Source: Styela clava
Taxonomy: Eukaryota; Chordata; Ascidiacea; Stolidobranchia; Styelidae
NCBI RefSeq assembly: GCF_964204865.1
Contig: NC_135254.1
Coordinates: 2,361,001 to 2,425,000, forward strand
Direction: 5' to 3'
Length of the DNA stretch: 64,000 bases
The first letter of the stretch is position 1, and every line of letters begins with the position of its first letter. The translations under genes were made by a program, and so were the position numbers. Of the stretch, positions 1 through 64,000 are shown piece after piece. The notes below the pieces were generated by a model, which worked only from the letters and a program-made list of their open reading frames with translations, had not been told where the DNA came from and did not search any database.

Positions 1-90
1 GATGTAATGCTGTCGTGGTGGTTATTTCGTGTGGCATGTCGTCACGCCGGACGAATGGCGGAGATTCGTCCGGCGTAGTGCCCCCATCCA
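1..90. other. Left-edge flank with a 13-bp hairpin
   Basis: No gene is visible. Positions 44-56 and 64-76 form a perfect 13-bp inverted repeat (arm ACGCCGGACGAAT) around a 7-base spacer. It may be the end of a small mobile element, but no partner lies in the window. Confidence 0.4.
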
Positions 91-3000
91 TTAGTGCGTT
101 TACATGGCAACGATTATCGTGCCAAAACCGTATTTTGAGCGAATCGTGTTCATGTAAACACTTTGGTTTGATCGCCAATCATGACTGAGCGTGTTTGCAT
201 CGTGATATTCCAGCACGATTGCACAGGGTAAATTAGCAGGCACGATGCTTTCCTCGCACGCGCGAACAGGGACGCGCTGACGGTGTTACTTCGGCGTTTT
301 CGAGGTCTCTTGCTCTGCGCTTCTGTGAACCTAGTGCAGTAATGCTTTCAGGGCGACAGCGTTGCAATTGCAAGCTAGTTTGAGCTGTTTGAAGTAATTA
401 TTAGTTGTAGATAGAATTCTTTACTTGCGGAATATGTTAAAATTCTTTTGGACCAACCAACAGCCTGTAATGCACAGTGCATTACGGTCTGACGGTACCG
501 GTAACTTGGTATGAATATAAAATATTGAGTACGGTAAAGTCGCGGAATTCTAGTGCTACAAATGACTGAAACGTATGTAAGTGTAGAAGTTCCCCGGATT
601 ACGGTATGTAATTTAGCCAAGGGTACAGTCAGATAGTAGTATGTTAAACACAAGTACAGCACTGATACGAGTCAGGAACTAGTGGACAAGAATAGGCCTA
701 TGGCTGTTCGGAGCTTTTCAACCCTACCCTAGTCTAGCAAAGCAAACGTCAAAACGTTATCAGTTAAATCGATTATCGTTTTTTATTTCAAAAATTTAAT
801 TTCTTGACATAATGAATTGCATTCATAGCATTTAGCAAACTGTTATTTAATTTATATTTAAACATTAGTTATCGCAGAAAAATAGTAGTACAGTTTATGT
901 TTGTGAGTGAAATGGAGTCAATGTCAAGTCCGAAAGCTAAGTGGGAGGACAACGAGGTTATCTCTACTCAATTTTTAGAAAATTGCAATTGATTTTCGTT
1001 GAAATATTATCAAATACGAACTATGTTAAATTCTTGACTAGCAGTATGTTTTCAGTTTTTCAATTAGCTGGTTACTAAAGCTGGATGTTTTTACATTTGT
1101 AGTTTCCAACAAATACGTTATAAAGTGAGGGTCTTATGGTCTACTTTCAACAAGATATACGTCTGCATTGTGTTGATGGGACGACTCACATAACATGTGA
1201 TTATTATGATGAGCTTTATGAAATGCTTGGCCACCACCCAGATGTTGATAATATTAATATGGGAGTGGATATTGGAATCAAAGATGCTGTATCACTAGGT
1301 AACTATTTTTCTTTGATGTTTTGGATTGATGCATTTTGTCAGTTCCCTATTACCTGTATACTGGTGTATGTCATGTTTTTATTTTATTTCAGAAATTGAT
1401 AAACCAAGGGATGCAATGCTTTCAAGCAAACCAGAACCAGGTATGTCTTCGTGTGTAGTTCAGTTCTATATACTTTTTTTAATTTTCAATATACTTATAT
1501 ATTTCGTATAGCTCTTACTGATAGCCAGCAGTGAGCCTGGCCCAGACTTTGACTGCAGAGGATAATAAATGAAGTTGTCACCTCAATCAACTGCTCCATG
1601 CGCCATAATGATTAATGGCTTAAATATTCCCATACCTGGCATAAACAGATATCCAGACGAGCATATGATTAAGCCGTCTGTGATTAATGACCCTTCTCAC
1701 TTCCTGAGATAGTTATTCTGTTATCACCCTAATAATGTCATTTTAGCACACAAATTTATTAGGATAGGAAATTGACGATTGTCTTTTTAAAATTGTTTTG
1801 CTTATGTTTAATGTTGAAGAAGATGCAGCTTCAACTACAGACACATCTGTTGATACTTCATCCAATCATAGAGGGAATCCAGAATCTGGTTCGTATCTAT
1901 AAAAATATTTGTTATATATTATATGTCTCAACCAAAACATCATGCTACTTAACTGAGATAAGTCTTATTCAATTATATTTCCATGAAAGTTTGACTAAGA
2001 ATTGTGCTTTTCCTAGTTAGGTAAAAGTCTCTTAATGCCACTATGCAGGGAAAAGACCTTTAGTTGACTTTGAAATCCTTTTCGAGAAACAAAGGGAGTG
2101 GGAAGAAAAAATGATGCACGGGCAAATGGAAGCCCATGCCCGATTGATGAGAGAGACTGTGCAACAGATGGGGACGATACTTTTTGCGTGTGTATCTCAG
2201 CTTTCAAAAAATCGAGGTAAAAGCTCATATTTTGCTTAGGCGCAATATATAAGGCAATTCCCTTCTGGAGAAAAATTTTCTTTGTAAAAAGCGAGAAGTA
2301 ATATGTTTAAAATACACCCCGCTCCTACTGCCACACATAATTTATTGTAAGAGATTTAATTGTAAACTTTGTTTTAAGGGTCCAAGAAGTAAGTATGGTT
2401 CATTGTGCCACAACAAGGTCACCCGTTTGTAAAAAGCAGTTCAAGTTGAAGCATAAAAAATTTGTTTATCATCTGCATGAGAAACTGAAACGATTAGCAG
2501 CTCTGTTGATACATCGCACAGGAATAAAATCAAAACCATTGTGTTGTGGCATGGTCCGATCAAAGTGTATGGATATAGGCAAGCCTTTACGATATAAATA
2601 GATTTTCTCCACAAGAAAGCTTAATGAGGGGAAGGTTTTGTACATCAACTTAATGGAATGACTACAGAGATACATTTGGAATAAATCCTAGAACAGTTGT
2701 TCCAAGCCTCTGCACGCCTAATTTTGAACTCTTTAATGTGGTTTATATTCTATATAAACGAGCATCATGGTAAAATAAATAAAGTTCGTAACCAACGCAA
2801 TAATCCCCGATTGCCTGGGAAACGTCGCTGTAGTGTAGTAAGTAAAGTGTTGAAAATCGCCAAGCGTTTGTAATTGATATGTACTGATATTTTGAAATAT
2901 GCCAGATAGAAGATATGAAGAACTAACAGCATATTTGCGAAATTTGTAACTTTGCTCTGTTTCATATAAATGAGAAACTTATTAACACGTACAAGATCGC

Positions 3001-3140
3001 TGACTTGTAAAATTAAAAACATTTTGAACAAAAATGGATTCATGTTCTGCAGTTAAACCGAATTTAAAAGCAGCCGCGGAGCATGAAACTGGCAATGGTA
3101 TTTAAGTTAACGCCAAGTACGATACCCACGATTTTAAACC
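91..3140 (+). repeat. Left arm of the giant inverted repeat
   Basis: This arm is collinear with 3261-6388 in reverse orientation. Compared with the right arm it lacks most of the first Myb/SANT exon (sequence after about 957) and keeps the better copy of the last coiled-coil exon (2049-2216). Small indels scattered along both arms show they have diverged for some time and are not a recent duplication. Confidence 0.75.
907..2216 (+). pseudogene. Decayed Myb/SANT-like DNA-binding protein gene, left arm copy
   Basis: Exon-like blocks with splice borders appear in order. A fragment of the Myb/SANT start lies at about 907-957 (MESMS, then KWEDNEV). Block 1103-1298 runs from AG to GT and encodes an ITCDYYDEL segment followed by GHHPDVD, the 'YDELDEILGHRP' region that follows the SANT domain in this family. 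A 48-base block lies at 1393-1440, an acidic Ser/Thr-rich block at about 1805-1886, and a 168-base block at 2049-2216 encodes a charged helical segment (REWEEKMMHGQMEAHARLM) ending at a GT donor. One base is missing in 1103-1298 relative to the other arm (196 versus 197 bases), which shifts the frame, and most of the SANT domain is deleted. Harbinger transposons carry such an accessory SANT protein, which helps transposase reach the nucleus and bind the ends; function here is surely lost. Confidence 0.7.
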
Positions 3141-4060
3141 TACTACGTTTACATGGTCACGATAATCGTTTTATCAAAAAACGTTTCCACATCGTATTTC
3201 GGACAATCGAAAGCCAAAATATGTCTCGTGTTTACATGAACACCATTGAATTTCGATCCTGTTTAAAATCGTTGGCATCGTACTTGGAGTTGAAAACAGT
3301 TGCCAGTTTCATCTTCCACGGCTGCTTTTAAACTCGGTTTAACTGCTGAAAATGAATTCATTTTTTGCAAAATGTTTTTAATTTTACAAGTTCACTATCT
3401 TGTACGTGTTTTATAAGTTTCTCATTCATACGAAACAGAGCAAAGATACAAATTTCGCGAATATCCTGCTAGTTCTTCATATCTTTTATCTGACATATTC
3501 CGAAATATCAGTACATATCAACTACAAATGCTGGGCGATTTTCAACGCTTTACTACACTACAGCTACGTTTCCCAAGCAATCTGGAATTATTGCTTTGGT
3601 CACTAACTTTATCTATTCTACCATGATGCTCATTTATATACAGATTACAAACCACATTGAAGAGTTCAAAAATGGGCGTGCGGAGGCTTTGCACATCTGT
3701 TCTAGTCTATCTGCAGAAATTTATTCCAATTGTCTCCCTGCAATCATTCCATTAAGTTGGTGTGCAATACCTTCCTTTCATTAGGCTTTTTGGTGGAGAA
3801 AATCTATTTATATTATAAAGCTTGCCTATACCCCCACACTCTGATCGGACCATGCCACAACACAATGGTTTTGATTTTATTACTGTGCAATGCAATATAT
3901 GTAATAAAACAACAACATTGGATCCACAGAGCTAATCGTTTCAGTTTCTCATGCAGATGATAAACGAATTTTTGATGCTTCAACTCGAACTGCTTTTTAC
4001 AATCGGGTAACCTTGTTGTCACACAATCATCCATATTTACTTCTCAGACCCTTATTACAA

Positions 4061-5484
4061 TTAGATCTCCAGATTACGTGTGGCAGTAGGAGCGGGGTGT
4101 ATTTTAAACATATTAATTCCGGCTATTTTACAAAGCAGTTGGTTGTAGTCGAGGGAGTAACATTTTTTTAAGGGAATTGCCTTATATATACGCCTAAGCG
4201 AAACATAAGCTTTTACCTCGTTTTTTGAAAGCTGAGACACACATGCAAAGAGTATTGTCCCCATTTGTTGCACAGTCTCTCTCATCAATTGCGCACCAAT
4301 TCCTAGTTAAACTTATATGGAAATATAATTAAATAAGACTTATCTCAAATTGAAAGGGATGTACGAATGCCACTTTTGTCGCCGATGCCGATACAGATAC
4401 CAAACTGATACATTAAGTTACGTGCGCAAGATTTTGTTCCAATATCAAAACATCATTCTTTTTTTAGCCGATACCGAAATATTGGCCGATATCAATGCAT
4501 CAGTACATTTCCAATTAGGTAGCATGATGTTTTGGTTGAGACATATAATATACCGGTATACCAAATATTTATATAGACACAAACCAGATTCTGGATTCTC
4601 CCCATGATTGGATGAAGTATCAAAAGATGTCTCTGTAGTTGAAGCTGCATCTCCTTCAACATCTAAGCATAAGCAAAACAATTTTGAAAAGACAGTCGGC
4701 AATTTCCCATAATAATAAATTTATGAGCTAAAATGACATTATTAGGGTGATAACAGAATATGATTCTCACAGTAGCCCACATAGTAGTATATTACTCATA
4801 GAACGGCTTAATCATATGCTGAACATTAGCCTCTGGCTCATAGCCTCAAAAACATCAAAGAAAAATTGTTACCTAGTGATACAGCGTTTGTGATTCCAGT
4901 ATCCACTCCCATATTTGTATAATCAACATCTGGGTGGTGGCCGAAGATTTCATCAAGCTCATCATAATAATCACATGTTATGTGAGCCGTCCCATCAACA
5001 GAATGCAGACGTACTATCTTGTTGAAAGTAGACCATAAGGCCTTCACTTTATAATGTATTTGTTGGAAACTACAAATGAAAAAAACATCTAGCTTTAGTA
5101 ACCAGCCAATTGAAAAACTGAAAACATACTGCTAGTCAAGAATTTAACATAGTTCGTATCTAATATTATTTCAACAAAATCCAATTGCAAATGTCTAAAA
5201 ATTAGGTAGAAATAACTTTTCAGAAATGACTAAAATATATGAATCAAAGAACTGAAACTGTATAACATAACGATTGTGCTTCCAAACCTTTTCTTGTATC
5301 CCTTCGCTGTCAACTGTTTCTCAACTTCTTTGTACAAAACTTCTGATCTTGACTCCTCTTGGTAAAGCAGAACAACCAGATTCATTTCTCGAACAATGCC
5401 AAGCATTGTTTTAACCTCGTTGTCTTCCCACTTAACTTTCAGATTTGACATAGACTCCATCTCACTCATGAACATAAACTGCAC
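4061..5484 (-). pseudogene. Decayed Myb/SANT-like DNA-binding protein gene, right arm copy
   Basis: The first exon-like block (5484 to about 5288) encodes a SANT-type helix region: KVKWEDNEVKTMLGIV, then RSEVLYKEVEKQLTAKGYKK, with the first-helix Trp conserved, ending at an AG/GTTTGG donor. After an intron, block 5069-4873 (AG and GT at its borders) continues with KVKALWSTFNKIVR, then YYDELDEIFGHHPD, in an open frame. Further blocks lie near 4690-4600 (acidic, Thr/Ser-rich) and 4289-4210 (MRETVQQMGTILFACVSQL, the end of the helical segment). The exon between them and part of the coiled-coil exon are missing, so no full protein can be made. The family assignment rests on the SANT plus YDELDEIxGHxP pattern. 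Confidence 0.72.
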
Positions 5485-5650
5485 TACTACTTTTCTGCGA
5501 TAAATATAAATCAGTAAACCAAATAAAGGTTTGCTATGAATGGATTATGTCAATAAATTACATTTGGTAAATTTTCGAAATCAAGAACAGTACCGGTACT
5601 GTATTTTTGACGTAGCCTATGAATATATCAGTATATATAATCTATAATTA

Positions 5651-5687
5651 ACATGCCCTACGTTCTAACTTAGAACGTAGGGCATGT
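5651..5687. repeat. 37-bp near-perfect palindrome
   Basis: ACATGCCCTACGTTCTAA at 5651-5668 is exactly reverse-complemented at 5670-5687 with one base between. It sits in the right arm of the foldback element and is absent at the matching place in the left arm (about 720-745), so it arose or was inserted after the arms separated. Confidence 0.85.
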
Positions 5688-6395
5688 AACGTTTGCTTTG
5701 CTAGCTGTGGTTGAAAAGCTCCACACATCCCTGCCCTGGCTGCCCATAGCCCTATTCTTGTCTCGTACTATTCCCTGACTCGTACCGGTATCAGTTCTGC
5801 GTAGGCTACTTGATTTTACAGATAAAACATCCTACTGTCTGACTGTATCTTTTGCTAAATTCCATAATCCACGGAACTTAAACACTTAGTTATGTTTCAG
5901 CCATTTATGGCACTAGAATTCCGCCACTTTACTTAATATTTTATACCGGTATCCAGTTACGGCACCGTACCAGTATTGTATTGTGCAGGACAGGCCGTTG
6001 TTGGTTCAGAAAGAAGTTTAACATATTTTCCGCAAGTAAAGAATTCTATCTAGCGTTACTGATGATTACTTCAAAAAGCTCAAACTCGCTTGCAGTTGAA
6101 ACGCTGTCGCGCTGCAAGCATTACCGGTACCGGTACGGTACTGCATTAGGTCCACAGAAGCGCAGAGCAAGCGACCTAGAAAACGCTGAAGTAAAACCGT
6201 CAGCGCGCCCCGTTCGCGCGTGTGAAGAAAGCATCGTGTTTGCAGATCTACCCTGTGCAATCGAGCTGGAATATCACGATGCAAACACGCCGAGTCATGA
6301 TTGGCCATCGAACCAAAGTGTTTACATAAACACGATTCGCTCAAAATACGGTTTTGGCACGATAATCGTTGCCATGTAAACGCACTAAATATAAT

Positions 6396-6600
6396 GATGT
6401 CATAGCTCTTCATCACCATATAGTGACAATTCACGAACACGACATTCAGATTGCCAATAAGACCTCTCAGAGGCCCGCAATAGGCAAAAATCATTACTGA
6501 AGATAATTTGGAAGATTTAATATTTTATTTTAAATTGTACACACTACCAAATAAAGCAATTGAAATGAAAATGTATAAGATGTTGATGGAATTTATTCTT
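6396..6600. repeat. Flank of the foldback element with two short dispersed repeats
   Basis: 6396-6446 (TGACAATTCACGAACAC core) recurs at 11271-11320, and 6456-6497 (GACCTCTCAGAGGCCCGCAA core) recurs at 12769-12822 and 12885-12940. The three places share only these modules, so they are probably parts of one dispersed element. No gene is seen here. Confidence 0.6.
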
Positions 6601-6609
6601 CTTCCGCTT

Positions 6610-8715
6610 CTTCCGACCAATGACATTAAACAACATGATGCGCAACTCCGGCATTTTTGTCCGAAGATCGTATTCGATAGCACGCTCCAATGCACATACT
6701 TGACGAGACGAAAACGAGCGGATGTGTGCTGCTTTCAAGGCATAGCACGAATGGTGTTCGTGCCTGCTTTGACAGTTGTATGATATTTTGGAAAGTTAAG
6801 GTAAAGGTAAATACTATTGTTGTATAATATCACACCCGGGCATCGCACTGTTAAAAAAAGTACATGTGGGAATGTCAGCCTTTGTCAAATACTACGAACT
6901 TATTAATTCAGTACGGTACTTGGTTGCCCATTTGCCGAAATTACATATTTACTTACGGTTTCAAATAGTTCATGCACCTCCAGTTAGATTTTTTTAATCA
7001 GTGAGGATGTTGATTGCTGCTCATTGTAACATACTATTGCGCATTCACTTTTATTTCGTGTTGAATCAAAGTGTTATTAACAAGTTCACCTAACATTTCA
7101 CTCATACCGGTCTATATTGTATAGTCTGATCTCTCAAGTATTGAGTTTATACTGTTGTAGTATTTTTGTTAATTTTAGGTTCATATATTTAGATAAAGTT
7201 ATTTTTAGTGTATGTATTATTCTTTCCTTATTCAAAGCTTGTTCAAAAATGATTTTGATGGTTGTACATAGAATTTTATGATTTTTTATAATAAATACAG
7301 TAACTTGCAAATGTTGCAATAATAGTGGAATGCAAATATTAATATGTAATTGCATTTGAAATTGAAGAAAATAATAAAACTTAATCCAACTGTTTAGTTG
7401 CTGCAATCCAACTGTTTAGTTGCATCACAATATATGTCACAAACTAAAACTATCTTAAGAATATCTTTTAAGTATACATTATCAAAAACTGTTTGCGGCT
7501 CTCGAAAACCCATAAGTTTGACACCACTGATCTATTCTAGACGATTCAAGCATTGCATTACTTCAATTAAATTGAAATAATCTCGCTATATTAAATACAA
7601 AATCGTTGCTATCATAAAGGTAAACCATATTGGCCTTCACAAAGCAATAGAGGCAAAATTGAGAGTTCATGAACTATGAACATTTGTTTTGTCTTGAACT
7701 TTTCATACTCCACAGCCCCTATTAATTTTTTTTAATTTTAATTACCATGTGATTGATGGTCATACATATCTTTAACTTGTATTTTCTGTCATGATGTATT
7801 ATCTCTATCTCAATGTGCCAAACTATTAATTAGTGTGCATATTTTGCTTTTGCTTCCAGATGACATAAATGTATTGTTTTGTTTATTACCTCAGCTTGGA
7901 GTATTTTTAACTCTTGTTGTAATCAGAATTCACAATCAATAGGAATTATAAACAGCCAACAATCAATGAGAATTATATGCGAAATCCCTCGCAATAAATT
8001 TGTCTAAAATCGGAGGAAGGCAAAAAATATAGGTAGTTTCCATTCACACACGCATTTCAAGAAGACTTGCTCGAGCTAAATGAGCATCGTCAGGTGGTCG
8101 GTAAGGCTGCAAGTTGAATTCAGCCATGCAACCTACCGCATAGAAGATAATATTAATTAGTGGGCTATGAGCTAAATTCCTAAATTTAAACAATCCTATC
8201 TACGATGCATTATGTACCAGCAATGTTACCTACGATTAACTGAATATGTAATATGTCTAATAAATTCACCTACAAAAGCAAGTTCGATAGGTGCAAACTT
8301 TGTGTTATGGAATTGTATCACAGCACAGTTTTGTATGACACCCTCTTTAAATTAAAATTACTAACTTTGAACTTTGTCATTATCTGCAAAATGTTCCAAA
8401 CAAATCTTTCCGCTATCGCGTTTGTAATCTTCTTATGATGTCCAGAATTGCTCTTTACAGCTTGCATGCCATACCAGCTTTCCAAGTGAGCAAAACTTCT
8501 CAGATATAGAGATTATTTTGTTTCGTTACAGGCGCAAAAAGACAGGTACTACACCTAAAAAAGACGCCGAGTAGCAAAAGCGAGCGGAAAACGGACGCGA
8601 AAGGCGACGAGAAATATGTGCATTGGAGCGTATCATGAAATACAATCTTTCGCCTGTAGTCTTATGGAGTGACGTCAGAGTTGCCTATCATGTTGTTTAA
8701 TGTCATTGTTCCGAC
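6610..8715. mobile_element. Possible 2.1-kb DNA transposon remnant bounded by diverged inverted repeats
   Basis: 6610-6720 matches the reverse complement of about 8565-8715. Two blocks are nearly identical: 22 bases at 6618-6639 and 8687-8708, and the GCTCCAATGCACATA block near 6682 and 8630. The roughly 1.8 kb between the arms is AT-rich, with no recognisable transposase and no long reading frame. No target duplication is obvious, so the class is undetermined and the element may be a fossil. Confidence 0.5.
7383..7422. repeat. Tandem 22-bp repeat, two units
   Basis: AATCCAACTGTTTAGTTG occurs at 7383-7400 and again at 7405-7422. Each unit contains a CAACT/AGTTG inverted repeat. It lies inside the AT-rich interior of the putative element and has no visible function. 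Confidence 0.85.
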
Positions 8716-8743
8716 ACACTCTCTGTGGACACACTCTCTGTGG
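8714..8743. repeat. Tandem 15-bp repeat, two units
   Basis: ACACACTCTCTGTGG is repeated exactly at 8714-8728 and 8729-8743, immediately outside the right inverted repeat of the putative element. Confidence 0.9.
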
Positions 8744-8833
8744 CGACAAGTGCATGGTATTCCGATTCCGGGAAATTTTGTCCAATGGATGTTGATGGTT
8801 CATCGGTTCCTATTTTTTATAGGGGATTTCATA

Positions 8834-8963
8834 TTCTTCCGACACGGTCTCTGTGGTGACATGTGTGGCGACAGGTTCGTGTCCGAATTCCAGTAACTTT
8901 GATCCCATTATTACCAAATCGCTTATATGCAGTTTGAATTTGCATGTGACCGTGTCGGAAGAA
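8834..8963. repeat. Short foldback, 16-bp perfect arms
   Basis: TTCTTCCGACACGGTC at 8834-8849 is exactly reverse-complemented at 8948-8963, with 98 bases between. Similar TTCCGACA motifs flank the neighbouring repeats at 6611 and 8710, so these elements may be related. Confidence 0.8.
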
Positions 8964-9301
8964 CGTTTCTCAGGCCGAAACCAACCTAATATCCGGTAGC
9001 CTTTGTGTTGACGTAGTGACATTTTTAAGAATCCCAACATTTTTCGGTAATCGATTGTTGTCGCAGGCGATACAGACAGCAATTCCCGTTTGAAAACGGC
9101 CAACGTAGACATCCTGCTGCTGTATGGCTTCCATTTTAACTTGCATGCCGGGTATATGTATTTTGATTTGATCCACCAGCATTCTATTCTGGCCATAACT
9201 GGCTGGACAGTCAATTCCATATCGGCCATCGCAATAATTATGTATACAACTTTCGATAAAATTTGAACTAGTCACTTTTATGTTTTCAGCATTAAATGCA
9301 A
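8964..9301. other. Unassigned sequence between foldback and interrupted frame
   Basis: Two overlapping minus-strand frames are open across roughly 8970-9275, but I recognise no domain in either and cannot choose between them. The stretch lies directly downstream of the interrupted minus-strand frame at 9302-10698, so it could be 3' sequence or a further exon of that unit. Confidence 0.25.
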
Positions 9302-9465
9302 TTAACTGAAATAACTGAATGCAGTTATGTCTGTTGAGGATAATTGCCCAACAGGTATATCGGATAAAATCGGGACTGGAGGGTCGCGAGCGGGCAAAAT
9401 TGGGTGATTAGTGGTTATCACCGGTAATCCTCTCCACTCATTCTCGCAGGTCGTATCCACTACAA

Positions 9466-10341
9466 CAGTGGTTCTTAAACTTTTTCGAGCGCGACCCAAA
9501 TCTGAGTTTTATGAACACTCGCGACCCAATCCTAAAAAACGCAAAATGTGTTTTTAATGTTAGTACAGTCTGACTCAAATACAGACAACTATTTATTAGA
9601 AACAGTCTATTGACTCAGTGAGATTGATGAAACTGAAATTTCCTTTTTCATTATATCTTCAATACACAGCTCTATTTTACTTAACGCAATACGCAAGTTG
9701 TCACGGGTATCGAAAGCGATTGCGAGCTTAGTTTTGATAACCGTCAGTGCCAAATATCCTCGCTCGCACAAGTGCCTTGTCGCAAATTGTAGCAGAAAAG
9801 GCGTCCGCTGTCCGTCGCAAACACGACATCCTAGCTGGCCTTCGGTATCTCTCGCAATATACAACTTTTTACTCGTCACATGTGCACGCACTGCTTCGTT
9901 CGCGGTAAATGGTGCCTCGAGATGAAGTCACATTTTCTCTAGATATTGAATAATCTAATGTCGAGAAGCGAGCTTTTCCATTGCGTCGTCTATTACAATT
10001 TTCATTACCAAAAAGACACCCATTTTTGGTTATTTTAATCCACTAAGACGACATTCCATGCGGTCAACACAACGACAAGCGACGTGCATGGTTACCGATA
10101 CCATAAAAATAATACACGTGACTGGCATATCAGAATTGTGATGTAACAATGAGCTCAAGACAGTTCTTTCCGTGAATGAAATTTTTTATTTCATTATTTT
10201 TAAATACCAGAGTTTAGAAGCTAAATTGAAACATTGGGAAAGCTGAAAATTCGTCCTTCTCCTCTTAGATTGCCCTTGCATTGACGACCTTGTCGCGACC
10301 CATTTTTAAACCTTCCGCGACCCATACTTTAAGAACCACTG
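9466..10341 (-). mobile_element. hAT-family element, 876 bp, with 8-bp target duplication
   Basis: The left end CAGTGGTTCTTAAAC and right end TTTAAGAACCACTG are terminal inverted repeats, each followed inside by CGCGACCCA-type sequence typical of hAT elements with CAGTGGTTCT ends. The flanking octamer CACTACAA at 9458-9465 is repeated exactly at 10342-10349, the 8-bp duplication expected of hAT insertion. The element keeps only the C-terminal part of its transposase, so it is an internally deleted copy that could have moved only with transposase supplied elsewhere. The exact target duplication points to a fairly recent insertion. Confidence 0.95.
9607..9891 (-). pseudogene. hAT transposase C-terminal remnant (ZBED5-like)
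   Basis: The 94-residue frame contains LLQFATRHLCERGYLALTVI, then KTKLAIAFDTRDNLRIALSK. This corresponds to the hAT C-terminal dimerisation region of ZBED5/SCAND3-type transposases, where the pattern is 'P-FATT-LCE-GFSALT-IKTK-R-L---DLR-ALS'. The BED zinc finger and the catalytic residues are missing. It lies on the minus strand of the hAT element, whose terminal repeats enclose it. Confidence 0.85.
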
Positions 10342-10698
10342 CACTACAACAATATGCTGTCCTATCTGCAACATGTTCTCCAAACGGAGAAAAATGGAGT
10401 CCATGTTAATACCAACAATGAGGACAGCCATTTTCAGGCCGAACCTCAAATACAACATTCTGTAATAATTTACCGATATATTACCAGTTTTTTTGCCCCT
10501 TGGCTGTACGATAGCCGTTAACAAAGTTTTGCTTGGCTTCTTTGTATGGAGCAACTCCCCTATTATTTTGAACTCTTCCTCCATGGGCTCATCACATTTC
10601 TCTATATCTGCTATATGCTTTTCTTCATACTCGGTATCAATAATACGCTGTAGATATGCAAAATTATGCATATCTAATTCCCTAATTAGTATAGACAT

Positions 10699-11170
10699 AC
10701 CGGTAGTTAATTATTGAGTTTTGAAGGCGATCTATAAATACAAATAAACATTTTCATTAACGTATCACGAGAGATACATTAGGTGACGCTAAAATCATTC
10801 AAAACATTGTTCGATACCAATGCTTCCCTACCCATTGTAATTCGCGGACCAGTGACATTAAATATAATGGCGTCACGAACTGACGTTTTATTATAAAAAG
10901 CAATAAATACCACCAAATTATACAATATAGCGGTCACCCATAATCTTTTAAACGCTATCTGCAGCGATAAAATCGGGAATTAATAATATCCGAATGCTAC
11001 TATATTAGAAAATAACAAATATCAATTAAAAAGCGACGTAACATATATCAACAATAGCAAAAAAAGAGGCGGTCATCGATAAATCTTAACCAGACTGTCC
11101 AAACGTAAGCGTCGTGTTAATTTATAATGCTTAAATAAAGCAAGCACGCAAATTATACAAGTTAACCGAA
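10699..11170. other. Intergenic AT-rich sequence
   Basis: No gene, RNA or clear repeat is recognised. If the minus-strand frame ending at 9302 is real, its promoter would lie here, but I see no convincing motif. Confidence 0.3.
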
Positions 11171-11174
11171 AAGT

Positions 11175-11417
11175 CTATAAAAGTACATCCAGCGAGAAAC
11201 ATGTTATCGCGACCAGCTTCACTATCCGAATGTCCTTCAAGAATGTCCGCAGCGCAACTTGCTTGACCATGATGTCACAGCTCTTGATCACCATATAGTG
11301 ACAATTCACGAACACAACATTTCCCTCAAAAACATAGTTATTCAAATAAGTTGGTTGTCGTCTACTGCGCCGAGGTCTTGTATTAACAGGAGAGAAAAAA
11401 TCCTGCAAAAAAAACAT
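11175..11417 (-). pseudogene. Possible retroelement polyprotein tail
   Basis: The minus-strand frame begins near 11417 with FFSPVNTRPRRSRRQPTYLN. A basic Arg-rich stretch followed by PxYLxxYV resembles the extreme C-terminus of some retrotransposon Pol proteins. The sequence just after it (11320-11271) is the dispersed module also found at 6396-6446, which would fit the start of a terminal repeat. No integrase or reverse transcriptase is visible upstream, so the assignment is weak. Confidence 0.25.
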
Positions 11418-11419
11418 TA

Positions 11420-12768
11420 ATTAACTATTTTTTCACATCGTCTCCTTTACTTCGCTTTCGAGGCGCGCCACTTTCGAACTCACTGGAGTGTGACTGGGAG
11501 GGTAATTCCCCATTTTCCGGTGTCTAAACTCTCAATTAATTATCCTCTTCGAGAATTGAGCGACACATCGCCAAAATACCCATTCAAAGGTCCCCGAATT
11601 ATTAAAAACAAATAAGGCCCAAGTAGGCGGGGCTTCCCACGCTTTTTCTCGCCACTGAGGAAGACTCATCTCGGTCTTCGCTTAGCATAGCCTAGAGTCA
11701 GCCAAAAGTAAATAAAAATACCATTCGTAGTTTTTATTAGTTATTTCTTTGATTTTTCTCTTCTACATCAGAAATAAGATACATAGAAATATGCAAACAT
11801 TAGCTTGGATAAAGGAGTACTCTACATCAGCGATAGTCTATCAAGGATTGGTATGTGCTTATCGCGCCTTGTAACATGGACGCAAGACTTGGAACTATAA
11901 TTATGCCGGTTGTAAGCCATTTAACGTGGATCGAAACAAACTACCGAGCTTCTCGAGAGTGACGTATACCTTTTCCACTTATATACTAGAGAAAAATTCT
12001 ATTCTACCATTTGTGGTGCGTTGTGGGTTGTTTACCTTTTAATAGGTAGTTTCTACTTGATCAATTGTAACGCATAGATAACTTATTCTACAATTTTAGA
12101 ACTATATAGATGCCTTCCTATTATATGGTATTAGTGTGGTCATTCGTAAAGAAACAATTTAGCCGTGTATGTAGGCTTTGGTGGTCTGCTAAGCATAAAT
12201 TTATAATACAATTTAAATAGTAGTGCGCGATGTCTGTGACACTAATAAACATCTGATGCGTTAGGTTCTATGTAAATATGATGTAAATTTCGGTTATAGG
12301 TGTCAGGTGAGGATAAGAGGGCGATTTAAGCGCAATCATAGGAGATACATAAATTCTGTTAGATGCCTAAATTTTTTTCATATATCGCATTTCCAGCTGG
12401 TTTTAATTTCGAAAAAACGTCGAATTGGATCCATGATTTCTTGAAAGCAATTCACCTTTGCATTTTTATTGTGTTTTACACAATCCTTCAATTCGGGTTT
12501 AAGTGATTCCAAAGTCCTGCAGTTGATTTTCTCCAATCAAATCCGTTATCCTCGAATTTTTTCTAGTTTTTGATCACGTGGTTTCAGGAGGTATTGCTAT
12601 TGCGGGTAGGCTGAAAGTCTCGTTGTGGATAACGGAGTTGTTGGAACCGGAAAAACGAAGTATGACGGAGCTCATTATTTATTTAACACCTAAATTCCAG
12701 TACGGCGCCTCTGAGTAACGTTAAATAAGCGCATCTTATGAAAGTGATTCAATATTAGGGTACGAGGT
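11420..12768. other. Non-coding stretch with one half of a diverged duplication
   Basis: No gene is recognised. About 11876-12087 (CGGTTGTAAGCCATTT, then ATTCTATTCTACCATTTGTG and the AATAGGTAGTTTCTACTTG block) is a diverged copy of parts of 13586-14025. Confidence 0.4.
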
Positions 12769-12940
12769 ATTAGACCTCTCAGAGGCCCGCAATAAGCAAA
12801 AATCACTAGACCATGACTGGGGAGTTGTAGAAAATAAAATTCATTCGACTGATTTTTTCGACCATGTCCATGCCTTGAGATTCCCAATAAGACCTCTCAG
12901 AGGCCCGCAATAACCAAAAATCACTAAACCATGACTGGGG
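12769..12940. repeat. Two direct copies of a dispersed ~55-bp module
   Basis: TAGACCTCTCAGAGGCCCGC occurs at 12771-12790 and, as TAAGACCTC..., at 12888-12907. Each is followed by CAAAAATCACTA and CCATGACTGGGG. A third copy is at 6456-6497. The core contains the palindrome CCTCTCAGAGG. The two copies are 116 bp apart and may be remains of a short element or terminal repeats. Confidence 0.7.
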
Positions 12941-13585
12941 GGCATCCTGTAGGTCCCTTTATGCGCGCATTAGAATGTTTTCGTCTTTCTACGCGCATTT
13001 CCGTCGGAAAAAGTAACATTTTTTGAATTGAGGGGGGCCTGTGCAGTAATAATTAGAGGTGTGACATCATCAAAATTGTCAATTGAAGCGTTGAACTTGA
13101 AAATTCTGTAAATACAATCGTGAATTTTAAAGTAACAATTCTTGCTATAAAAGTGGTTTGGGTGTTGTTCTGTTGAAAAATAACACAAGAAAACGTTGAA
13201 ATAAAAATTAATTATTCAGGAATTATTATTAACCCTCTACTAGCCACAAAATTCAAGGCTGTTCAATAGAAATTTTGTAGCATAGAAAAAACATTATTAA
13301 AGGAGTGTGTTTTAAACACATACTGCTGAATAGAACTCTAGCACACGCTATTAAAAAGCCATGAGTGATCTGTGCGTTCCATATGTTTTTCAATTATCTA
13401 TTCACTATTATTTTATACGCTTTATTACGCTGTTTGATATATCTCGTAATCACGAATACACTGCCTTCTATGTAGTACACACGTTTTTCACTTGATAATA
13501 TGAATGTGAAGAGGTGCAAATAGGTATCTAGCTCAGGGTCATTCGTCATATTACAACCTCAGAGCCCTCTAATAGTTCCATTTTA
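12941..13585. other. Non-coding AT-rich stretch
   Basis: No gene, RNA gene or clear mobile element is recognised on either strand. Confidence 0.3.
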
Positions 13586-14025
13586 CTATGGATGCAAGCC
13601 TTGTAACTATACTCAACCTGGTTGTAAGCCATTTCGACAAGATAATACAGGGTGTCCATAAAGTTTCGCCCGATCATATGGTCTTTAAAATCGAATGATA
13701 ATTTATTTTTTAATTGTAAAAATATATATAGTCAACCTGTATTGAATTGGATGTTATAGATGTTGGATGCTGTACATGTCAATTATTATACAATAAAATT
13801 TATTTAAATTTTACATGTTTTTCTGCCATGAAATCGGGCGAAACTTTTTGGACACCCGTATTTACATTTTTGTGGAACATGGGCCAAAACACACTTCAGA
13901 GTTTTTCTGGAGCAATGCATGTCTTTTCCATATACATCCTAGCGATGAATTCTATTCTATCATTTGTGATGCGTTTTGGAGTGTTTACGTTTCAATAGGT
14001 ATTTCCTACTTGTTCAGTTGCAACG
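13586..14025. repeat. Second half of a diverged duplication, split by a MITE
   Basis: Sequence on both sides of the mariner-like element (13586-13645 and about 13930-14025) matches 11876-12087 in the same order and orientation. The matches include GGTTGTAAGCCATTT and a TTCTATTCTA(C/T)CATTTGTG block. The earlier copy lacks the MITE, so the MITE inserted after the duplication. Confidence 0.55.
13648..13858. mobile_element. Mariner/Tc1-type MITE, 211 bp
   Basis: The left end CAGGGTGTCCATAAAGTTTC, continuing GCCCGAT, and the right end ATCGGGCGAAACTTTTTGGA, continuing CACCCG, form terminal inverted repeats of about 27 bp with a few mismatches. TA dinucleotides at 13646-13647 and 13859-13860 are the target duplication typical of the Tc1/mariner superfamily. 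The interior is AT-rich and too short for a transposase, so the element is non-autonomous. Confidence 0.93.
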
Positions 14026-14030
14026 CTACA

Positions 14031-14312
14031 TCTTCAAAGGCAGGGGACAAGTATAATACTTTTAAAGTTATCACAGATAACCCTCGTTTAAAATGTTGTT
14101 TTGAATTCTTTAGAGAAACTTAAATGCATTCTGCTTTTTACACACATTATGTATTACCTTCTAAAAGTCACCTAATTTCCATTTTTATAAGTTATCATAT
14201 CACCCGTTTCCAGATTTATATCTTAATCTCAGTCAATAGCTTATATTCAAGATTCTATTTTGAGCTTATATTCAAAATACGTCGTTAGTAGTAAGAGCAA
14301 GGGCAAGTACCC
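14031..14312. other. Non-coding stretch before the exon-like repeats
   Basis: No gene is recognised. Sequence from about 14313 onward is the 3' part of an exon-like module. Confidence 0.3.
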
Positions 14313-15007
14313 AATTCATCATTCTCAGGATTTCATACAATTTGAAGGTCAATTGCGATTTAAAGGTGAGAAAAATAGTCTTCTATCCCAGACTTCATTC
14401 TTCAATACTCAATAACACAAAAAAAAAATTTTCAGGCTCTGTGCATCATTTGCATTACATATTTACACCCGACAATCCACGACCCAGAGTGTTTACCGCC
14501 TTCATCAATTCAGGATTTCGTACAGTTTAAAGATAATTTCAATTTAAAGGTAAGCAACGTTTAAGCTTCAATACTTATTTACGGGAAAAATATTTTTCAG
14601 GCTCTGTGCGTCTTTTGTATCATATATTTACACCCGACAATCCAAGACCAAGATTGTTTACCTCCTTCAGCATTTCAAGATTTCATTCAGTTTAAAGATA
14701 ATTACGATTTGAAGGTAAGAAAAAAACTTCTATCTCGAACTTAAAGCTTCGATATTTGATAACATGAAAATAAATTTTCAGGCTCTGTGCATCTTTTGCA
14801 TTATATATTTACACCCGTCAATCCAAGACCAAAACGATGTATAACCAGTTCATCATTTCAGGATTTTGTACAGTTCTAAAGATAATTACAATTTAAAGGT
14901 AAGAAAAAAAGTATTCTATCGTGGAGTTTATGCTTCAATATTTATTAACATGGAAATACATTTTTTAGGCTCTGTTCATCTTTTGCATTATATATTTACA
15001 CCCGACA
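14313..15007 (+). repeat. Tandem exon-plus-intron modules, four and a half copies
   Basis: A module of about 165-187 bp repeats. Each has a pyrimidine-rich AG acceptor, a block starting GCTCTGTGCATC and ending TTTAAAG or TTGAAG, and a GTAAG-type donor. Blocks lie at 14436-14549 (114 bases), 14601-14714 (114), 14782-14898 (117) and 14969-15007 (truncated); a 3' fragment ends at 14365. The first two stay open in the phase that starts at GCT and encode similar 38-residue peptides (LHPTIHDPECLPPSSIQDF and LHPTIQDQDCLPPSAFQDF). The third has an in-phase stop and an extra codon, and the fourth lost its end by deletion into the next intron. Whether these are exons of the gene at 15078 or unrelated repeats with cryptic splice sites cannot be settled from sequence. 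Confidence 0.6.
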
Positions 15008-15077
15008 AAGCAAAAGTTTTCTATCTTGGCGTTTATGCTTCAATACTTAACCATAATAAAATAATTTTTAAGGCATA

Positions 15078-17333
15078 ATGGTTGAACGCAGACGCGCTAA
15101 ACGTTCATGCTCTTACTGTAAGGGTACAGACCATAATGTGCGGACATGTGCCGTTAAAGCGTCCATCGGAGCCAAAGAACCGAACCAGACAATTGAAGAG
15201 GAAGCCACGTCTCACGAATTGACTGACAGAAATGCTGAGGAAGCGAAGGAATCAACGGAGCAGAACTCGAACCAACAGCTATCGACTCGTTATCCGGTTA
15301 TTGGAGACACTATTTGGGATTTGCTGCCGACTACTGCTTCTCCGCCGTGCACTGATGGACTTACGAGAAAGCTCTTACGATAATCCTGGTGGTATGTCAT
15401 GGCTTTTGAAGGTATGTCAACTAAATAATTTACACTTAGTGAACAATTCGGGAGATGGTAACTGTGCATACATTTCTATATTACAAGGTATGCAATTTCT
15501 TGGCTTACGTAATATACCGACCACTGTCGAACAACTTCGGTCAAACGTAGCCGATGAACTTACTAGCCGTGCACATATTTATAGAGATTTATTAGAAACT
15601 GATAATCGCCAGTTGGATTTTGACAATTTTATTTCCTTAACATGAATTACTCGTGAATGGGCTCAAACTTGTTGTTTTTATGCAATAGCTGCTCTTTATC
15701 CAATAACAATTCGTTTACGGGACGACCGGACAAAACATTTCGGTTCTTTTGGCACTTATCCGCGAGTAGTTATCATCGGGTATTTATCCAGCGGCTTCCA
15801 TTATGTAGCTCTGCTCCCGTCTTCTACTTCGTCCAACAATTCATATGGTGATGATACATCAATAGAACAATCTATTCCAGGAATAAATATCGTTTCCAGT
15901 TCCTCCCCATTAGACGGAGGCAAAGATATTCGACATCGTATTGGAACAAGCGGAAAACCTGGATGATTATTTTGTGCATATTCCGAGATTTGCCACCTCA
16001 CGGATTCTACGAAGCTCTTATTGAATCATTGGCATGCTATTCCAACGTTCGATATACCGTCAAATCCCTGCACCGTCTCTGTTGGATGGAATTGTCAAAC
16101 AATGTTTGCGAATATCAGCGTGAACATGCATCTGACTATGGTGAAATATTACGTGACACCATGGTCGGTGGTTCGGCTTGTCCTATTCATTTCAAAGCAA
16201 TAGCTAGGAGCCTAATGGATTGCATTGATATTATCGACGCAAATGAAACAACAAGAGTTCGGCATGGAGAAGATGATAAATTTTGTTTAATTATAGCTAT
16301 GAAAGGTTTTGGTCTATTTTGCCCAAAACAAAACGTTCATTCAGTGACTCATGTACTGCGGAAACACACGTTGAATCAGTAGAGCAAGCAGCCGCCCATG
16401 TTTCACCATCTTCACTATTACAAAATGAATCAACCAATCGTGTGCCTATGCGAACGGGACGGCCAGATGAACCAAAATATCCGTTGAACCTTAGAGGGAT
16501 TAGACACGACACCAGAAAATGTGCCAATCGCTGCAGAAACAGTACTGCAAATTATAATATTAATTTGCGTACCAGATCACAACAAATCAAGCGAAAGTTA
16601 TACGGATCTCTTCATCGCAATATTACCTCGCAACAGGTGTTGCTGTGCGATCTTTGCCATAACTATTTGACTGCTACATTTACAACTACCCAAAAATCCT
16701 AATTGTTCTTGGCCCAGCGTCATTTTATCACTTTTGTCACCAGCTGGTAACGATCATCGCGTTCCTCAAATAGTTTGGTCAATTTTGCCATCAACAATTA
16801 GGGAAATGTGGAGTGAAATCAATTTGAATAATACAGAGTCAAAATTTCTAGATCGTACTCACGATATTAATCAATTTAATACTCATGTGGCCACGTACGA
16901 CATGGGTTATATCAAAGAAGCTTTCAACTTGTTCCCAGTCGCTGACGTAAAATGCCCGCTGGGCTGCTGGGAGTTTTTAGAACAATGTGATTTCATCCCT
17001 CTTCTGCATTATTTAGCAGATGTAACAGATGTCAAACTATCCGGAGCTGATCCGGACGCATTTAGAGGAGCAAGACCTGATTGGCCACCTGGCCACAGCT
17101 TACTTGGGCGATTACATATGCGCAGCTGGAATGGCTGTTTCGGATGAATATGGGATAAGCGTATTGTGTTGCAAAAATAAACACGATTCCCTCAAACGTC
17201 CAACTTTCCATCCACCGTCCAATCCCGTTCTTCGGCCAAATGCAGAACAAGAGTACGACTATTTAGCTCCTTGCACCCTGGTTTCTCACGTTAAACGTTT
17301 GGGGAAGATTAAAAAATACATGTTCGCTTATGA
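15078..17333 (+). pseudogene. Broken transposon-type gene: CCHC knuckle, OTU protease, Cys-rich segment
   Basis: ATG 15078 follows an AG acceptor-like site and opens a basic protein with the zinc knuckle CSYCKGTDHNVRTC (C-x2-C-x4-H-x4-C). A frame change near 15383 leads to an OTU-type cysteine protease: NNSGDGNCAYISI at about 15439-15480 holds the D-G-N-C active-site motif, and SSGFHYVALLP near 15790-15822 holds the catalytic His. An in-frame TGA at 15643-15645 splits it. A second segment from 15963 (HGFYEALIESL, then CWMEL and AIARSLMDCIDI) looks like another OTU-like fold without the Cys motif. From 16734 frames alternate through a segment with CPLGCWEF, FRGARPDWPPG and GISVLCCKNKHDS, reminiscent of Cys-rich regions in large transposon proteins. 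At least three frame changes and one stop make it non-functional. The reading frame runs into the first U1 unit and ends at 17370. The transposon class is not identified. Confidence 0.6.
15420..15963 (+). pseudogene. OTU-like cysteine protease domain (interrupted)
   Basis: This is the best-preserved domain of the broken gene. It shows the motif GDGNC with Cys as nucleophile, a helix region (VEQLRSNVADELTSRAHIY), then after the TGA at 15643 a continuous frame of 106 codons with REWAQTCCFYAIAALYPITI and GYLSSGFHYVALLP. OTU domains are deubiquitinases and also occur in several animal transposons, where their role is unclear. Removing one stop codon would leave a domain of roughly 130 residues, about the usual OTU length. 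Confidence 0.65.
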
Positions 17334-17352
17334 AACACACCCAAACGAGGAT

Positions 17353-17394
17353 CAATACGGCCACAACTAATGAAAGCAACGTGGCCGCTCATTG
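17353..17394 (-). other. Stem-loop downstream of U1 (repeated in every unit)
   Basis: CGGCCAC (17358-17364) and GTGGCCG (17381-17387) pair around a 16-base loop, with CAAT/ATTG outside. It begins 55 bp beyond the U1 3' end. I could not find a clear match to the vertebrate 3' box between U1 and this hairpin. Some units break the stem (for example near 18131, 18900 and 21138), so a role in 3' processing is unproven. Confidence 0.4.
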
Positions 17395-17441
17395 ACTTAA
17401 CCCGTAAGCCAACAGGATATTGGTAGTGAGCAAATATATAA

Positions 17442-17604
17442 AAGGGATAGCGCGAACGCAGTCCCCACTAGCAGAAATTACACGACCGAGTTATCCACAT
17501 TTGGGATAATCGCTAGGGTCAATTTAGTCTGGGTGCAATGACTAAACCTCGCCTAGGCAGAACCGCCTTTGTGATCGCGGTTGACTGCCTCGTCAGGTAA
17601 GTAT
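17442..17604 (-). ncRNA. U1: U1 snRNA, copy 1 (reference for the array)
   Basis: U1 snRNA is the core of the U1 snRNP, which base-pairs with 5' splice sites in the nucleus. The RNA starts AUACUUACCUG, complementary to the splice donor CAGGUAAGUAU. Stem I pairs 15-20 with 45-50 and 23-28 with 39-44 under loop GAUCACAAAG (29-38), the U1-70K site. Stem II (59-65 with 76-82) carries the U1A loop AUUGCACCCA (66-75). Stem III is 96-101 with 109-114. The Sm site AAUUUCUG is at 126-133. Stem IV has GCG-UUCG-CGC at 146-155. Length is about 163 nt against 164 in human. Consensus sequence; upstream form K. It is the copy nearest the transposon flank, and its upstream region carries a private change (ATGACAGAG at 17792). 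Confidence 0.97.
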
Positions 17605-17652
17605 GATTTGTGACGATTGGTTACGCATCATGAATGAATGTTCTATGCTAAG

Positions 17653-17674
17653 TGTTGAGAAGAACTTCTCAACA
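17653..17674 (-). promoter_or_regulatory. Palindromic upstream element, candidate PSE (repeated in every intact unit)
   Basis: This lies 49-70 bp upstream of the U1 start, at the distance where metazoan snRNA genes carry the proximal sequence element that recruits SNAPc. In copy 1 it is a 10-bp-arm inverted repeat around AA (form K). In every copy it lies at the same offset. Form N breaks one arm base; form G moves the centre but keeps perfect arms, 11 bp long. No TATA box is seen near -30, as expected for polymerase II snRNA promoters. That it is the PSE is inferred from position only. Confidence 0.45.
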
Positions 17675-18203
17675 TTAAAAACGATATGTGCAAAAGTTGC
17701 AATTTTAATTGATTCGTCTGTGGGTAACGTGGAATACGATTCATTGCGTTCACTCTTTTATGTGATACATCGCGAGTTCTTTGCCATCCGATGACAGAGT
17801 GAAGTTGAACAACTTTACAAAAAATAGCAGGACCAGGGGGTGGAATATTAAACTATAAACAAAGAGCCGCAGCTACGATACGTACCTTAAACAGGGAATA
17901 ATGATATTTCCGAATCTTGGCGCTCATTCTATTGCTCAATCAATGGCAACACAATCTGAATGTGAAACTGCAAACAAGGAATCAATCTAAAGACGGTTGG
18001 ATAAAGGGCTAACTTGGATAATGGCAAGGCATGTCATGGACTAATATCAATAAATAAATTAATAAATGGATTGTAAGATTGGTCATGTGGAATTTAACAC
18101 ACCCAAACGAGGATCAATACGGCCACAACTAATGAAAGCAACGTTGCCGCTCATTGACTTAACTCGTAAGCCAACAGGATATTGGTAGTGAGCAAATATA
18201 TAA

Positions 18204-18366
18204 AAGGGATAGCGCGAACGCAGTCCCCACTAGCAGAAATTACACGACCGAGTTATCCACATTTGGGATAATCGCTAGGGTCAATTTAGTCTGGGTGCAA
18301 TGACTAAACCTCGCCTAGGCAGAACCGCCTTTGTGATCGCGGTTGACAGCCTCGTCAGGTAAGTAT
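18204..18366 (-). ncRNA. U1: U1 snRNA, copy 2
   Basis: A19U, breaking the A19-U46 pair of stem I. Upstream form G. Shares both with copies 10 and 12. Confidence 0.95.
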
Positions 18367-18954
18367 GACTTGTTACGATTGGTTACGCATCATGAATGAA
18401 TGTTCTATGCTAAATGTTGAGAAGAAGTTCTCAACATTAAAAACGATATGTGCAAAAGTTGCAATTTTAATTGATTCGTCTGTGGGTAACGTGGAATACG
18501 ATTCATTGCGTTCACCCTTTTATGTGATACATCGCGAGTTCTTTGCCATCCGATGGCAGAGTGAAGTTGAACAACTTTACAAAAAATAGCAAGGACCAGG
18601 GGGTGGTATATTAAACTATAAACAATGAGCCGCAGCTACGATACGTACCTTAAACATGGAATAATGATATTTCCGAATCTTGGCGCTCATTCTATTGCTC
18701 AATCAATGGCAACACAATCTGAATGTGAAACTGCAAACAAGGAATCAATCTAGAGACGGTTGGATAAAGGGATAACTTGGATAATGGCAAGGCATGTCAT
18801 GGACTAATATCAATAAATGGATTGTAAGATTGGTCATGAGAAAGATAACACACCCAAACGAGGATCAATACGGCCACAATTAATGAAAGCAACGTGGCCA
18901 CTCATTGACTTAACACGTAAGCCAACAAGATATTGGTAGTGAGCAAATATATAA

Positions 18955-19117
18955 AAGGGATAGCGCGAACGCAGTCCCCACTAGCAGAAATTACACGACC
19001 GAGTTATCCACATTTGGGATAATCGCTAGGGTCAATTTAGTCTGGGTGCAATGACTAAACCTCGCCTAGGCAGAACCGCCTTTGTGATCGCGGTTGACTG
19101 CCTCGTCAGGTAAGTAT
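18955..19117 (-). ncRNA. U1: U1 snRNA, copy 3
   Basis: Consensus RNA; upstream form N. The downstream hairpin has lost its terminal pair (GTGGCCA). Confidence 0.95.
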
Positions 19118-19717
19118 GATTTGTGACGATTGGTTACGCATCATGAATGAATGTTCTATGCTAAGTGTTGAGAATAACTTCTCAACATTAAAAACGATAT
19201 GTGCAAAAGTTGCAATTTTAATTGATTCGTCTGTGGGTAACGTGGAATACGATTCATTGCGTTCACTCTTTTATGTGATACATCGCGAGTTCTTTGCCAT
19301 CCGATGGCAGAGTGAAGTTGAACAACTTTACAAAAAATAGCAAGGACCAGGGGGTGGAATATTAAACTATAAACAATGAGCCGCAGCTACGATAAGTACC
19401 TTAAACAGGGAATAATGATATTTCCGAATCTTGGCGCTCATTCTATTGCTCAATCAATGGCAACACAATCTGAATGTGAAACTGCAAACAAGGAATCAAT
19501 CTAGAGACGGTTGGATAAAGGGATAACTTGGATAATGGCAAGGCATGTCATGGACTAATATCAATAAATAAATTAATAAATGGATTGTAAGATTGGTCAT
19601 GAGAAATTTAACACACCCAAACGAGGATCAATACGGCCACAACTAATGAAAGCAACGTGGCCGCTCATTGACTTAACCCGTAAGCCAACAGGATATTGGT
19701 AGTGAGCAAATATATAA

Positions 19718-19880
19718 AAGGGATAGCGCGAACGCAGTCCCCACTAGCAGAAATTACACGACCGAGTTATCCACATTTGGGATAATCGCTAGGGTCAATT
19801 TAGTCTGGGTGCAATGACTAAACCTCGCCTAGGCAGAACCGTCTTTGTGATCGCGGTTGACTGCCTCGTCAGGTAAGTAT
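19718..19880 (-). ncRNA. U1: U1 snRNA, copy 4
   Basis: G39A, breaking the pair that closes loop I (C28-G39). Upstream form K. Same variant in copy 14. Confidence 0.95.
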
Positions 19881-20468
19881 GATTTGTGACGATTGGTTAC
19901 GCATCATGTATGAATGTTCTATGCTAAGTGTTGAGAAGAACTTCTCAACATTAAAAACGATATGTGCAAAAGTTGCAATTTTAATTGATTCGTCTGTGGG
20001 TAACGTGGAATACGATTCATTGCGTTCACTCTTTTATGTGATACATCGCGAGTTCTTTGCCATCCGATGGCAGAGTGAAGTTGAACAACTTTACAAAAAA
20101 TAGCAAGGACCAGGGGGTGGAATATTAAACTATAAACAATGAGCCGCAGCTACGATAAGTACCTTAAACAGGGAATAATGATATTTCCGAATCTTGGCGC
20201 TCATTCTATTGCTATATCAATGGCAACACAATCTGAATGTGAAACTGCAAACAAGGAATCAATCTAGAGACGGTTGGATAAAGGGATAACTTGGATAATG
20301 GCAAGGCATGTCATGGACCAATATCAATAAATGGATTGTAAGATTGGTCATGAGAAAGATAACACACCCAAACGAGGATCAATACGGCCACAACTAATGA
20401 AAGCAACGTGGCCGCTCATTGACTTAACTCGTAAGCCAACAAGATATTGGTAGTGAGCAAATATATAA

Positions 20469-20631
20469 AAGGGATAGCGCGAACGCAGTCCCCACTAGCA
20501 GAAATTACACGACCGAGTTATCCACATTTGGGATAATCGCTAGGGTCAATTTAGTCTGGGTGCAATGACTAAACCTCGCCTAGGCAGAACCGCCTTTGTG
20601 ATTGCGGTTGACTGCCTCGTCAGGTAAGTAT
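20469..20631 (-). ncRNA. U1: U1 snRNA, copy 5
   Basis: G29A at the first base of the U1-70K loop; shared with copies 7, 15 and 23. Upstream form N. Confidence 0.95.
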
Positions 20632-21219
20632 GATTTGTGACGATTGGTTACGCATCATGAATGAATGTTCTATGCTAAGTGTTGAGAATAACTTCTCAAC
20701 ATTAAAAACGATATGTGCAAAAGTTGCAATTTTAATTGATTCGTCTGTGGGTAACGTGGAATACGATTCATTGCGTTCACTTTTTTATGTGATACATCGC
20801 GAGTTCTTTGCCATCCGATGGCAGAGTGAAGTTGAACAACTTTACAAAAAATAGCAAGGACCAGGGGGTGGAATATTAAACTATAAACAATGAGCCGCAG
20901 CTACGATACGTACCTTAAACATGGAATAATGATATTTCCGAATCTTGGCGCTCATTCTATTGCTCAATCAATGGCAACACAATCTGAATGTGAAACTGCA
21001 AACAAGGAATCAATCTAGAGACTGTTGGATAAAGGGATAACTTGGATAATGGCAAGGCATGTCATGGACTAATATCAATAAATGGATTGTAAGATTGGTC
21101 ATGAGAAAGATAACACACCCAAACGAGGATCAATACGGCCAAAACTAATGAAAGCAACGTGGCCGCTCATTGACTTAACTCGTAAGCCAACAAGATATTG
21201 GTAGTGAGCAAATATATAA

Positions 21220-21382
21220 AAGGGATAGCGCGAACGCAGTCCCCACTAGCAGAAATTACACGACCGAGTTATCCACATTTGGGATAATCGCTAGGGTCAA
21301 TTTAGTCTGGGTGCAATGACTAAACCTCGCCTAGGCAGAACCGCCTTTGTGATCGCGGTTGACTGCCTCGTCAGGTAAGTAT
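21220..21382 (-). ncRNA. U1: U1 snRNA, copy 6
   Basis: Consensus RNA; upstream form K. The downstream hairpin is broken (CGGCCAAAAC near 21138). Confidence 0.95.
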
Positions 21383-21970
21383 GATTTGTGACGATTGGTT
21401 ACGCATCATGTATGAATGTTCTATGCTAAGTGTTGAGAAGAACTTCTCAACATTAAAAACGATATGTGCAAAAGTTGCAATTTTAATTGATTCGTCTGTG
21501 GGTAACGTGGAATACGATTCATTGCGTTCACTCTTTTATGTGATACATCGCGAGTTCTTTGCCATCCGATGGCAGAGTGAAGTTGAACAACTTTACAAAA
21601 AATAGCAAGGACCAGGGGGTGGAATATTAAACTATAAACAAAGAGCCGAAGCTACGATACGTACCTTAAACAGGGAATAATGATATTTCCGAATCTTGGC
21701 GCTCATTCTATTGCTCAATCAATGGCAACACAATCTGAATGTGAAACTGCAAACAAGGAATCAATCTAGAGACGGTTGGATAAAGGGATAACTTGGATAA
21801 TGGCAAGGCATGTCATGGACCAATATCAATAAATGGATTGTAAGATTGGTCATGAGAAATTTAACACACCCAAACGAGGATCAATACGGCCACAACTAAT
21901 GAAAGCAACGTGGCCGCTCATTGACTTAACTCGTAAGCCAACAAGATATTGGTAGTGAGCAAATATATAA

Positions 21971-22133
21971 AAGGGATAGCGCGAACGCAGTCCCCACTAG
22001 CAGAAATTACACGACCGAGTTATCCACATTTGGGATAATCGCTAGGGTCAATTTAGTCTGGGTGCAATGACTAAACCTCGCCTAGGCAGAACCGCCTTTG
22101 TGATTGCGGTTGACTGCCTCGTCAGGTAAGTAT
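21971..22133 (-). ncRNA. U1: U1 snRNA, copy 7
   Basis: G29A in loop I; upstream form N. With copy 8 it repeats the copy 5-6 pair 1,502 bp further on. Confidence 0.95.
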
Positions 22134-22721
22134 GATTTGTGACGATTGGTTACGCATCATGAATGAATGTTCTATGCTAAGTGTTGAGAATAACTTCTCA
22201 ACATTAAAAACGATATGTGCAAAAGTTGCAATTTTAATTGATTCGTCTGTGGGTAACGTGGAATACGATTCATTGCGTTCACTTTTTTATGTGATACATC
22301 GCGAGTTCTTTGCCATCCGATGGCAGAGTGAAGTTGAACAACTTTACAAAAAATAGCAAGGACCAGGGGGTGGAATATTAAACTATAAACAATGAGCCGC
22401 AGCTACGATACGTACCTTAAACATGGAATAATGATATTTCCGAATCTTGGCGCTCATTCTATTGCTCAATCAATGGCAACACAATCTGAATGTGAAACTG
22501 CAAACAAGGAATCAATCTAGAGACTGTTGGATAAAGGGATAACTTGGATAATGGCAAGGCATGTCATGGACTAATATCAATAAATGGATTGTAAGATTGG
22601 TCATGAGAAAGATAACACACCCAAACGAGGATCAATACGGCCAAAACTAATGAAAGCAACGTGGCCGCTCATTGACTTAACTCGTAAGCCAACAAGATAT
22701 TGGTAGTGAGCAAATATATAA

Positions 22722-22884
22722 AAGGGATAGCGCGAACGCAGTCCCCACTAGCAGAAATTACACGACCGAGTTATCCACATTTGGGATAATCGCTAGGGTC
22801 AATTTAGTCTGGGTGCAATGACTAAACCTCGCCTAGGCAGAACCGCCTTTGTGATCGCGGTTGACTGCCTCGTCAGGTAAGTAT
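22722..22884 (-). ncRNA. U1: U1 snRNA, copy 8
   Basis: Consensus RNA; upstream form K. Downstream hairpin broken as in copy 6. Confidence 0.95.
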
Positions 22885-23472
22885 GATTTGTGACGATTGG
22901 TTACGCATCATGTATGAATGTTCTATGCTAAGTGTTGAGAAGAACTTCTCAACATTAAAAACGATATGTGCAAAAGTTGCAATTTTAATTGATTCGTCTG
23001 TGGGTAACGTGGAATACGATTCATTGCGTTCACTCTTTTATGTGATACATCGCGAGTTCTTTGCCATCCGATGGCAGAGTGAAGTTGAACAACTTTACAA
23101 AAAATAGCAAGGACCAGGGGGTGGAATATTAAACTATAAACAAAGAGCCGCAGCTACGATACGTACCTTAAACAGGGAATAATGATATTTCCGAATCTTG
23201 GCGCTCATTCTATTGCTCAATCAATGGCAACACAATCTGAATGTGAAACTGCAAACAAGGAATCAATCTAGAGACGGTTGGATAAAGGGATAACTTGGAT
23301 AATGGCAAGGCATGTCATGGACCAATATCAATAAATGGATTGTAAGATTGGTCATGAGAAATTTAACACACCCAAACGAGGATCAATACGGCCACAACTA
23401 ATGAAAGCAACGTGGCCGCTCATTGACTTAACTCGTAAGCCAACAAGATATTGGTAGTGAGCAAATATATAA

Positions 23473-23635
23473 AAGGGATAGCGCGAACGCAGTCCCCACT
23501 AGCAGAAATTACACGACCGAGTTATCCACATTTGGGATAATCGCTAGGGTCAATTTAGTCTGGGTGCAATGACTAAACCTCGCCTAGGCAGAACCGCCTT
23601 TGTGATCGCGGTTGACTGCCTCGTCAGGTAAGTAT
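23473..23635 (-). ncRNA. U1: U1 snRNA, copy 9
   Basis: Consensus RNA; upstream form N. Confidence 0.95.
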
Positions 23636-24223
23636 GATTTGTGACGATTGGTTACGCATCATGAATGAATGTTCTATGCTAAGTGTTGAGAATAACTTCT
23701 CAACATTAAAAACGATATGTGCAAAAGTTGCAATTTTAATTGATTCGTCTGTGGGTAACGTGGAATACGATTCATTGCGTTCACTTTTTTATGTGATACA
23801 TCGCGAGTTCTTTGCCATCCGATGGCAGAGTGAAGTTGAACAACTTTACAAAAAATAGCAAGGACCAGGGGGTGGAATATTAAACTATAAACAATGAGCC
23901 GCAGCTACGATAAGTACCTTAAACAGGGAATAATGATATTTCCGAATCTTGGCGCTCATTCTATTGCTATATCAATGGCAACACAATCTGAATGTGAAAC
24001 TGCAAACAAGGAATCAATCTAGAGACGGTTGGATAAAGGGATAACTTGGATAATGGCAAGGCATGTCATGGACTAATATCAATAAATGGATTGTAAGATT
24101 GGTCATGAGAAAGATAACACACCCAAACGAGGATCAATACGGCCACAACTAATGAAAGCAACGTGGCCGCTCATTGACTTAACTCGTAAGCCAACAAGAT
24201 ATTGGTAGTGAGCAAATATATAA

Positions 24224-24386
24224 AAGGGATAGCGCGAACGCAGTCCCCACTAGCAGAAATTACACGACCGAGTTATCCACATTTGGGATAATCGCTAGGG
24301 TCAATTTAGTCTGGGTGCAATGACTAAACCTCGCCTAGGCAGAACCGCCTTTGTGATCGCGGTTGACAGCCTCGTCAGGTAAGTAT
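24224..24386 (-). ncRNA. U1: U1 snRNA, copy 10
   Basis: A19U in stem I; upstream form G. With copy 11 it forms a dimer duplicated as copies 12-13. Confidence 0.95.
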
Positions 24387-24974
24387 GACTTGTTACGATT
24401 GGTTACGCATCATGAATGAATGTTCTATGCTAAATGTTGAGAAGAAGTTCTCAACATTAAAAACGATATGTGCAAAAGTTGCAATTTTAATTGATTCGTC
24501 TGTGGGTAACGTGGAATACGATTCATTGCGTTCACCCTTTTATGTGATACATCGCGAGTTCTTTGCCATCCGATGGCAGAGTGAAGTTGAACAACTTTAC
24601 AAAAAATAGCAAGGACCAGGGGGTGGTATATTAAACTATAAACAATGAGCCGCAGCTACGATACGTACCTTAAACATGGAATAATGATATTTCCGAATCT
24701 TGGCGCTCATTCTATTGCTCAATCAATGGCAACACAATCTGAATGTGAAACTGCAAACAAGGAATCAATCTAGAGACGGTTGGATAAAGGGATAACTTGG
24801 ATAATGGCAAGGCATGTCATGGACTAATATCAATAAATGGATTGTAAGATTGGTCATGAGAAAGATAACACACCCAAACGAGGATCAATACGGCCACAAT
24901 TAATGAAAGCAACGTGGCCACTCATTGACTTAACACGTAAGCCAACAAGATATTGGTAGTGAGCAAATATATAA

Positions 24975-25137
24975 AAGGGATAGCGCGAACGCAGTCCCCA
25001 CTAGCAGAAATTACACGACCGAGTTATCCACATTTGGGATAATCGCTAGGGTCAATTTAGTCTGGGTGCAATGACTAAACCTCGCCTAGGCAGAACCGCC
25101 TTTGTGATCGCGGTTGACTGCCTCGTCAGGTAAGTAT
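24975..25137 (-). ncRNA. U1: U1 snRNA, copy 11
   Basis: Consensus RNA; upstream form N. Downstream hairpin end pair lost, as in copies 3 and 13. Confidence 0.95.
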
Positions 25138-25725
25138 GATTTGTGACGATTGGTTACGCATCATGAATGAATGTTCTATGCTAAGTGTTGAGAATAACTT
25201 CTCAACATTAAAAACGATATGTGCAAAAGTTGCAATTTTAATTGATTCGTCTGTGGGTAACGTGGAATACGATTCATTGCGTTCACTTTTTTATGTGATA
25301 CATCGCGAGTTCTTTGCCATCCGATGGCAGAGTGAAGTTGAACAACTTTACAAAAAATAGCAAGGACCAGGGGGTGGAATATTAAACTATAAACAATGAG
25401 CCGCAGCTACGATAAGTACCTTAAACAGGGAATAATGATATTTCCGAATCTTGGCGCTCATTCTATTGCTATATCAATGGCAACACAATCTGAATGTGAA
25501 ACTGCAAACAAGGAATCAATCTATAGACGGTTGGATAAAGGGATAACTTGGATAATGGCAAGGCATGTCATGGACTAATATCAATAAATGGATTGTAAGA
25601 TTGGTCATGAGAAAGATAACACACCCAAACGAGGATCAATACGGCCACAACTAATGAAAGCAACGTGGCCGCTCATTGACTTAACTCGTAAGCCAACAAG
25701 ATATTGGTAGTGAGCAAATATATAA

Positions 25726-25888
25726 AAGGGATAGCGCGAACGCAGTCCCCACTAGCAGAAATTACACGACCGAGTTATCCACATTTGGGATAATCGCTAG
25801 GGTCAATTTAGTCTGGGTGCAATGACTAAACCTCGCCTAGGCAGAACCGCCTTTGTGATCGCGGTTGACAGCCTCGTCAGGTAAGTAT
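25726..25888 (-). ncRNA. U1: U1 snRNA, copy 12
   Basis: A19U in stem I; upstream form G. Lies 7,522 bp from copy 2 and begins a repeat of the copy 2-6 series. Confidence 0.95.
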
Positions 25889-26476
25889 GACTTGTTACGA
25901 TTGGTTACGCATCATGAATGAATGTTCTATGCTAAATGTTGAGAAGAAGTTCTCAACATTAAAAACGATATGTGCAAAAGTTGCAATTTTAATTGATTCG
26001 TCTGTGGGTAACGTGGAATACGATTCATTGCGTTCACCCTTTTATGTGATACATCGCGAGTTCTTTGCCATCCGATGGCAGAGTGAAGTTGAACAACTTT
26101 ACAAAAAATAGCAAGGACCAGGGGGTGGTATATTAAACTATAAACAATGAGCCGCAGCTACGATACGTACCTTAAACATGGAATAATGATATTTCCGAAT
26201 CTTGGCGCTCATTCTATTGCTCAATCAATGGCAACACAATCTGAATGTGAAACTGCAAACAAGGAATCAATCTAGAGACGGTTGGATAAAGGGATAACTT
26301 GGATAATGGCAAGGCATGTCATGGACTAATATCAATAAATGGATTGTAAGATTGGTCATGAGAAAGATAACACACCCAAACGAGGATCAATACGGCCACA
26401 ATTAATGAAAGCAACGTGGCCACTCATTGACTTAACACGTAAGCCAACAAGATATTGGTAGTGAGCAAATATATAA

Positions 26477-26639
26477 AAGGGATAGCGCGAACGCAGTCCC
26501 CACTAGCAGAAATTACACGACCGAGTTATCCACATTTGGGATAATCGCTAGGGTCAATTTAGTCTGGGTGCAATGACTAAACCTCGCCTAGGCAGAACCG
26601 CCTTTGTGATCGCGGTTGACTGCCTCGTCAGGTAAGTAT
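26477..26639 (-). ncRNA. U1: U1 snRNA, copy 13
   Basis: Consensus RNA; upstream form N; counterpart of copy 3. Confidence 0.95.
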
Positions 26640-27239
26640 GATTTGTGACGATTGGTTACGCATCATGAATGAATGTTCTATGCTAAGTGTTGAGAATAAC
26701 TTCTCAACATTAAAAACGATATGTGCAAAAGTTGCAATTTTAATTGATTCGTCTGTGGGTAACGTGGAATACGATTCATTGCGTTCACTCTTTTATGTGA
26801 TACATCGCGAGTTCTTTGCCATCCGATGGCAGAGTGAAGTTGAACAACTTTACAAAAAATAGCAAGGACCAGGGGGTGGAATATTAAACTATAAACAATG
26901 AGCCGCAGCTACGATAAGTACCTTAAACAGGGAATAATGATATTTCCGAATCTTGGCGCTCATTCTATTGCTCAATCAATGGCAACACAATCTGAATGTG
27001 AAACTGCAAACAAGGAATCAATCTAGAGACGGTTGGATAAAGGGATAACTTGGATAATGGCAAGGCATGTCATGGACTAATATCAATAAATAAATTAATA
27101 AATGGATTGTAAGATTGGTCATGAGAAATTTAACACACCCAAACGAGGATCAATACGGCCACAACTAATGAAAGCAACGTGGCCGCTCATTGACTTAACC
27201 CGTAAGCCAACAGGATATTGGTAGTGAGCAAATATATAA

Positions 27240-27402
27240 AAGGGATAGCGCGAACGCAGTCCCCACTAGCAGAAATTACACGACCGAGTTATCCACATTT
27301 GGGATAATCGCTAGGGTCAATTTAGTCTGGGTGCAATGACTAAACCTCGCCTAGGCAGAACCGTCTTTGTGATCGCGGTTGACTGCCTCGTCAGGTAAGT
27401 AT
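27240..27402 (-). ncRNA. U1: U1 snRNA, copy 14
   Basis: G39A at the closing pair of loop I; upstream form K; counterpart of copy 4. Confidence 0.95.
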
Positions 27403-27990
27403 GATTTGTGACGATTGGTTACGCATCATGTATGAATGTTCTATGCTAAGTGTTGAGAAGAACTTCTCAACATTAAAAACGATATGTGCAAAAGTTGCAA
27501 TTTTAATTGATTCGTCTGTGGGTAACGTGGAATACGATTCATTGCGTTCACTCTTTTATGTGATACATCGCGAGTTCTTTGCCATCCGATGGCAGAGTGA
27601 AGTTGAACAACTTTACAAAAAATAGCAAGGACCAGGGGGTGGAATATTAAACTATAAACAATGAGCCGCAGCTACGATAAGTACCTTAAACAGGGAATAA
27701 TGATATTTCCGAATCTTGGCGCTCATTCTATTGCTATATCAATGGCAACACAATCTGAATGTGAAACTGCAAACAAGGAATCAATCTAGAGACGGTTGGA
27801 TAAAGGGATAACTTGGATAATGGCAAGGCATGTCATGGACCAATATCAATAAATGGATTGTAAGATTGGTCATGAGAAAGATAACACACCCAAACGAGGA
27901 TCAATACGGCCACAACTAATGAAAGCAACGTGGCCGCTCATTGACTTAACTCGTAAGCCAACAAGATATTGGTAGTGAGCAAATATATAA

Positions 27991-28153
27991 AAGGGATAGC
28001 GCGAACGCAGTCCCCACTAGCAGAAATTACACGACCGAGTTATCCACATTTGGGATAATCGCTAGGGTCAATTTAGTCTGGGTGCAATGACTAAACCTCG
28101 CCTAGGCAGAACCGCCTTTGTGATTGCGGTTGACTGCCTCGTCAGGTAAGTAT
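27991..28153 (-). ncRNA. U1: U1 snRNA, copy 15
   Basis: G29A in loop I; upstream form N; counterpart of copy 5. Confidence 0.95.
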
Positions 28154-28741
28154 GATTTGTGACGATTGGTTACGCATCATGAATGAATGTTCTATGCTAA
28201 GTGTTGAGAATAACTTCTCAACATTAAAAACGATATGTGCAAAAGTTGCAATTTTAATTGATTCGTCTGTGGGTAACGTGGAATACGATTCATTGCGTTC
28301 ACTTTTTTATGTGATACATCGCGAGTTCTTTGCCATCCGATGGCAGAGTGAAGTTGAACAACTTTACAAAAAATAGCAAGGACCAGGGGGTGGAATATTA
28401 AACTATAAACAATGAGCCGCAGCTACGATACGTACCTTAAACATGGAATAATGATATTTCCGAATCTTGGCGCTCATTCTATTGCTCAATCAATGGCAAC
28501 ACAATCTGAATGTGAAACTGCAAACAAGGAATCAATCTAGAGACTGTTGGATAAAGGGATAACTTGGATAATGGCAAGGCATGTCATGGACTAATATCAA
28601 TAAATGGATTGTAAGATTGGTCATGAGAAAGATAACACACCCAAACGAGGATCAATACGGCCACAACTAATGAAAGCAACGTGGCCGCTCATTGACTTAA
28701 CTCGTAAGCCAACAAGATATTGGTAGTGAGCAAATATATAA

Positions 28742-28904
28742 AAGGGATAGCGCGAACGCAGTCCCCACTAGCAGAAATTACACGACCGAGTTATCCACAT
28801 TTGGGATAATCGCTAGGGTCAATTTAGTCTGGGTGCAATGACTAAACCTCGCCTAGGCAGAACCGCCTTTGTGATCGCGGTTGACTGCCTCGTCAGGTAA
28901 GTAT
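28742..28904 (-). ncRNA. U1: U1 snRNA, copy 16
   Basis: Consensus RNA; upstream form K. Confidence 0.95.
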
Positions 28905-29492
28905 GATTTGTGACGATTGGTTACGCATCATGTATGAATGTTCTATGCTAAGTGTTGAGAAGAACTTCTCAACATTAAAAACGATATGTGCAAAAGTTGC
29001 AATTTTAATTGATTCGTCTGTGGGTAACGTGGAATACGATTCATTGCGTTCACTCTTTTATGTGATACATCGCGAGTTCTTTGCCATCCGATGGCAGAGT
29101 GAAGTTGAACAACTTTACAAAAAATAGCAAGGACCAGGGGGTGGAATATTAAACTATAAACAAAGAGCCGCAGCTACGATACGTACCTTAAACAGGGAAT
29201 AATGATATTTCCGAATCTTGGCGCTCATTCTATTGCTCAATCAATGGCAACACAATCTGAATGTGAAACTGCAAACAAGGAATCAATCTAGAGACGGTTG
29301 GATAAAGGGATAACTTGGATAATGGCAAGGCATGTCATGGATCAATATCAATAAATGGATTGTAAGATTGGTCATGAGAAATTTAACACACCCAAACGAG
29401 GATCAATACGGCCACAACTAATGAAAGCAACGTGGCCGCTCATTGACTTAACTCGTAAGCCAACAAGATATTGGTAGTGAGCAAATATATAA

Positions 29493-29655
29493 AAGGGATA
29501 GCGCGAACGCAGTCCCCACTAGCAGAAATTACACGACCGAGTTATCCACATTTGGGATAATCGCTAGGGTCAATTTAGTCTGGGTGCAATGACTAAACCT
29601 CGCCTAGGCAGAACCGCCTTTGTGATCGCGGTTGACTGCCTCGTCAGGTAAGTAT
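29493..29655 (-). ncRNA. U1: U1 snRNA, copy 17
   Basis: Consensus RNA; upstream form N. Confidence 0.95.
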
Positions 29656-30243
29656 GATTTGTGACGATTGGTTACGCATCATGAATGAATGTTCTATGCT
29701 AAGTGTTGAGAATAACTTCTCAACATTAAAAACGATATGTGCAAAAGTTGCAATTTTAATTGATTCGTCTGTGGGTAACGTGGAATACGATTCATTGCGT
29801 TCACTTTTTTATGTGATACATCGCGAGTTCTTTGCCATCCGATGGCAGAGTGAAGTTGAACAACTTTACAAAAAATAGCAAGGACCAGGGGGTGGAATAT
29901 TAAACTATAAACAATGAGCCGCAGCTACGATAAGTACCTTAAACAGGGAATAATGATATTTCCGAATCTTGGCGCTCATTCTATTGCTATATCAATGGCA
30001 ACACAATCTGAATGTGAAACTGCAAACAAGGAATCAATCTAGAGACGGTTGGATAAAGGGATAACTTGGATAATGGCAAGGCATGTCATGGACTAATATC
30101 AATAAATGGATTGTAAGATTGGTCATGAGAAAGATAACACACCCAAACGAGGATCAATACGGCCACAACTAATGAAAGCAACGTGGCCGCTCATTGACTT
30201 AACTCGTAAGCCAACAAGATATTGGTAGTGAGCAAATATATAA

Positions 30244-30406
30244 AAGGGATAGCGCGAACGCAGTCCCCACTAGCAGAAATTACACGACCGAGTTATCCAC
30301 ATTTGGGCTAATCGCTAGGGTCAATTTAGTCTGGGTGCAATGACTAAACCTCGCCTAGGCAGAACCGCCTTTGTGATCGCGGTTGACTGCCTCGTCAGGT
30401 AAGTAT
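30244..30406 (-). ncRNA. U1: U1 snRNA, copy 18
   Basis: U99G, replacing the U99-A111 pair of stem III by a G-A mismatch. Linked to GTACAA in place of GTGGAA about 127 bp upstream. Form K. First of seven copies of this type. Confidence 0.95.
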
Positions 30407-30999
30407 GATTTGTGACGATTGGTTACGCATCATGTATGAATGTTCTATGCTAAGTGTTGAGAAGAACTTCTCAACATTAAAAACGATATGTGCAAAAGTT
30501 GCAATTTTAATTGATTCGTCTGTGGGTAACGTACAATACGATTCATTGCGTTCACTCTTTTATGTGATACATCGCGAGTTCTTTGCCATCCGATGGCAGA
30601 GTGAAGTTGAACAACTTTACAAAAAATAGCAAGGACCAGGGGGTGGAATATTAAACTATAAACAAAGAGCCGCAGCTACGATACGTACCTTAAACAGGGA
30701 ATAATGATATTTCCGAATCTTGGCGCTCATTCTATTGCTCAATCAATGGCAACACAATCTGAATGTGAAACTGCAAACAAGGAATCAATCTAGAGACGGT
30801 TGGATAAAGGGCTAAAATGGCAAGGCATGTCATGGACTAATATCAATAAATAAATTAATAAATGGATTGTAAGATTGGTCATGAGAAATTTAACACACCC
30901 AAACGAGGATCAATACGGCCACAACTAATGAAAGCAACGTGGCCGCTCATTGACTTAACTCGTAAGCCAACAAGATATTGGTAGTGAGCAAATATATAA

Positions 31000-31162
31000 A
31001 AGGGATAGCGCGAACGCAGTCCCCACTAGCAGAAATTACACGACCGAGTTATCCACATTTGGGATAATCGCTAGGGTCAATTTAGTCTGGGTGCAATGAC
31101 TAAACCTCGCCTAGGCAGAACCGCCTTTGTGATCGCGGTTGACTGCTTCGTCAGGTAAGTAT
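31000..31162 (-). ncRNA. U1: U1 snRNA, copy 19
   Basis: G16A, breaking G16-C49 in stem I. Form K. Preceded by a 756-bp interval caused by a 7-bp spacer loss near 30813. Confidence 0.95.
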
Positions 31163-31750
31163 GATTTGTGACGATTGGTTACGCATCATGAATGAATGTT
31201 CTATGCTAAGTGTTGAGAAGAACTTCTCAACATTAAAAACGATATGTGCAAAAGTTGCAATTTTAATTGATTCGTCTGTGGGTAACGTGGAATACGATTC
31301 ATTGCGTTCACTTTTTTATGTGATACATCGCGAGTTCTTTGCCATCCGATGGCAGAGTGAAGTTGAACAACTTTACAAAAAATAGCAAGGACCAGGGGGT
31401 GGAATATTAAACTATAAACAATGAGCCGCAGCTACGATAAGTACCTTAAACAGGGAATAATGATATTTCCGAATCTTGGCGCTCATTCTATTGCTATATC
31501 AATGGCAACACAATCTGAATGTGAAACTGCAAACAAGGAATCAATTTAGAGACGGTTGGATAAAGGGATAACTTGGATAATGGCAAGGCATGTCATGGAC
31601 TAATATCAATAAATGGATTGTAAGATTGGTCATGAGAAAGATAACACACCCAAACGAGGATCAATACGGCCACAACTAATGAAAGCAACGTGGCCGCTCA
31701 TTGACTTAACTCGTAAGCCAACAAGATATTGGTAGTGAGCAAATATATAA

Positions 31751-31913
31751 AAGGGATAGCGCGAACGCAGTCCCCACTAGCAGAAATTACACGACCGAGT
31801 TATCCACATTTGGGCTAATCGCTAGGGTCAATTTAGTCTGGGTGCAATGACTAAACCTCGCCTAGGCAGAACCGCCTTTGTGATCGCGGTTGACTGCCTC
31901 GTCAGGTAAGTAT
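31751..31913 (-). ncRNA. U1: U1 snRNA, copy 20
   Basis: U99G in stem III with the upstream GTACAA variant; form K. Confidence 0.95.
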
Positions 31914-32513
31914 GATTTGTGACGATTGGTTACGCATCATGTATGAATGTTCTATGCTAAGTGTTGAGAAGAACTTCTCAACATTAAAAACGATATGTGC
32001 AAAAGTTGCAATTTTAATTGATTCGTCTGTGGGTAACGTACAATACGATTCATTGCGTTCACTCTTTTATGTGATACATCGCGAGTTCTTTGCCATCCGA
32101 TGGCAGAGTGAAGTTGAACAACTTTACAAAAAATAGCAAGGACCAGGGGGTGGAATATTAAACTATAAACAAAGAGCCGCAGCTACGATACGTACCTTAA
32201 ACAGGGAATAATGATATTTCCGAATCTTGGCGCTCATTCTATTGCTCAATCAATGGCAACACAATCTGAATGTGAAACTGCAAACAAGGAATCAATCTAG
32301 AGACGGTTGGATAAAGGGCTAACTTGGATAATGGCAAGGCATGTCATGGACTAATATCAATAAATAAATTAATAAATGGATTGTAAGATTGGTCATGAGA
32401 AATTTAACACACCCAAACGAGGATCAATACGGCCACAACTAATGAAAGCAACGTGGCCGCTCATTGACTTAACTCGTAAGCCAACAAGATATTGGTAGTG
32501 AGCAAATATATAA

Positions 32514-32676
32514 AAGGGATAGCGCGAACGCAGTCCCCACTAGCAGAAATTACACGACCGAGTTATCCACATTTGGGATAATCGCTAGGGTCAATTTAGT
32601 CTGGGTGCAATGACTAAACCTCGCCTAGGCAGAACCGCCTTTGTGATCGCGGTTGACTGCTTCGTCAGGTAAGTAT
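32514..32676 (-). ncRNA. U1: U1 snRNA, copy 21
   Basis: G16A in stem I; form K. Its upstream spacer carries CTTGAACATGG and GGAATAAATC, otherwise seen only with copy 33. Confidence 0.95.
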
Positions 32677-33276
32677 GATTTGTGACGATTGGTTACGCAT
32701 CATGAATGAATGTTCTATGCTAAGTGTTGAGAAGAACTTCTCAACATTAAAAACGATATGTGCAAAAGTTGCAATTTTAATTGATTCGTCTGTGGGTAAC
32801 GTGGAATACGATTCATTGCGTTCACTCTTTTATGTGATACATCGCGAGTTCTTTGCCATCCGATGGCAGAGTGAAGTTGAACAACTTTACAAAAAATAGC
32901 AAGGACCAGGGGGTGGTATATTAAACTATAAACAATGAGCCGCAGCTACGATACGTACCTTGAACATGGAATAATGATATTTCCGAATCTTGGCGCTCAT
33001 TCTATTGCTCAATCAATGGCAACACAATCTGAATGTGAAACTGCAAACAAGGAATAAATCTAGAGACGGTTGGATAAAGGGCTAACTTGGATAATGGCAA
33101 GGCATGTCATGGACTAATATCAATAAATAAATTAATAAATGGATTGTAAGATTGGTCATGAGAAATTTAACACACCCAAACGAGGATCAATACGGCCACA
33201 ACTAATGAAAGCAACGTGGCCGCTCATTGACTTAACCCGTAAGCCAACAGGATATTGGTAGTGAGCAAATATATAA

Positions 33277-33439
33277 AAGGGATAGCGCGAACGCAGTCCC
33301 CACTAGCAGAAATTACACGACCGAGTTATCCACATTTGGGATAATCGCTAGGGTCAATTTAGTCTGGGTGCAATGACTAAACCTCGCCTAGGCAGAACCG
33401 CCTTTGTGATCGCGGTTGACTGCCTCGTCAGGTAAGTAT
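33277..33439 (-). ncRNA. U1: U1 snRNA, copy 22
   Basis: Consensus RNA; form K. Starts a block (copies 22-26) that repeats copies 14-18 at 6,036-6,037 bp. Confidence 0.95.
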
Positions 33440-34027
33440 GATTTGTGACGATTGGTTACGCATCATGTATGAATGTTCTATGCTAAGTGTTGAGAAGAAC
33501 TTCTCAACATTAAAAACGATATGTGCAAAAGTTGCAATTTTAATTGATTCGTCTGTGGGTAACGTGGAATACGATTCATTGCGTTCACTCTTTTATGTGA
33601 TACATCGCGAGTTCTTTGCCATCCGATGGCAGAGTGAAGTTGAACAACTTTACAAAAAATAGCAAGGACCAGGGGGTGGAATATTAAACTATAAACAATG
33701 AGCCGCAGCTACGATAAGTACCTTAAACAGGGAATAATGATATTTCCGAATCTTGGCGCTCATTCTATTGCTATATCAATGGCAACACAATCTGAATGTG
33801 AAACTGCAAACAAGGAATCAATCTAGAGACGGTTGGATAAAGGGATAACTTGGATAATGGCAAGGCATGTCATGGACCAATATCAATAAATGGATTGTAA
33901 GATTGGTCATGAGAAAGATAACACACCCAAACGAGGATCAATACGGCCACAACTAATGAAAGCAACGTGGCCGCTCATTGACTTAACTCGTAAGCCAACA
34001 AGATATTGGTAGTGAGCAAATATATAA

Positions 34028-34190
34028 AAGGGATAGCGCGAACGCAGTCCCCACTAGCAGAAATTACACGACCGAGTTATCCACATTTGGGATAATCGCT
34101 AGGGTCAATTTAGTCTGGGTGCAATGACTAAACCTCGCCTAGGCAGAACCGCCTTTGTGATTGCGGTTGACTGCCTCGTCAGGTAAGTAT
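34028..34190 (-). ncRNA. U1: U1 snRNA, copy 23
   Basis: G29A in loop I; form N; counterpart of copy 15. Confidence 0.95.
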
Positions 34191-34778
34191 GATTTGTGAC
34201 GATTGGTTACGCATCATGAATGAATGTTCTATGCTAAGTGTTGAGAATAACTTCTCAACATTAAAAACGATATGTGCAAAAGTTGCAATTTTAATTGATT
34301 CGTCTGTGGGTAACGTGGAATACGATTCATTGCGTTCACTTTTTTATGTGATACATCGCGAGTTCTTTGCCATCCGATGGCAGAGTGAAGTTGAACAACT
34401 TTACAAAAAATAGCAAGGACCAGGGGGTGGAATATTAAACTATAAACAATGAGCCGCAGCTACGATACGTACCTTAAACATGGAATAATGATATTTCCGA
34501 ATCTTGGCGCTCATTCTATTGCTCAATCAATGGCAACACAATCTGAATGTGAAACTGCAAACAAGGAATCAATCTAGAGACTGTTGGATAAAGGGATAAC
34601 TTGGATAATGGCAAGGCATGTCATGGACTAATATCAATAAATGGATTGTAAGATTGGTCATGAGAAAGATAACACACCCAAACGAGGATCAATACGGCCA
34701 CAACTAATGAAAGCAACGTGGCCGCTCATTGACTTAACTCGTAAGCCAACAAGATATTGGTAGTGAGCAAATATATAA

Positions 34779-34941
34779 AAGGGATAGCGCGAACGCAGTC
34801 CCCACTAGCAGAAATTACACGACCGAGTTATCCACATTTGGGATAATCGCTAGGGTCAATTTAGTCTGGGTGCAATGACTAAACCTCGCCTAGGCAGAAC
34901 CGCCTTTGTGATCGCGGTTGACTGCCTCGTCAGGTAAGTAT
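34779..34941 (-). ncRNA. U1: U1 snRNA, copy 24
   Basis: Consensus RNA; form K. Confidence 0.95.
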
Positions 34942-35529
34942 GATTTGTGACGATTGGTTACGCATCATGTATGAATGTTCTATGCTAAGTGTTGAGAAGA
35001 ACTTCTCAACATTAAAAACGATATGTGCAAAAGTTGCAATTTTAATTGATTCGTCTGTGGGTAACGTGGAATACGATTCATTGCGTTCACTCTTTTATGT
35101 GATACATCGCGAGTTCTTTGCCATCCGATGGCAGAGTGAAGTTGAACAACTTTACAAAAAATAGCAAGGACCAGGGGGTGGAATATTAAACTATAAACAA
35201 AGAGCCGCAGCTACGATACGTACCTTAAACAGGGAATAATGATATTTCCGAATCTTGGCGCTCATTCTATTGCTCAATCAATGGCAACACAATCTGAATG
35301 TGAAACTGCAAACAAGGAATCAATCTAGAGACGGTTGGATAAAGGGATAACTTGGATAATGGCAAGGCATGTCATGGACCAATATCAATAAATGGATTGT
35401 AAGATTGGTCATGAGAAATTTAACACACCCAAACGAGGATCAATACGGCCACAACTAATGAAAGCAACGTGGCCGCTCATTGACTTAACTCGTAAGCCAA
35501 CAAGATATTGGTAGTGAGCAAATATATAA

Positions 35530-35692
35530 AAGGGATAGCGCGAACGCAGTCCCCACTAGCAGAAATTACACGACCGAGTTATCCACATTTGGGATAATCG
35601 CTAGGGTCAATTTAGTCTGGGTGCAATGACTAAACCTCGCCTAGGCAGAACCGCCTTTGTGATCGCGGTTGACTGCCTCGTCAGGTAAGTAT
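35530..35692 (-). ncRNA. U1: U1 snRNA, copy 25
   Basis: Consensus RNA; form N. Confidence 0.95.
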
Positions 35693-36280
35693 GATTTGTG
35701 ACGATTGGTTACGCATCATGAATGAATGTTCTATGCTAAGTGTTGAGAATAACTTCTCAACATTAAAAACGATATGTGCAAAAGTTGCAATTTTAATTGA
35801 TTCGTCTGTGGGTAACGTGGAATACGATTCATTGCGTTCACTTTTTTATGTGATACATCGCGAGTTCTTTGCCATCCGATGGCAGAGTGAAGTTGAACAA
35901 CTTTACAAAAAATAGCAAGGACCAGGGGGTGGAATATTAAACTATAAACAATGAGCCGCAGCTACGATAAGTACCTTAAACAGGGAATAATGATATTTCC
36001 GAATCTTGGCGCTCATTCTATTGCTATATCAATGGCAACACAATCTGAATGTGAAACTGCAAACAAGGAATCAATCTAGAGACGGTTGGATAAAGGGATA
36101 ACTTGGATAATGGCAAGGCATGTCATGGACTAATATCAATAAATGGATTGTAAGATTGGTCATGAGAAAGATAACACACCCAAACGAGGATCAATACGGC
36201 CACAACTAATGAAAGCAACGTGGCCGCTCATTGACTTAACTCGTAAGCCAACAAGATATTGGTAGTGAGCAAATATATAA

Positions 36281-36442
36281 AAGGATAGCGCGAACGCAGT
36301 CCCCACTAGCAGAAATTACACGACCGAGTTATCCACATTTGGGCTAATCGCTAGGGTCAATTTAGTCTGGGTGCAATGACTAAACCTCGCCTAGGCAGAA
36401 CCGCCTTTGTGATCGCGGTTGACTGCCTCGTCAGGTAAGTAT
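36281..36442 (-). ncRNA. U1: U1 snRNA, copy 26 (1-base deletion)
   Basis: One C of C159-C161 is lost, shortening the base of stem IV, and U99G is present in stem III. Upstream GTACAA variant; form K. Same double change in copy 30. Confidence 0.94.
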
Positions 36443-37035
36443 GATTTGTGACGATTGGTTACGCATCATGTATGAATGTTCTATGCTAAGTGTTGAGAAG
36501 AACTTCTCAACATTAAAAACGATATGTGCAAAAGTTGCAATTTTAATTGATTCGTCTGTGGGTAACGTACAATACGATTCATTGCGTTCACTCTTTTATG
36601 TGATACATCGCGAGTTCTTTGCCATCCGATGGCAGAGTGAAGTTGAACAACTTTACAAAAAATAGCAAGGACCAGGGGGTGGAATATTAAACTATAAACA
36701 AAGAGCCGCAGCTACGATACGTACCTTAAACAGGGAATAATGATATTTCCGAATCTTGGCGCTCATTCTATTGCTCAATCAATGGCAACACAATCTGAAT
36801 GTGAAACTGCAAACAAGGAATCAATCTAGAGACGGTTGGATAAAGGGCTAAAATGGCAAGGCATGTCATGGACTAATATCAATAAATAAATTAATAAATG
36901 GATTGTAAGATTGGTCATGAGAAATTTAACACACCCAAACGAGGATCAATACGGCCACAACTAATGAAAGCAACGTGGCCGCTCATTGACTTAACTCGTA
37001 AGCCAACAAGATATTGGTAGTGAGCAAATATATAA

Positions 37036-37198
37036 AAGGGATAGCGCGAACGCAGTCCCCACTAGCAGAAATTACACGACCGAGTTATCCACATTTGGGA
37101 TAATCGCTAGGGTCAATTTAGTCTGGGTGCAATGACTAAACCTCGCCTAGGCAGAACCGCCTTTGTGATCGCGGTTGACTGCTTCGTCAGGTAAGTAT
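37036..37198 (-). ncRNA. U1: U1 snRNA, copy 27
   Basis: G16A in stem I; form K; counterpart of copy 19 at 6,036 bp, including the 7-bp spacer loss before it. Confidence 0.95.
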
Positions 37199-37786
37199 GA
37201 TTTGTGACGATTGGTTACGCATCATGAATGAATGTTCTATGCTAAGTGTTGAGAAGAACTTCTCAACATTAAAAACGATATGTGCAAAAGTTGCAATTTT
37301 AATTGATTCGTCTGTGGGTAACGTGGAATACGATTCATTGCGTTCACTTTTTTATGTGATACATCGCGAGTTCTTTGCCATCCGATGGCAGAGTGAAGTT
37401 GAACAACTTTACAAAAAATAGCAAGGACCAGGGGGTGGAATATTAAACTATAAACAATGAGCCGCAGCTACGATAAGTACCTTAAACAGGGAATAATGAT
37501 ATTTCCGAATCTTGGCGCTCATTCTATTGCTATATCAATGGCAACACAATCTGAATGTGAAACTGCAAACAAGGAATCAATCTAGAGACGGTTGGATAAA
37601 GGGATAACTTGGATAATGGCAAGGCATGTCATGGACTAATATCAATAAATGGATTGTAAGATTGGTCATGAGAAAGATAACACACCCAAACGAGGATCAA
37701 TACGGCCACAACTAATGAAAGCAACGTGGCCGCTCATTGACTTAACTCGTAAGCCAACAAGATATTGGTAGTGAGCAAATATATAA

Positions 37787-37949
37787 AAGGGATAGCGCGA
37801 ACGCAGTCCCCACTAGCAGAAATTACACGACCGAGTTATCCACATTTGGGCTAATCGCTAGGGTCAATTTAGTCTGGGTGCAATGACTAAACCTCGCCTA
37901 GGCAGAACCGCCTTTGTGATCGCGGTTGACTGCCTCGTCAGGTAAGTAT
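37787..37949 (-). ncRNA. U1: U1 snRNA, copy 28
   Basis: U99G in stem III with upstream GTACAA; form K. Confidence 0.95.
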
Positions 37950-38549
37950 GATTTGTGACGATTGGTTACGCATCATGTATGAATGTTCTATGCTAAGTGT
38001 TGAGAAGAACTTCTCAACATTAAAAACGATATGTGCAAAAGTTGCAATTTTAATTGATTCGTCTGTGGGTAACGTACAATACGATTCATTGCGTTCACTC
38101 TTTTATGTGATACATCGCGAGTTCTTTGCCATCCGATGGCAGAGTGAAGTTGAACAACTTTACAAAAAATAGCAAGGACCAGGGGGTGGAATATTAAACT
38201 ATAAACAAAGAGCCGCAGCTACGATACGTACCTTAAACAGGGAATAATGATATTTCCGAATCTTGGCGCTCATTCTATTGCTCAATCAATGGCAACACAA
38301 TCTGAATGTGAAACTGCAAACAAGGAATCAATCTAGAGACGGTTGGATAAAGGGCTAACTTGGATAATGGCAAGGCATGTCATGGACTAATATCAATAAA
38401 TAAATTAATAAATGGATTGTAAGATTGGTCATGAGAAATTTAACACACCCAAACGAGGATCAATACGGCCACAACTAATGAAAGCAACGTGGCCGCTCAT
38501 TGACTTAACTCGTAAGCCAACAAGATATTGGTAGTGAGCAAATATATAA

Positions 38550-38712
38550 AAGGGATAGCGCGAACGCAGTCCCCACTAGCAGAAATTACACGACCGAGTT
38601 ATCCACATTTGGGATAATCGCTAGGGTCAATTTAGTCTGGGTGCAATGACTAAACCTCGCCTAGGCAGAACCGCCTTTGTGATCGCGGTCGACTGCCTCG
38701 TCAGGTAAGTAT
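38550..38712 (-). ncRNA. U1: U1 snRNA, copy 29
   Basis: A23G, turning A23-U44 of stem I into a G-U wobble; form N. Same variant in copy 41. Confidence 0.95.
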
Positions 38713-39300
38713 GATTTGTGACGATTGGTTACGCATCATGAATGAATGTTCTATGCTAAGTGTTGAGAATAACTTCTCAACATTAAAAACGATATGTGCA
38801 AAAGTTGCAATTTTAATTGATTCGTCTGTGGGTAACGTGGAATACGATTCATTGCGTTCACTTTTTTATGTGATACATCGCGAGTTCTTTGCCATCCGAT
38901 GGCAGAGTGAAGTTGAACAACTTTACAAAAAATAGCAAGGACCAGGGGGTGGAATATTAAACTATAAACAATGAGCCGCAGCTACGATAAGTACCTTAAA
39001 CAGGGAATAATGATATTTCCGAATCTTGGCGCTCATTCTATTGCTATATCAATGGCAACACAATCTGAATGTGAAACTGCAAACAAGGAATCAATCTAGA
39101 GACGGTTGGATAAAGGGATAACTTGGATAATGGCAAGGCATGTCATGGACTAATATCAATAAATGGATTGTAAGATTGGTCATGAGAAAGATAACACACC
39201 CAAACGAGGATCAATACGGCCACAACTAATGAAAGCAACGTGGCCGCTCATTGACTTAACTCGTAAGCCAACAAGATATTGGTAGTGAGCAAATATATAA

Positions 39301-39462
39301 AAGGATAGCGCGAACGCAGTCCCCACTAGCAGAAATTACACGACCGAGTTATCCACATTTGGGCTAATCGCTAGGGTCAATTTAGTCTGGGTGCAATGAC
39401 TAAACCTCGCCTAGGCAGAACCGCCTTTGTGATCGCGGTTGACTGCCTCGTCAGGTAAGTAT
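39301..39462 (-). ncRNA. U1: U1 snRNA, copy 30 (1-base deletion)
   Basis: Loss of one C in C159-C161 plus U99G, as in copy 26; upstream GTACAA; form K. Confidence 0.94.
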
Positions 39463-40062
39463 GATTTGTGACGATTGGTTACGCATCATGTATGAATGTT
39501 CTATGCTAAGTGTTGAGAAGAACTTCTCAACATTAAAAACGATATGTGCAAAAGTTGCAATTTTAATTGATTCGTCTGTGGGTAACGTACAATACGATTC
39601 ATTGCGTTCACTCTTTTATGTGATACATCGCGAGTTCTTTGCCATCCGATGGCAGAGTGAAGTTGAACAACTTTACAAAAAATAGCAAGGACCAGGGGGT
39701 GGAATATTAAACTATAAACAAAGAGCCGCAGCTACGATACGTACCTTAAACAGGGAATAATGATATTTCCGAATCTTGGCGCTCATTCTATTGCTCAATC
39801 AATGGCAACACAATCTGAATGTGAAACTGCAAACAAGGAATCAATCTAGAGACGGTTGGATAAAGGGCTAACTTGGATAATGGCAAGGCATGTCATGGAC
39901 TAATATCAATAAATAAATTAATAAATGGATTGTAAGATTGGTCATGAGAAATTTAACACACCCAAACGAGGATCAATACGGCCACAACTAATGAAAGCAA
40001 CGTGGCCGCTCATTGACTTAACTCGTAAGCCAACAAGATATTGGTAGTGAGCAAATATATAA

Positions 40063-40225
40063 AAGGGATAGCGCGAACGCAGTCCCCACTAGCAGAAATT
40101 ACACGACCGAGTTATCCACATTTGGGATAATCGCTAGGGTCAATTTAGTCTGGGTGCAATGACTAAACCTCGCCTAGGCAGAACCGCCTTTGTGATCGCG
40201 GTTGACTGCTTCGTCAGGTAAGTAT
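40063..40225 (-). ncRNA. U1: U1 snRNA, copy 31
   Basis: G16A in stem I; form K. Confidence 0.95.
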
Positions 40226-40813
40226 GATTTGTGACGATTGGTTACGCATCATGAATGAATGTTCTATGCTAAGTGTTGAGAAGAACTTCTCAACATTAAA
40301 AACGATATGTGCAAAAGTTGCAATTTTAATTGATTCGTCTGTGGGTAACGTGGAATACGATTCATTGCGTTCACTTTTTTATGTGATACATCGCGAGTTC
40401 TTTGCCATCCGATGGCAGAGTGAAGTTGAACAACTTTACAAAAAATAGCAAGGACCAGGGGGTGGAATATTAAACTATAAACAATGAGCCGCAGCTACGA
40501 TAAGTACCTTAAACAGGGAATAATGATATTTCCGAATCTTGGCGCTCATTCTATTGCTATATCAATGGCAACACAATCTGAATGTGAAACTGCAAACAAG
40601 GAATCAATCTAGAGACGGTTGGATAAAGGGATAACTTGGATAATGGCAAGGCATGTCATGGACTAATATCAATAAATGGATTGTAAGATTGGTCATGAGA
40701 AAGATAACACACCCAAACGAGGATCAATACGGCCACAACTAATGAAAGCAACGTGGCCGCTCATTGACTTAACTCGTAAGCCAACAAGATATTGGTAGTG
40801 AGCAAATATATAA

Positions 40814-40976
40814 AAGGGATAGCGCGAACGCAGTCCCCACTAGCAGAAATTACACGACCGAGTTATCCACATTTGGGCTAATCGCTAGGGTCAATTTAGT
40901 CTGGGTGCAATGACTAAACCTCGCCTAGGCAGAACCGCCTTTGTGATCGCGGTTGACTGCCTCGTCAGGTAAGTAT
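40814..40976 (-). ncRNA. U1: U1 snRNA, copy 32
   Basis: U99G in stem III with upstream GTACAA; form K. Confidence 0.95.
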
Positions 40977-41576
40977 GATTTGTGACGATTGGTTACGCAT
41001 CATGTATGAATGTTCTATGCTAAGTGTTGAGAAGAACTTCTCAACATTAAAAACGATATGTGCAAAAGTTGCAATTTTAATTGATTCGTCTGTGGGTAAC
41101 GTACAATACGATTCATTGCGTTCACTCTTTTATGTGATACATCGCGAGTTCTTTGCCATCCGATGGCAGAGTGAAGTTGAACAACTTTACAAAAAATAGC
41201 AAGGACCAGGGGGTGGAATATTAAACTATAAACAAAGAGCCGCAGCTACGATACGTACCTTAAACAGGGAATAATGATATTTCCGAATCTTGGCGCTCAT
41301 TCTATTGCTCAATCAATGGCAACACAATCTGAATGTGAAACTGCAAACAAGGAATCAATCTAGAGACGGTTGGATAAAGGGCTAACTTGGATAATGGCAA
41401 GGCATGTCATGGACTAATATCAATAAATAAATTAATAAATGGATTGTAAGATTGGTCATGAGAAATTTAACACACCCAAACGAGGATCAATACGGCCACA
41501 ACTAATGAAAGCAACGTGGCCGCTCATTGACTTAACTCGTAAGCCAACAAGATATTGGTAGTGAGCAAATATATAA

Positions 41577-41739
41577 AAGGGATAGCGCGAACGCAGTCCC
41601 CACTAGCAGAAATTACACGACCGAGTTATCCACATTTGGGATAATCGCTAGGGTCAATTTAGTCTGGGTGCAATGACTAAACCTCGCCTAGGCAGAACCG
41701 CCTTTGTGATCGCGGTTGACTGCTTCGTCAGGTAAGTAT
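41577..41739 (-). ncRNA. U1: U1 snRNA, copy 33
   Basis: G16A in stem I; form K. Shares two private spacer changes with copy 21, 9,063 bp away. Confidence 0.95.
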
Positions 41740-42339
41740 GATTTGTGACGATTGGTTACGCATCATGAATGAATGTTCTATGCTAAGTGTTGAGAAGAAC
41801 TTCTCAACATTAAAAACGATATGTGCAAAAGTTGCAATTTTAATTGATTCGTCTGTGGGTAACGTGGAATACGATTCATTGCGTTCACTCTTTTATGTGA
41901 TACATCGCGAGTTCTTTGCCATCCGATGGCAGAGTGAAGTTGAACAACTTTACAAAAAATAGCAAGGACCAGGGGGTGGTATATTAAACTATAAACAATG
42001 AGCCGCAGCTACGATACGTACCTTGAACATGGAATAATGATATTTCCGAATCTTGGCGCTCATTCTATTGCTCAATCAATGGCAACACAATCTGAATGTG
42101 AAACTGCAAACAAGGAATAAATCTAGAGACGGTTGGATAAAGGGCTAACTTGGATAATGGCAAGGCATGTCATGGACTAATATCAATAAATAAATTAATA
42201 AATGGATTGTAAGATTGGTCATGAGAAATTTAACACACCCAAACGAGGATCAATACGGCCACAACTAATGAAAGCAACGTGGCCGCTCATTGACTTAACC
42301 CGTAAGCCAACAGGATATTGGTAGTGAGCAAATATATAA

Positions 42340-42502
42340 AAGGGATAGCGCGAACGCAGTCCCCACTAGCAGAAATTACACGACCGAGTTATCCACATTT
42401 GGGATAATCGCTAGGGTCAATTTAGTCTGGGTGCAATGACTAAACCTCGCCTAGGCAGAACCGCCTTTGTGATCGCGGTTGACTGCCTCGTCAGGTAAGT
42501 AT
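42340..42502 (-). ncRNA. U1: U1 snRNA, copy 34
   Basis: Consensus RNA; form K. The upstream region has ACGACATGTG in place of ACGATATGTG, a change also in copies 37, 44, 53, 58 and 61. Confidence 0.95.
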
Positions 42503-43090
42503 GATTTGTGACGATTGGTTACGCATCATGAATGAATGTTCTATGCTAAGTGTTGAGAAGAACTTCTCAACATTAAAAACGACATGTGCAAAAGTTGCAA
42601 TTTTAATTGATTCGTCTGTGGGTAACGTGGAATACGATTCATTGCGTTCACTCTTTTATGTGATACATCGCGAGTTCTTTGCCATCCGATGGCAGAGTGA
42701 AGTTGAACAACTTTACAAAAAATAGCAAGGACCAGGGGGTGGAATATTAAACTATAAACAATGAGCCGCAGCTACGATAAGTACCTTAAACAGGGAATAA
42801 TGATATTTCCGAATCTTGGCGCTCATTCTATTGCTCAATCAATGGCAACACAATCTGAATGTGAAACTGCAAACAAGGAATCAATCTAGAGACGGTTGGA
42901 TAAAGGGATAACTTGGATAATGGCAAGGCATGTCATGGACTAATATCAATAAATGGATTGTAAGATTGGTCATGAGAAAGATAACACACCCAAACGAGGA
43001 TCAATACGGCCACAACTAATGAAAGCAACGTGGCCGCTCATTGACTTAACTCGTAAGCCAACAAGATATTGGTAGTGAGCAAATATATAA

Positions 43091-43253
43091 AAGGGATAGC
43101 GCGAACGCAGTCCCCACTAGCAGAAATTACACGACCGAGTTATCCACGTTTGGGATAATCGCTAGGGTCAATTTAGTCTGGGTGCAATGACTAAACCTCG
43201 CCTAGGCAGAACCGCCTTTGTGATCGCGGTTGACTGCCTCGTCAGGTAAGTAT
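43091..43253 (-). ncRNA. U1: U1 snRNA, copy 35
   Basis: U106C in loop III; upstream GTACAA variant; form K. Same in copy 38. Confidence 0.95.
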
Positions 43254-43853
43254 GATTTGTGACGATTGGTTACGCATCATGTATGAATGTTCTATGCTAA
43301 GTGTTGAGAAGAACTTCTCAACATTAAAAACGATATGTGCAAAAGTTGCAATTTTAATTGATTCGTCTGTGGGTAACGTACAATACGATTCATTGCGTTC
43401 ACTCTTTTATGTGATACATCGCGAGTTCTTTGCCATCCGATGGCAGAGTGAAGTTGAACAACTTTACAAAAAATAGCAAGGACCAGGGGGTGGAATATTA
43501 AACTATAAACAAAGAGCCGCAGCTACGATAAGTACCTTAAACAGGGAATAATGATATTTCCGAATCTTGGCGCTCATTCTATTGCTCAATCAATGGCAAC
43601 ACAATCTGAATGTGAAACTGCAAACAAGGAATCAATCTAGAGACGGTTGGATAAAGGGCTAACTTGGATAATGGCAAGGCATGTCATGGACTAATATCAA
43701 TAAATAAATTAATAAATGGATTGTAAGATTGGTCATGAGAAATTTAACACACCCAAACGAGGATCAATACGGCCACAACTAATGAAAGCAACGTGGCCGC
43801 TCATTGACTTAACTCGTAAGCCAACAAGATATTGGTAGTGAGCAAATATATAA

Positions 43854-44016
43854 AAGGGATAGCGCGAACGCAGTCCCCACTAGCAGAAATTACACGACCG
43901 AGTTATCCACATTTGGGATAATCGCTAGGGTCAATTTAGTCTGGGTGCAATGACTAAACCTCGCCTAGGCAGAACCGCCTTTGTGATCGCGGTTGACTGC
44001 CTCGTCAGGTAAGTAT
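43854..44016 (-). ncRNA. U1: U1 snRNA, copy 36
   Basis: Consensus RNA; form K. Its upstream spacer has private changes (TCATTGGCAA at 44354, GGATGAAGGAATA at 44412). Confidence 0.95.
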
Positions 44017-44604
44017 GATTTGTGACGATTGGTTACGCATCATGAATGAATGTTCTATGCTAAGTGTTGAGAAGAACTTCTCAACATTAAAAACGATATG
44101 TGCAAAAGTTGCAATTTTAATTGATTCGTCTGTGGGTAACGTGGAATACGATTCATTGCGTTCACTCTTTTATGTGATACATCGCGAGTTCTTTGCCATC
44201 CGATGGCAGAGTGAAGTTGAACAACTTTACAAAAAATAGCAAGGACCAGGGGGTGGTATATTAAACTATAAACAATGAGCCGCAGCTACGATACGTACCT
44301 TAAACATGGAATAATGATATTTCCGAATCTTGGCGCTCATTCTATTGCTCAATCATTGGCAACACAATCTGAATGTGAAACTGCAAACAAGGAATCAATC
44401 TAGAGACTGTTGGATGAAGGAATAACTTGGATAATGGCAAGGCATGTCATGGACTAATATCAATAAATGGATTGTAAGATTGGTCATGAGAAAGATAACA
44501 CACCCAAACGAGGATCAATACGGCCACAACTAATGAAAGCAACGTGGCCGCTCATTGACTTAACTCGTAAGCCAACAAGATATTGGTAGTGAGCAAATAT
44601 ATAA

Positions 44605-44767
44605 AAGGGATAGCGCGAACGCAGTCCCCACTAGCAGAAATTACACGACCGAGTTATCCACATTTGGGATAATCGCTAGGGTCAATTTAGTCTGGGTGCA
44701 ATGACTAAACCTCGCCTAGGCAGAACCGCCTTTGTGATCGCGGTTGACTGCCTCGTCAGGTAAGTAT
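44605..44767 (-). ncRNA. U1: U1 snRNA, copy 37
   Basis: Consensus RNA; form K; counterpart of copy 34 at 2,265 bp. Confidence 0.95.
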
Positions 44768-45355
44768 GATTTGTGACGATTGGTTACGCATCATGAATGA
44801 ATGTTCTATGCTAAGTGTTGAGAAGAACTTCTCAACATTAAAAACGACATGTGCAAAAGTTGCAATTTTAATTGATTCGTCTGTGGGTAACGTGGAATAC
44901 GATTCATTGCGTTCACTCTTTTATGTGATACATCGCGAGTTCTTTGCCATCCGATGGCAGAGTGAAGTTGAACAACTTTACAAAAAATAGCAAGGACCAG
45001 GGGGTGGAATATTAAACTATAAACAATGAGCCGCAGCTACGATAAGTACCTTAAACAGGGAATAATGATATTTCCGAATCTTGGCGCTCATTCTATTGCT
45101 CAATCAATGGCAACACAATCTGAATGTGAAACTGCAAACAAGGAATCAATCTAGAGACGGTTGGATAAAGGGATAACTTGGATAATGGCAAGGCATGTCA
45201 TGGACTAATATCAATAAATGGATTGTAAGATTGGTCATGAGAAAGATAACACACCCAAACGAGGATCAATACGGCCACAACTAATGAAAGCAACGTGGCC
45301 GCTCATTGACTTAACTCGTAAGCCAACAAGATATTGGTAGTGAGCAAATATATAA

Positions 45356-45518
45356 AAGGGATAGCGCGAACGCAGTCCCCACTAGCAGAAATTACACGAC
45401 CGAGTTATCCACGTTTGGGATAATCGCTAGGGTCAATTTAGTCTGGGTGCAATGACTAAACCTCGCCTAGGCAGAACCGCCTTTGTGATCGCGGTTGACT
45501 GCCTCGTCAGGTAAGTAT
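45356..45518 (-). ncRNA. U1: U1 snRNA, copy 38
   Basis: U106C in loop III; upstream GTACAA; form K; counterpart of copy 35 at 2,265 bp. Confidence 0.95.
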
Positions 45519-46118
45519 GATTTGTGACGATTGGTTACGCATCATGTATGAATGTTCTATGCTAAGTGTTGAGAAGAACTTCTCAACATTAAAAACGATA
45601 TGTGCAAAAGTTGCAATTTTAATTGATTCGTCTGTGGGTAACGTACAATACGATTCATTGCGTTCACTCTTTTATGTGATACATCGCGAGTTCTTTGCCA
45701 TCCGATGGCAGAGTGAAGTTGAACAACTTTACAAAAAATAGCAAGGACCAGGGGGTGGAATATTAAACTATAAACAAAGAGCCGCAGCTACGATAAGTAC
45801 CTTAAACAGGGAATAATGATATTTCCGAATCTTGGCGCTCATTCTATTGCTCAATCAATGGCAACACAATCTGAATGTGAAACTGCAAACAAGGAATCAA
45901 TCTAGAGACGGTTGGATAAAGGGCTAACTTGGATAATGGCAAGGCATGTCATGGACTAATATCAATAAATAAATTAATAAATGGATTGTAAGATTGGTCA
46001 TGAGAAATTTAACACACCCAAACGAGGATCAATACGGCCACAACTAATGAAAGCAACGTGGCCGCTCATTGACTTAACTCGTAAGCCAACAAGATATTGG
46101 TAGTGAGCAAATATATAA

Positions 46119-46281
46119 AAGGGATAGCGCGAACGCAGTCCCCACTAGCAGAAATTACACGACCGAGTTATCCACATTTGGGATAATCGCTAGGGTCAAT
46201 TTAGTCTGGGTGCAATGACTAAACCTCGCCTAGGCAGAACCGCCTTTGTGATCGCGGTTGACTGCTTCGTCAGGTAAGTAT
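46119..46281 (-). ncRNA. U1: U1 snRNA, copy 39
   Basis: G16A in stem I; form K. Confidence 0.95.
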
Positions 46282-46869
46282 GATTTGTGACGATTGGTTA
46301 CGCATCATGAATGAATGTTCTATGCTAAGTGTTGAGAAGAACTTCTCAACATTAAAAACGATATGTGCAAAAGTTGCAATTTTAATTGATTCGTCTGTGG
46401 GTAACGTGGAATACGATTCATTGCGTTCACTTTTTTATGTGATACATCGCGAGTTCTTTGCCATCCGATGGCAGAGTGAAGTTGAACAACTTTACAAAAA
46501 ATAGCAAGGACCAGGGGGTGGAATATTAAACTATAAACAATGAGCCGCAGCTACGATAAGTACCTTAAACAGGGAATAATGATATTTCCGAATCTTGGCG
46601 CTCATTCTATTGCTATATCAATGGCAACACAATCTGAATGTGAAACTGCAAACAAGGAATCAATCTAGAGACGGTTGGATAAAGGGATAACTTGGATAAT
46701 GGCAAGGCATGTCATGGACTAATATCAATAAATGGATTGTAAGATTGGTCATGAGAAAGATAACACACCCAAACGAGGATCAATACGGCCACAACTAATG
46801 AAAGCAACGTGGCCGCTCATTGACTTAACTCGTAAGCCAACAAGATATTGGTAGTGAGCAAATATATAA

Positions 46870-47032
46870 AAGGGATAGCGCGAACGCAGTCCCCACTAGC
46901 AGAAATTACACGACCGAGTTATCCACATTTGGGCTAATCGCTAGGGTCAATTTAGTCTGGGTGCAATGACTAAACCTCGCCTAGGCAGAACCGCCTTTGT
47001 GATCGCGGTTGACTGCCTCGTCAGGTAAGTAT
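46870..47032 (-). ncRNA. U1: U1 snRNA, copy 40
   Basis: U99G in stem III with upstream GTACAA; form K. Last copy of the U99G type in the window. Confidence 0.95.
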
Positions 47033-47632
47033 GATTTGTGACGATTGGTTACGCATCATGTATGAATGTTCTATGCTAAGTGTTGAGAAGAACTTCTCAA
47101 CATTAAAAACGATATGTGCAAAAGTTGCAATTTTAATTGATTCGTCTGTGGGTAACGTACAATACGATTCATTGCGTTCACTCTTTTATGTGATACATCG
47201 CGAGTTCTTTGCCATCCGATGGCAGAGTGAAGTTGAACAACTTTACAAAAAATAGCAAGGACCAGGGGGTGGAATATTAAACTATAAACAAAGAGCCGCA
47301 GCTACGATACGTACCTTAAACAGGGAATAATGATATTTCCGAATCTTGGCGCTCATTCTATTGCTCAATCAATGGCAACACAATCTGAATGTGAAACTGC
47401 AAACAAGGAATCAATCTAGAGACGGTTGGATAAAGGGCTAACTTGGATAATGGCAAGGCATGTCATGGACTAATATCAATAAATAAATTAATAAATGGAT
47501 TGTAAGATTGGTCATGAGAAATTTAACACACCCAAACGAGGATCAATACGGCCACAACTAATGAAAGCAACGTGGCCGCTCATTGACTTAACTCGTAAGC
47601 CAACAAGATATTGGTAGTGAGCAAATATATAA

Positions 47633-47795
47633 AAGGGATAGCGCGAACGCAGTCCCCACTAGCAGAAATTACACGACCGAGTTATCCACATTTGGGATAA
47701 TCGCTAGGGTCAATTTAGTCTGGGTGCAATGACTAAACCTCGCCTAGGCAGAACCGCCTTTGTGATCGCGGTCGACTGCCTCGTCAGGTAAGTAT
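47633..47795 (-). ncRNA. U1: U1 snRNA, copy 41
   Basis: A23G wobble in stem I; form N, the last form-N copy. Counterpart of copy 29, 9,083 bp away. The next unit to the right lacks U1. Confidence 0.95.
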
Positions 47796-48245
47796 GATTT
47801 GTGACGATTGGTTACGCATCATGAATGAATGTTCTATGCTAAGTGTTGAGAATAACTTCTCAACATTAAAAACGATATGTGCAAAAGTTGCAATTTTAAT
47901 TGATTCGTCTGTGGGTAACGTGGAATACGATTCATTGCGTTCACTTTTTTATGTGATACATCGCGAGTTCTTTGCCATCCGATGGCAGAGTGAAGTTGAA
48001 CAACTTTACAAAAAATAGCAAGGACCAGGGGGTGGAATATTAAACTATAAACAATGAGCCGCAGCTACGATAAGTACCTTAAACAGGGAATAATGATATT
48101 TCCGAATCTTGGCGCTCATTCTATTGCTATATCAATGGCAACACAATCTGAATGTGAAACTGCAAACAAGGAATCAATCTAGAGACGGTTGGATAAAGGG
48201 ATAACTTGGATAATGGCAAGGCATGTCATGGACTAATATCAATAA

Positions 48246-48720
48246 ATGGATTGTAAGATTGGTCATGAGAAATTTAACACACCCAAACGAGGATCAATAC
48301 GGCCACAACTAATGAAAGCAACGTGGCCGCTCATTGACTTAACTCGTAAGCCAACAGACGTACAATACGATTCATTGCGTTCACTCTTTTATGTGATACA
48401 TCGCGAGTTCTTTGCCATCCGATGGCAGAGTGAAGTTGAACAACTTTACAAAAAATAGCAAGGACCAGGGGGTGGAATATTAAACTATAAACAAAGAGCC
48501 GCAGCTACGATACGTACCTTAAACAGGGAATAATGATATTTCCGAATCTTGGCGCTCATTCTATTGCTCAATCAATGGCAACACAATCTGAATGTGAAAC
48601 TGCAAACAAGGAATCAATCTAGAGACGGTTGGATAAAGGGCTAACTTGGATAATGGCAAGGCATGTCATGGACTAATATCAATAAATAAATTAATAAATG
48701 GATTGTAAGATTGGTCATGA
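48246..48720. repeat. Array unit that has lost its U1 gene
   Basis: At 48356-48358 the spacer sequence GTAAGCCAACA, which normally runs on to the U1 3' end, jumps directly to ACGTACAATACG, normally about 126 bp upstream of the U1 start. About 311 bp are gone: the whole U1 gene, the candidate promoter element and adjacent spacer. The retained part belongs to the GTACAA type. The distance between copies 41 and 42 is 1,203 bp against 1,514 expected. Confidence 0.93.
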
Positions 48721-48835
48721 GAAATTTAACACACCCAAACGAGGATCAATACGGCCACAACTAATGAAAGCAACGTGGCCGCTCATTGACTTAACTCGTA
48801 AGCCAACAAGATATTGGTAGTGAGCAAATATATAA

Positions 48836-48998
48836 AAGGGATAGCGCGAACGCAGTCCCCACTAGCAGAAATTACACGACCGAGTTATCCACATTTGGGA
48901 TAATCGCTAGGGTCAATTTAGTCTGGGTGCAATGACTAAACCTCGCCTAGGCAGAACCGCCTTTGTGATCGCGGTTGACTGCCTCGTCAGGTAAGTAT
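48836..48998 (-). ncRNA. U1: U1 snRNA, copy 42
   Basis: Consensus RNA; form K. Private upstream changes (TATGTTAAGTG near 49037, TTTTGATTG near 49097). From here to the window end every copy has form K. Confidence 0.95.
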
Positions 48999-49586
48999 GA
49001 TTTGTGACGATTGGTTACGCATCATGAATGAATGTTCTATGTTAAGTGTTGAGAAGAACTTCTCAACATTAAAAACGATATGTGCAAAAGTTGCAATTTT
49101 GATTGATTCGTCTGTGGGTAACGTGGAATACGATTCATTGCGTTCACTCTTTTATGTGATACATCGCGAGTTCTTTGCCATCCGATGGCAGAGTGAAGTT
49201 GAACAACTTTACAAAAAATAGCAAGGACCAGGGGGTGGTATATTAAACTATAAACAATGAGCCGCAGCTACGATACGTACCTTAAACATGGAATAATGAT
49301 ATTTCCGAATCTTGGCGCTCATTCTATTGCTCAATCAATGGCAACACAATCTGAATGTGAAACTGCAAACAAGGAATCAATCTAGAGACGGTTGGATAAA
49401 GGGATAACTTGGATAATGGCAAGGCATGTCATGGACTAATATCAATAAATGGATTGTAAGATTGGTCATGAGAAAGATAACACACCCAAACGAGGATCAA
49501 TACGGCCACAACTAATGAAAGCAACGTGGCCGCTCATTGACTTAACTCGTAAGCCAACAAGATATTGGTAGTGAGCAAATATATAA

Positions 49587-49749
49587 AAGGGATAGCGCAA
49601 ACGCAGTCCCCACTAGCAGAAATTACACGACCGAGTTATCCACATTTGGGATAATCGCTAGGGTCAATTTAGTCTAGGTGCAATGACTAAACCTCGCCTA
49701 GGCAGAACCGCCTTTGTGATCGCGGTTGACTGCCTCGTCAGGTAAGTAT
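49587..49749 (-). ncRNA. U1: U1 snRNA, copy 43
   Basis: C151U changes the UUCG tetraloop of stem IV to UUUG, and C74U alters the variable end of the U1A loop. Form K. One of the more diverged copies. Confidence 0.95.
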
Positions 49750-50348
49750 GATTTGTGACGATTGGTTACGCATCATGAATGAATGTTCTATGCTAAGTGT
49801 TGAGAAGAACTTCTCAACATTAAAAACGATATGTGCAAAAGTTGCAATTTTAATTGATTCGTCTGTGGGTAACGTGGAATACGATTCATTGCGTTCACTC
49901 TTTTATGTGATACATCGCGAGTTCTTTGCCATCCGATGGCAGAGTGAAGTTGAACAACTTTACAAAAAATAGCAGGACCAGGGGGTGGAATATTAAACTA
50001 TAAACAAAGAGCCGCAGCTACGATACGTAGCTTAAACAGGGAATAATGATATTTCCGAATCTTGGCGCTCATTCTATTGCTCAATCAATGGCAACACAAT
50101 CTGATTGTGAAACTGCAAACAAGGAATCAATCTAGAGACGGTTGGATAAAGGGCTAACTTGGATAATGGCAAGGCATGTCATGGACTAATATCAATAAAT
50201 AAATTAATAAATGGATTGTAAGATTGGTCATGAGAAATTTAACACACCCAAACGAGGATCAATACGGCCACAACTAATGAAAGCAACGTGGCCGCTCATT
50301 GACTTAACTCGTAAGCCAACAAGATATTGGTAGTGAGCAAATATATAA

Positions 50349-50511
50349 AAGGGATAGCGCGAACGCAGTCCCCACTAACAGAAATTACACGACCGAGTTA
50401 TCCACATTTGGGATAATCGCTAGGGTCAATTTAGTCTGGGTGCAATGACTAAACCTCGCCTAGGCAGAACCGCCTTTGTGATCGCGGTTGATTGCCTCGT
50501 CAGGTAAGTAT
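50349..50511 (-). ncRNA. U1: U1 snRNA, copy 44
   Basis: G20A breaks the top pair of lower stem I (G20-C45); C134U lies just after the Sm site. Form K; upstream ACGACATGTG. Confidence 0.95.
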
Positions 50512-51111
50512 GATTTGTGACGATTGGTTACGCATCATGAATGAATGTTCTATGCTAAGTGTTGAGAAGAACTTCTCAACATTAAAAACGACATGTGCAA
50601 AAGTTGCAATTTTAATTGATTCGTCTGTGGGTAACGTGGAATACGATTCATTGCGTTCACTCTTTTATGTGATACATCGCGAGTTCTTTGCCATCCGATG
50701 GCAGAGTGAAGTTGAACAACTTTACAAAAAATAGCAAGGACCAGGGGGTGGAATATTAAACTATAAACAAAGAGCCGCAGCTACGATACGTACCTTAAAC
50801 AGGGAATAATGATATTTCCGAATCTTGGCGCTCATTCTATTGCTCAATCAATGGCAACACAATCTGAATGTGAAACTGCAAACAAGGAATCAATCTAGAG
50901 ACGGTTGGATAAAGGGCTAACTTGGATAATGGCAAGGCATGTCATGGACTAATATCAATAAATAAATTAATAAATGGATTGTAAGATTGGTCATGAGAAA
51001 TTTAACACACCCAAACGAGGATCAATACGGCCACAACTAATGAAAGCAACGTGGCCGCTCATTGACTTAACTCGTAAGCCAACAAGATATTGGTAGTGAG
51101 CAAATATATAA

Positions 51112-51274
51112 AAGGGATAGCGCGAACGCAGTCCCCACTAGCAGAAATTACACGACCGAGTTATCCACATTTGGGATAATCGCTAGGGTCAATTTAGTCT
51201 GGGTGCAATGACTAAACCTCGTCTAGGCAGAACCGCCTTTGTGATCGCGGTTGACTGCCTCGTCAGGTAAGTAT
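51112..51274 (-). ncRNA. U1: U1 snRNA, copy 45
   Basis: G53A in the segment between stems I and II; shared with copy 54, 6,815 bp away, together with upstream-spacer changes (ACATGGAATC, GAGAGAGATAAC). Confidence 0.95.
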
Positions 51275-51862
51275 GATTTGTGACGATTGGTTACGCATCA
51301 TGAATGAATGTTCTATGCTAAGTGTTGAGAAGAACTTCTCAACATTAAAAACGATATGTGCAAAAGTTGCAATTTTAATTGATTCGTCTGTGGGTAACGT
51401 GGAATACGATTCATTGCGTTCACTCTTTTATGTGATACATCGCGAGTTCTTTGCCATCCGATGGCAGAGTGAAGTTGAACAACTTCACAAAAAATAGCAA
51501 GGACCAGGGGGTGGAATATTAAACTATAAACAATGAGCCGCAGCTACGATACGTACCTTAAACAGGGAATAATGATATTTCCGAATCTTGGCGCTCATTC
51601 TATTGCTCAATCAATGGCAACACAATCTGAATGTGAAACTGCAAACATGGAATCAATCTAGAGACGGTTGGATAAAGGGATAACTTGGATAATGGCAAGG
51701 CATGTCATGGACTAATATCAATAAATGGATTGTAAGATTGGTCATGAGAGAGATAACACACCCAAACGAGGATCAATACGGCCACAACTAATGAAAGCAA
51801 CGTGGCCGCTCATTGACTTAACTCGTAAGCCAACAAGATATTGGTAGTGAGCAAATATATAA

Positions 51863-52025
51863 AAGGGATAGCGCGAACGCAGTCCCCACTAGCAGAAATT
51901 AAACGACCGAGTTATCCACATTTGGGATAATCGCTAGGGTCAATTTAGTCTGGGTGCAATGACTAAACCTCGCCTAGGCAGAACCGCCTTTGTGATCGCG
52001 GTTGACTGCCTCGTCAGGTAAGTAT
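51863..52025 (-). ncRNA. U1: U1 snRNA, copy 46
   Basis: Private G124U, two bases before the Sm site. Form K. Confidence 0.95.
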
Positions 52026-52624
52026 GATTTGTGACGATTGGTTACGCATCATGAATGAATGTTCTATGCTAAGTGTTGAGAAGAACTTCTCAACATTAAA
52101 AACGATATGTGCAAAAGTTGCAATTTTAATTGATTCGTCTGTGGGTAACGTGGAATACGATTCATTGCGTTCACTCTTTTATGTGATACATCGCGAGTTC
52201 TTTGCCATCCGATGGCAGAGTGAAGTTGAACAACTTTACAAAAAATAGCAGGACCAGGGGGTGGAATATTAAACTATAAACAAAGAGCCGCAGCTACGAT
52301 ACGTACCTTAAACAGGGAATAATGATATTTCCGAATCTTGGCGCTCATTCTATTGCTCAATCAATGGCAACACAATCTGAATGTGAAACTGCAAACAAGG
52401 AATCAATCTAGAGACGGTTGGATAAAGGGCTAACTTGGATAATGGCAAGGCATGTCATGGACTAATATCAATAAATAAATTAATAAATGGATTGTAAGAT
52501 TGGTCATGAGAAATTTAACACACCCAAACGAGGATCAATACGGCCACAACTAATGAAAGCAACGTGGCCGCTCATTACCTTAACTCGTAAGCCAACAAGA
52601 TATTGGTAGTGAGCAAATATATAA

Positions 52625-52787
52625 AAGGGATAGCGCGAACGCAGTCCCCACTAGCAGAAATTACACGACCGAGTTATCCACATTTGGGATAATCGCTAGG
52701 GTCAATTTAGTCTGGGTGCAATGACTAAACCTCGCCTAGGCAGAACCGCCTTTGTGATCGCGGTTGACTGCCTCGTCAGGTAAGTAT
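52625..52787 (-). ncRNA. U1: U1 snRNA, copy 47
   Basis: Consensus RNA; form K. The downstream spacer has CATTACCTT, as in copies 49 and 51. Confidence 0.95.
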
Positions 52788-53375
52788 GATTTGTGACGAT
52801 TGGTTACGCATCATGAATGAATGTTCTATGCTAAGTGTTGAGAAGAACTTCTCAACATTAAAAACGATATGTGCAAAAGTTGCAATTTTAATTGATTCGT
52901 CTGTGGGTAACGTGGAATACGATTCATTGCGTTCACTCTTTTATGTGATACATCGCGAGTTCTTTGCCATCCGATGGCAGAGTGAAGTTGAACAACTTTA
53001 CAAAAAATAGCAAGGACCAGGGGGTGGTATATTAAACTATAAACAATGAGCCGCAGCTACGATACGTACCTTAAACATGGAATAATGATATTTCCGAATC
53101 TTAGCGCTCATTCTATTGCTCAATCAATGGCAACACAATCTGAATGTGAAACTGCAAACAAGGAATCAATCTAGAGACGGTTGGATAAAGGGATAACTTG
53201 GATAATGGCAAGGCATGTCATGGACTAATATCAATAAATGGATTGTAAGATTGGTCATGAGAAAGATAACACACCCAAACGAGGATCAATACGGCCACAA
53301 CTAATGAAAGCAACGTGGCCGCTCATTGACTTAACTCGTAAGCCAACAAGATATTGGTAGTGAGCAAATATATAA

Positions 53376-53538
53376 AAGGGATAGCGCGAACGCAGTCCCC
53401 ACTAGCAGAAATTACACGACCGAGTTATCCACATTTGGGATAATCGCTAGGGTCAATTTAGTCTGGGTGCAATGACTAAACCTCGCCTAGGCAGAACCGC
53501 CTTTGTGAACGCGGTTGACTGCCTCGTCAGGTAAGTAT
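53376..53538 (-). ncRNA. U1: U1 snRNA, copy 48
   Basis: A30U in loop I, changing the GAUCA core of the U1-70K site to GUUCA. Same in copy 50. Form K. Confidence 0.95.
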
Positions 53539-54137
53539 GATTTGTGACGATTGGTTACGCATCATGAATGAATGTTCTATGCTAAGTGTTGAGAAGAACT
53601 TCTCAACATTAAAAACGATATGTGCAAAAGTTGCAATTTTAATTGATTCGTCTGTGGGTAACGTGGAATACGATTCATTGCGTTCACTCTTTTATGTGAT
53701 ACATCGCGAGTTCTTTGCCATCCGATGGCAGAGTGAAGTTGAACAACTTTACAAAAAATAGCAGGACCAGGGGGTGGAATATTAAACTATAAACAAAGAG
53801 CCGCAGCTACGATACGTACCTTAAACAGGGAATAATGATATTTCCGAATCTTGGCGCTCATTCTATTGCTCAATCAATGGCAACACAATCTGAATGTGAA
53901 ACTGCAAACAAGGAATCAATCTAGAGACGGTTGGATAAAGGGCTAACTTGGATAATGGCAAGGCATGTCATGGACTAATATCAATAAATAAATTAATAAA
54001 TGGATTGTAAGATTGGTCATGAGAAATTTAACACACCCAAACGAGGATCAATACGGCCACAACTAATGAAAGCAACGTGGCCGCTCATTACCTTAACTCG
54101 TAAGCCAACAAGATATTGGTAGTGAGCAAATATATAA

Positions 54138-54300
54138 AAGGGATAGCGCGAACGCAGTCCCCACTAGCAGAAATTACACGACCGAGTTATCCACATTTGG
54201 GATAATCGCTAGGGTCAATTTAGTCTGGGTGCAATGACTAAACCTCGCCTAGGCAGAACCGCCTTTGTGATCGCGGTTGACTGCCTCGTCAGGTAAGTAT
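54138..54300 (-). ncRNA. U1: U1 snRNA, copy 49
   Basis: Consensus RNA; form K; counterpart of copy 47 at 1,513 bp. Confidence 0.95.
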
Positions 54301-54888
54301 GATTTGTGACGATTGGTTACGCATCATGAATGAATGTTCTATGCTAAGTGTTGAGAAGAACTTCTCAACATTAAAAACGATATGTGCAAAAGTTGCAATT
54401 TTAATTGATTCGTCTGTGGGTAACGTGGAATACGATTCATTGCGTTCACTCTTTTATGTGATACATCGCGAGTTCTTTGCCATCCGATGGCAGAGTGAAG
54501 TTGAACAACTTTACAAAAAATAGCAAGGACCAGGGGGTGGTATATTAAACTATAAACAATGAGCCGCAGCTACGATACGTACCTTAAACATGGAATAATG
54601 ATATTTCCGAATCTTAGCGCTCATTCTATTGCTCAATCAATGGCAACACAATCTGAATGTGAAACTGCAAACAAGGAATCAATCTAGAGACGGTTGGATA
54701 AAGGGATAACTTGGATAATGGCAAGGCATGTCATGGACTAATATCAATAAATGGATTGTAAGATTGGTCATGAGAAAGATAACACACCCAAACGAGGATC
54801 AATACGGCCACAACTAATGAAAGCAACGTGGCCGCTCATTGACTTAACTCGTAAGCCAACAAGATATTGGTAGTGAGCAAATATATAA

Positions 54889-55051
54889 AAGGGATAGCGC
54901 GAACGCAGTCCCCACTAGCAGAAATTACACGACCGAGTTATCCACATTTGGGATAATCGCTAGGGTCAATTTAGTCTGGGTGCAATGACTAAACCTCGCC
55001 TAGGCAGAACCGCCTTTGTGAACGCGGTTGACTGCCTCGTCAGGTAAGTAT
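54889..55051 (-). ncRNA. U1: U1 snRNA, copy 50
   Basis: A30U in loop I; counterpart of copy 48 at 1,513 bp. Form K. Confidence 0.95.
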
Positions 55052-55650
55052 GATTTGTGACGATTGGTTACGCATCATGAATGAATGTTCTATGCTAAGT
55101 GTTGAGAAGAACTTCTCAACATTAAAAACGATATGTGCAAAAGTTGCAATTTTAATTGATTCGTCTGTGGGTAACGTGGAATACGATTCATTGCGTTCAC
55201 TCTTTTATGTGATACATCGCGAGTTCTTTGCCATCCGATGGCAGAGTGAAGTTGAACAACTTTACAAAAAATAGCAGGACCAGGGGGTGGAATATTAAAC
55301 TATAAACAAAGAGCCGCAGCTACGATACGTACCTTAAACAGGGAATAATGATATTTCCGAATCTTGGCGCTCATTCTATTGCTCAATCAATGGCAACACA
55401 ATCTGAATGTGAAACTGCAAACAAGGAATCAATCTAGAGACGGTTGGATAAAGGGCTAACTTGGATAATGGCAAGGCATGTCATGGACTAATATCAATAA
55501 ATAAATTAATAAATGGATTGTAAGATTGGTCATGAGAAATTTAACACACCCAAACGAGGATCAATACGGCCACAACTAATGAAAGCAACGTGGCCGCTCA
55601 TTACCTTAACTCGTAAGCCAACAAGATATTGGTAGTGAGCAAATATATAA

Positions 55651-55813
55651 AAGGGATAGCGCGAACGCAGTCCCCACTAGCAGAAATTACACGACCGAGT
55701 TATCCACATTTGGGATAATCGCTAGGGTCAATTTAGTCTGGGTGCAATGACTAAACCTCGCCTAGGCAGAACCGCCTTTGTGATCGCGGTTGACTGCCTC
55801 GTCAGGTAAGTAT
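55651..55813 (-). ncRNA. U1: U1 snRNA, copy 51
   Basis: Consensus RNA; form K; third unit of the 1,513-bp dimer series. Confidence 0.95.
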
Positions 55814-56401
55814 GATTTGTGACGATTGGTTACGCATCATGAATGAATGTTCTATGCTAAGTGTTGAGAAGAACTTCTCAACATTAAAAACGATATGTGC
55901 AAAAGTTGCAATTTTAATTGATTCGTCTGTGGGTAACGTGGAATACGATTCATTGCGTTCACTCTTTTATGTGATACATCGCGAGTTCTTTGCCATCCGA
56001 TGGCAGAGTGAAGTTGAACAACTTTACAAAAAATAGCAAGGACCAGGGGGTGGTATATTAAACTATAAACAATGAGCCGCAGCTACGATACGTACCTTAA
56101 ACATGGAATAATGATATTTCCGAATCTTAGCGCTCATTCTATTGCTCAATCAATGGCAACACAATCTGAATGTGAAACTGCAAACAAGGAATCAATCTAG
56201 AGACGGTTGGATAAAGGGATAACTTGGATAATGGCAAGGCATGTCATGGACTAATATCAATAAATGGATTGTAAGATTGGTCATGAGAAAGATAACACAC
56301 CCAAACGAGGATCAATACGGCCACAACTAATGAAAGCAACGTGGCCGCTCATTGACTTAACTCGTAAGCCAACAAGATATTGGTAGTGAGCAAATATATA
56401 A

Positions 56402-56564
56402 AAGGGATAGCGCGAACGCAGTCCCCACTAGCAGAAATTACACGACCGAGTTATCCACATTTGGGATAATCGCTAGGGTCAATTTAGTCTGGGTGCAATG
56501 ACTAAACCTCGCCTAGGCAGAACCGCCTTTGTGATCGCGGTGGACTGCCTCGTCAGGTAAGTAT
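56402..56564 (-). ncRNA. U1: U1 snRNA, copy 52
   Basis: A23C, breaking A23-U44 in stem I; same in copy 57. Form K. Private upstream AGGGAGTAATG shared with copy 57. Confidence 0.95.
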
Positions 56565-57163
56565 GATTTGTGACGATTGGTTACGCATCATGAATGAATG
56601 TTCTATGCTAAGTGTTGAGAAGAACTTCTCAACATTAAAAACGATATGTGCAAAAGTTGCAATTTTAATTGATTCGTCTGTGGGTAACGTGGAATACGAT
56701 TCATTGCGTTCACTCTTTTATGTGATACATCGCGAGTTCTTTGCCATCCGATGGCAGAGTGAAGTTGAACAACTTTACAAAAAATAGCAGGACCAGGGGG
56801 TGGAATATTAAACTATAAACAAAGAGCCGCAGCTACGATACGTACCTTAAACAGGGAGTAATGATATTTCCGAATCTTGGCGCTCATTCTATTGCTCAAT
56901 CAATGGCAACACAATCTGAATGTGAAACTGCAAACAAGGAATCAATCTAGAGACGGTTGGATAAAGGGCTAACTTGGATAATGGCAAGGCATGTCATGGA
57001 CTAATATCAATAAATAAATTAATAAATGGATTGTAAGATTGGTCATGAGAAATTTAACACACCCAAACGAGGATCAATACGGCCACAACTAATGAAAGCA
57101 ACGTGGCCGCTCATTGACTTAACTCGTAAGCCAACAAGATATTGGTAGTGAGCAAATATATAA

Positions 57164-57326
57164 AAGGGGTAGCGCGAACGCAGTCCCCACTAACAGAAAT
57201 TACACGACCGAGTTATCCACATTTGGGATAATCGCTAGGGTCAATTTAGTCTGGGTGCAATGACTAAACCTCGCCTAGGCAGAACCGCCTTTGTGATCGC
57301 GGTTGACTGCCTCGTCAGGTAAGTAT
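57164..57326 (-). ncRNA. U1: U1 snRNA, copy 53
   Basis: U158C at the foot of stem IV and C134U after the Sm site; same pair in copy 58. Form K; upstream ACGACATGTG. Confidence 0.95.
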
Positions 57327-57926
57327 GATTTGTGACGATTGGTTACGCATCATGAATGAATGTTCTATGCTAAGTGTTGAGAAGAACTTCTCAACATTAA
57401 AAACGACATGTGCAAAAGTTGCAATTTTAATTGATTCGTCTGTGGGTAACGTGGAATACGATTCATTGCGTTCACTCTTTTATGTGATACATCGCGAGTT
57501 CTTTGCCATCCGATGGCAGAGTGAAGTTGAACAACTTTACAAAAAATAGCAAGGACCAGGGGGTGGAATATTAAACTATAAACAAAGAGCCGCAGCTACG
57601 ATACGTACCTTAAACAGGGAATAATGATATTTCCGAATCTTGGCGCTCATTCTATTGCTCAATCAATGGCAACACAATCTGAATGTGAAACTGCAAACAA
57701 GGAATCAATCTAGAGACGGTTGGATAAAGGGCTAACTTGGATAATGGCAAGGCATGTCATGGACTAATATCAATAAATAAATTATTAAATGGATTGTAAG
57801 ATTGGTCATGAGAAATTTAACACACCCAAACGAGGATCAATACGGCCACAACTAATGAAAGCAACGTGGCCGCTCATTGACTTAACTCGTAAGCCAACAA
57901 GATATTGGTAGTGAGCAAATATATAA

Positions 57927-58089
57927 AAGGGATAGCGCGAACGCAGTCCCCACTAGCAGAAATTACACGACCGAGTTATCCACATTTGGGATAATCGCTA
58001 GGGTCAATTTAGTCTGGGTGCAATGACTAAACCTCGTCTAGGCAGAACCGCCTTTGTGATCGCGGTTGACTGCCTCGTCAGGTAAGTAT
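57927..58089 (-). ncRNA. U1: U1 snRNA, copy 54
   Basis: G53A; counterpart of copy 45. Form K. The spacer downstream of it (left side) carries a private AAATTATTAAATGG near 57779. Confidence 0.95.
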
Positions 58090-58677
58090 GATTTGTGACG
58101 ATTGGTTACGCATCATGAATGAATGTTCTATGCTAAGTGTTGAGAAGAACTTCTCAACATTAAAAACGATATGTGCAAAAGTTGCAATTTTAATTGATTC
58201 GTCTGTGGGTAACGTGGAATACGATTCATTGCGTTCACTCTTTTATGTGATACATCGCGAGTTCTTTGCCATCCGATGGCAGAGTGAAGTTGAACAACTT
58301 TACAAAAAATAGCAAGGACCAGGGGGTGGAATATTAAACTATAAACAATGAGCCGCAGCTACGATACGTACCTTAAACAGGGAATAATGATATTTCCGAA
58401 TCTTGGCGCTCATTCTATTGCTCAATCAATGGCAACACAATCTGAATGTGAAACTGCAAACATGGAATCAATCTAGAGACGGTTGGATAAAGGGATAACT
58501 TGGATAATGGCAAGGCATGTCATGGACTAATATCAATAAATGGATTGTAAGATTGGTCATGAGAGAGATAACACACCCAAACGAGGATCAATACGGCCAC
58601 AACTAATGAAAGCAACGTGGCCGCTCATTGACTTAACTCGTAAGCCAACAAGATATTGGTAGTGAGCAAATATATAA

Positions 58678-58840
58678 AAGGGATAGCGCGAACGCAGTCC
58701 CCACTAGCAGAAATTACACGACCGAGTTATCCACATTTGGGATAATCGCTAGGGTCAATTTAGTCTGGGTGCAATGACTAAACCTCGCCTAGGCAGAACC
58801 GCCTTTGTGATCGCGGTTGACTGCCTCGTCAGGTAAGTAT
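58678..58840 (-). ncRNA. U1: U1 snRNA, copy 55
   Basis: Consensus RNA; form K. Private ACAGCGAATAATG in the upstream spacer near 59127. Confidence 0.95.
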
Positions 58841-59439
58841 GATTTGTGACGATTGGTTACGCATCATGAATGAATGTTCTATGCTAAGTGTTGAGAAGAA
58901 CTTCTCAACATTAAAAACGATATGTGCAAAAGTTGCAATTTTAATTGATTCGTCTGTGGGTAACGTGGAATACGATTCATTGCGTTCACTCTTTTATGTG
59001 ATACATCGCGAGTTCTTTGCCATCCGATGGCAGAGTGAAGTTGAACAACTTTACAAAAAATAGCAGGACCAGGGGGTGGAATATTAAACTATAAACAAAG
59101 AGCCGCAGCTACGATACGTACCTTAAACAGCGAATAATGATATTTCCGAATCTTGGCGCTCATTCTATTGCTCAATCAATGGCAACACAATCTGAATGTG
59201 AAACTGCAAACAAGGAATCAATCTAGAGACGGTTGGATAAAGGGCTAACTTGGATAATGGCAAGGCATGTCATGGACTAATATCAATAAATAAATTAATA
59301 AATGGATTGTAAGATTGGTCATGAGAAATTTAACACACCCAAACGAGGATCAATACGGCCACAACTAATGAAAGCAACGTGGCCGCTCATTAACTTAACT
59401 CGTAAGCCAACAAGATATTGGTAGTGAGCAAATATATAA

Positions 59440-59602
59440 AAGGGATAGCGCGAACGCAGTCCCCACTAGCAGAAATTACACGACCGAGTTATCCACATTT
59501 GGGATAATCGCTAGGGTCAATTTAGTCTGGGTGCAATGACTAAACCTCGCCTAGGCAGAACCGCCTTTGTGATCGCGGTTGACTGCCTCGTCAGGTAAGT
59601 AT
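59440..59602 (-). ncRNA. U1: U1 snRNA, copy 56
   Basis: Consensus RNA; form K. The downstream spacer has a private CATTAACTT near 59388. Confidence 0.95.
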
Positions 59603-60190
59603 GATTTGTGACGATTGGTTACGCATCATGAATGAATGTTCTATGCTAAGTGTTGAGAAGAACTTCTCAACATTAAAAACGATATGTGCAAAAGTTGCAA
59701 TTTTAATTGATTCGTCTGTGGGTAACGTGGAATACGATTCATTGCGTTCACTCTTTTATGTGATACATCGCGAGTTCTTTGCCATCCGATGGCAGAGTGA
59801 AGTTGAACAACTTTACAAAAAATAGCAAGGACCAGGGGGTGGTATATTAAACTATAAACAATGAGCCGCAGCTACGATTCGTACCTTAAACATGGAATAA
59901 TGATATTTCCGAATCTTAGCGCTCATTCTATTGCTCAATCAATGGCAACACAATCTGAATGTGAAACTGCAAACAAGGAATCAATCTAGAGACGGTTGGA
60001 TAAAGGGATAACTTGGATAATGGCAAGGCATGTCATGGACTAATATCAATAAATGGATTGTAAGATTGGTCATGAGAAAGATAACACACCCAAACGAGGA
60101 TCAATACGGCCACAACTAATGAAAGCAACGTGGCCGCTCATTGACTCAACTCGTAAGCCAACAAGATATTGGTAGTGAGCAAATATATAA

Positions 60191-60353
60191 AAGGGATAGC
60201 GCGAACGCAGTCCCCACTAGCAGAAATTACACGACCGAGTTATCCACATTTGGGATAATCGCTAGGGTCAATTTAGTCTGGGTGCAATGACTAAACCTCG
60301 CCTAGGCAGAACCGCCTTTGTGATCGCGGTGGACTGCCTCGTCAGGTAAGTAT
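60191..60353 (-). ncRNA. U1: U1 snRNA, copy 57
   Basis: A23C in stem I; counterpart of copy 52 at 3,789 bp. Form K. Confidence 0.95.
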
Positions 60354-60952
60354 GATTTGTGACGATTGGTTACGCATCATGAATGAATGTTCTATGCTAA
60401 GTGTTGAGAAGAACTTCTCAACATTAAAAACGATATGTGCAAAAGTTGCAATTTTAATTGATTCGTCTGTGGGTAACGTGGAATACGATTCATTGCGTTC
60501 ACTCTTTTATGTGATACATCGCGAGTTCTTTGCCATCCGATGGCAGAGTGAAGTTGAACAACTTTACAAAAAATAGCAGGACCAGGGGGTGGAATATTAA
60601 ACTATAAACAAAGAGCCGCAGCTACGATACGTACCTTAAACAGGGAGTAATGATATTTCCGAATCTTGGCGCTCATTCTATTGCTCAATCAATGGCAACA
60701 CAATCTGAATGTGAAACTGCAAACAAGGAATCAATCTAGAGACGGTTGGATAAAGGGCTAACTTGGATAATGGCAAGGCATGTCATGGACTAATATCAAT
60801 AAATAAATTAATAAATGGATTGTAAGATTGGTCATGAGAAATTTAACACACCCAAACGAGGATCAATACGGCCACAACTAATGAAAGCAACGTGGCCGCT
60901 CATTGACTTAACTCGTAAGCCAACAAGATATTGGTAGTGAGCAAATATATAA

Positions 60953-61115
60953 AAGGGGTAGCGCGAACGCAGTCCCCACTAACAGAAATTACACGACCGA
61001 GTTATCCACATTTGGGATAATCGCTAGGGTCAATTTAGTCTGGGTGCAATGACTAAACCTCGCCTAGGCAGAACCGCCTTTGTGATCGCGGTTGACTGCC
61101 TCGTCAGGTAAGTAT
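60953..61115 (-). ncRNA. U1: U1 snRNA, copy 58
   Basis: U158C and C134U; counterpart of copy 53 at 3,789 bp. Form K; upstream ACGACATGTG. Confidence 0.95.
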
Positions 61116-61715
61116 GATTTGTGACGATTGGTTACGCATCATGAATGAATGTTCTATGCTAAGTGTTGAGAAGAACTTCTCAACATTAAAAACGACATGT
61201 GCAAAAGTTGCAATTTTAATTGATTCGTCTGTGGGTAACGTGGAATACGATTCATTGCGTTCACTCTTTTATGTGATACATCGCGAGTTCTTTGCCATCC
61301 GATGGCAGAGTGAAGTTGAACAACTTTACAAAAAATAGCAAGGACCAGGGGGTGGAATATTAAACTATAAACAAAGAGCCGCAGCTACGATACGTACCTT
61401 AAACAGGGAATAATGATATTTCCGAATCTTGGCGCTCATTCTATTGCTCAATCAATGGCAACACAATCTGAATGTGAAACTGCAAACAAGGAATCAATCT
61501 AGAGACGGTTGGATAAAGGGCTAACTTGGATAATGGCAAGGCATGTCATGGACTAATATCAATAAATAAATTAATAAATGGATTGTAAGATTGGTCATGA
61601 GAAATTTAACACACCCAAACGAGGATCAATACGGCCACAACTAATGAAAGCAACGTGGCCGCTCATTGACTTAACTCGTAAGCCAACAAGATATTGGTAG
61701 TGAGCAAATATATAA

Positions 61716-61878
61716 AAGGGATAGCGCGAACGCAGTCCCCACTAGCAGAAATTACACGACCGAGTTATCCACATTTGGGATAATCGCTAGGGTCAATTTA
61801 GTCTGGGTGCAATGACTAAACCTCGCCTAGGCAGAACCGCCTTTGTGATCGCGGTTGACTGCCTCGTCAGGTAAGTAT
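61716..61878 (-). ncRNA. U1: U1 snRNA, copy 59
   Basis: Consensus RNA; form K. Lies 3,789 bp from copy 54 but lacks its G53A, so the 3,789-bp match has ended by this point. Confidence 0.95.
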
Positions 61879-62477
61879 GATTTGTGACGATTGGTTACGC
61901 ATCATGAATGAATGTTCTATGCTAAGTGTTGAGAAGAACTTCTCAACATTAAAAACGATATGTGCAAAAGTTGCAATTTTAATTGATTCGTCTGTGGGTA
62001 ACGTGGAATACGATTCATTGCGTTCACTCTTTTATGTGATACATCGCGAGTTCTTTGCCATCCGATGGCAGAGTGAAGTTGAACAACTTTACAAAAAATA
62101 GCAGGACCAGGGGGTGGAATATTAAACTATAAACAAAGAGCCGCAGCTACGATACGTACCTTAAACAGGGAATAATGATATTTCCGAATCTTGGCGCTCA
62201 TTCTATTGCTCAATCAATGGCAACACAATCTGAATGTGAAACTGCAAACAAGGAATCAATCTAGAGACGGTTGGATAAAGGGCTAACTTGGATAATGGCA
62301 AGGCATGTCATGGACTAATATCAATAAATAAATTAATAAATGGATTGTAAGATTGGTCATGAGAAATTTAACACACCCAAACGAGGATCAATACGGCCAC
62401 AACTAATGAAAGCAACGTGGCCGCTCATTGACTTAACTCGTAAGCCAACAAGATATTGGTAGTGAGCAAATATATAA

Positions 62478-62640
62478 AAGGGATAGCGCGAACGCAGTCC
62501 CCACTAGCAGAAATTACACGACCGAGTTATCCACATTTGGGATAATCGCTAGGGTCAATTTAGTCTGGGTGCAATGACTAAACCTCGCCTAGGCAGAACC
62601 GCCTTTGTGATCGCGGTTGACTGCCTCGTCAGGTAAGTAT
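62478..62640 (-). ncRNA. U1: U1 snRNA, copy 60
   Basis: Consensus RNA; form K. Confidence 0.95.
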
Positions 62641-63228
62641 GATTTGTGACGATTGGTTACGCATCATGAATGAATGTTCTATGCTAAGTGTTGAGAAGAA
62701 CTTCTCAACATTAAAAACGATATGTGCAAAAGTTGCAATTTTAATTGATTCGTCTGTGGGTAACGTGGAATACGATTCATTGCGTTCACTCTTTTATGTG
62801 ATACATCGCGAGTTCTTTGCCATCCGATGGCAGAGTGAAGTTGAACAACTTTACAAAAAATAGCAAGGACCAGGGGGTGGTATATTAAACTATAAACAAT
62901 GAGCCGCAGCTACGATACGTACCTTAAACATGGAATAATGATATTTCCGAATCTTGGCGCTCATTCTATTGCTCAATCAATGGCAACACAATCTGAATGT
63001 GAAACTGCAAACAAGGAATCAATCTAGAGACGGTTGGATAAAGGGATAACTTGGATAATGGCAAGGCATGTCATGGACTAATATCAATAAATGGATTGTA
63101 AGATTGGTCATGAGAAAGATAACACACCCAAACGAGGATCAATACGGCCACAACTAATGAAAGCAACGTGGCCGCTCATTGACTTAACTCGTAAGCCAAC
63201 AAGATATTGGTAGTGAGCAAATATATAA

Positions 63229-63391
63229 AAGGGATAGCGCGAACGCAGTCCCCACTAGCAGAAATTACACGACCGAGTTATCCACATTTGGGATAATCGC
63301 TAGGGTCAATTTAGTCTGGGTGCAATGACTAAACCTCGCCTAGGCAGAACCGCCTTTGTGATCGCGGGAGACTGCCTCGTCAGGTAAGTAT
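63229..63391 (-). ncRNA. U1: U1 snRNA, copy 61
   Basis: A23U and A24C, breaking two adjacent pairs of upper stem I. Private double change; form K; upstream ACGACATGTG. Confidence 0.95.
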
Positions 63392-63991
63392 GATTTGTGA
63401 CGATTGGTTACGCATCATGAATGAATGTTCTATGCTAAGTGTTGAGAAGAACTTCTCAACATTAAAAACGACATGTGCAAAAGTTGCAATTTTAATTGAT
63501 TCGTCTGTGGGTAACGTGGAATACGATTCATTGCGTTCACTCTTTTATGTGATACATCGCGAGTTCTTTGCCATCCGATGGCAGAGTGAAGTTGAACAAC
63601 TTTACAAAAAATAGCAAGGACCAGGGGGTGGAATATTAAACTATAAACAAAGAGCCGCAGCTACGATACGTACCTTAAACAGGGAATAATGATATTTCCG
63701 AATCTTGGCGCTCATTCTATTGCTCAATCAATGGCAACACAATCTGAATGTGAAACTGCAAACAAGGAATCAATCTAGAGACGGTTGGATAAAGGGCTAA
63801 CTTGGATAATGGCAAGGCATGTCATGGACTAATATCAATAAATAAATTAATAAATGGATTGTAAGATTGGTCATGAGAAATTTAACACACCCAAACGAGG
63901 ATCAATACGGCCACAACTAATGAAAGCAACGTGGCCGCTCATTGACTTAACTCGTAAGCCAACAAGATATTGGTAGTGAGCAAATATATAA

Positions 63992-64000
63992 AAGGGATAG
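63992..64000 (-). ncRNA. U1: U1 snRNA, copy 62 (3' end only)
   Basis: The window stops inside the next unit; only the last bases of stem IV (complement of AAGGGATAG) are present. The spacing from copy 61 and the preceding spacer show that the array continues. Confidence 0.9.

Follow-up and report, generated by a model that had tools for sequence, protein, structure and literature searches.

The ascidian Styela clava carries tandem arrays of U1 snRNA genes whose copies form a class separate from a smaller set of dispersed U1 genes, and arrayed and dispersed classes were likewise found for U2 and U5. The arrayed U1 sequence is constrained, some stem changes are compensated, and promoter elements differ between the classes. 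On the comparisons reported here, the reading we favor, to which we give about an even chance, is that the array classes may supply snRNA at high output as a set that is separate in development, like those of frog and sea urchin, which it would exceed in size and divergence. The window, which is the whole stretch of 64,000 nucleotides analyzed (C5:2361001-2425000, on the 24.9-Mb contig C5 of a 376.6-Mb genome), holds a genuine tandem array of this U1 array class, one of several.

A preliminary description of the window predicted that a search with the U1 model RF00003 would give 61 minus-strand matches. Exactly 61 were obtained (cmscan), all on the minus strand, each spanning model 1-166 and scoring 139.4-143.9 bits (gathering score 69.5), so that all 61 window genes are full-length U1 by the covariance model. 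Self-comparison placed the left edge of unit homology at exactly 17334, the start that had been proposed, and the flank beyond it is clean, non-repeat sequence. On the right, probe sampling located the last observed copy of this array ending at C5:2576006, with no U1 in the probe C5:2605001-2606600, and the total length was estimated by sampling at ~198-227 kb. The main features are as follows.

17334..64000, running on past the window, minus strand: U1 snRNA tandem array (61 RF00003 matches; left edge from self-comparison, extent from probes)
17442..17604, minus strand: U1 snRNA gene 1 of 61 (163 nt, 5' end at 17604; RF00003 143.9 bits, model 1-166)
17625..17662, minus strand: candidate proximal promoter of gene 1 (-21 to -58), with a PSE-like element and the most conserved spacer window
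17605..18203, no strand: representative spacer between genes 1 and 2 (599 bp; other Rfam families absent at E ≤ 1)
47796..48835, no strand: enlarged spacer of the lone 1203-bp unit (part of the spacer duplicated internally, with pairs at distances of 440 and 452 bp)
63229..63391, minus strand: U1 snRNA gene 61 of 61 (RF00003 139.9 bits)

The claimed unit of 750-763 bp held for 59 of the 60 start-to-start intervals (751 bp in 32, 763 in 14, 762 in 9, 756 in 2 and 750 in 2) but not for the last, which measures 1203 bp. In this unit (47795-48998), part of its own spacer is duplicated internally; an insertion was dismissed as the cause, the duplication fitting instead. The unit is compact and no other snRNA was found in it, in line with the description: no Rfam family besides U1 reached the gathering score anywhere in the window (cmscan). 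Another RNA inside the unit was also ruled out at lower stringency, with no other RNA family matching at E up to 1 in positions 1-18400, which include two U1 genes. The warning that the plus strand would be misread as dozens of 74-residue proteins was justified. On its plus strand the array shows 63 ATG open reading frames that reach 60 codons or more, and 60 of these have a length of exactly 74 codons; they merely mirror the repeat and provide no evidence of a gene. Eight open reading frames of the left flank gave nothing above the Pfam cut-offs, the sub-threshold matches being OTU (19.0 bits, cut-off 23.3) and T2SSE (11.9 bits, cut-off 24.9). The window contains no N bases. Its 61 copies comprise 17 distinct U1 sequences and its 60 units 39 distinct ones, a diversity that the preliminary description did not cover, nor did it cover the strict test of copy integrity (31 of 61 passing) or the genome-wide context.

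The hallmarks of U1 that had been claimed were largely found. The 5'-splice-site-pairing end, AUACUUACCUG, is canonical in all 61 window copies, while some copies, few in number, of other arrays carry altered 5' ends. Stem-loop II carries AUUGCAC, which we take to be the U1A/SNF-binding loop, as CAUUGCAC in 61/61, and the Sm site between stem-loops III and IV reads UAAUUUCUG in 61/61; compared with AAUUUGUGG, presumably the usual U1 Sm site, its 3' half is altered, in the dispersed class too. A UUCG-capped stem IV, expected in every unit, is present in 60 copies and lacks the UUCG in one, and GAUCAC is present in 55 of 61 window copies. For stem-loop I, assuming GAUCANGAAG as the consensus U1-70K loop, the loop variants in the window are GAUCACAAAG (55), AAUCACAAAG (4) and GUUCACAAAG (2), so that the position of human G34, usually G, is A in 61/61. 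Elsewhere, loop I has GCAG in dispersed copies and mostly or often GAAG in the arrays at 3.29, 4.19-4.36 and 4.6 Mb. The G34-to-A change need not abolish U1-70K binding, because C33 and G34 are held in the human structure via stacking and salt bridges to phosphates, according to the available part of the source (PMC4383343). A wholly unconstrained loop I was dropped as an idea, U30 and C31 being invariant in 143/143 units and loop diversity sitting mostly at just two sites, those of human G34 and A35.

The description of the genes as complete stands for their length but not for their pairing and motifs, since the strict test of these was passed by only 31 of 61 window copies; in a wider sample, 55 of 94 copies of the window array and 13 of 65 rows of the other five arrays passed. 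Variable sites were not significantly enriched in stem-loop I relative to the rest of U1 (Fisher p 0.06 and 0.13), a comparison in which stem IV counts are inflated by indel-bearing copies. Gene 1 has a predicted fold of -53.9 kcal/mol (z -2.46; 1 of 200 shuffles equally stable), and array RNA would be expected to fold as a normal U1, with its 5'-splice-site-pairing end, U1A loop, Sm site and stem IV.

Genome-wide, the U1 5'-end pattern gave at least 749 matches (reversed control 0), this and all other snRNA copy counts being lower bounds. Besides the window array, sampling revealed six or more other U1 loci on C5, on both strands, and U1 copies of differing composition occur at at least seven places on this contig. 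The second, dispersed U1 class was recognized by a 26-mer of its own, which matches exactly six times, on C2, C10 and C18, and the high-copy tandem set stands apart from it (749 versus six matches). COX1 was looked for in the assembly and not found. Array and dispersed representatives are 91.5% identical for U1, 79.2% for U2 and 85.3% for U5, with identical recognition cores (U1 ACUUACCU, U2 GUAGUA, U5 GCCUUUUAC).

A U2 array-specific 28-mer had 204 matches (control 0), and the U2 array on C6 has a period of 1169 as a rule among the 100 matches listed, with dispersed U2 copies on C10 and C3. U5 is arrayed on C13 and dispersed on C1. Three cases fall outside the 13-gene promoter count: two identical U2 copies of the dispersed class on C16, without the promoter element; a fourth C10 U2, an altered copy of the dispersed class, with a CACCATAA-type element farther upstream (~-67); and a U5 on C6, which represents a third variant and has a PSE-like element. 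U4 has an array on C4 and other copies on C10, its model scores failing to separate the classes, and the best 48 U6 matches scored form one array, on C1, plus one copy elsewhere; for both RNAs, array and other copies differ little. Judged from sequence comparison, the two-class plan of U1 is repeated in U2 and U5 and less sharply in U4, and how distinct the apparent second set is varies among the five RNAs, because the U4 and U6 classes barely differ and the U4 scores overlap.

An explanation that we consider doubtful treats the arrays as satellite-like: unequal exchange would have amplified an old U1 variant into copies now mostly silent and decaying, and working U1 would come from the dispersed genes. 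The low rates of strict passes, both in the window and in the other arrays, agree with it, as does the window array taken on its own, where variable sites are not rarer in U1 (16/163) than in the spacer (55/600), even though pi is lower (0.0084 versus 0.0139). However, when 143 units from six U1 arrays were compared, one duplicate having been taken out, diversity was 0.031 in U1 and 0.089 in the spacer, a 2.9-fold difference, and the U1 frame had the second lowest diversity of 751 windows of 163 nt, the lowest being the same frame offset by one base. This lower diversity indicates that array-class U1 has been under selection, despite only 31/61 strict passes; the embedded RNA is constrained across the six arrays, and the contrast is weak within the window array. 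The U1-70K loop sides with the satellite explanation in its mean diversity (0.088, spacer 0.089), though this comes mostly from two positions.

Compensatory changes also speak against decay. Pairing is kept in 99.1% of the pair cells across 10 distinct U1 rows drawn from the array and dispersed classes, and four pairs are altered on both sides, all in stem II. The nine double-change cells and the covariation score were reached by 0/500 shuffles; less favorably, the count of both-side-altered pairs (4) was reached by 68/500 and the 11 further pair types by 491/500. The U2 and U5 arrays retain their cores as well. In U2, both sides of one pair have changed in stem IIa (from U-A to A-U) and there are two such changes in stem III; the U5 3' stem has one double change between the array and dispersed classes. 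On the other side, and counting against the favored reading, U2 stems III and IV are partly remodeled (predicted folds share 5 of 11-12 and 8 of 11-14 pairs, respectively), with no double change in stem IV.

The promoters weigh on both sides. A diverged PSE-like element, CTTCTCAACACTTAGCATAGAA, lies at -58..-37 of gene 1, where the site coincides in position with that of dispersed U1, U2 and U5 genes, and this window ranks 52/567 among 22-nt spacer windows by low diversity. It is overlapped by the window at -42..-21, the lowest-diversity 22-nt spacer window across the six arrays, and a best conserved spacer window in the proximal promoter is not what silent repeats would lead us to expect. Conversely, the U1, U2 and U5 array promoters deviate from the dispersed consensus, the element being degraded in all three, and could be weak.

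Alternatively, the arrays might simply provide extra U1 dosage alongside the dispersed genes in all cells, as a single functional pool, which we judge unlikely. Core features are common to both classes, and U4 array copies retain the common promoter element with 1-3 mismatches. SNAPC3 has one locus (three matches) and U1-70K one N-terminal exon; duplicated snRNP or promoter-factor genes are unsupported on this evidence, with the proviso that diverged paralogues could escape, and single loci fit one pool. However, array-specific promoter variants and the identities given above for U1, U2 and U5 would be unexpected for an interchangeable pool. Finally, long arrays are difficult to assemble, but falsely expanded or misplaced repeats are a very improbable source of arrays that merely look overlong, given 39 of 60 distinct window units, a clean left flank, a window free of N, seven places of differing copy composition on C5 and four other snRNAs arrayed elsewhere.

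Under the favored reading of a high-output, developmentally separate set, each unit's own promoter would drive transcription of a minus-strand U1 RNA. Unequal exchange and conversion would have built the arrays and would keep their copies alike, while selection would preserve RNA and promoter. Together with the U2, U4, U5 and U6 arrays on other chromosomes, the U1 arrays would form a set apart from the smaller dispersed one. Its likeliest role would be to supply oocytes or early embryos with snRNA in bulk, the dispersed genes probably serving other cells. More tentatively, and as a possibility short of a probable one, the arrays may encode a second spliceosomal snRNA set, with one array system per RNA and chromosome, in which U1, U2 and U5 cores are kept and the peripheral protein-binding stems and promoter element have diverged with partial compensation, amounting to a spliceosome specific to one stage, either the germline or the early embryo.

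That snRNA isoforms switch during development was established decades ago, and the isoforms described differ little, those of frog embryonic U1 being only a few bases apart; sea-urchin U1 and U2 genes have a large tandem structure and undergo a switch in the early embryo. The 8-21% divergence of the U1, U2 and U5 classes, with differing promoters and organization, poses a directly testable question, namely, whether a different spliceosome operates in the egg or embryo. The arrays are also a record of homogenization versus selection across hundreds of functional-RNA copies, in which the recorded changes concentrate at human G34 and A35 of an otherwise preserved U1-70K loop. The preliminary description was right to liken the array in kind to those of frog (Xenopus) and sea urchin and to see a real compact tandem U1 array, but its interpretation was incomplete, the window being a fraction of the whole system. 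The arrays likely work like the embryonic or maternal tandem U1 sets, which are marked by stage-specific expression in oocytes and early embryos, but we do not class them as members.

A literature search, which missed most subscription papers, found no comparable arrangement, and the following likenesses are drawn from the accessible portions of the sources. In the tapeworm Caryophyllaeus laticeps, ClatSat13-761 is a repeat that contains U1 and clusters on a single chromosome pair (PMC12274263). The "761" in its name suggests a unit length nearly equal to that of the Styela clava U1 unit, and the accessible description includes neither a two-class system nor other snRNA arrays. Zebrafish has 297 intact U1 and 654 intact U6 genes (PMC3706591), snRNA genes in the hundreds as in Styela clava, where the copies are arrayed in order and a distinct class is dispersed. 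In Xenopus, as in Styela clava, U1 and U2 are each present in many copies and their loci occupy different chromosomes; the X. tropicalis assembly has ~20 U1 copies and X. laevis 11 + ~35 (PMC10361878). Styela clava differs in its at least 749 U1 5' ends, their location at several places and a class-specific promoter element. U1 isoforms that change over during development have been reported in the mouse, fly, frog and sea urchin (PMC4291461). The sea urchin resembles Styela clava in its large tandem sets, thought to feed the oocyte and early embryo, and has developmentally regulated U1 isoforms (PMC4291461); in Styela clava, U5, U4 and U6 are arrayed too, and the U2 classes are only ~79% identical.

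The Rfam U1 model returned 61 full-length matches in the 64-kb window, all on the minus strand, confirming the U1 array claimed in the preliminary description. The first unit starts at 17334, and no further Rfam family reached the gathering score within the 64 kb, as expected from the claim that the unit holds no other snRNA. The proposed unit of 750-763 bp held for 59 of the 60 intervals and failed for one of 1203 bp, in which the spacer is partly duplicated. The array comprises 17 distinct U1 sequences in its 61 window genes and 39 distinct whole units in the window's 60. Among 59 units (the 1203-bp unit being excluded), identical pairs were most frequent at spacings of 2, 8, 10, and 12 units (6, 5, 4, and 4 pairs, respectively), the pattern expected from unequal exchange and suggesting that such exchange has taken place.

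The left flank contains a large imperfect palindrome at 91-6388 (centre near 3.2 kb; ten inverted arm pairs, 79-92% complementary); it probably represents either a mobile element or a duplication in inverted orientation. A short tandem repeat lies at 14325-15019 (2-4 copies of units of about 165-187 bp, 65-85% alike without gaps). At 15072-17370, broken plus-strand ORFs in series, with a zinc-knuckle-like beginning (by eye) and a below-threshold OTU-protease match, stop at about the start of the U1 array and are probably a degenerate mobile-element remnant at its edge.

The window (C5:2361001-2425000) is a small fraction of the whole snRNA array system of this genome (376.6 Mb, 379 contigs). 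Contig C5 was sampled with 20 probes of 10 kb (6 with U1) and 20 of 1.6-6 kb (10 with U1), reading being confined to the probed stretches. In these probes the window array extends at least to C5:2576006 and no copy was found at C5:2605001-2606600, giving a length of about 198-227 kb. Further U1 loci occur on the same contig:

Further U1 loci on C5, from the probes and other hits
near 2.73 Mb, plus strand, two copies seen
3.29 Mb, minus strand
3.47-3.53 Mb, plus strand
3.70-3.73 Mb, minus strand
4.19-4.36 Mb, plus strand
4.585-4.664 Mb, plus strand

The U1 5'-end pattern ATACTTACCTGNCNNGGC gave 749 matches genome-wide (354 forward, 395 reverse; reversed control, 0), a lower bound on U1-like 5' ends since it recovers 55 of the 61 window genes.

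Across six U1 arrays (143 units, equal weight per array), diversity was 0.031 in U1 versus 0.089 in the spacer, and the U1 frame ranked second lowest of 751 sliding 163-nt frames, the lowest being shifted from it by one base. Inside the window array alone this contrast is weak (variable sites, 16/163 versus 55/600; pi, 0.0084 versus 0.0139). The best conserved 22-nt spacer window (-42 to -21) overlaps the candidate promoter element, whose own 22-nt stretch, -58 to -37, ranked 52 of 567. Selection across arrays has thus held both RNA and promoter, which argues that the arrays are U1 genes and not mere satellite. Within U1, constraint was strongest at the 5' end, with a diversity of 0.0125, and in stem II, with one of 0.0165. 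The stem I loop averaged 0.088, mostly from the positions of human G34 (0.42; A in 88 and G in 55 of 143) and A35 (0.19), while U30 and C31 were invariant and G28 reached 0.07 in the 143 units. According to the available text on the human structure, U1-70K side chains sandwich C33 and G34 by stacking, A35 is also stacked, and a pair forms between A29 and A36 (PMC4383343). Damage is common among array copies. A strict test (5' end, GATCA, CATTGCAC, TAATTT, and all 45 pairs) was passed by 31/61 window copies, by 55/94 copies of the window array including those beyond the window, and by 2/10, 2/11, 2/4, 5/28, and 2/12 copies of the other five arrays; 7 of 166 rows, not alignable without gaps, were dropped, and the count for the 3.29-Mb array includes two copies twice.

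A second, dispersed class of U1 genes exists. Its 26-mer has six exact genome matches, four of them on contig C10 and one each on C2 and C18, a count that any dispersed copy altered within the 26-mer would escape. One of the C10 genes shares 91.5% identity with the commonest window array U1, differing at 13 positions and one gap, mostly in stem-loop II with pairing retained. In an alignment of 12 rows from both classes, 10 of them distinct, pairing held in 99.1% of pair cells, compared with 30-47% in slid controls, and four pairs were altered on both sides. The observed values were reached in 0/500 shuffles for the nine both-side-change cells, 0/500 for the covariation score, 68/500 for the four altered pairs, and 491/500 for further pair types, figures that are not probabilities because the rows are related. 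Within the half-megabase C10:7.31-7.81 Mb, four dispersed-class U1 and at least 10 U4 genes lie on both strands.

The arrangement of an array plus separate copies recurs in U2, U5, U4, and U6:

Loci among the matches listed (best 42-48 candidates scored; every number is to be read as at least)
U2 array: C6, 17.53-17.79 Mb, 141-154 bits
U2 dispersed copies: C10 and C3, 171-179 bits
U2 lesser copies: C10 and C16
U5 array: C13, 6.27-6.47 Mb
U5 copies outside the array: at least 3 on C1, at least 1 on C6
U4 array: C4, 20.09-20.16 Mb, with one more copy at 19.80
U4 copies on C10: at least 11, ten at 7.36-7.43 Mb, in the half-megabase of the dispersed U1
U6 array: C1, 19.46-19.60 Mb, 47 of 48 listed copies; one on C4

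A U2 array-specific 28-mer occurred 204 times genome-wide (203 forward, 1 reverse; control, 0), as a rule with a period of 1169 bp among 100 places listed. The two U4 groups are not told apart by model score.

Array and dispersed representatives were 79.2% identical for U2 and 85.3% for U5. Between three U4 copies from the C4 array and four from C10, 9-14/139 positions differed, and two array U6 copies differed from the C4 copy at 5/107 and 3/107. The core was intact in sampled copies (U2 GUAGUA, U5 GCCUUUUAC, and Sm sites of AUUUUU type). In U2, compensated changes comprised U-A to A-U in stem IIa and two double changes in stem III; the U5 3' stem had three double changes (one between classes, two among dispersed copies). 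By contrast, the predicted folds of the two U2 classes have only part of their pairs in common in stems III (5 of 11-12) and IV (8 of 11-14), the latter showing no double change in this comparison; these stems are therefore partly remodelled. In the loop region of U2 stem-loop IV, dispersed copies carry UAUUGCAGUACC, the U2B'' site, versus CGUUGCACUACA, nearer to the U1A-type AUUGCAC, in array copies (sampled loci L056-L058). Two identical U2-like copies lie 24 kb apart on opposite strands (C16:20336777 and 20360662; loci L080 and L081). Their 5' ends are altered, no PSE-like (candidate proximal promoter) element was seen, and they are perhaps retrocopies of the dispersed class, duplicated afterwards.

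The snRNA promoters also differ by class, in a comparison that is descriptive and not an independent test because CACCACAANNNTTAG was derived from the compared sequences. All 13 dispersed genes examined (6 U1, 4 U2, 3 U5) carry CACCACAANNNTTAG at -60 to -57 with at most two substitutions, one with an extra inserted base. Array promoters showed three substitutions at -58 for U1, three plus a deletion at -57 for U5, and, for U2, four at -58 in one copy and a best match at -37 in the other. The U4 element has 1-3 mismatches in array copies and 1-2 in C10 copies; a related U6 element at -65 has three in two array copies and two in the C4 copy.

Taken together, the array U1 genes are a class distinct from the dispersed genes. 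Sea-urchin U1 genes also stand in tandem. By analogy with frogs and sea urchins, the most economical reading is that the arrays would provide a high-output supply at a stage of great demand; U1 isoform switching has been reported in both groups, according to the available part of the source (PMC4291461). Single loci were found for U1-70K and SNAPC3, which argues against a wholly separate protein machinery.

In the accessible portions of published reports, U1 copies number about 20 in the X. tropicalis assembly and 11 plus about 35 in X. laevis (PMC10361878), 297 intact in zebrafish (PMC3706591), and 2-31 by qPCR in ten Lepidoptera (PMC8190105), and a tapeworm U1 repeat occupies a single locus (PMC12274263). 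As far as these portions go, the arrangement is already known in kind, and copy number, the layout of one array per RNA, and class divergence are what set the Styela clava genome apart from Xenopus, zebrafish, Lepidoptera, and the tapeworm.
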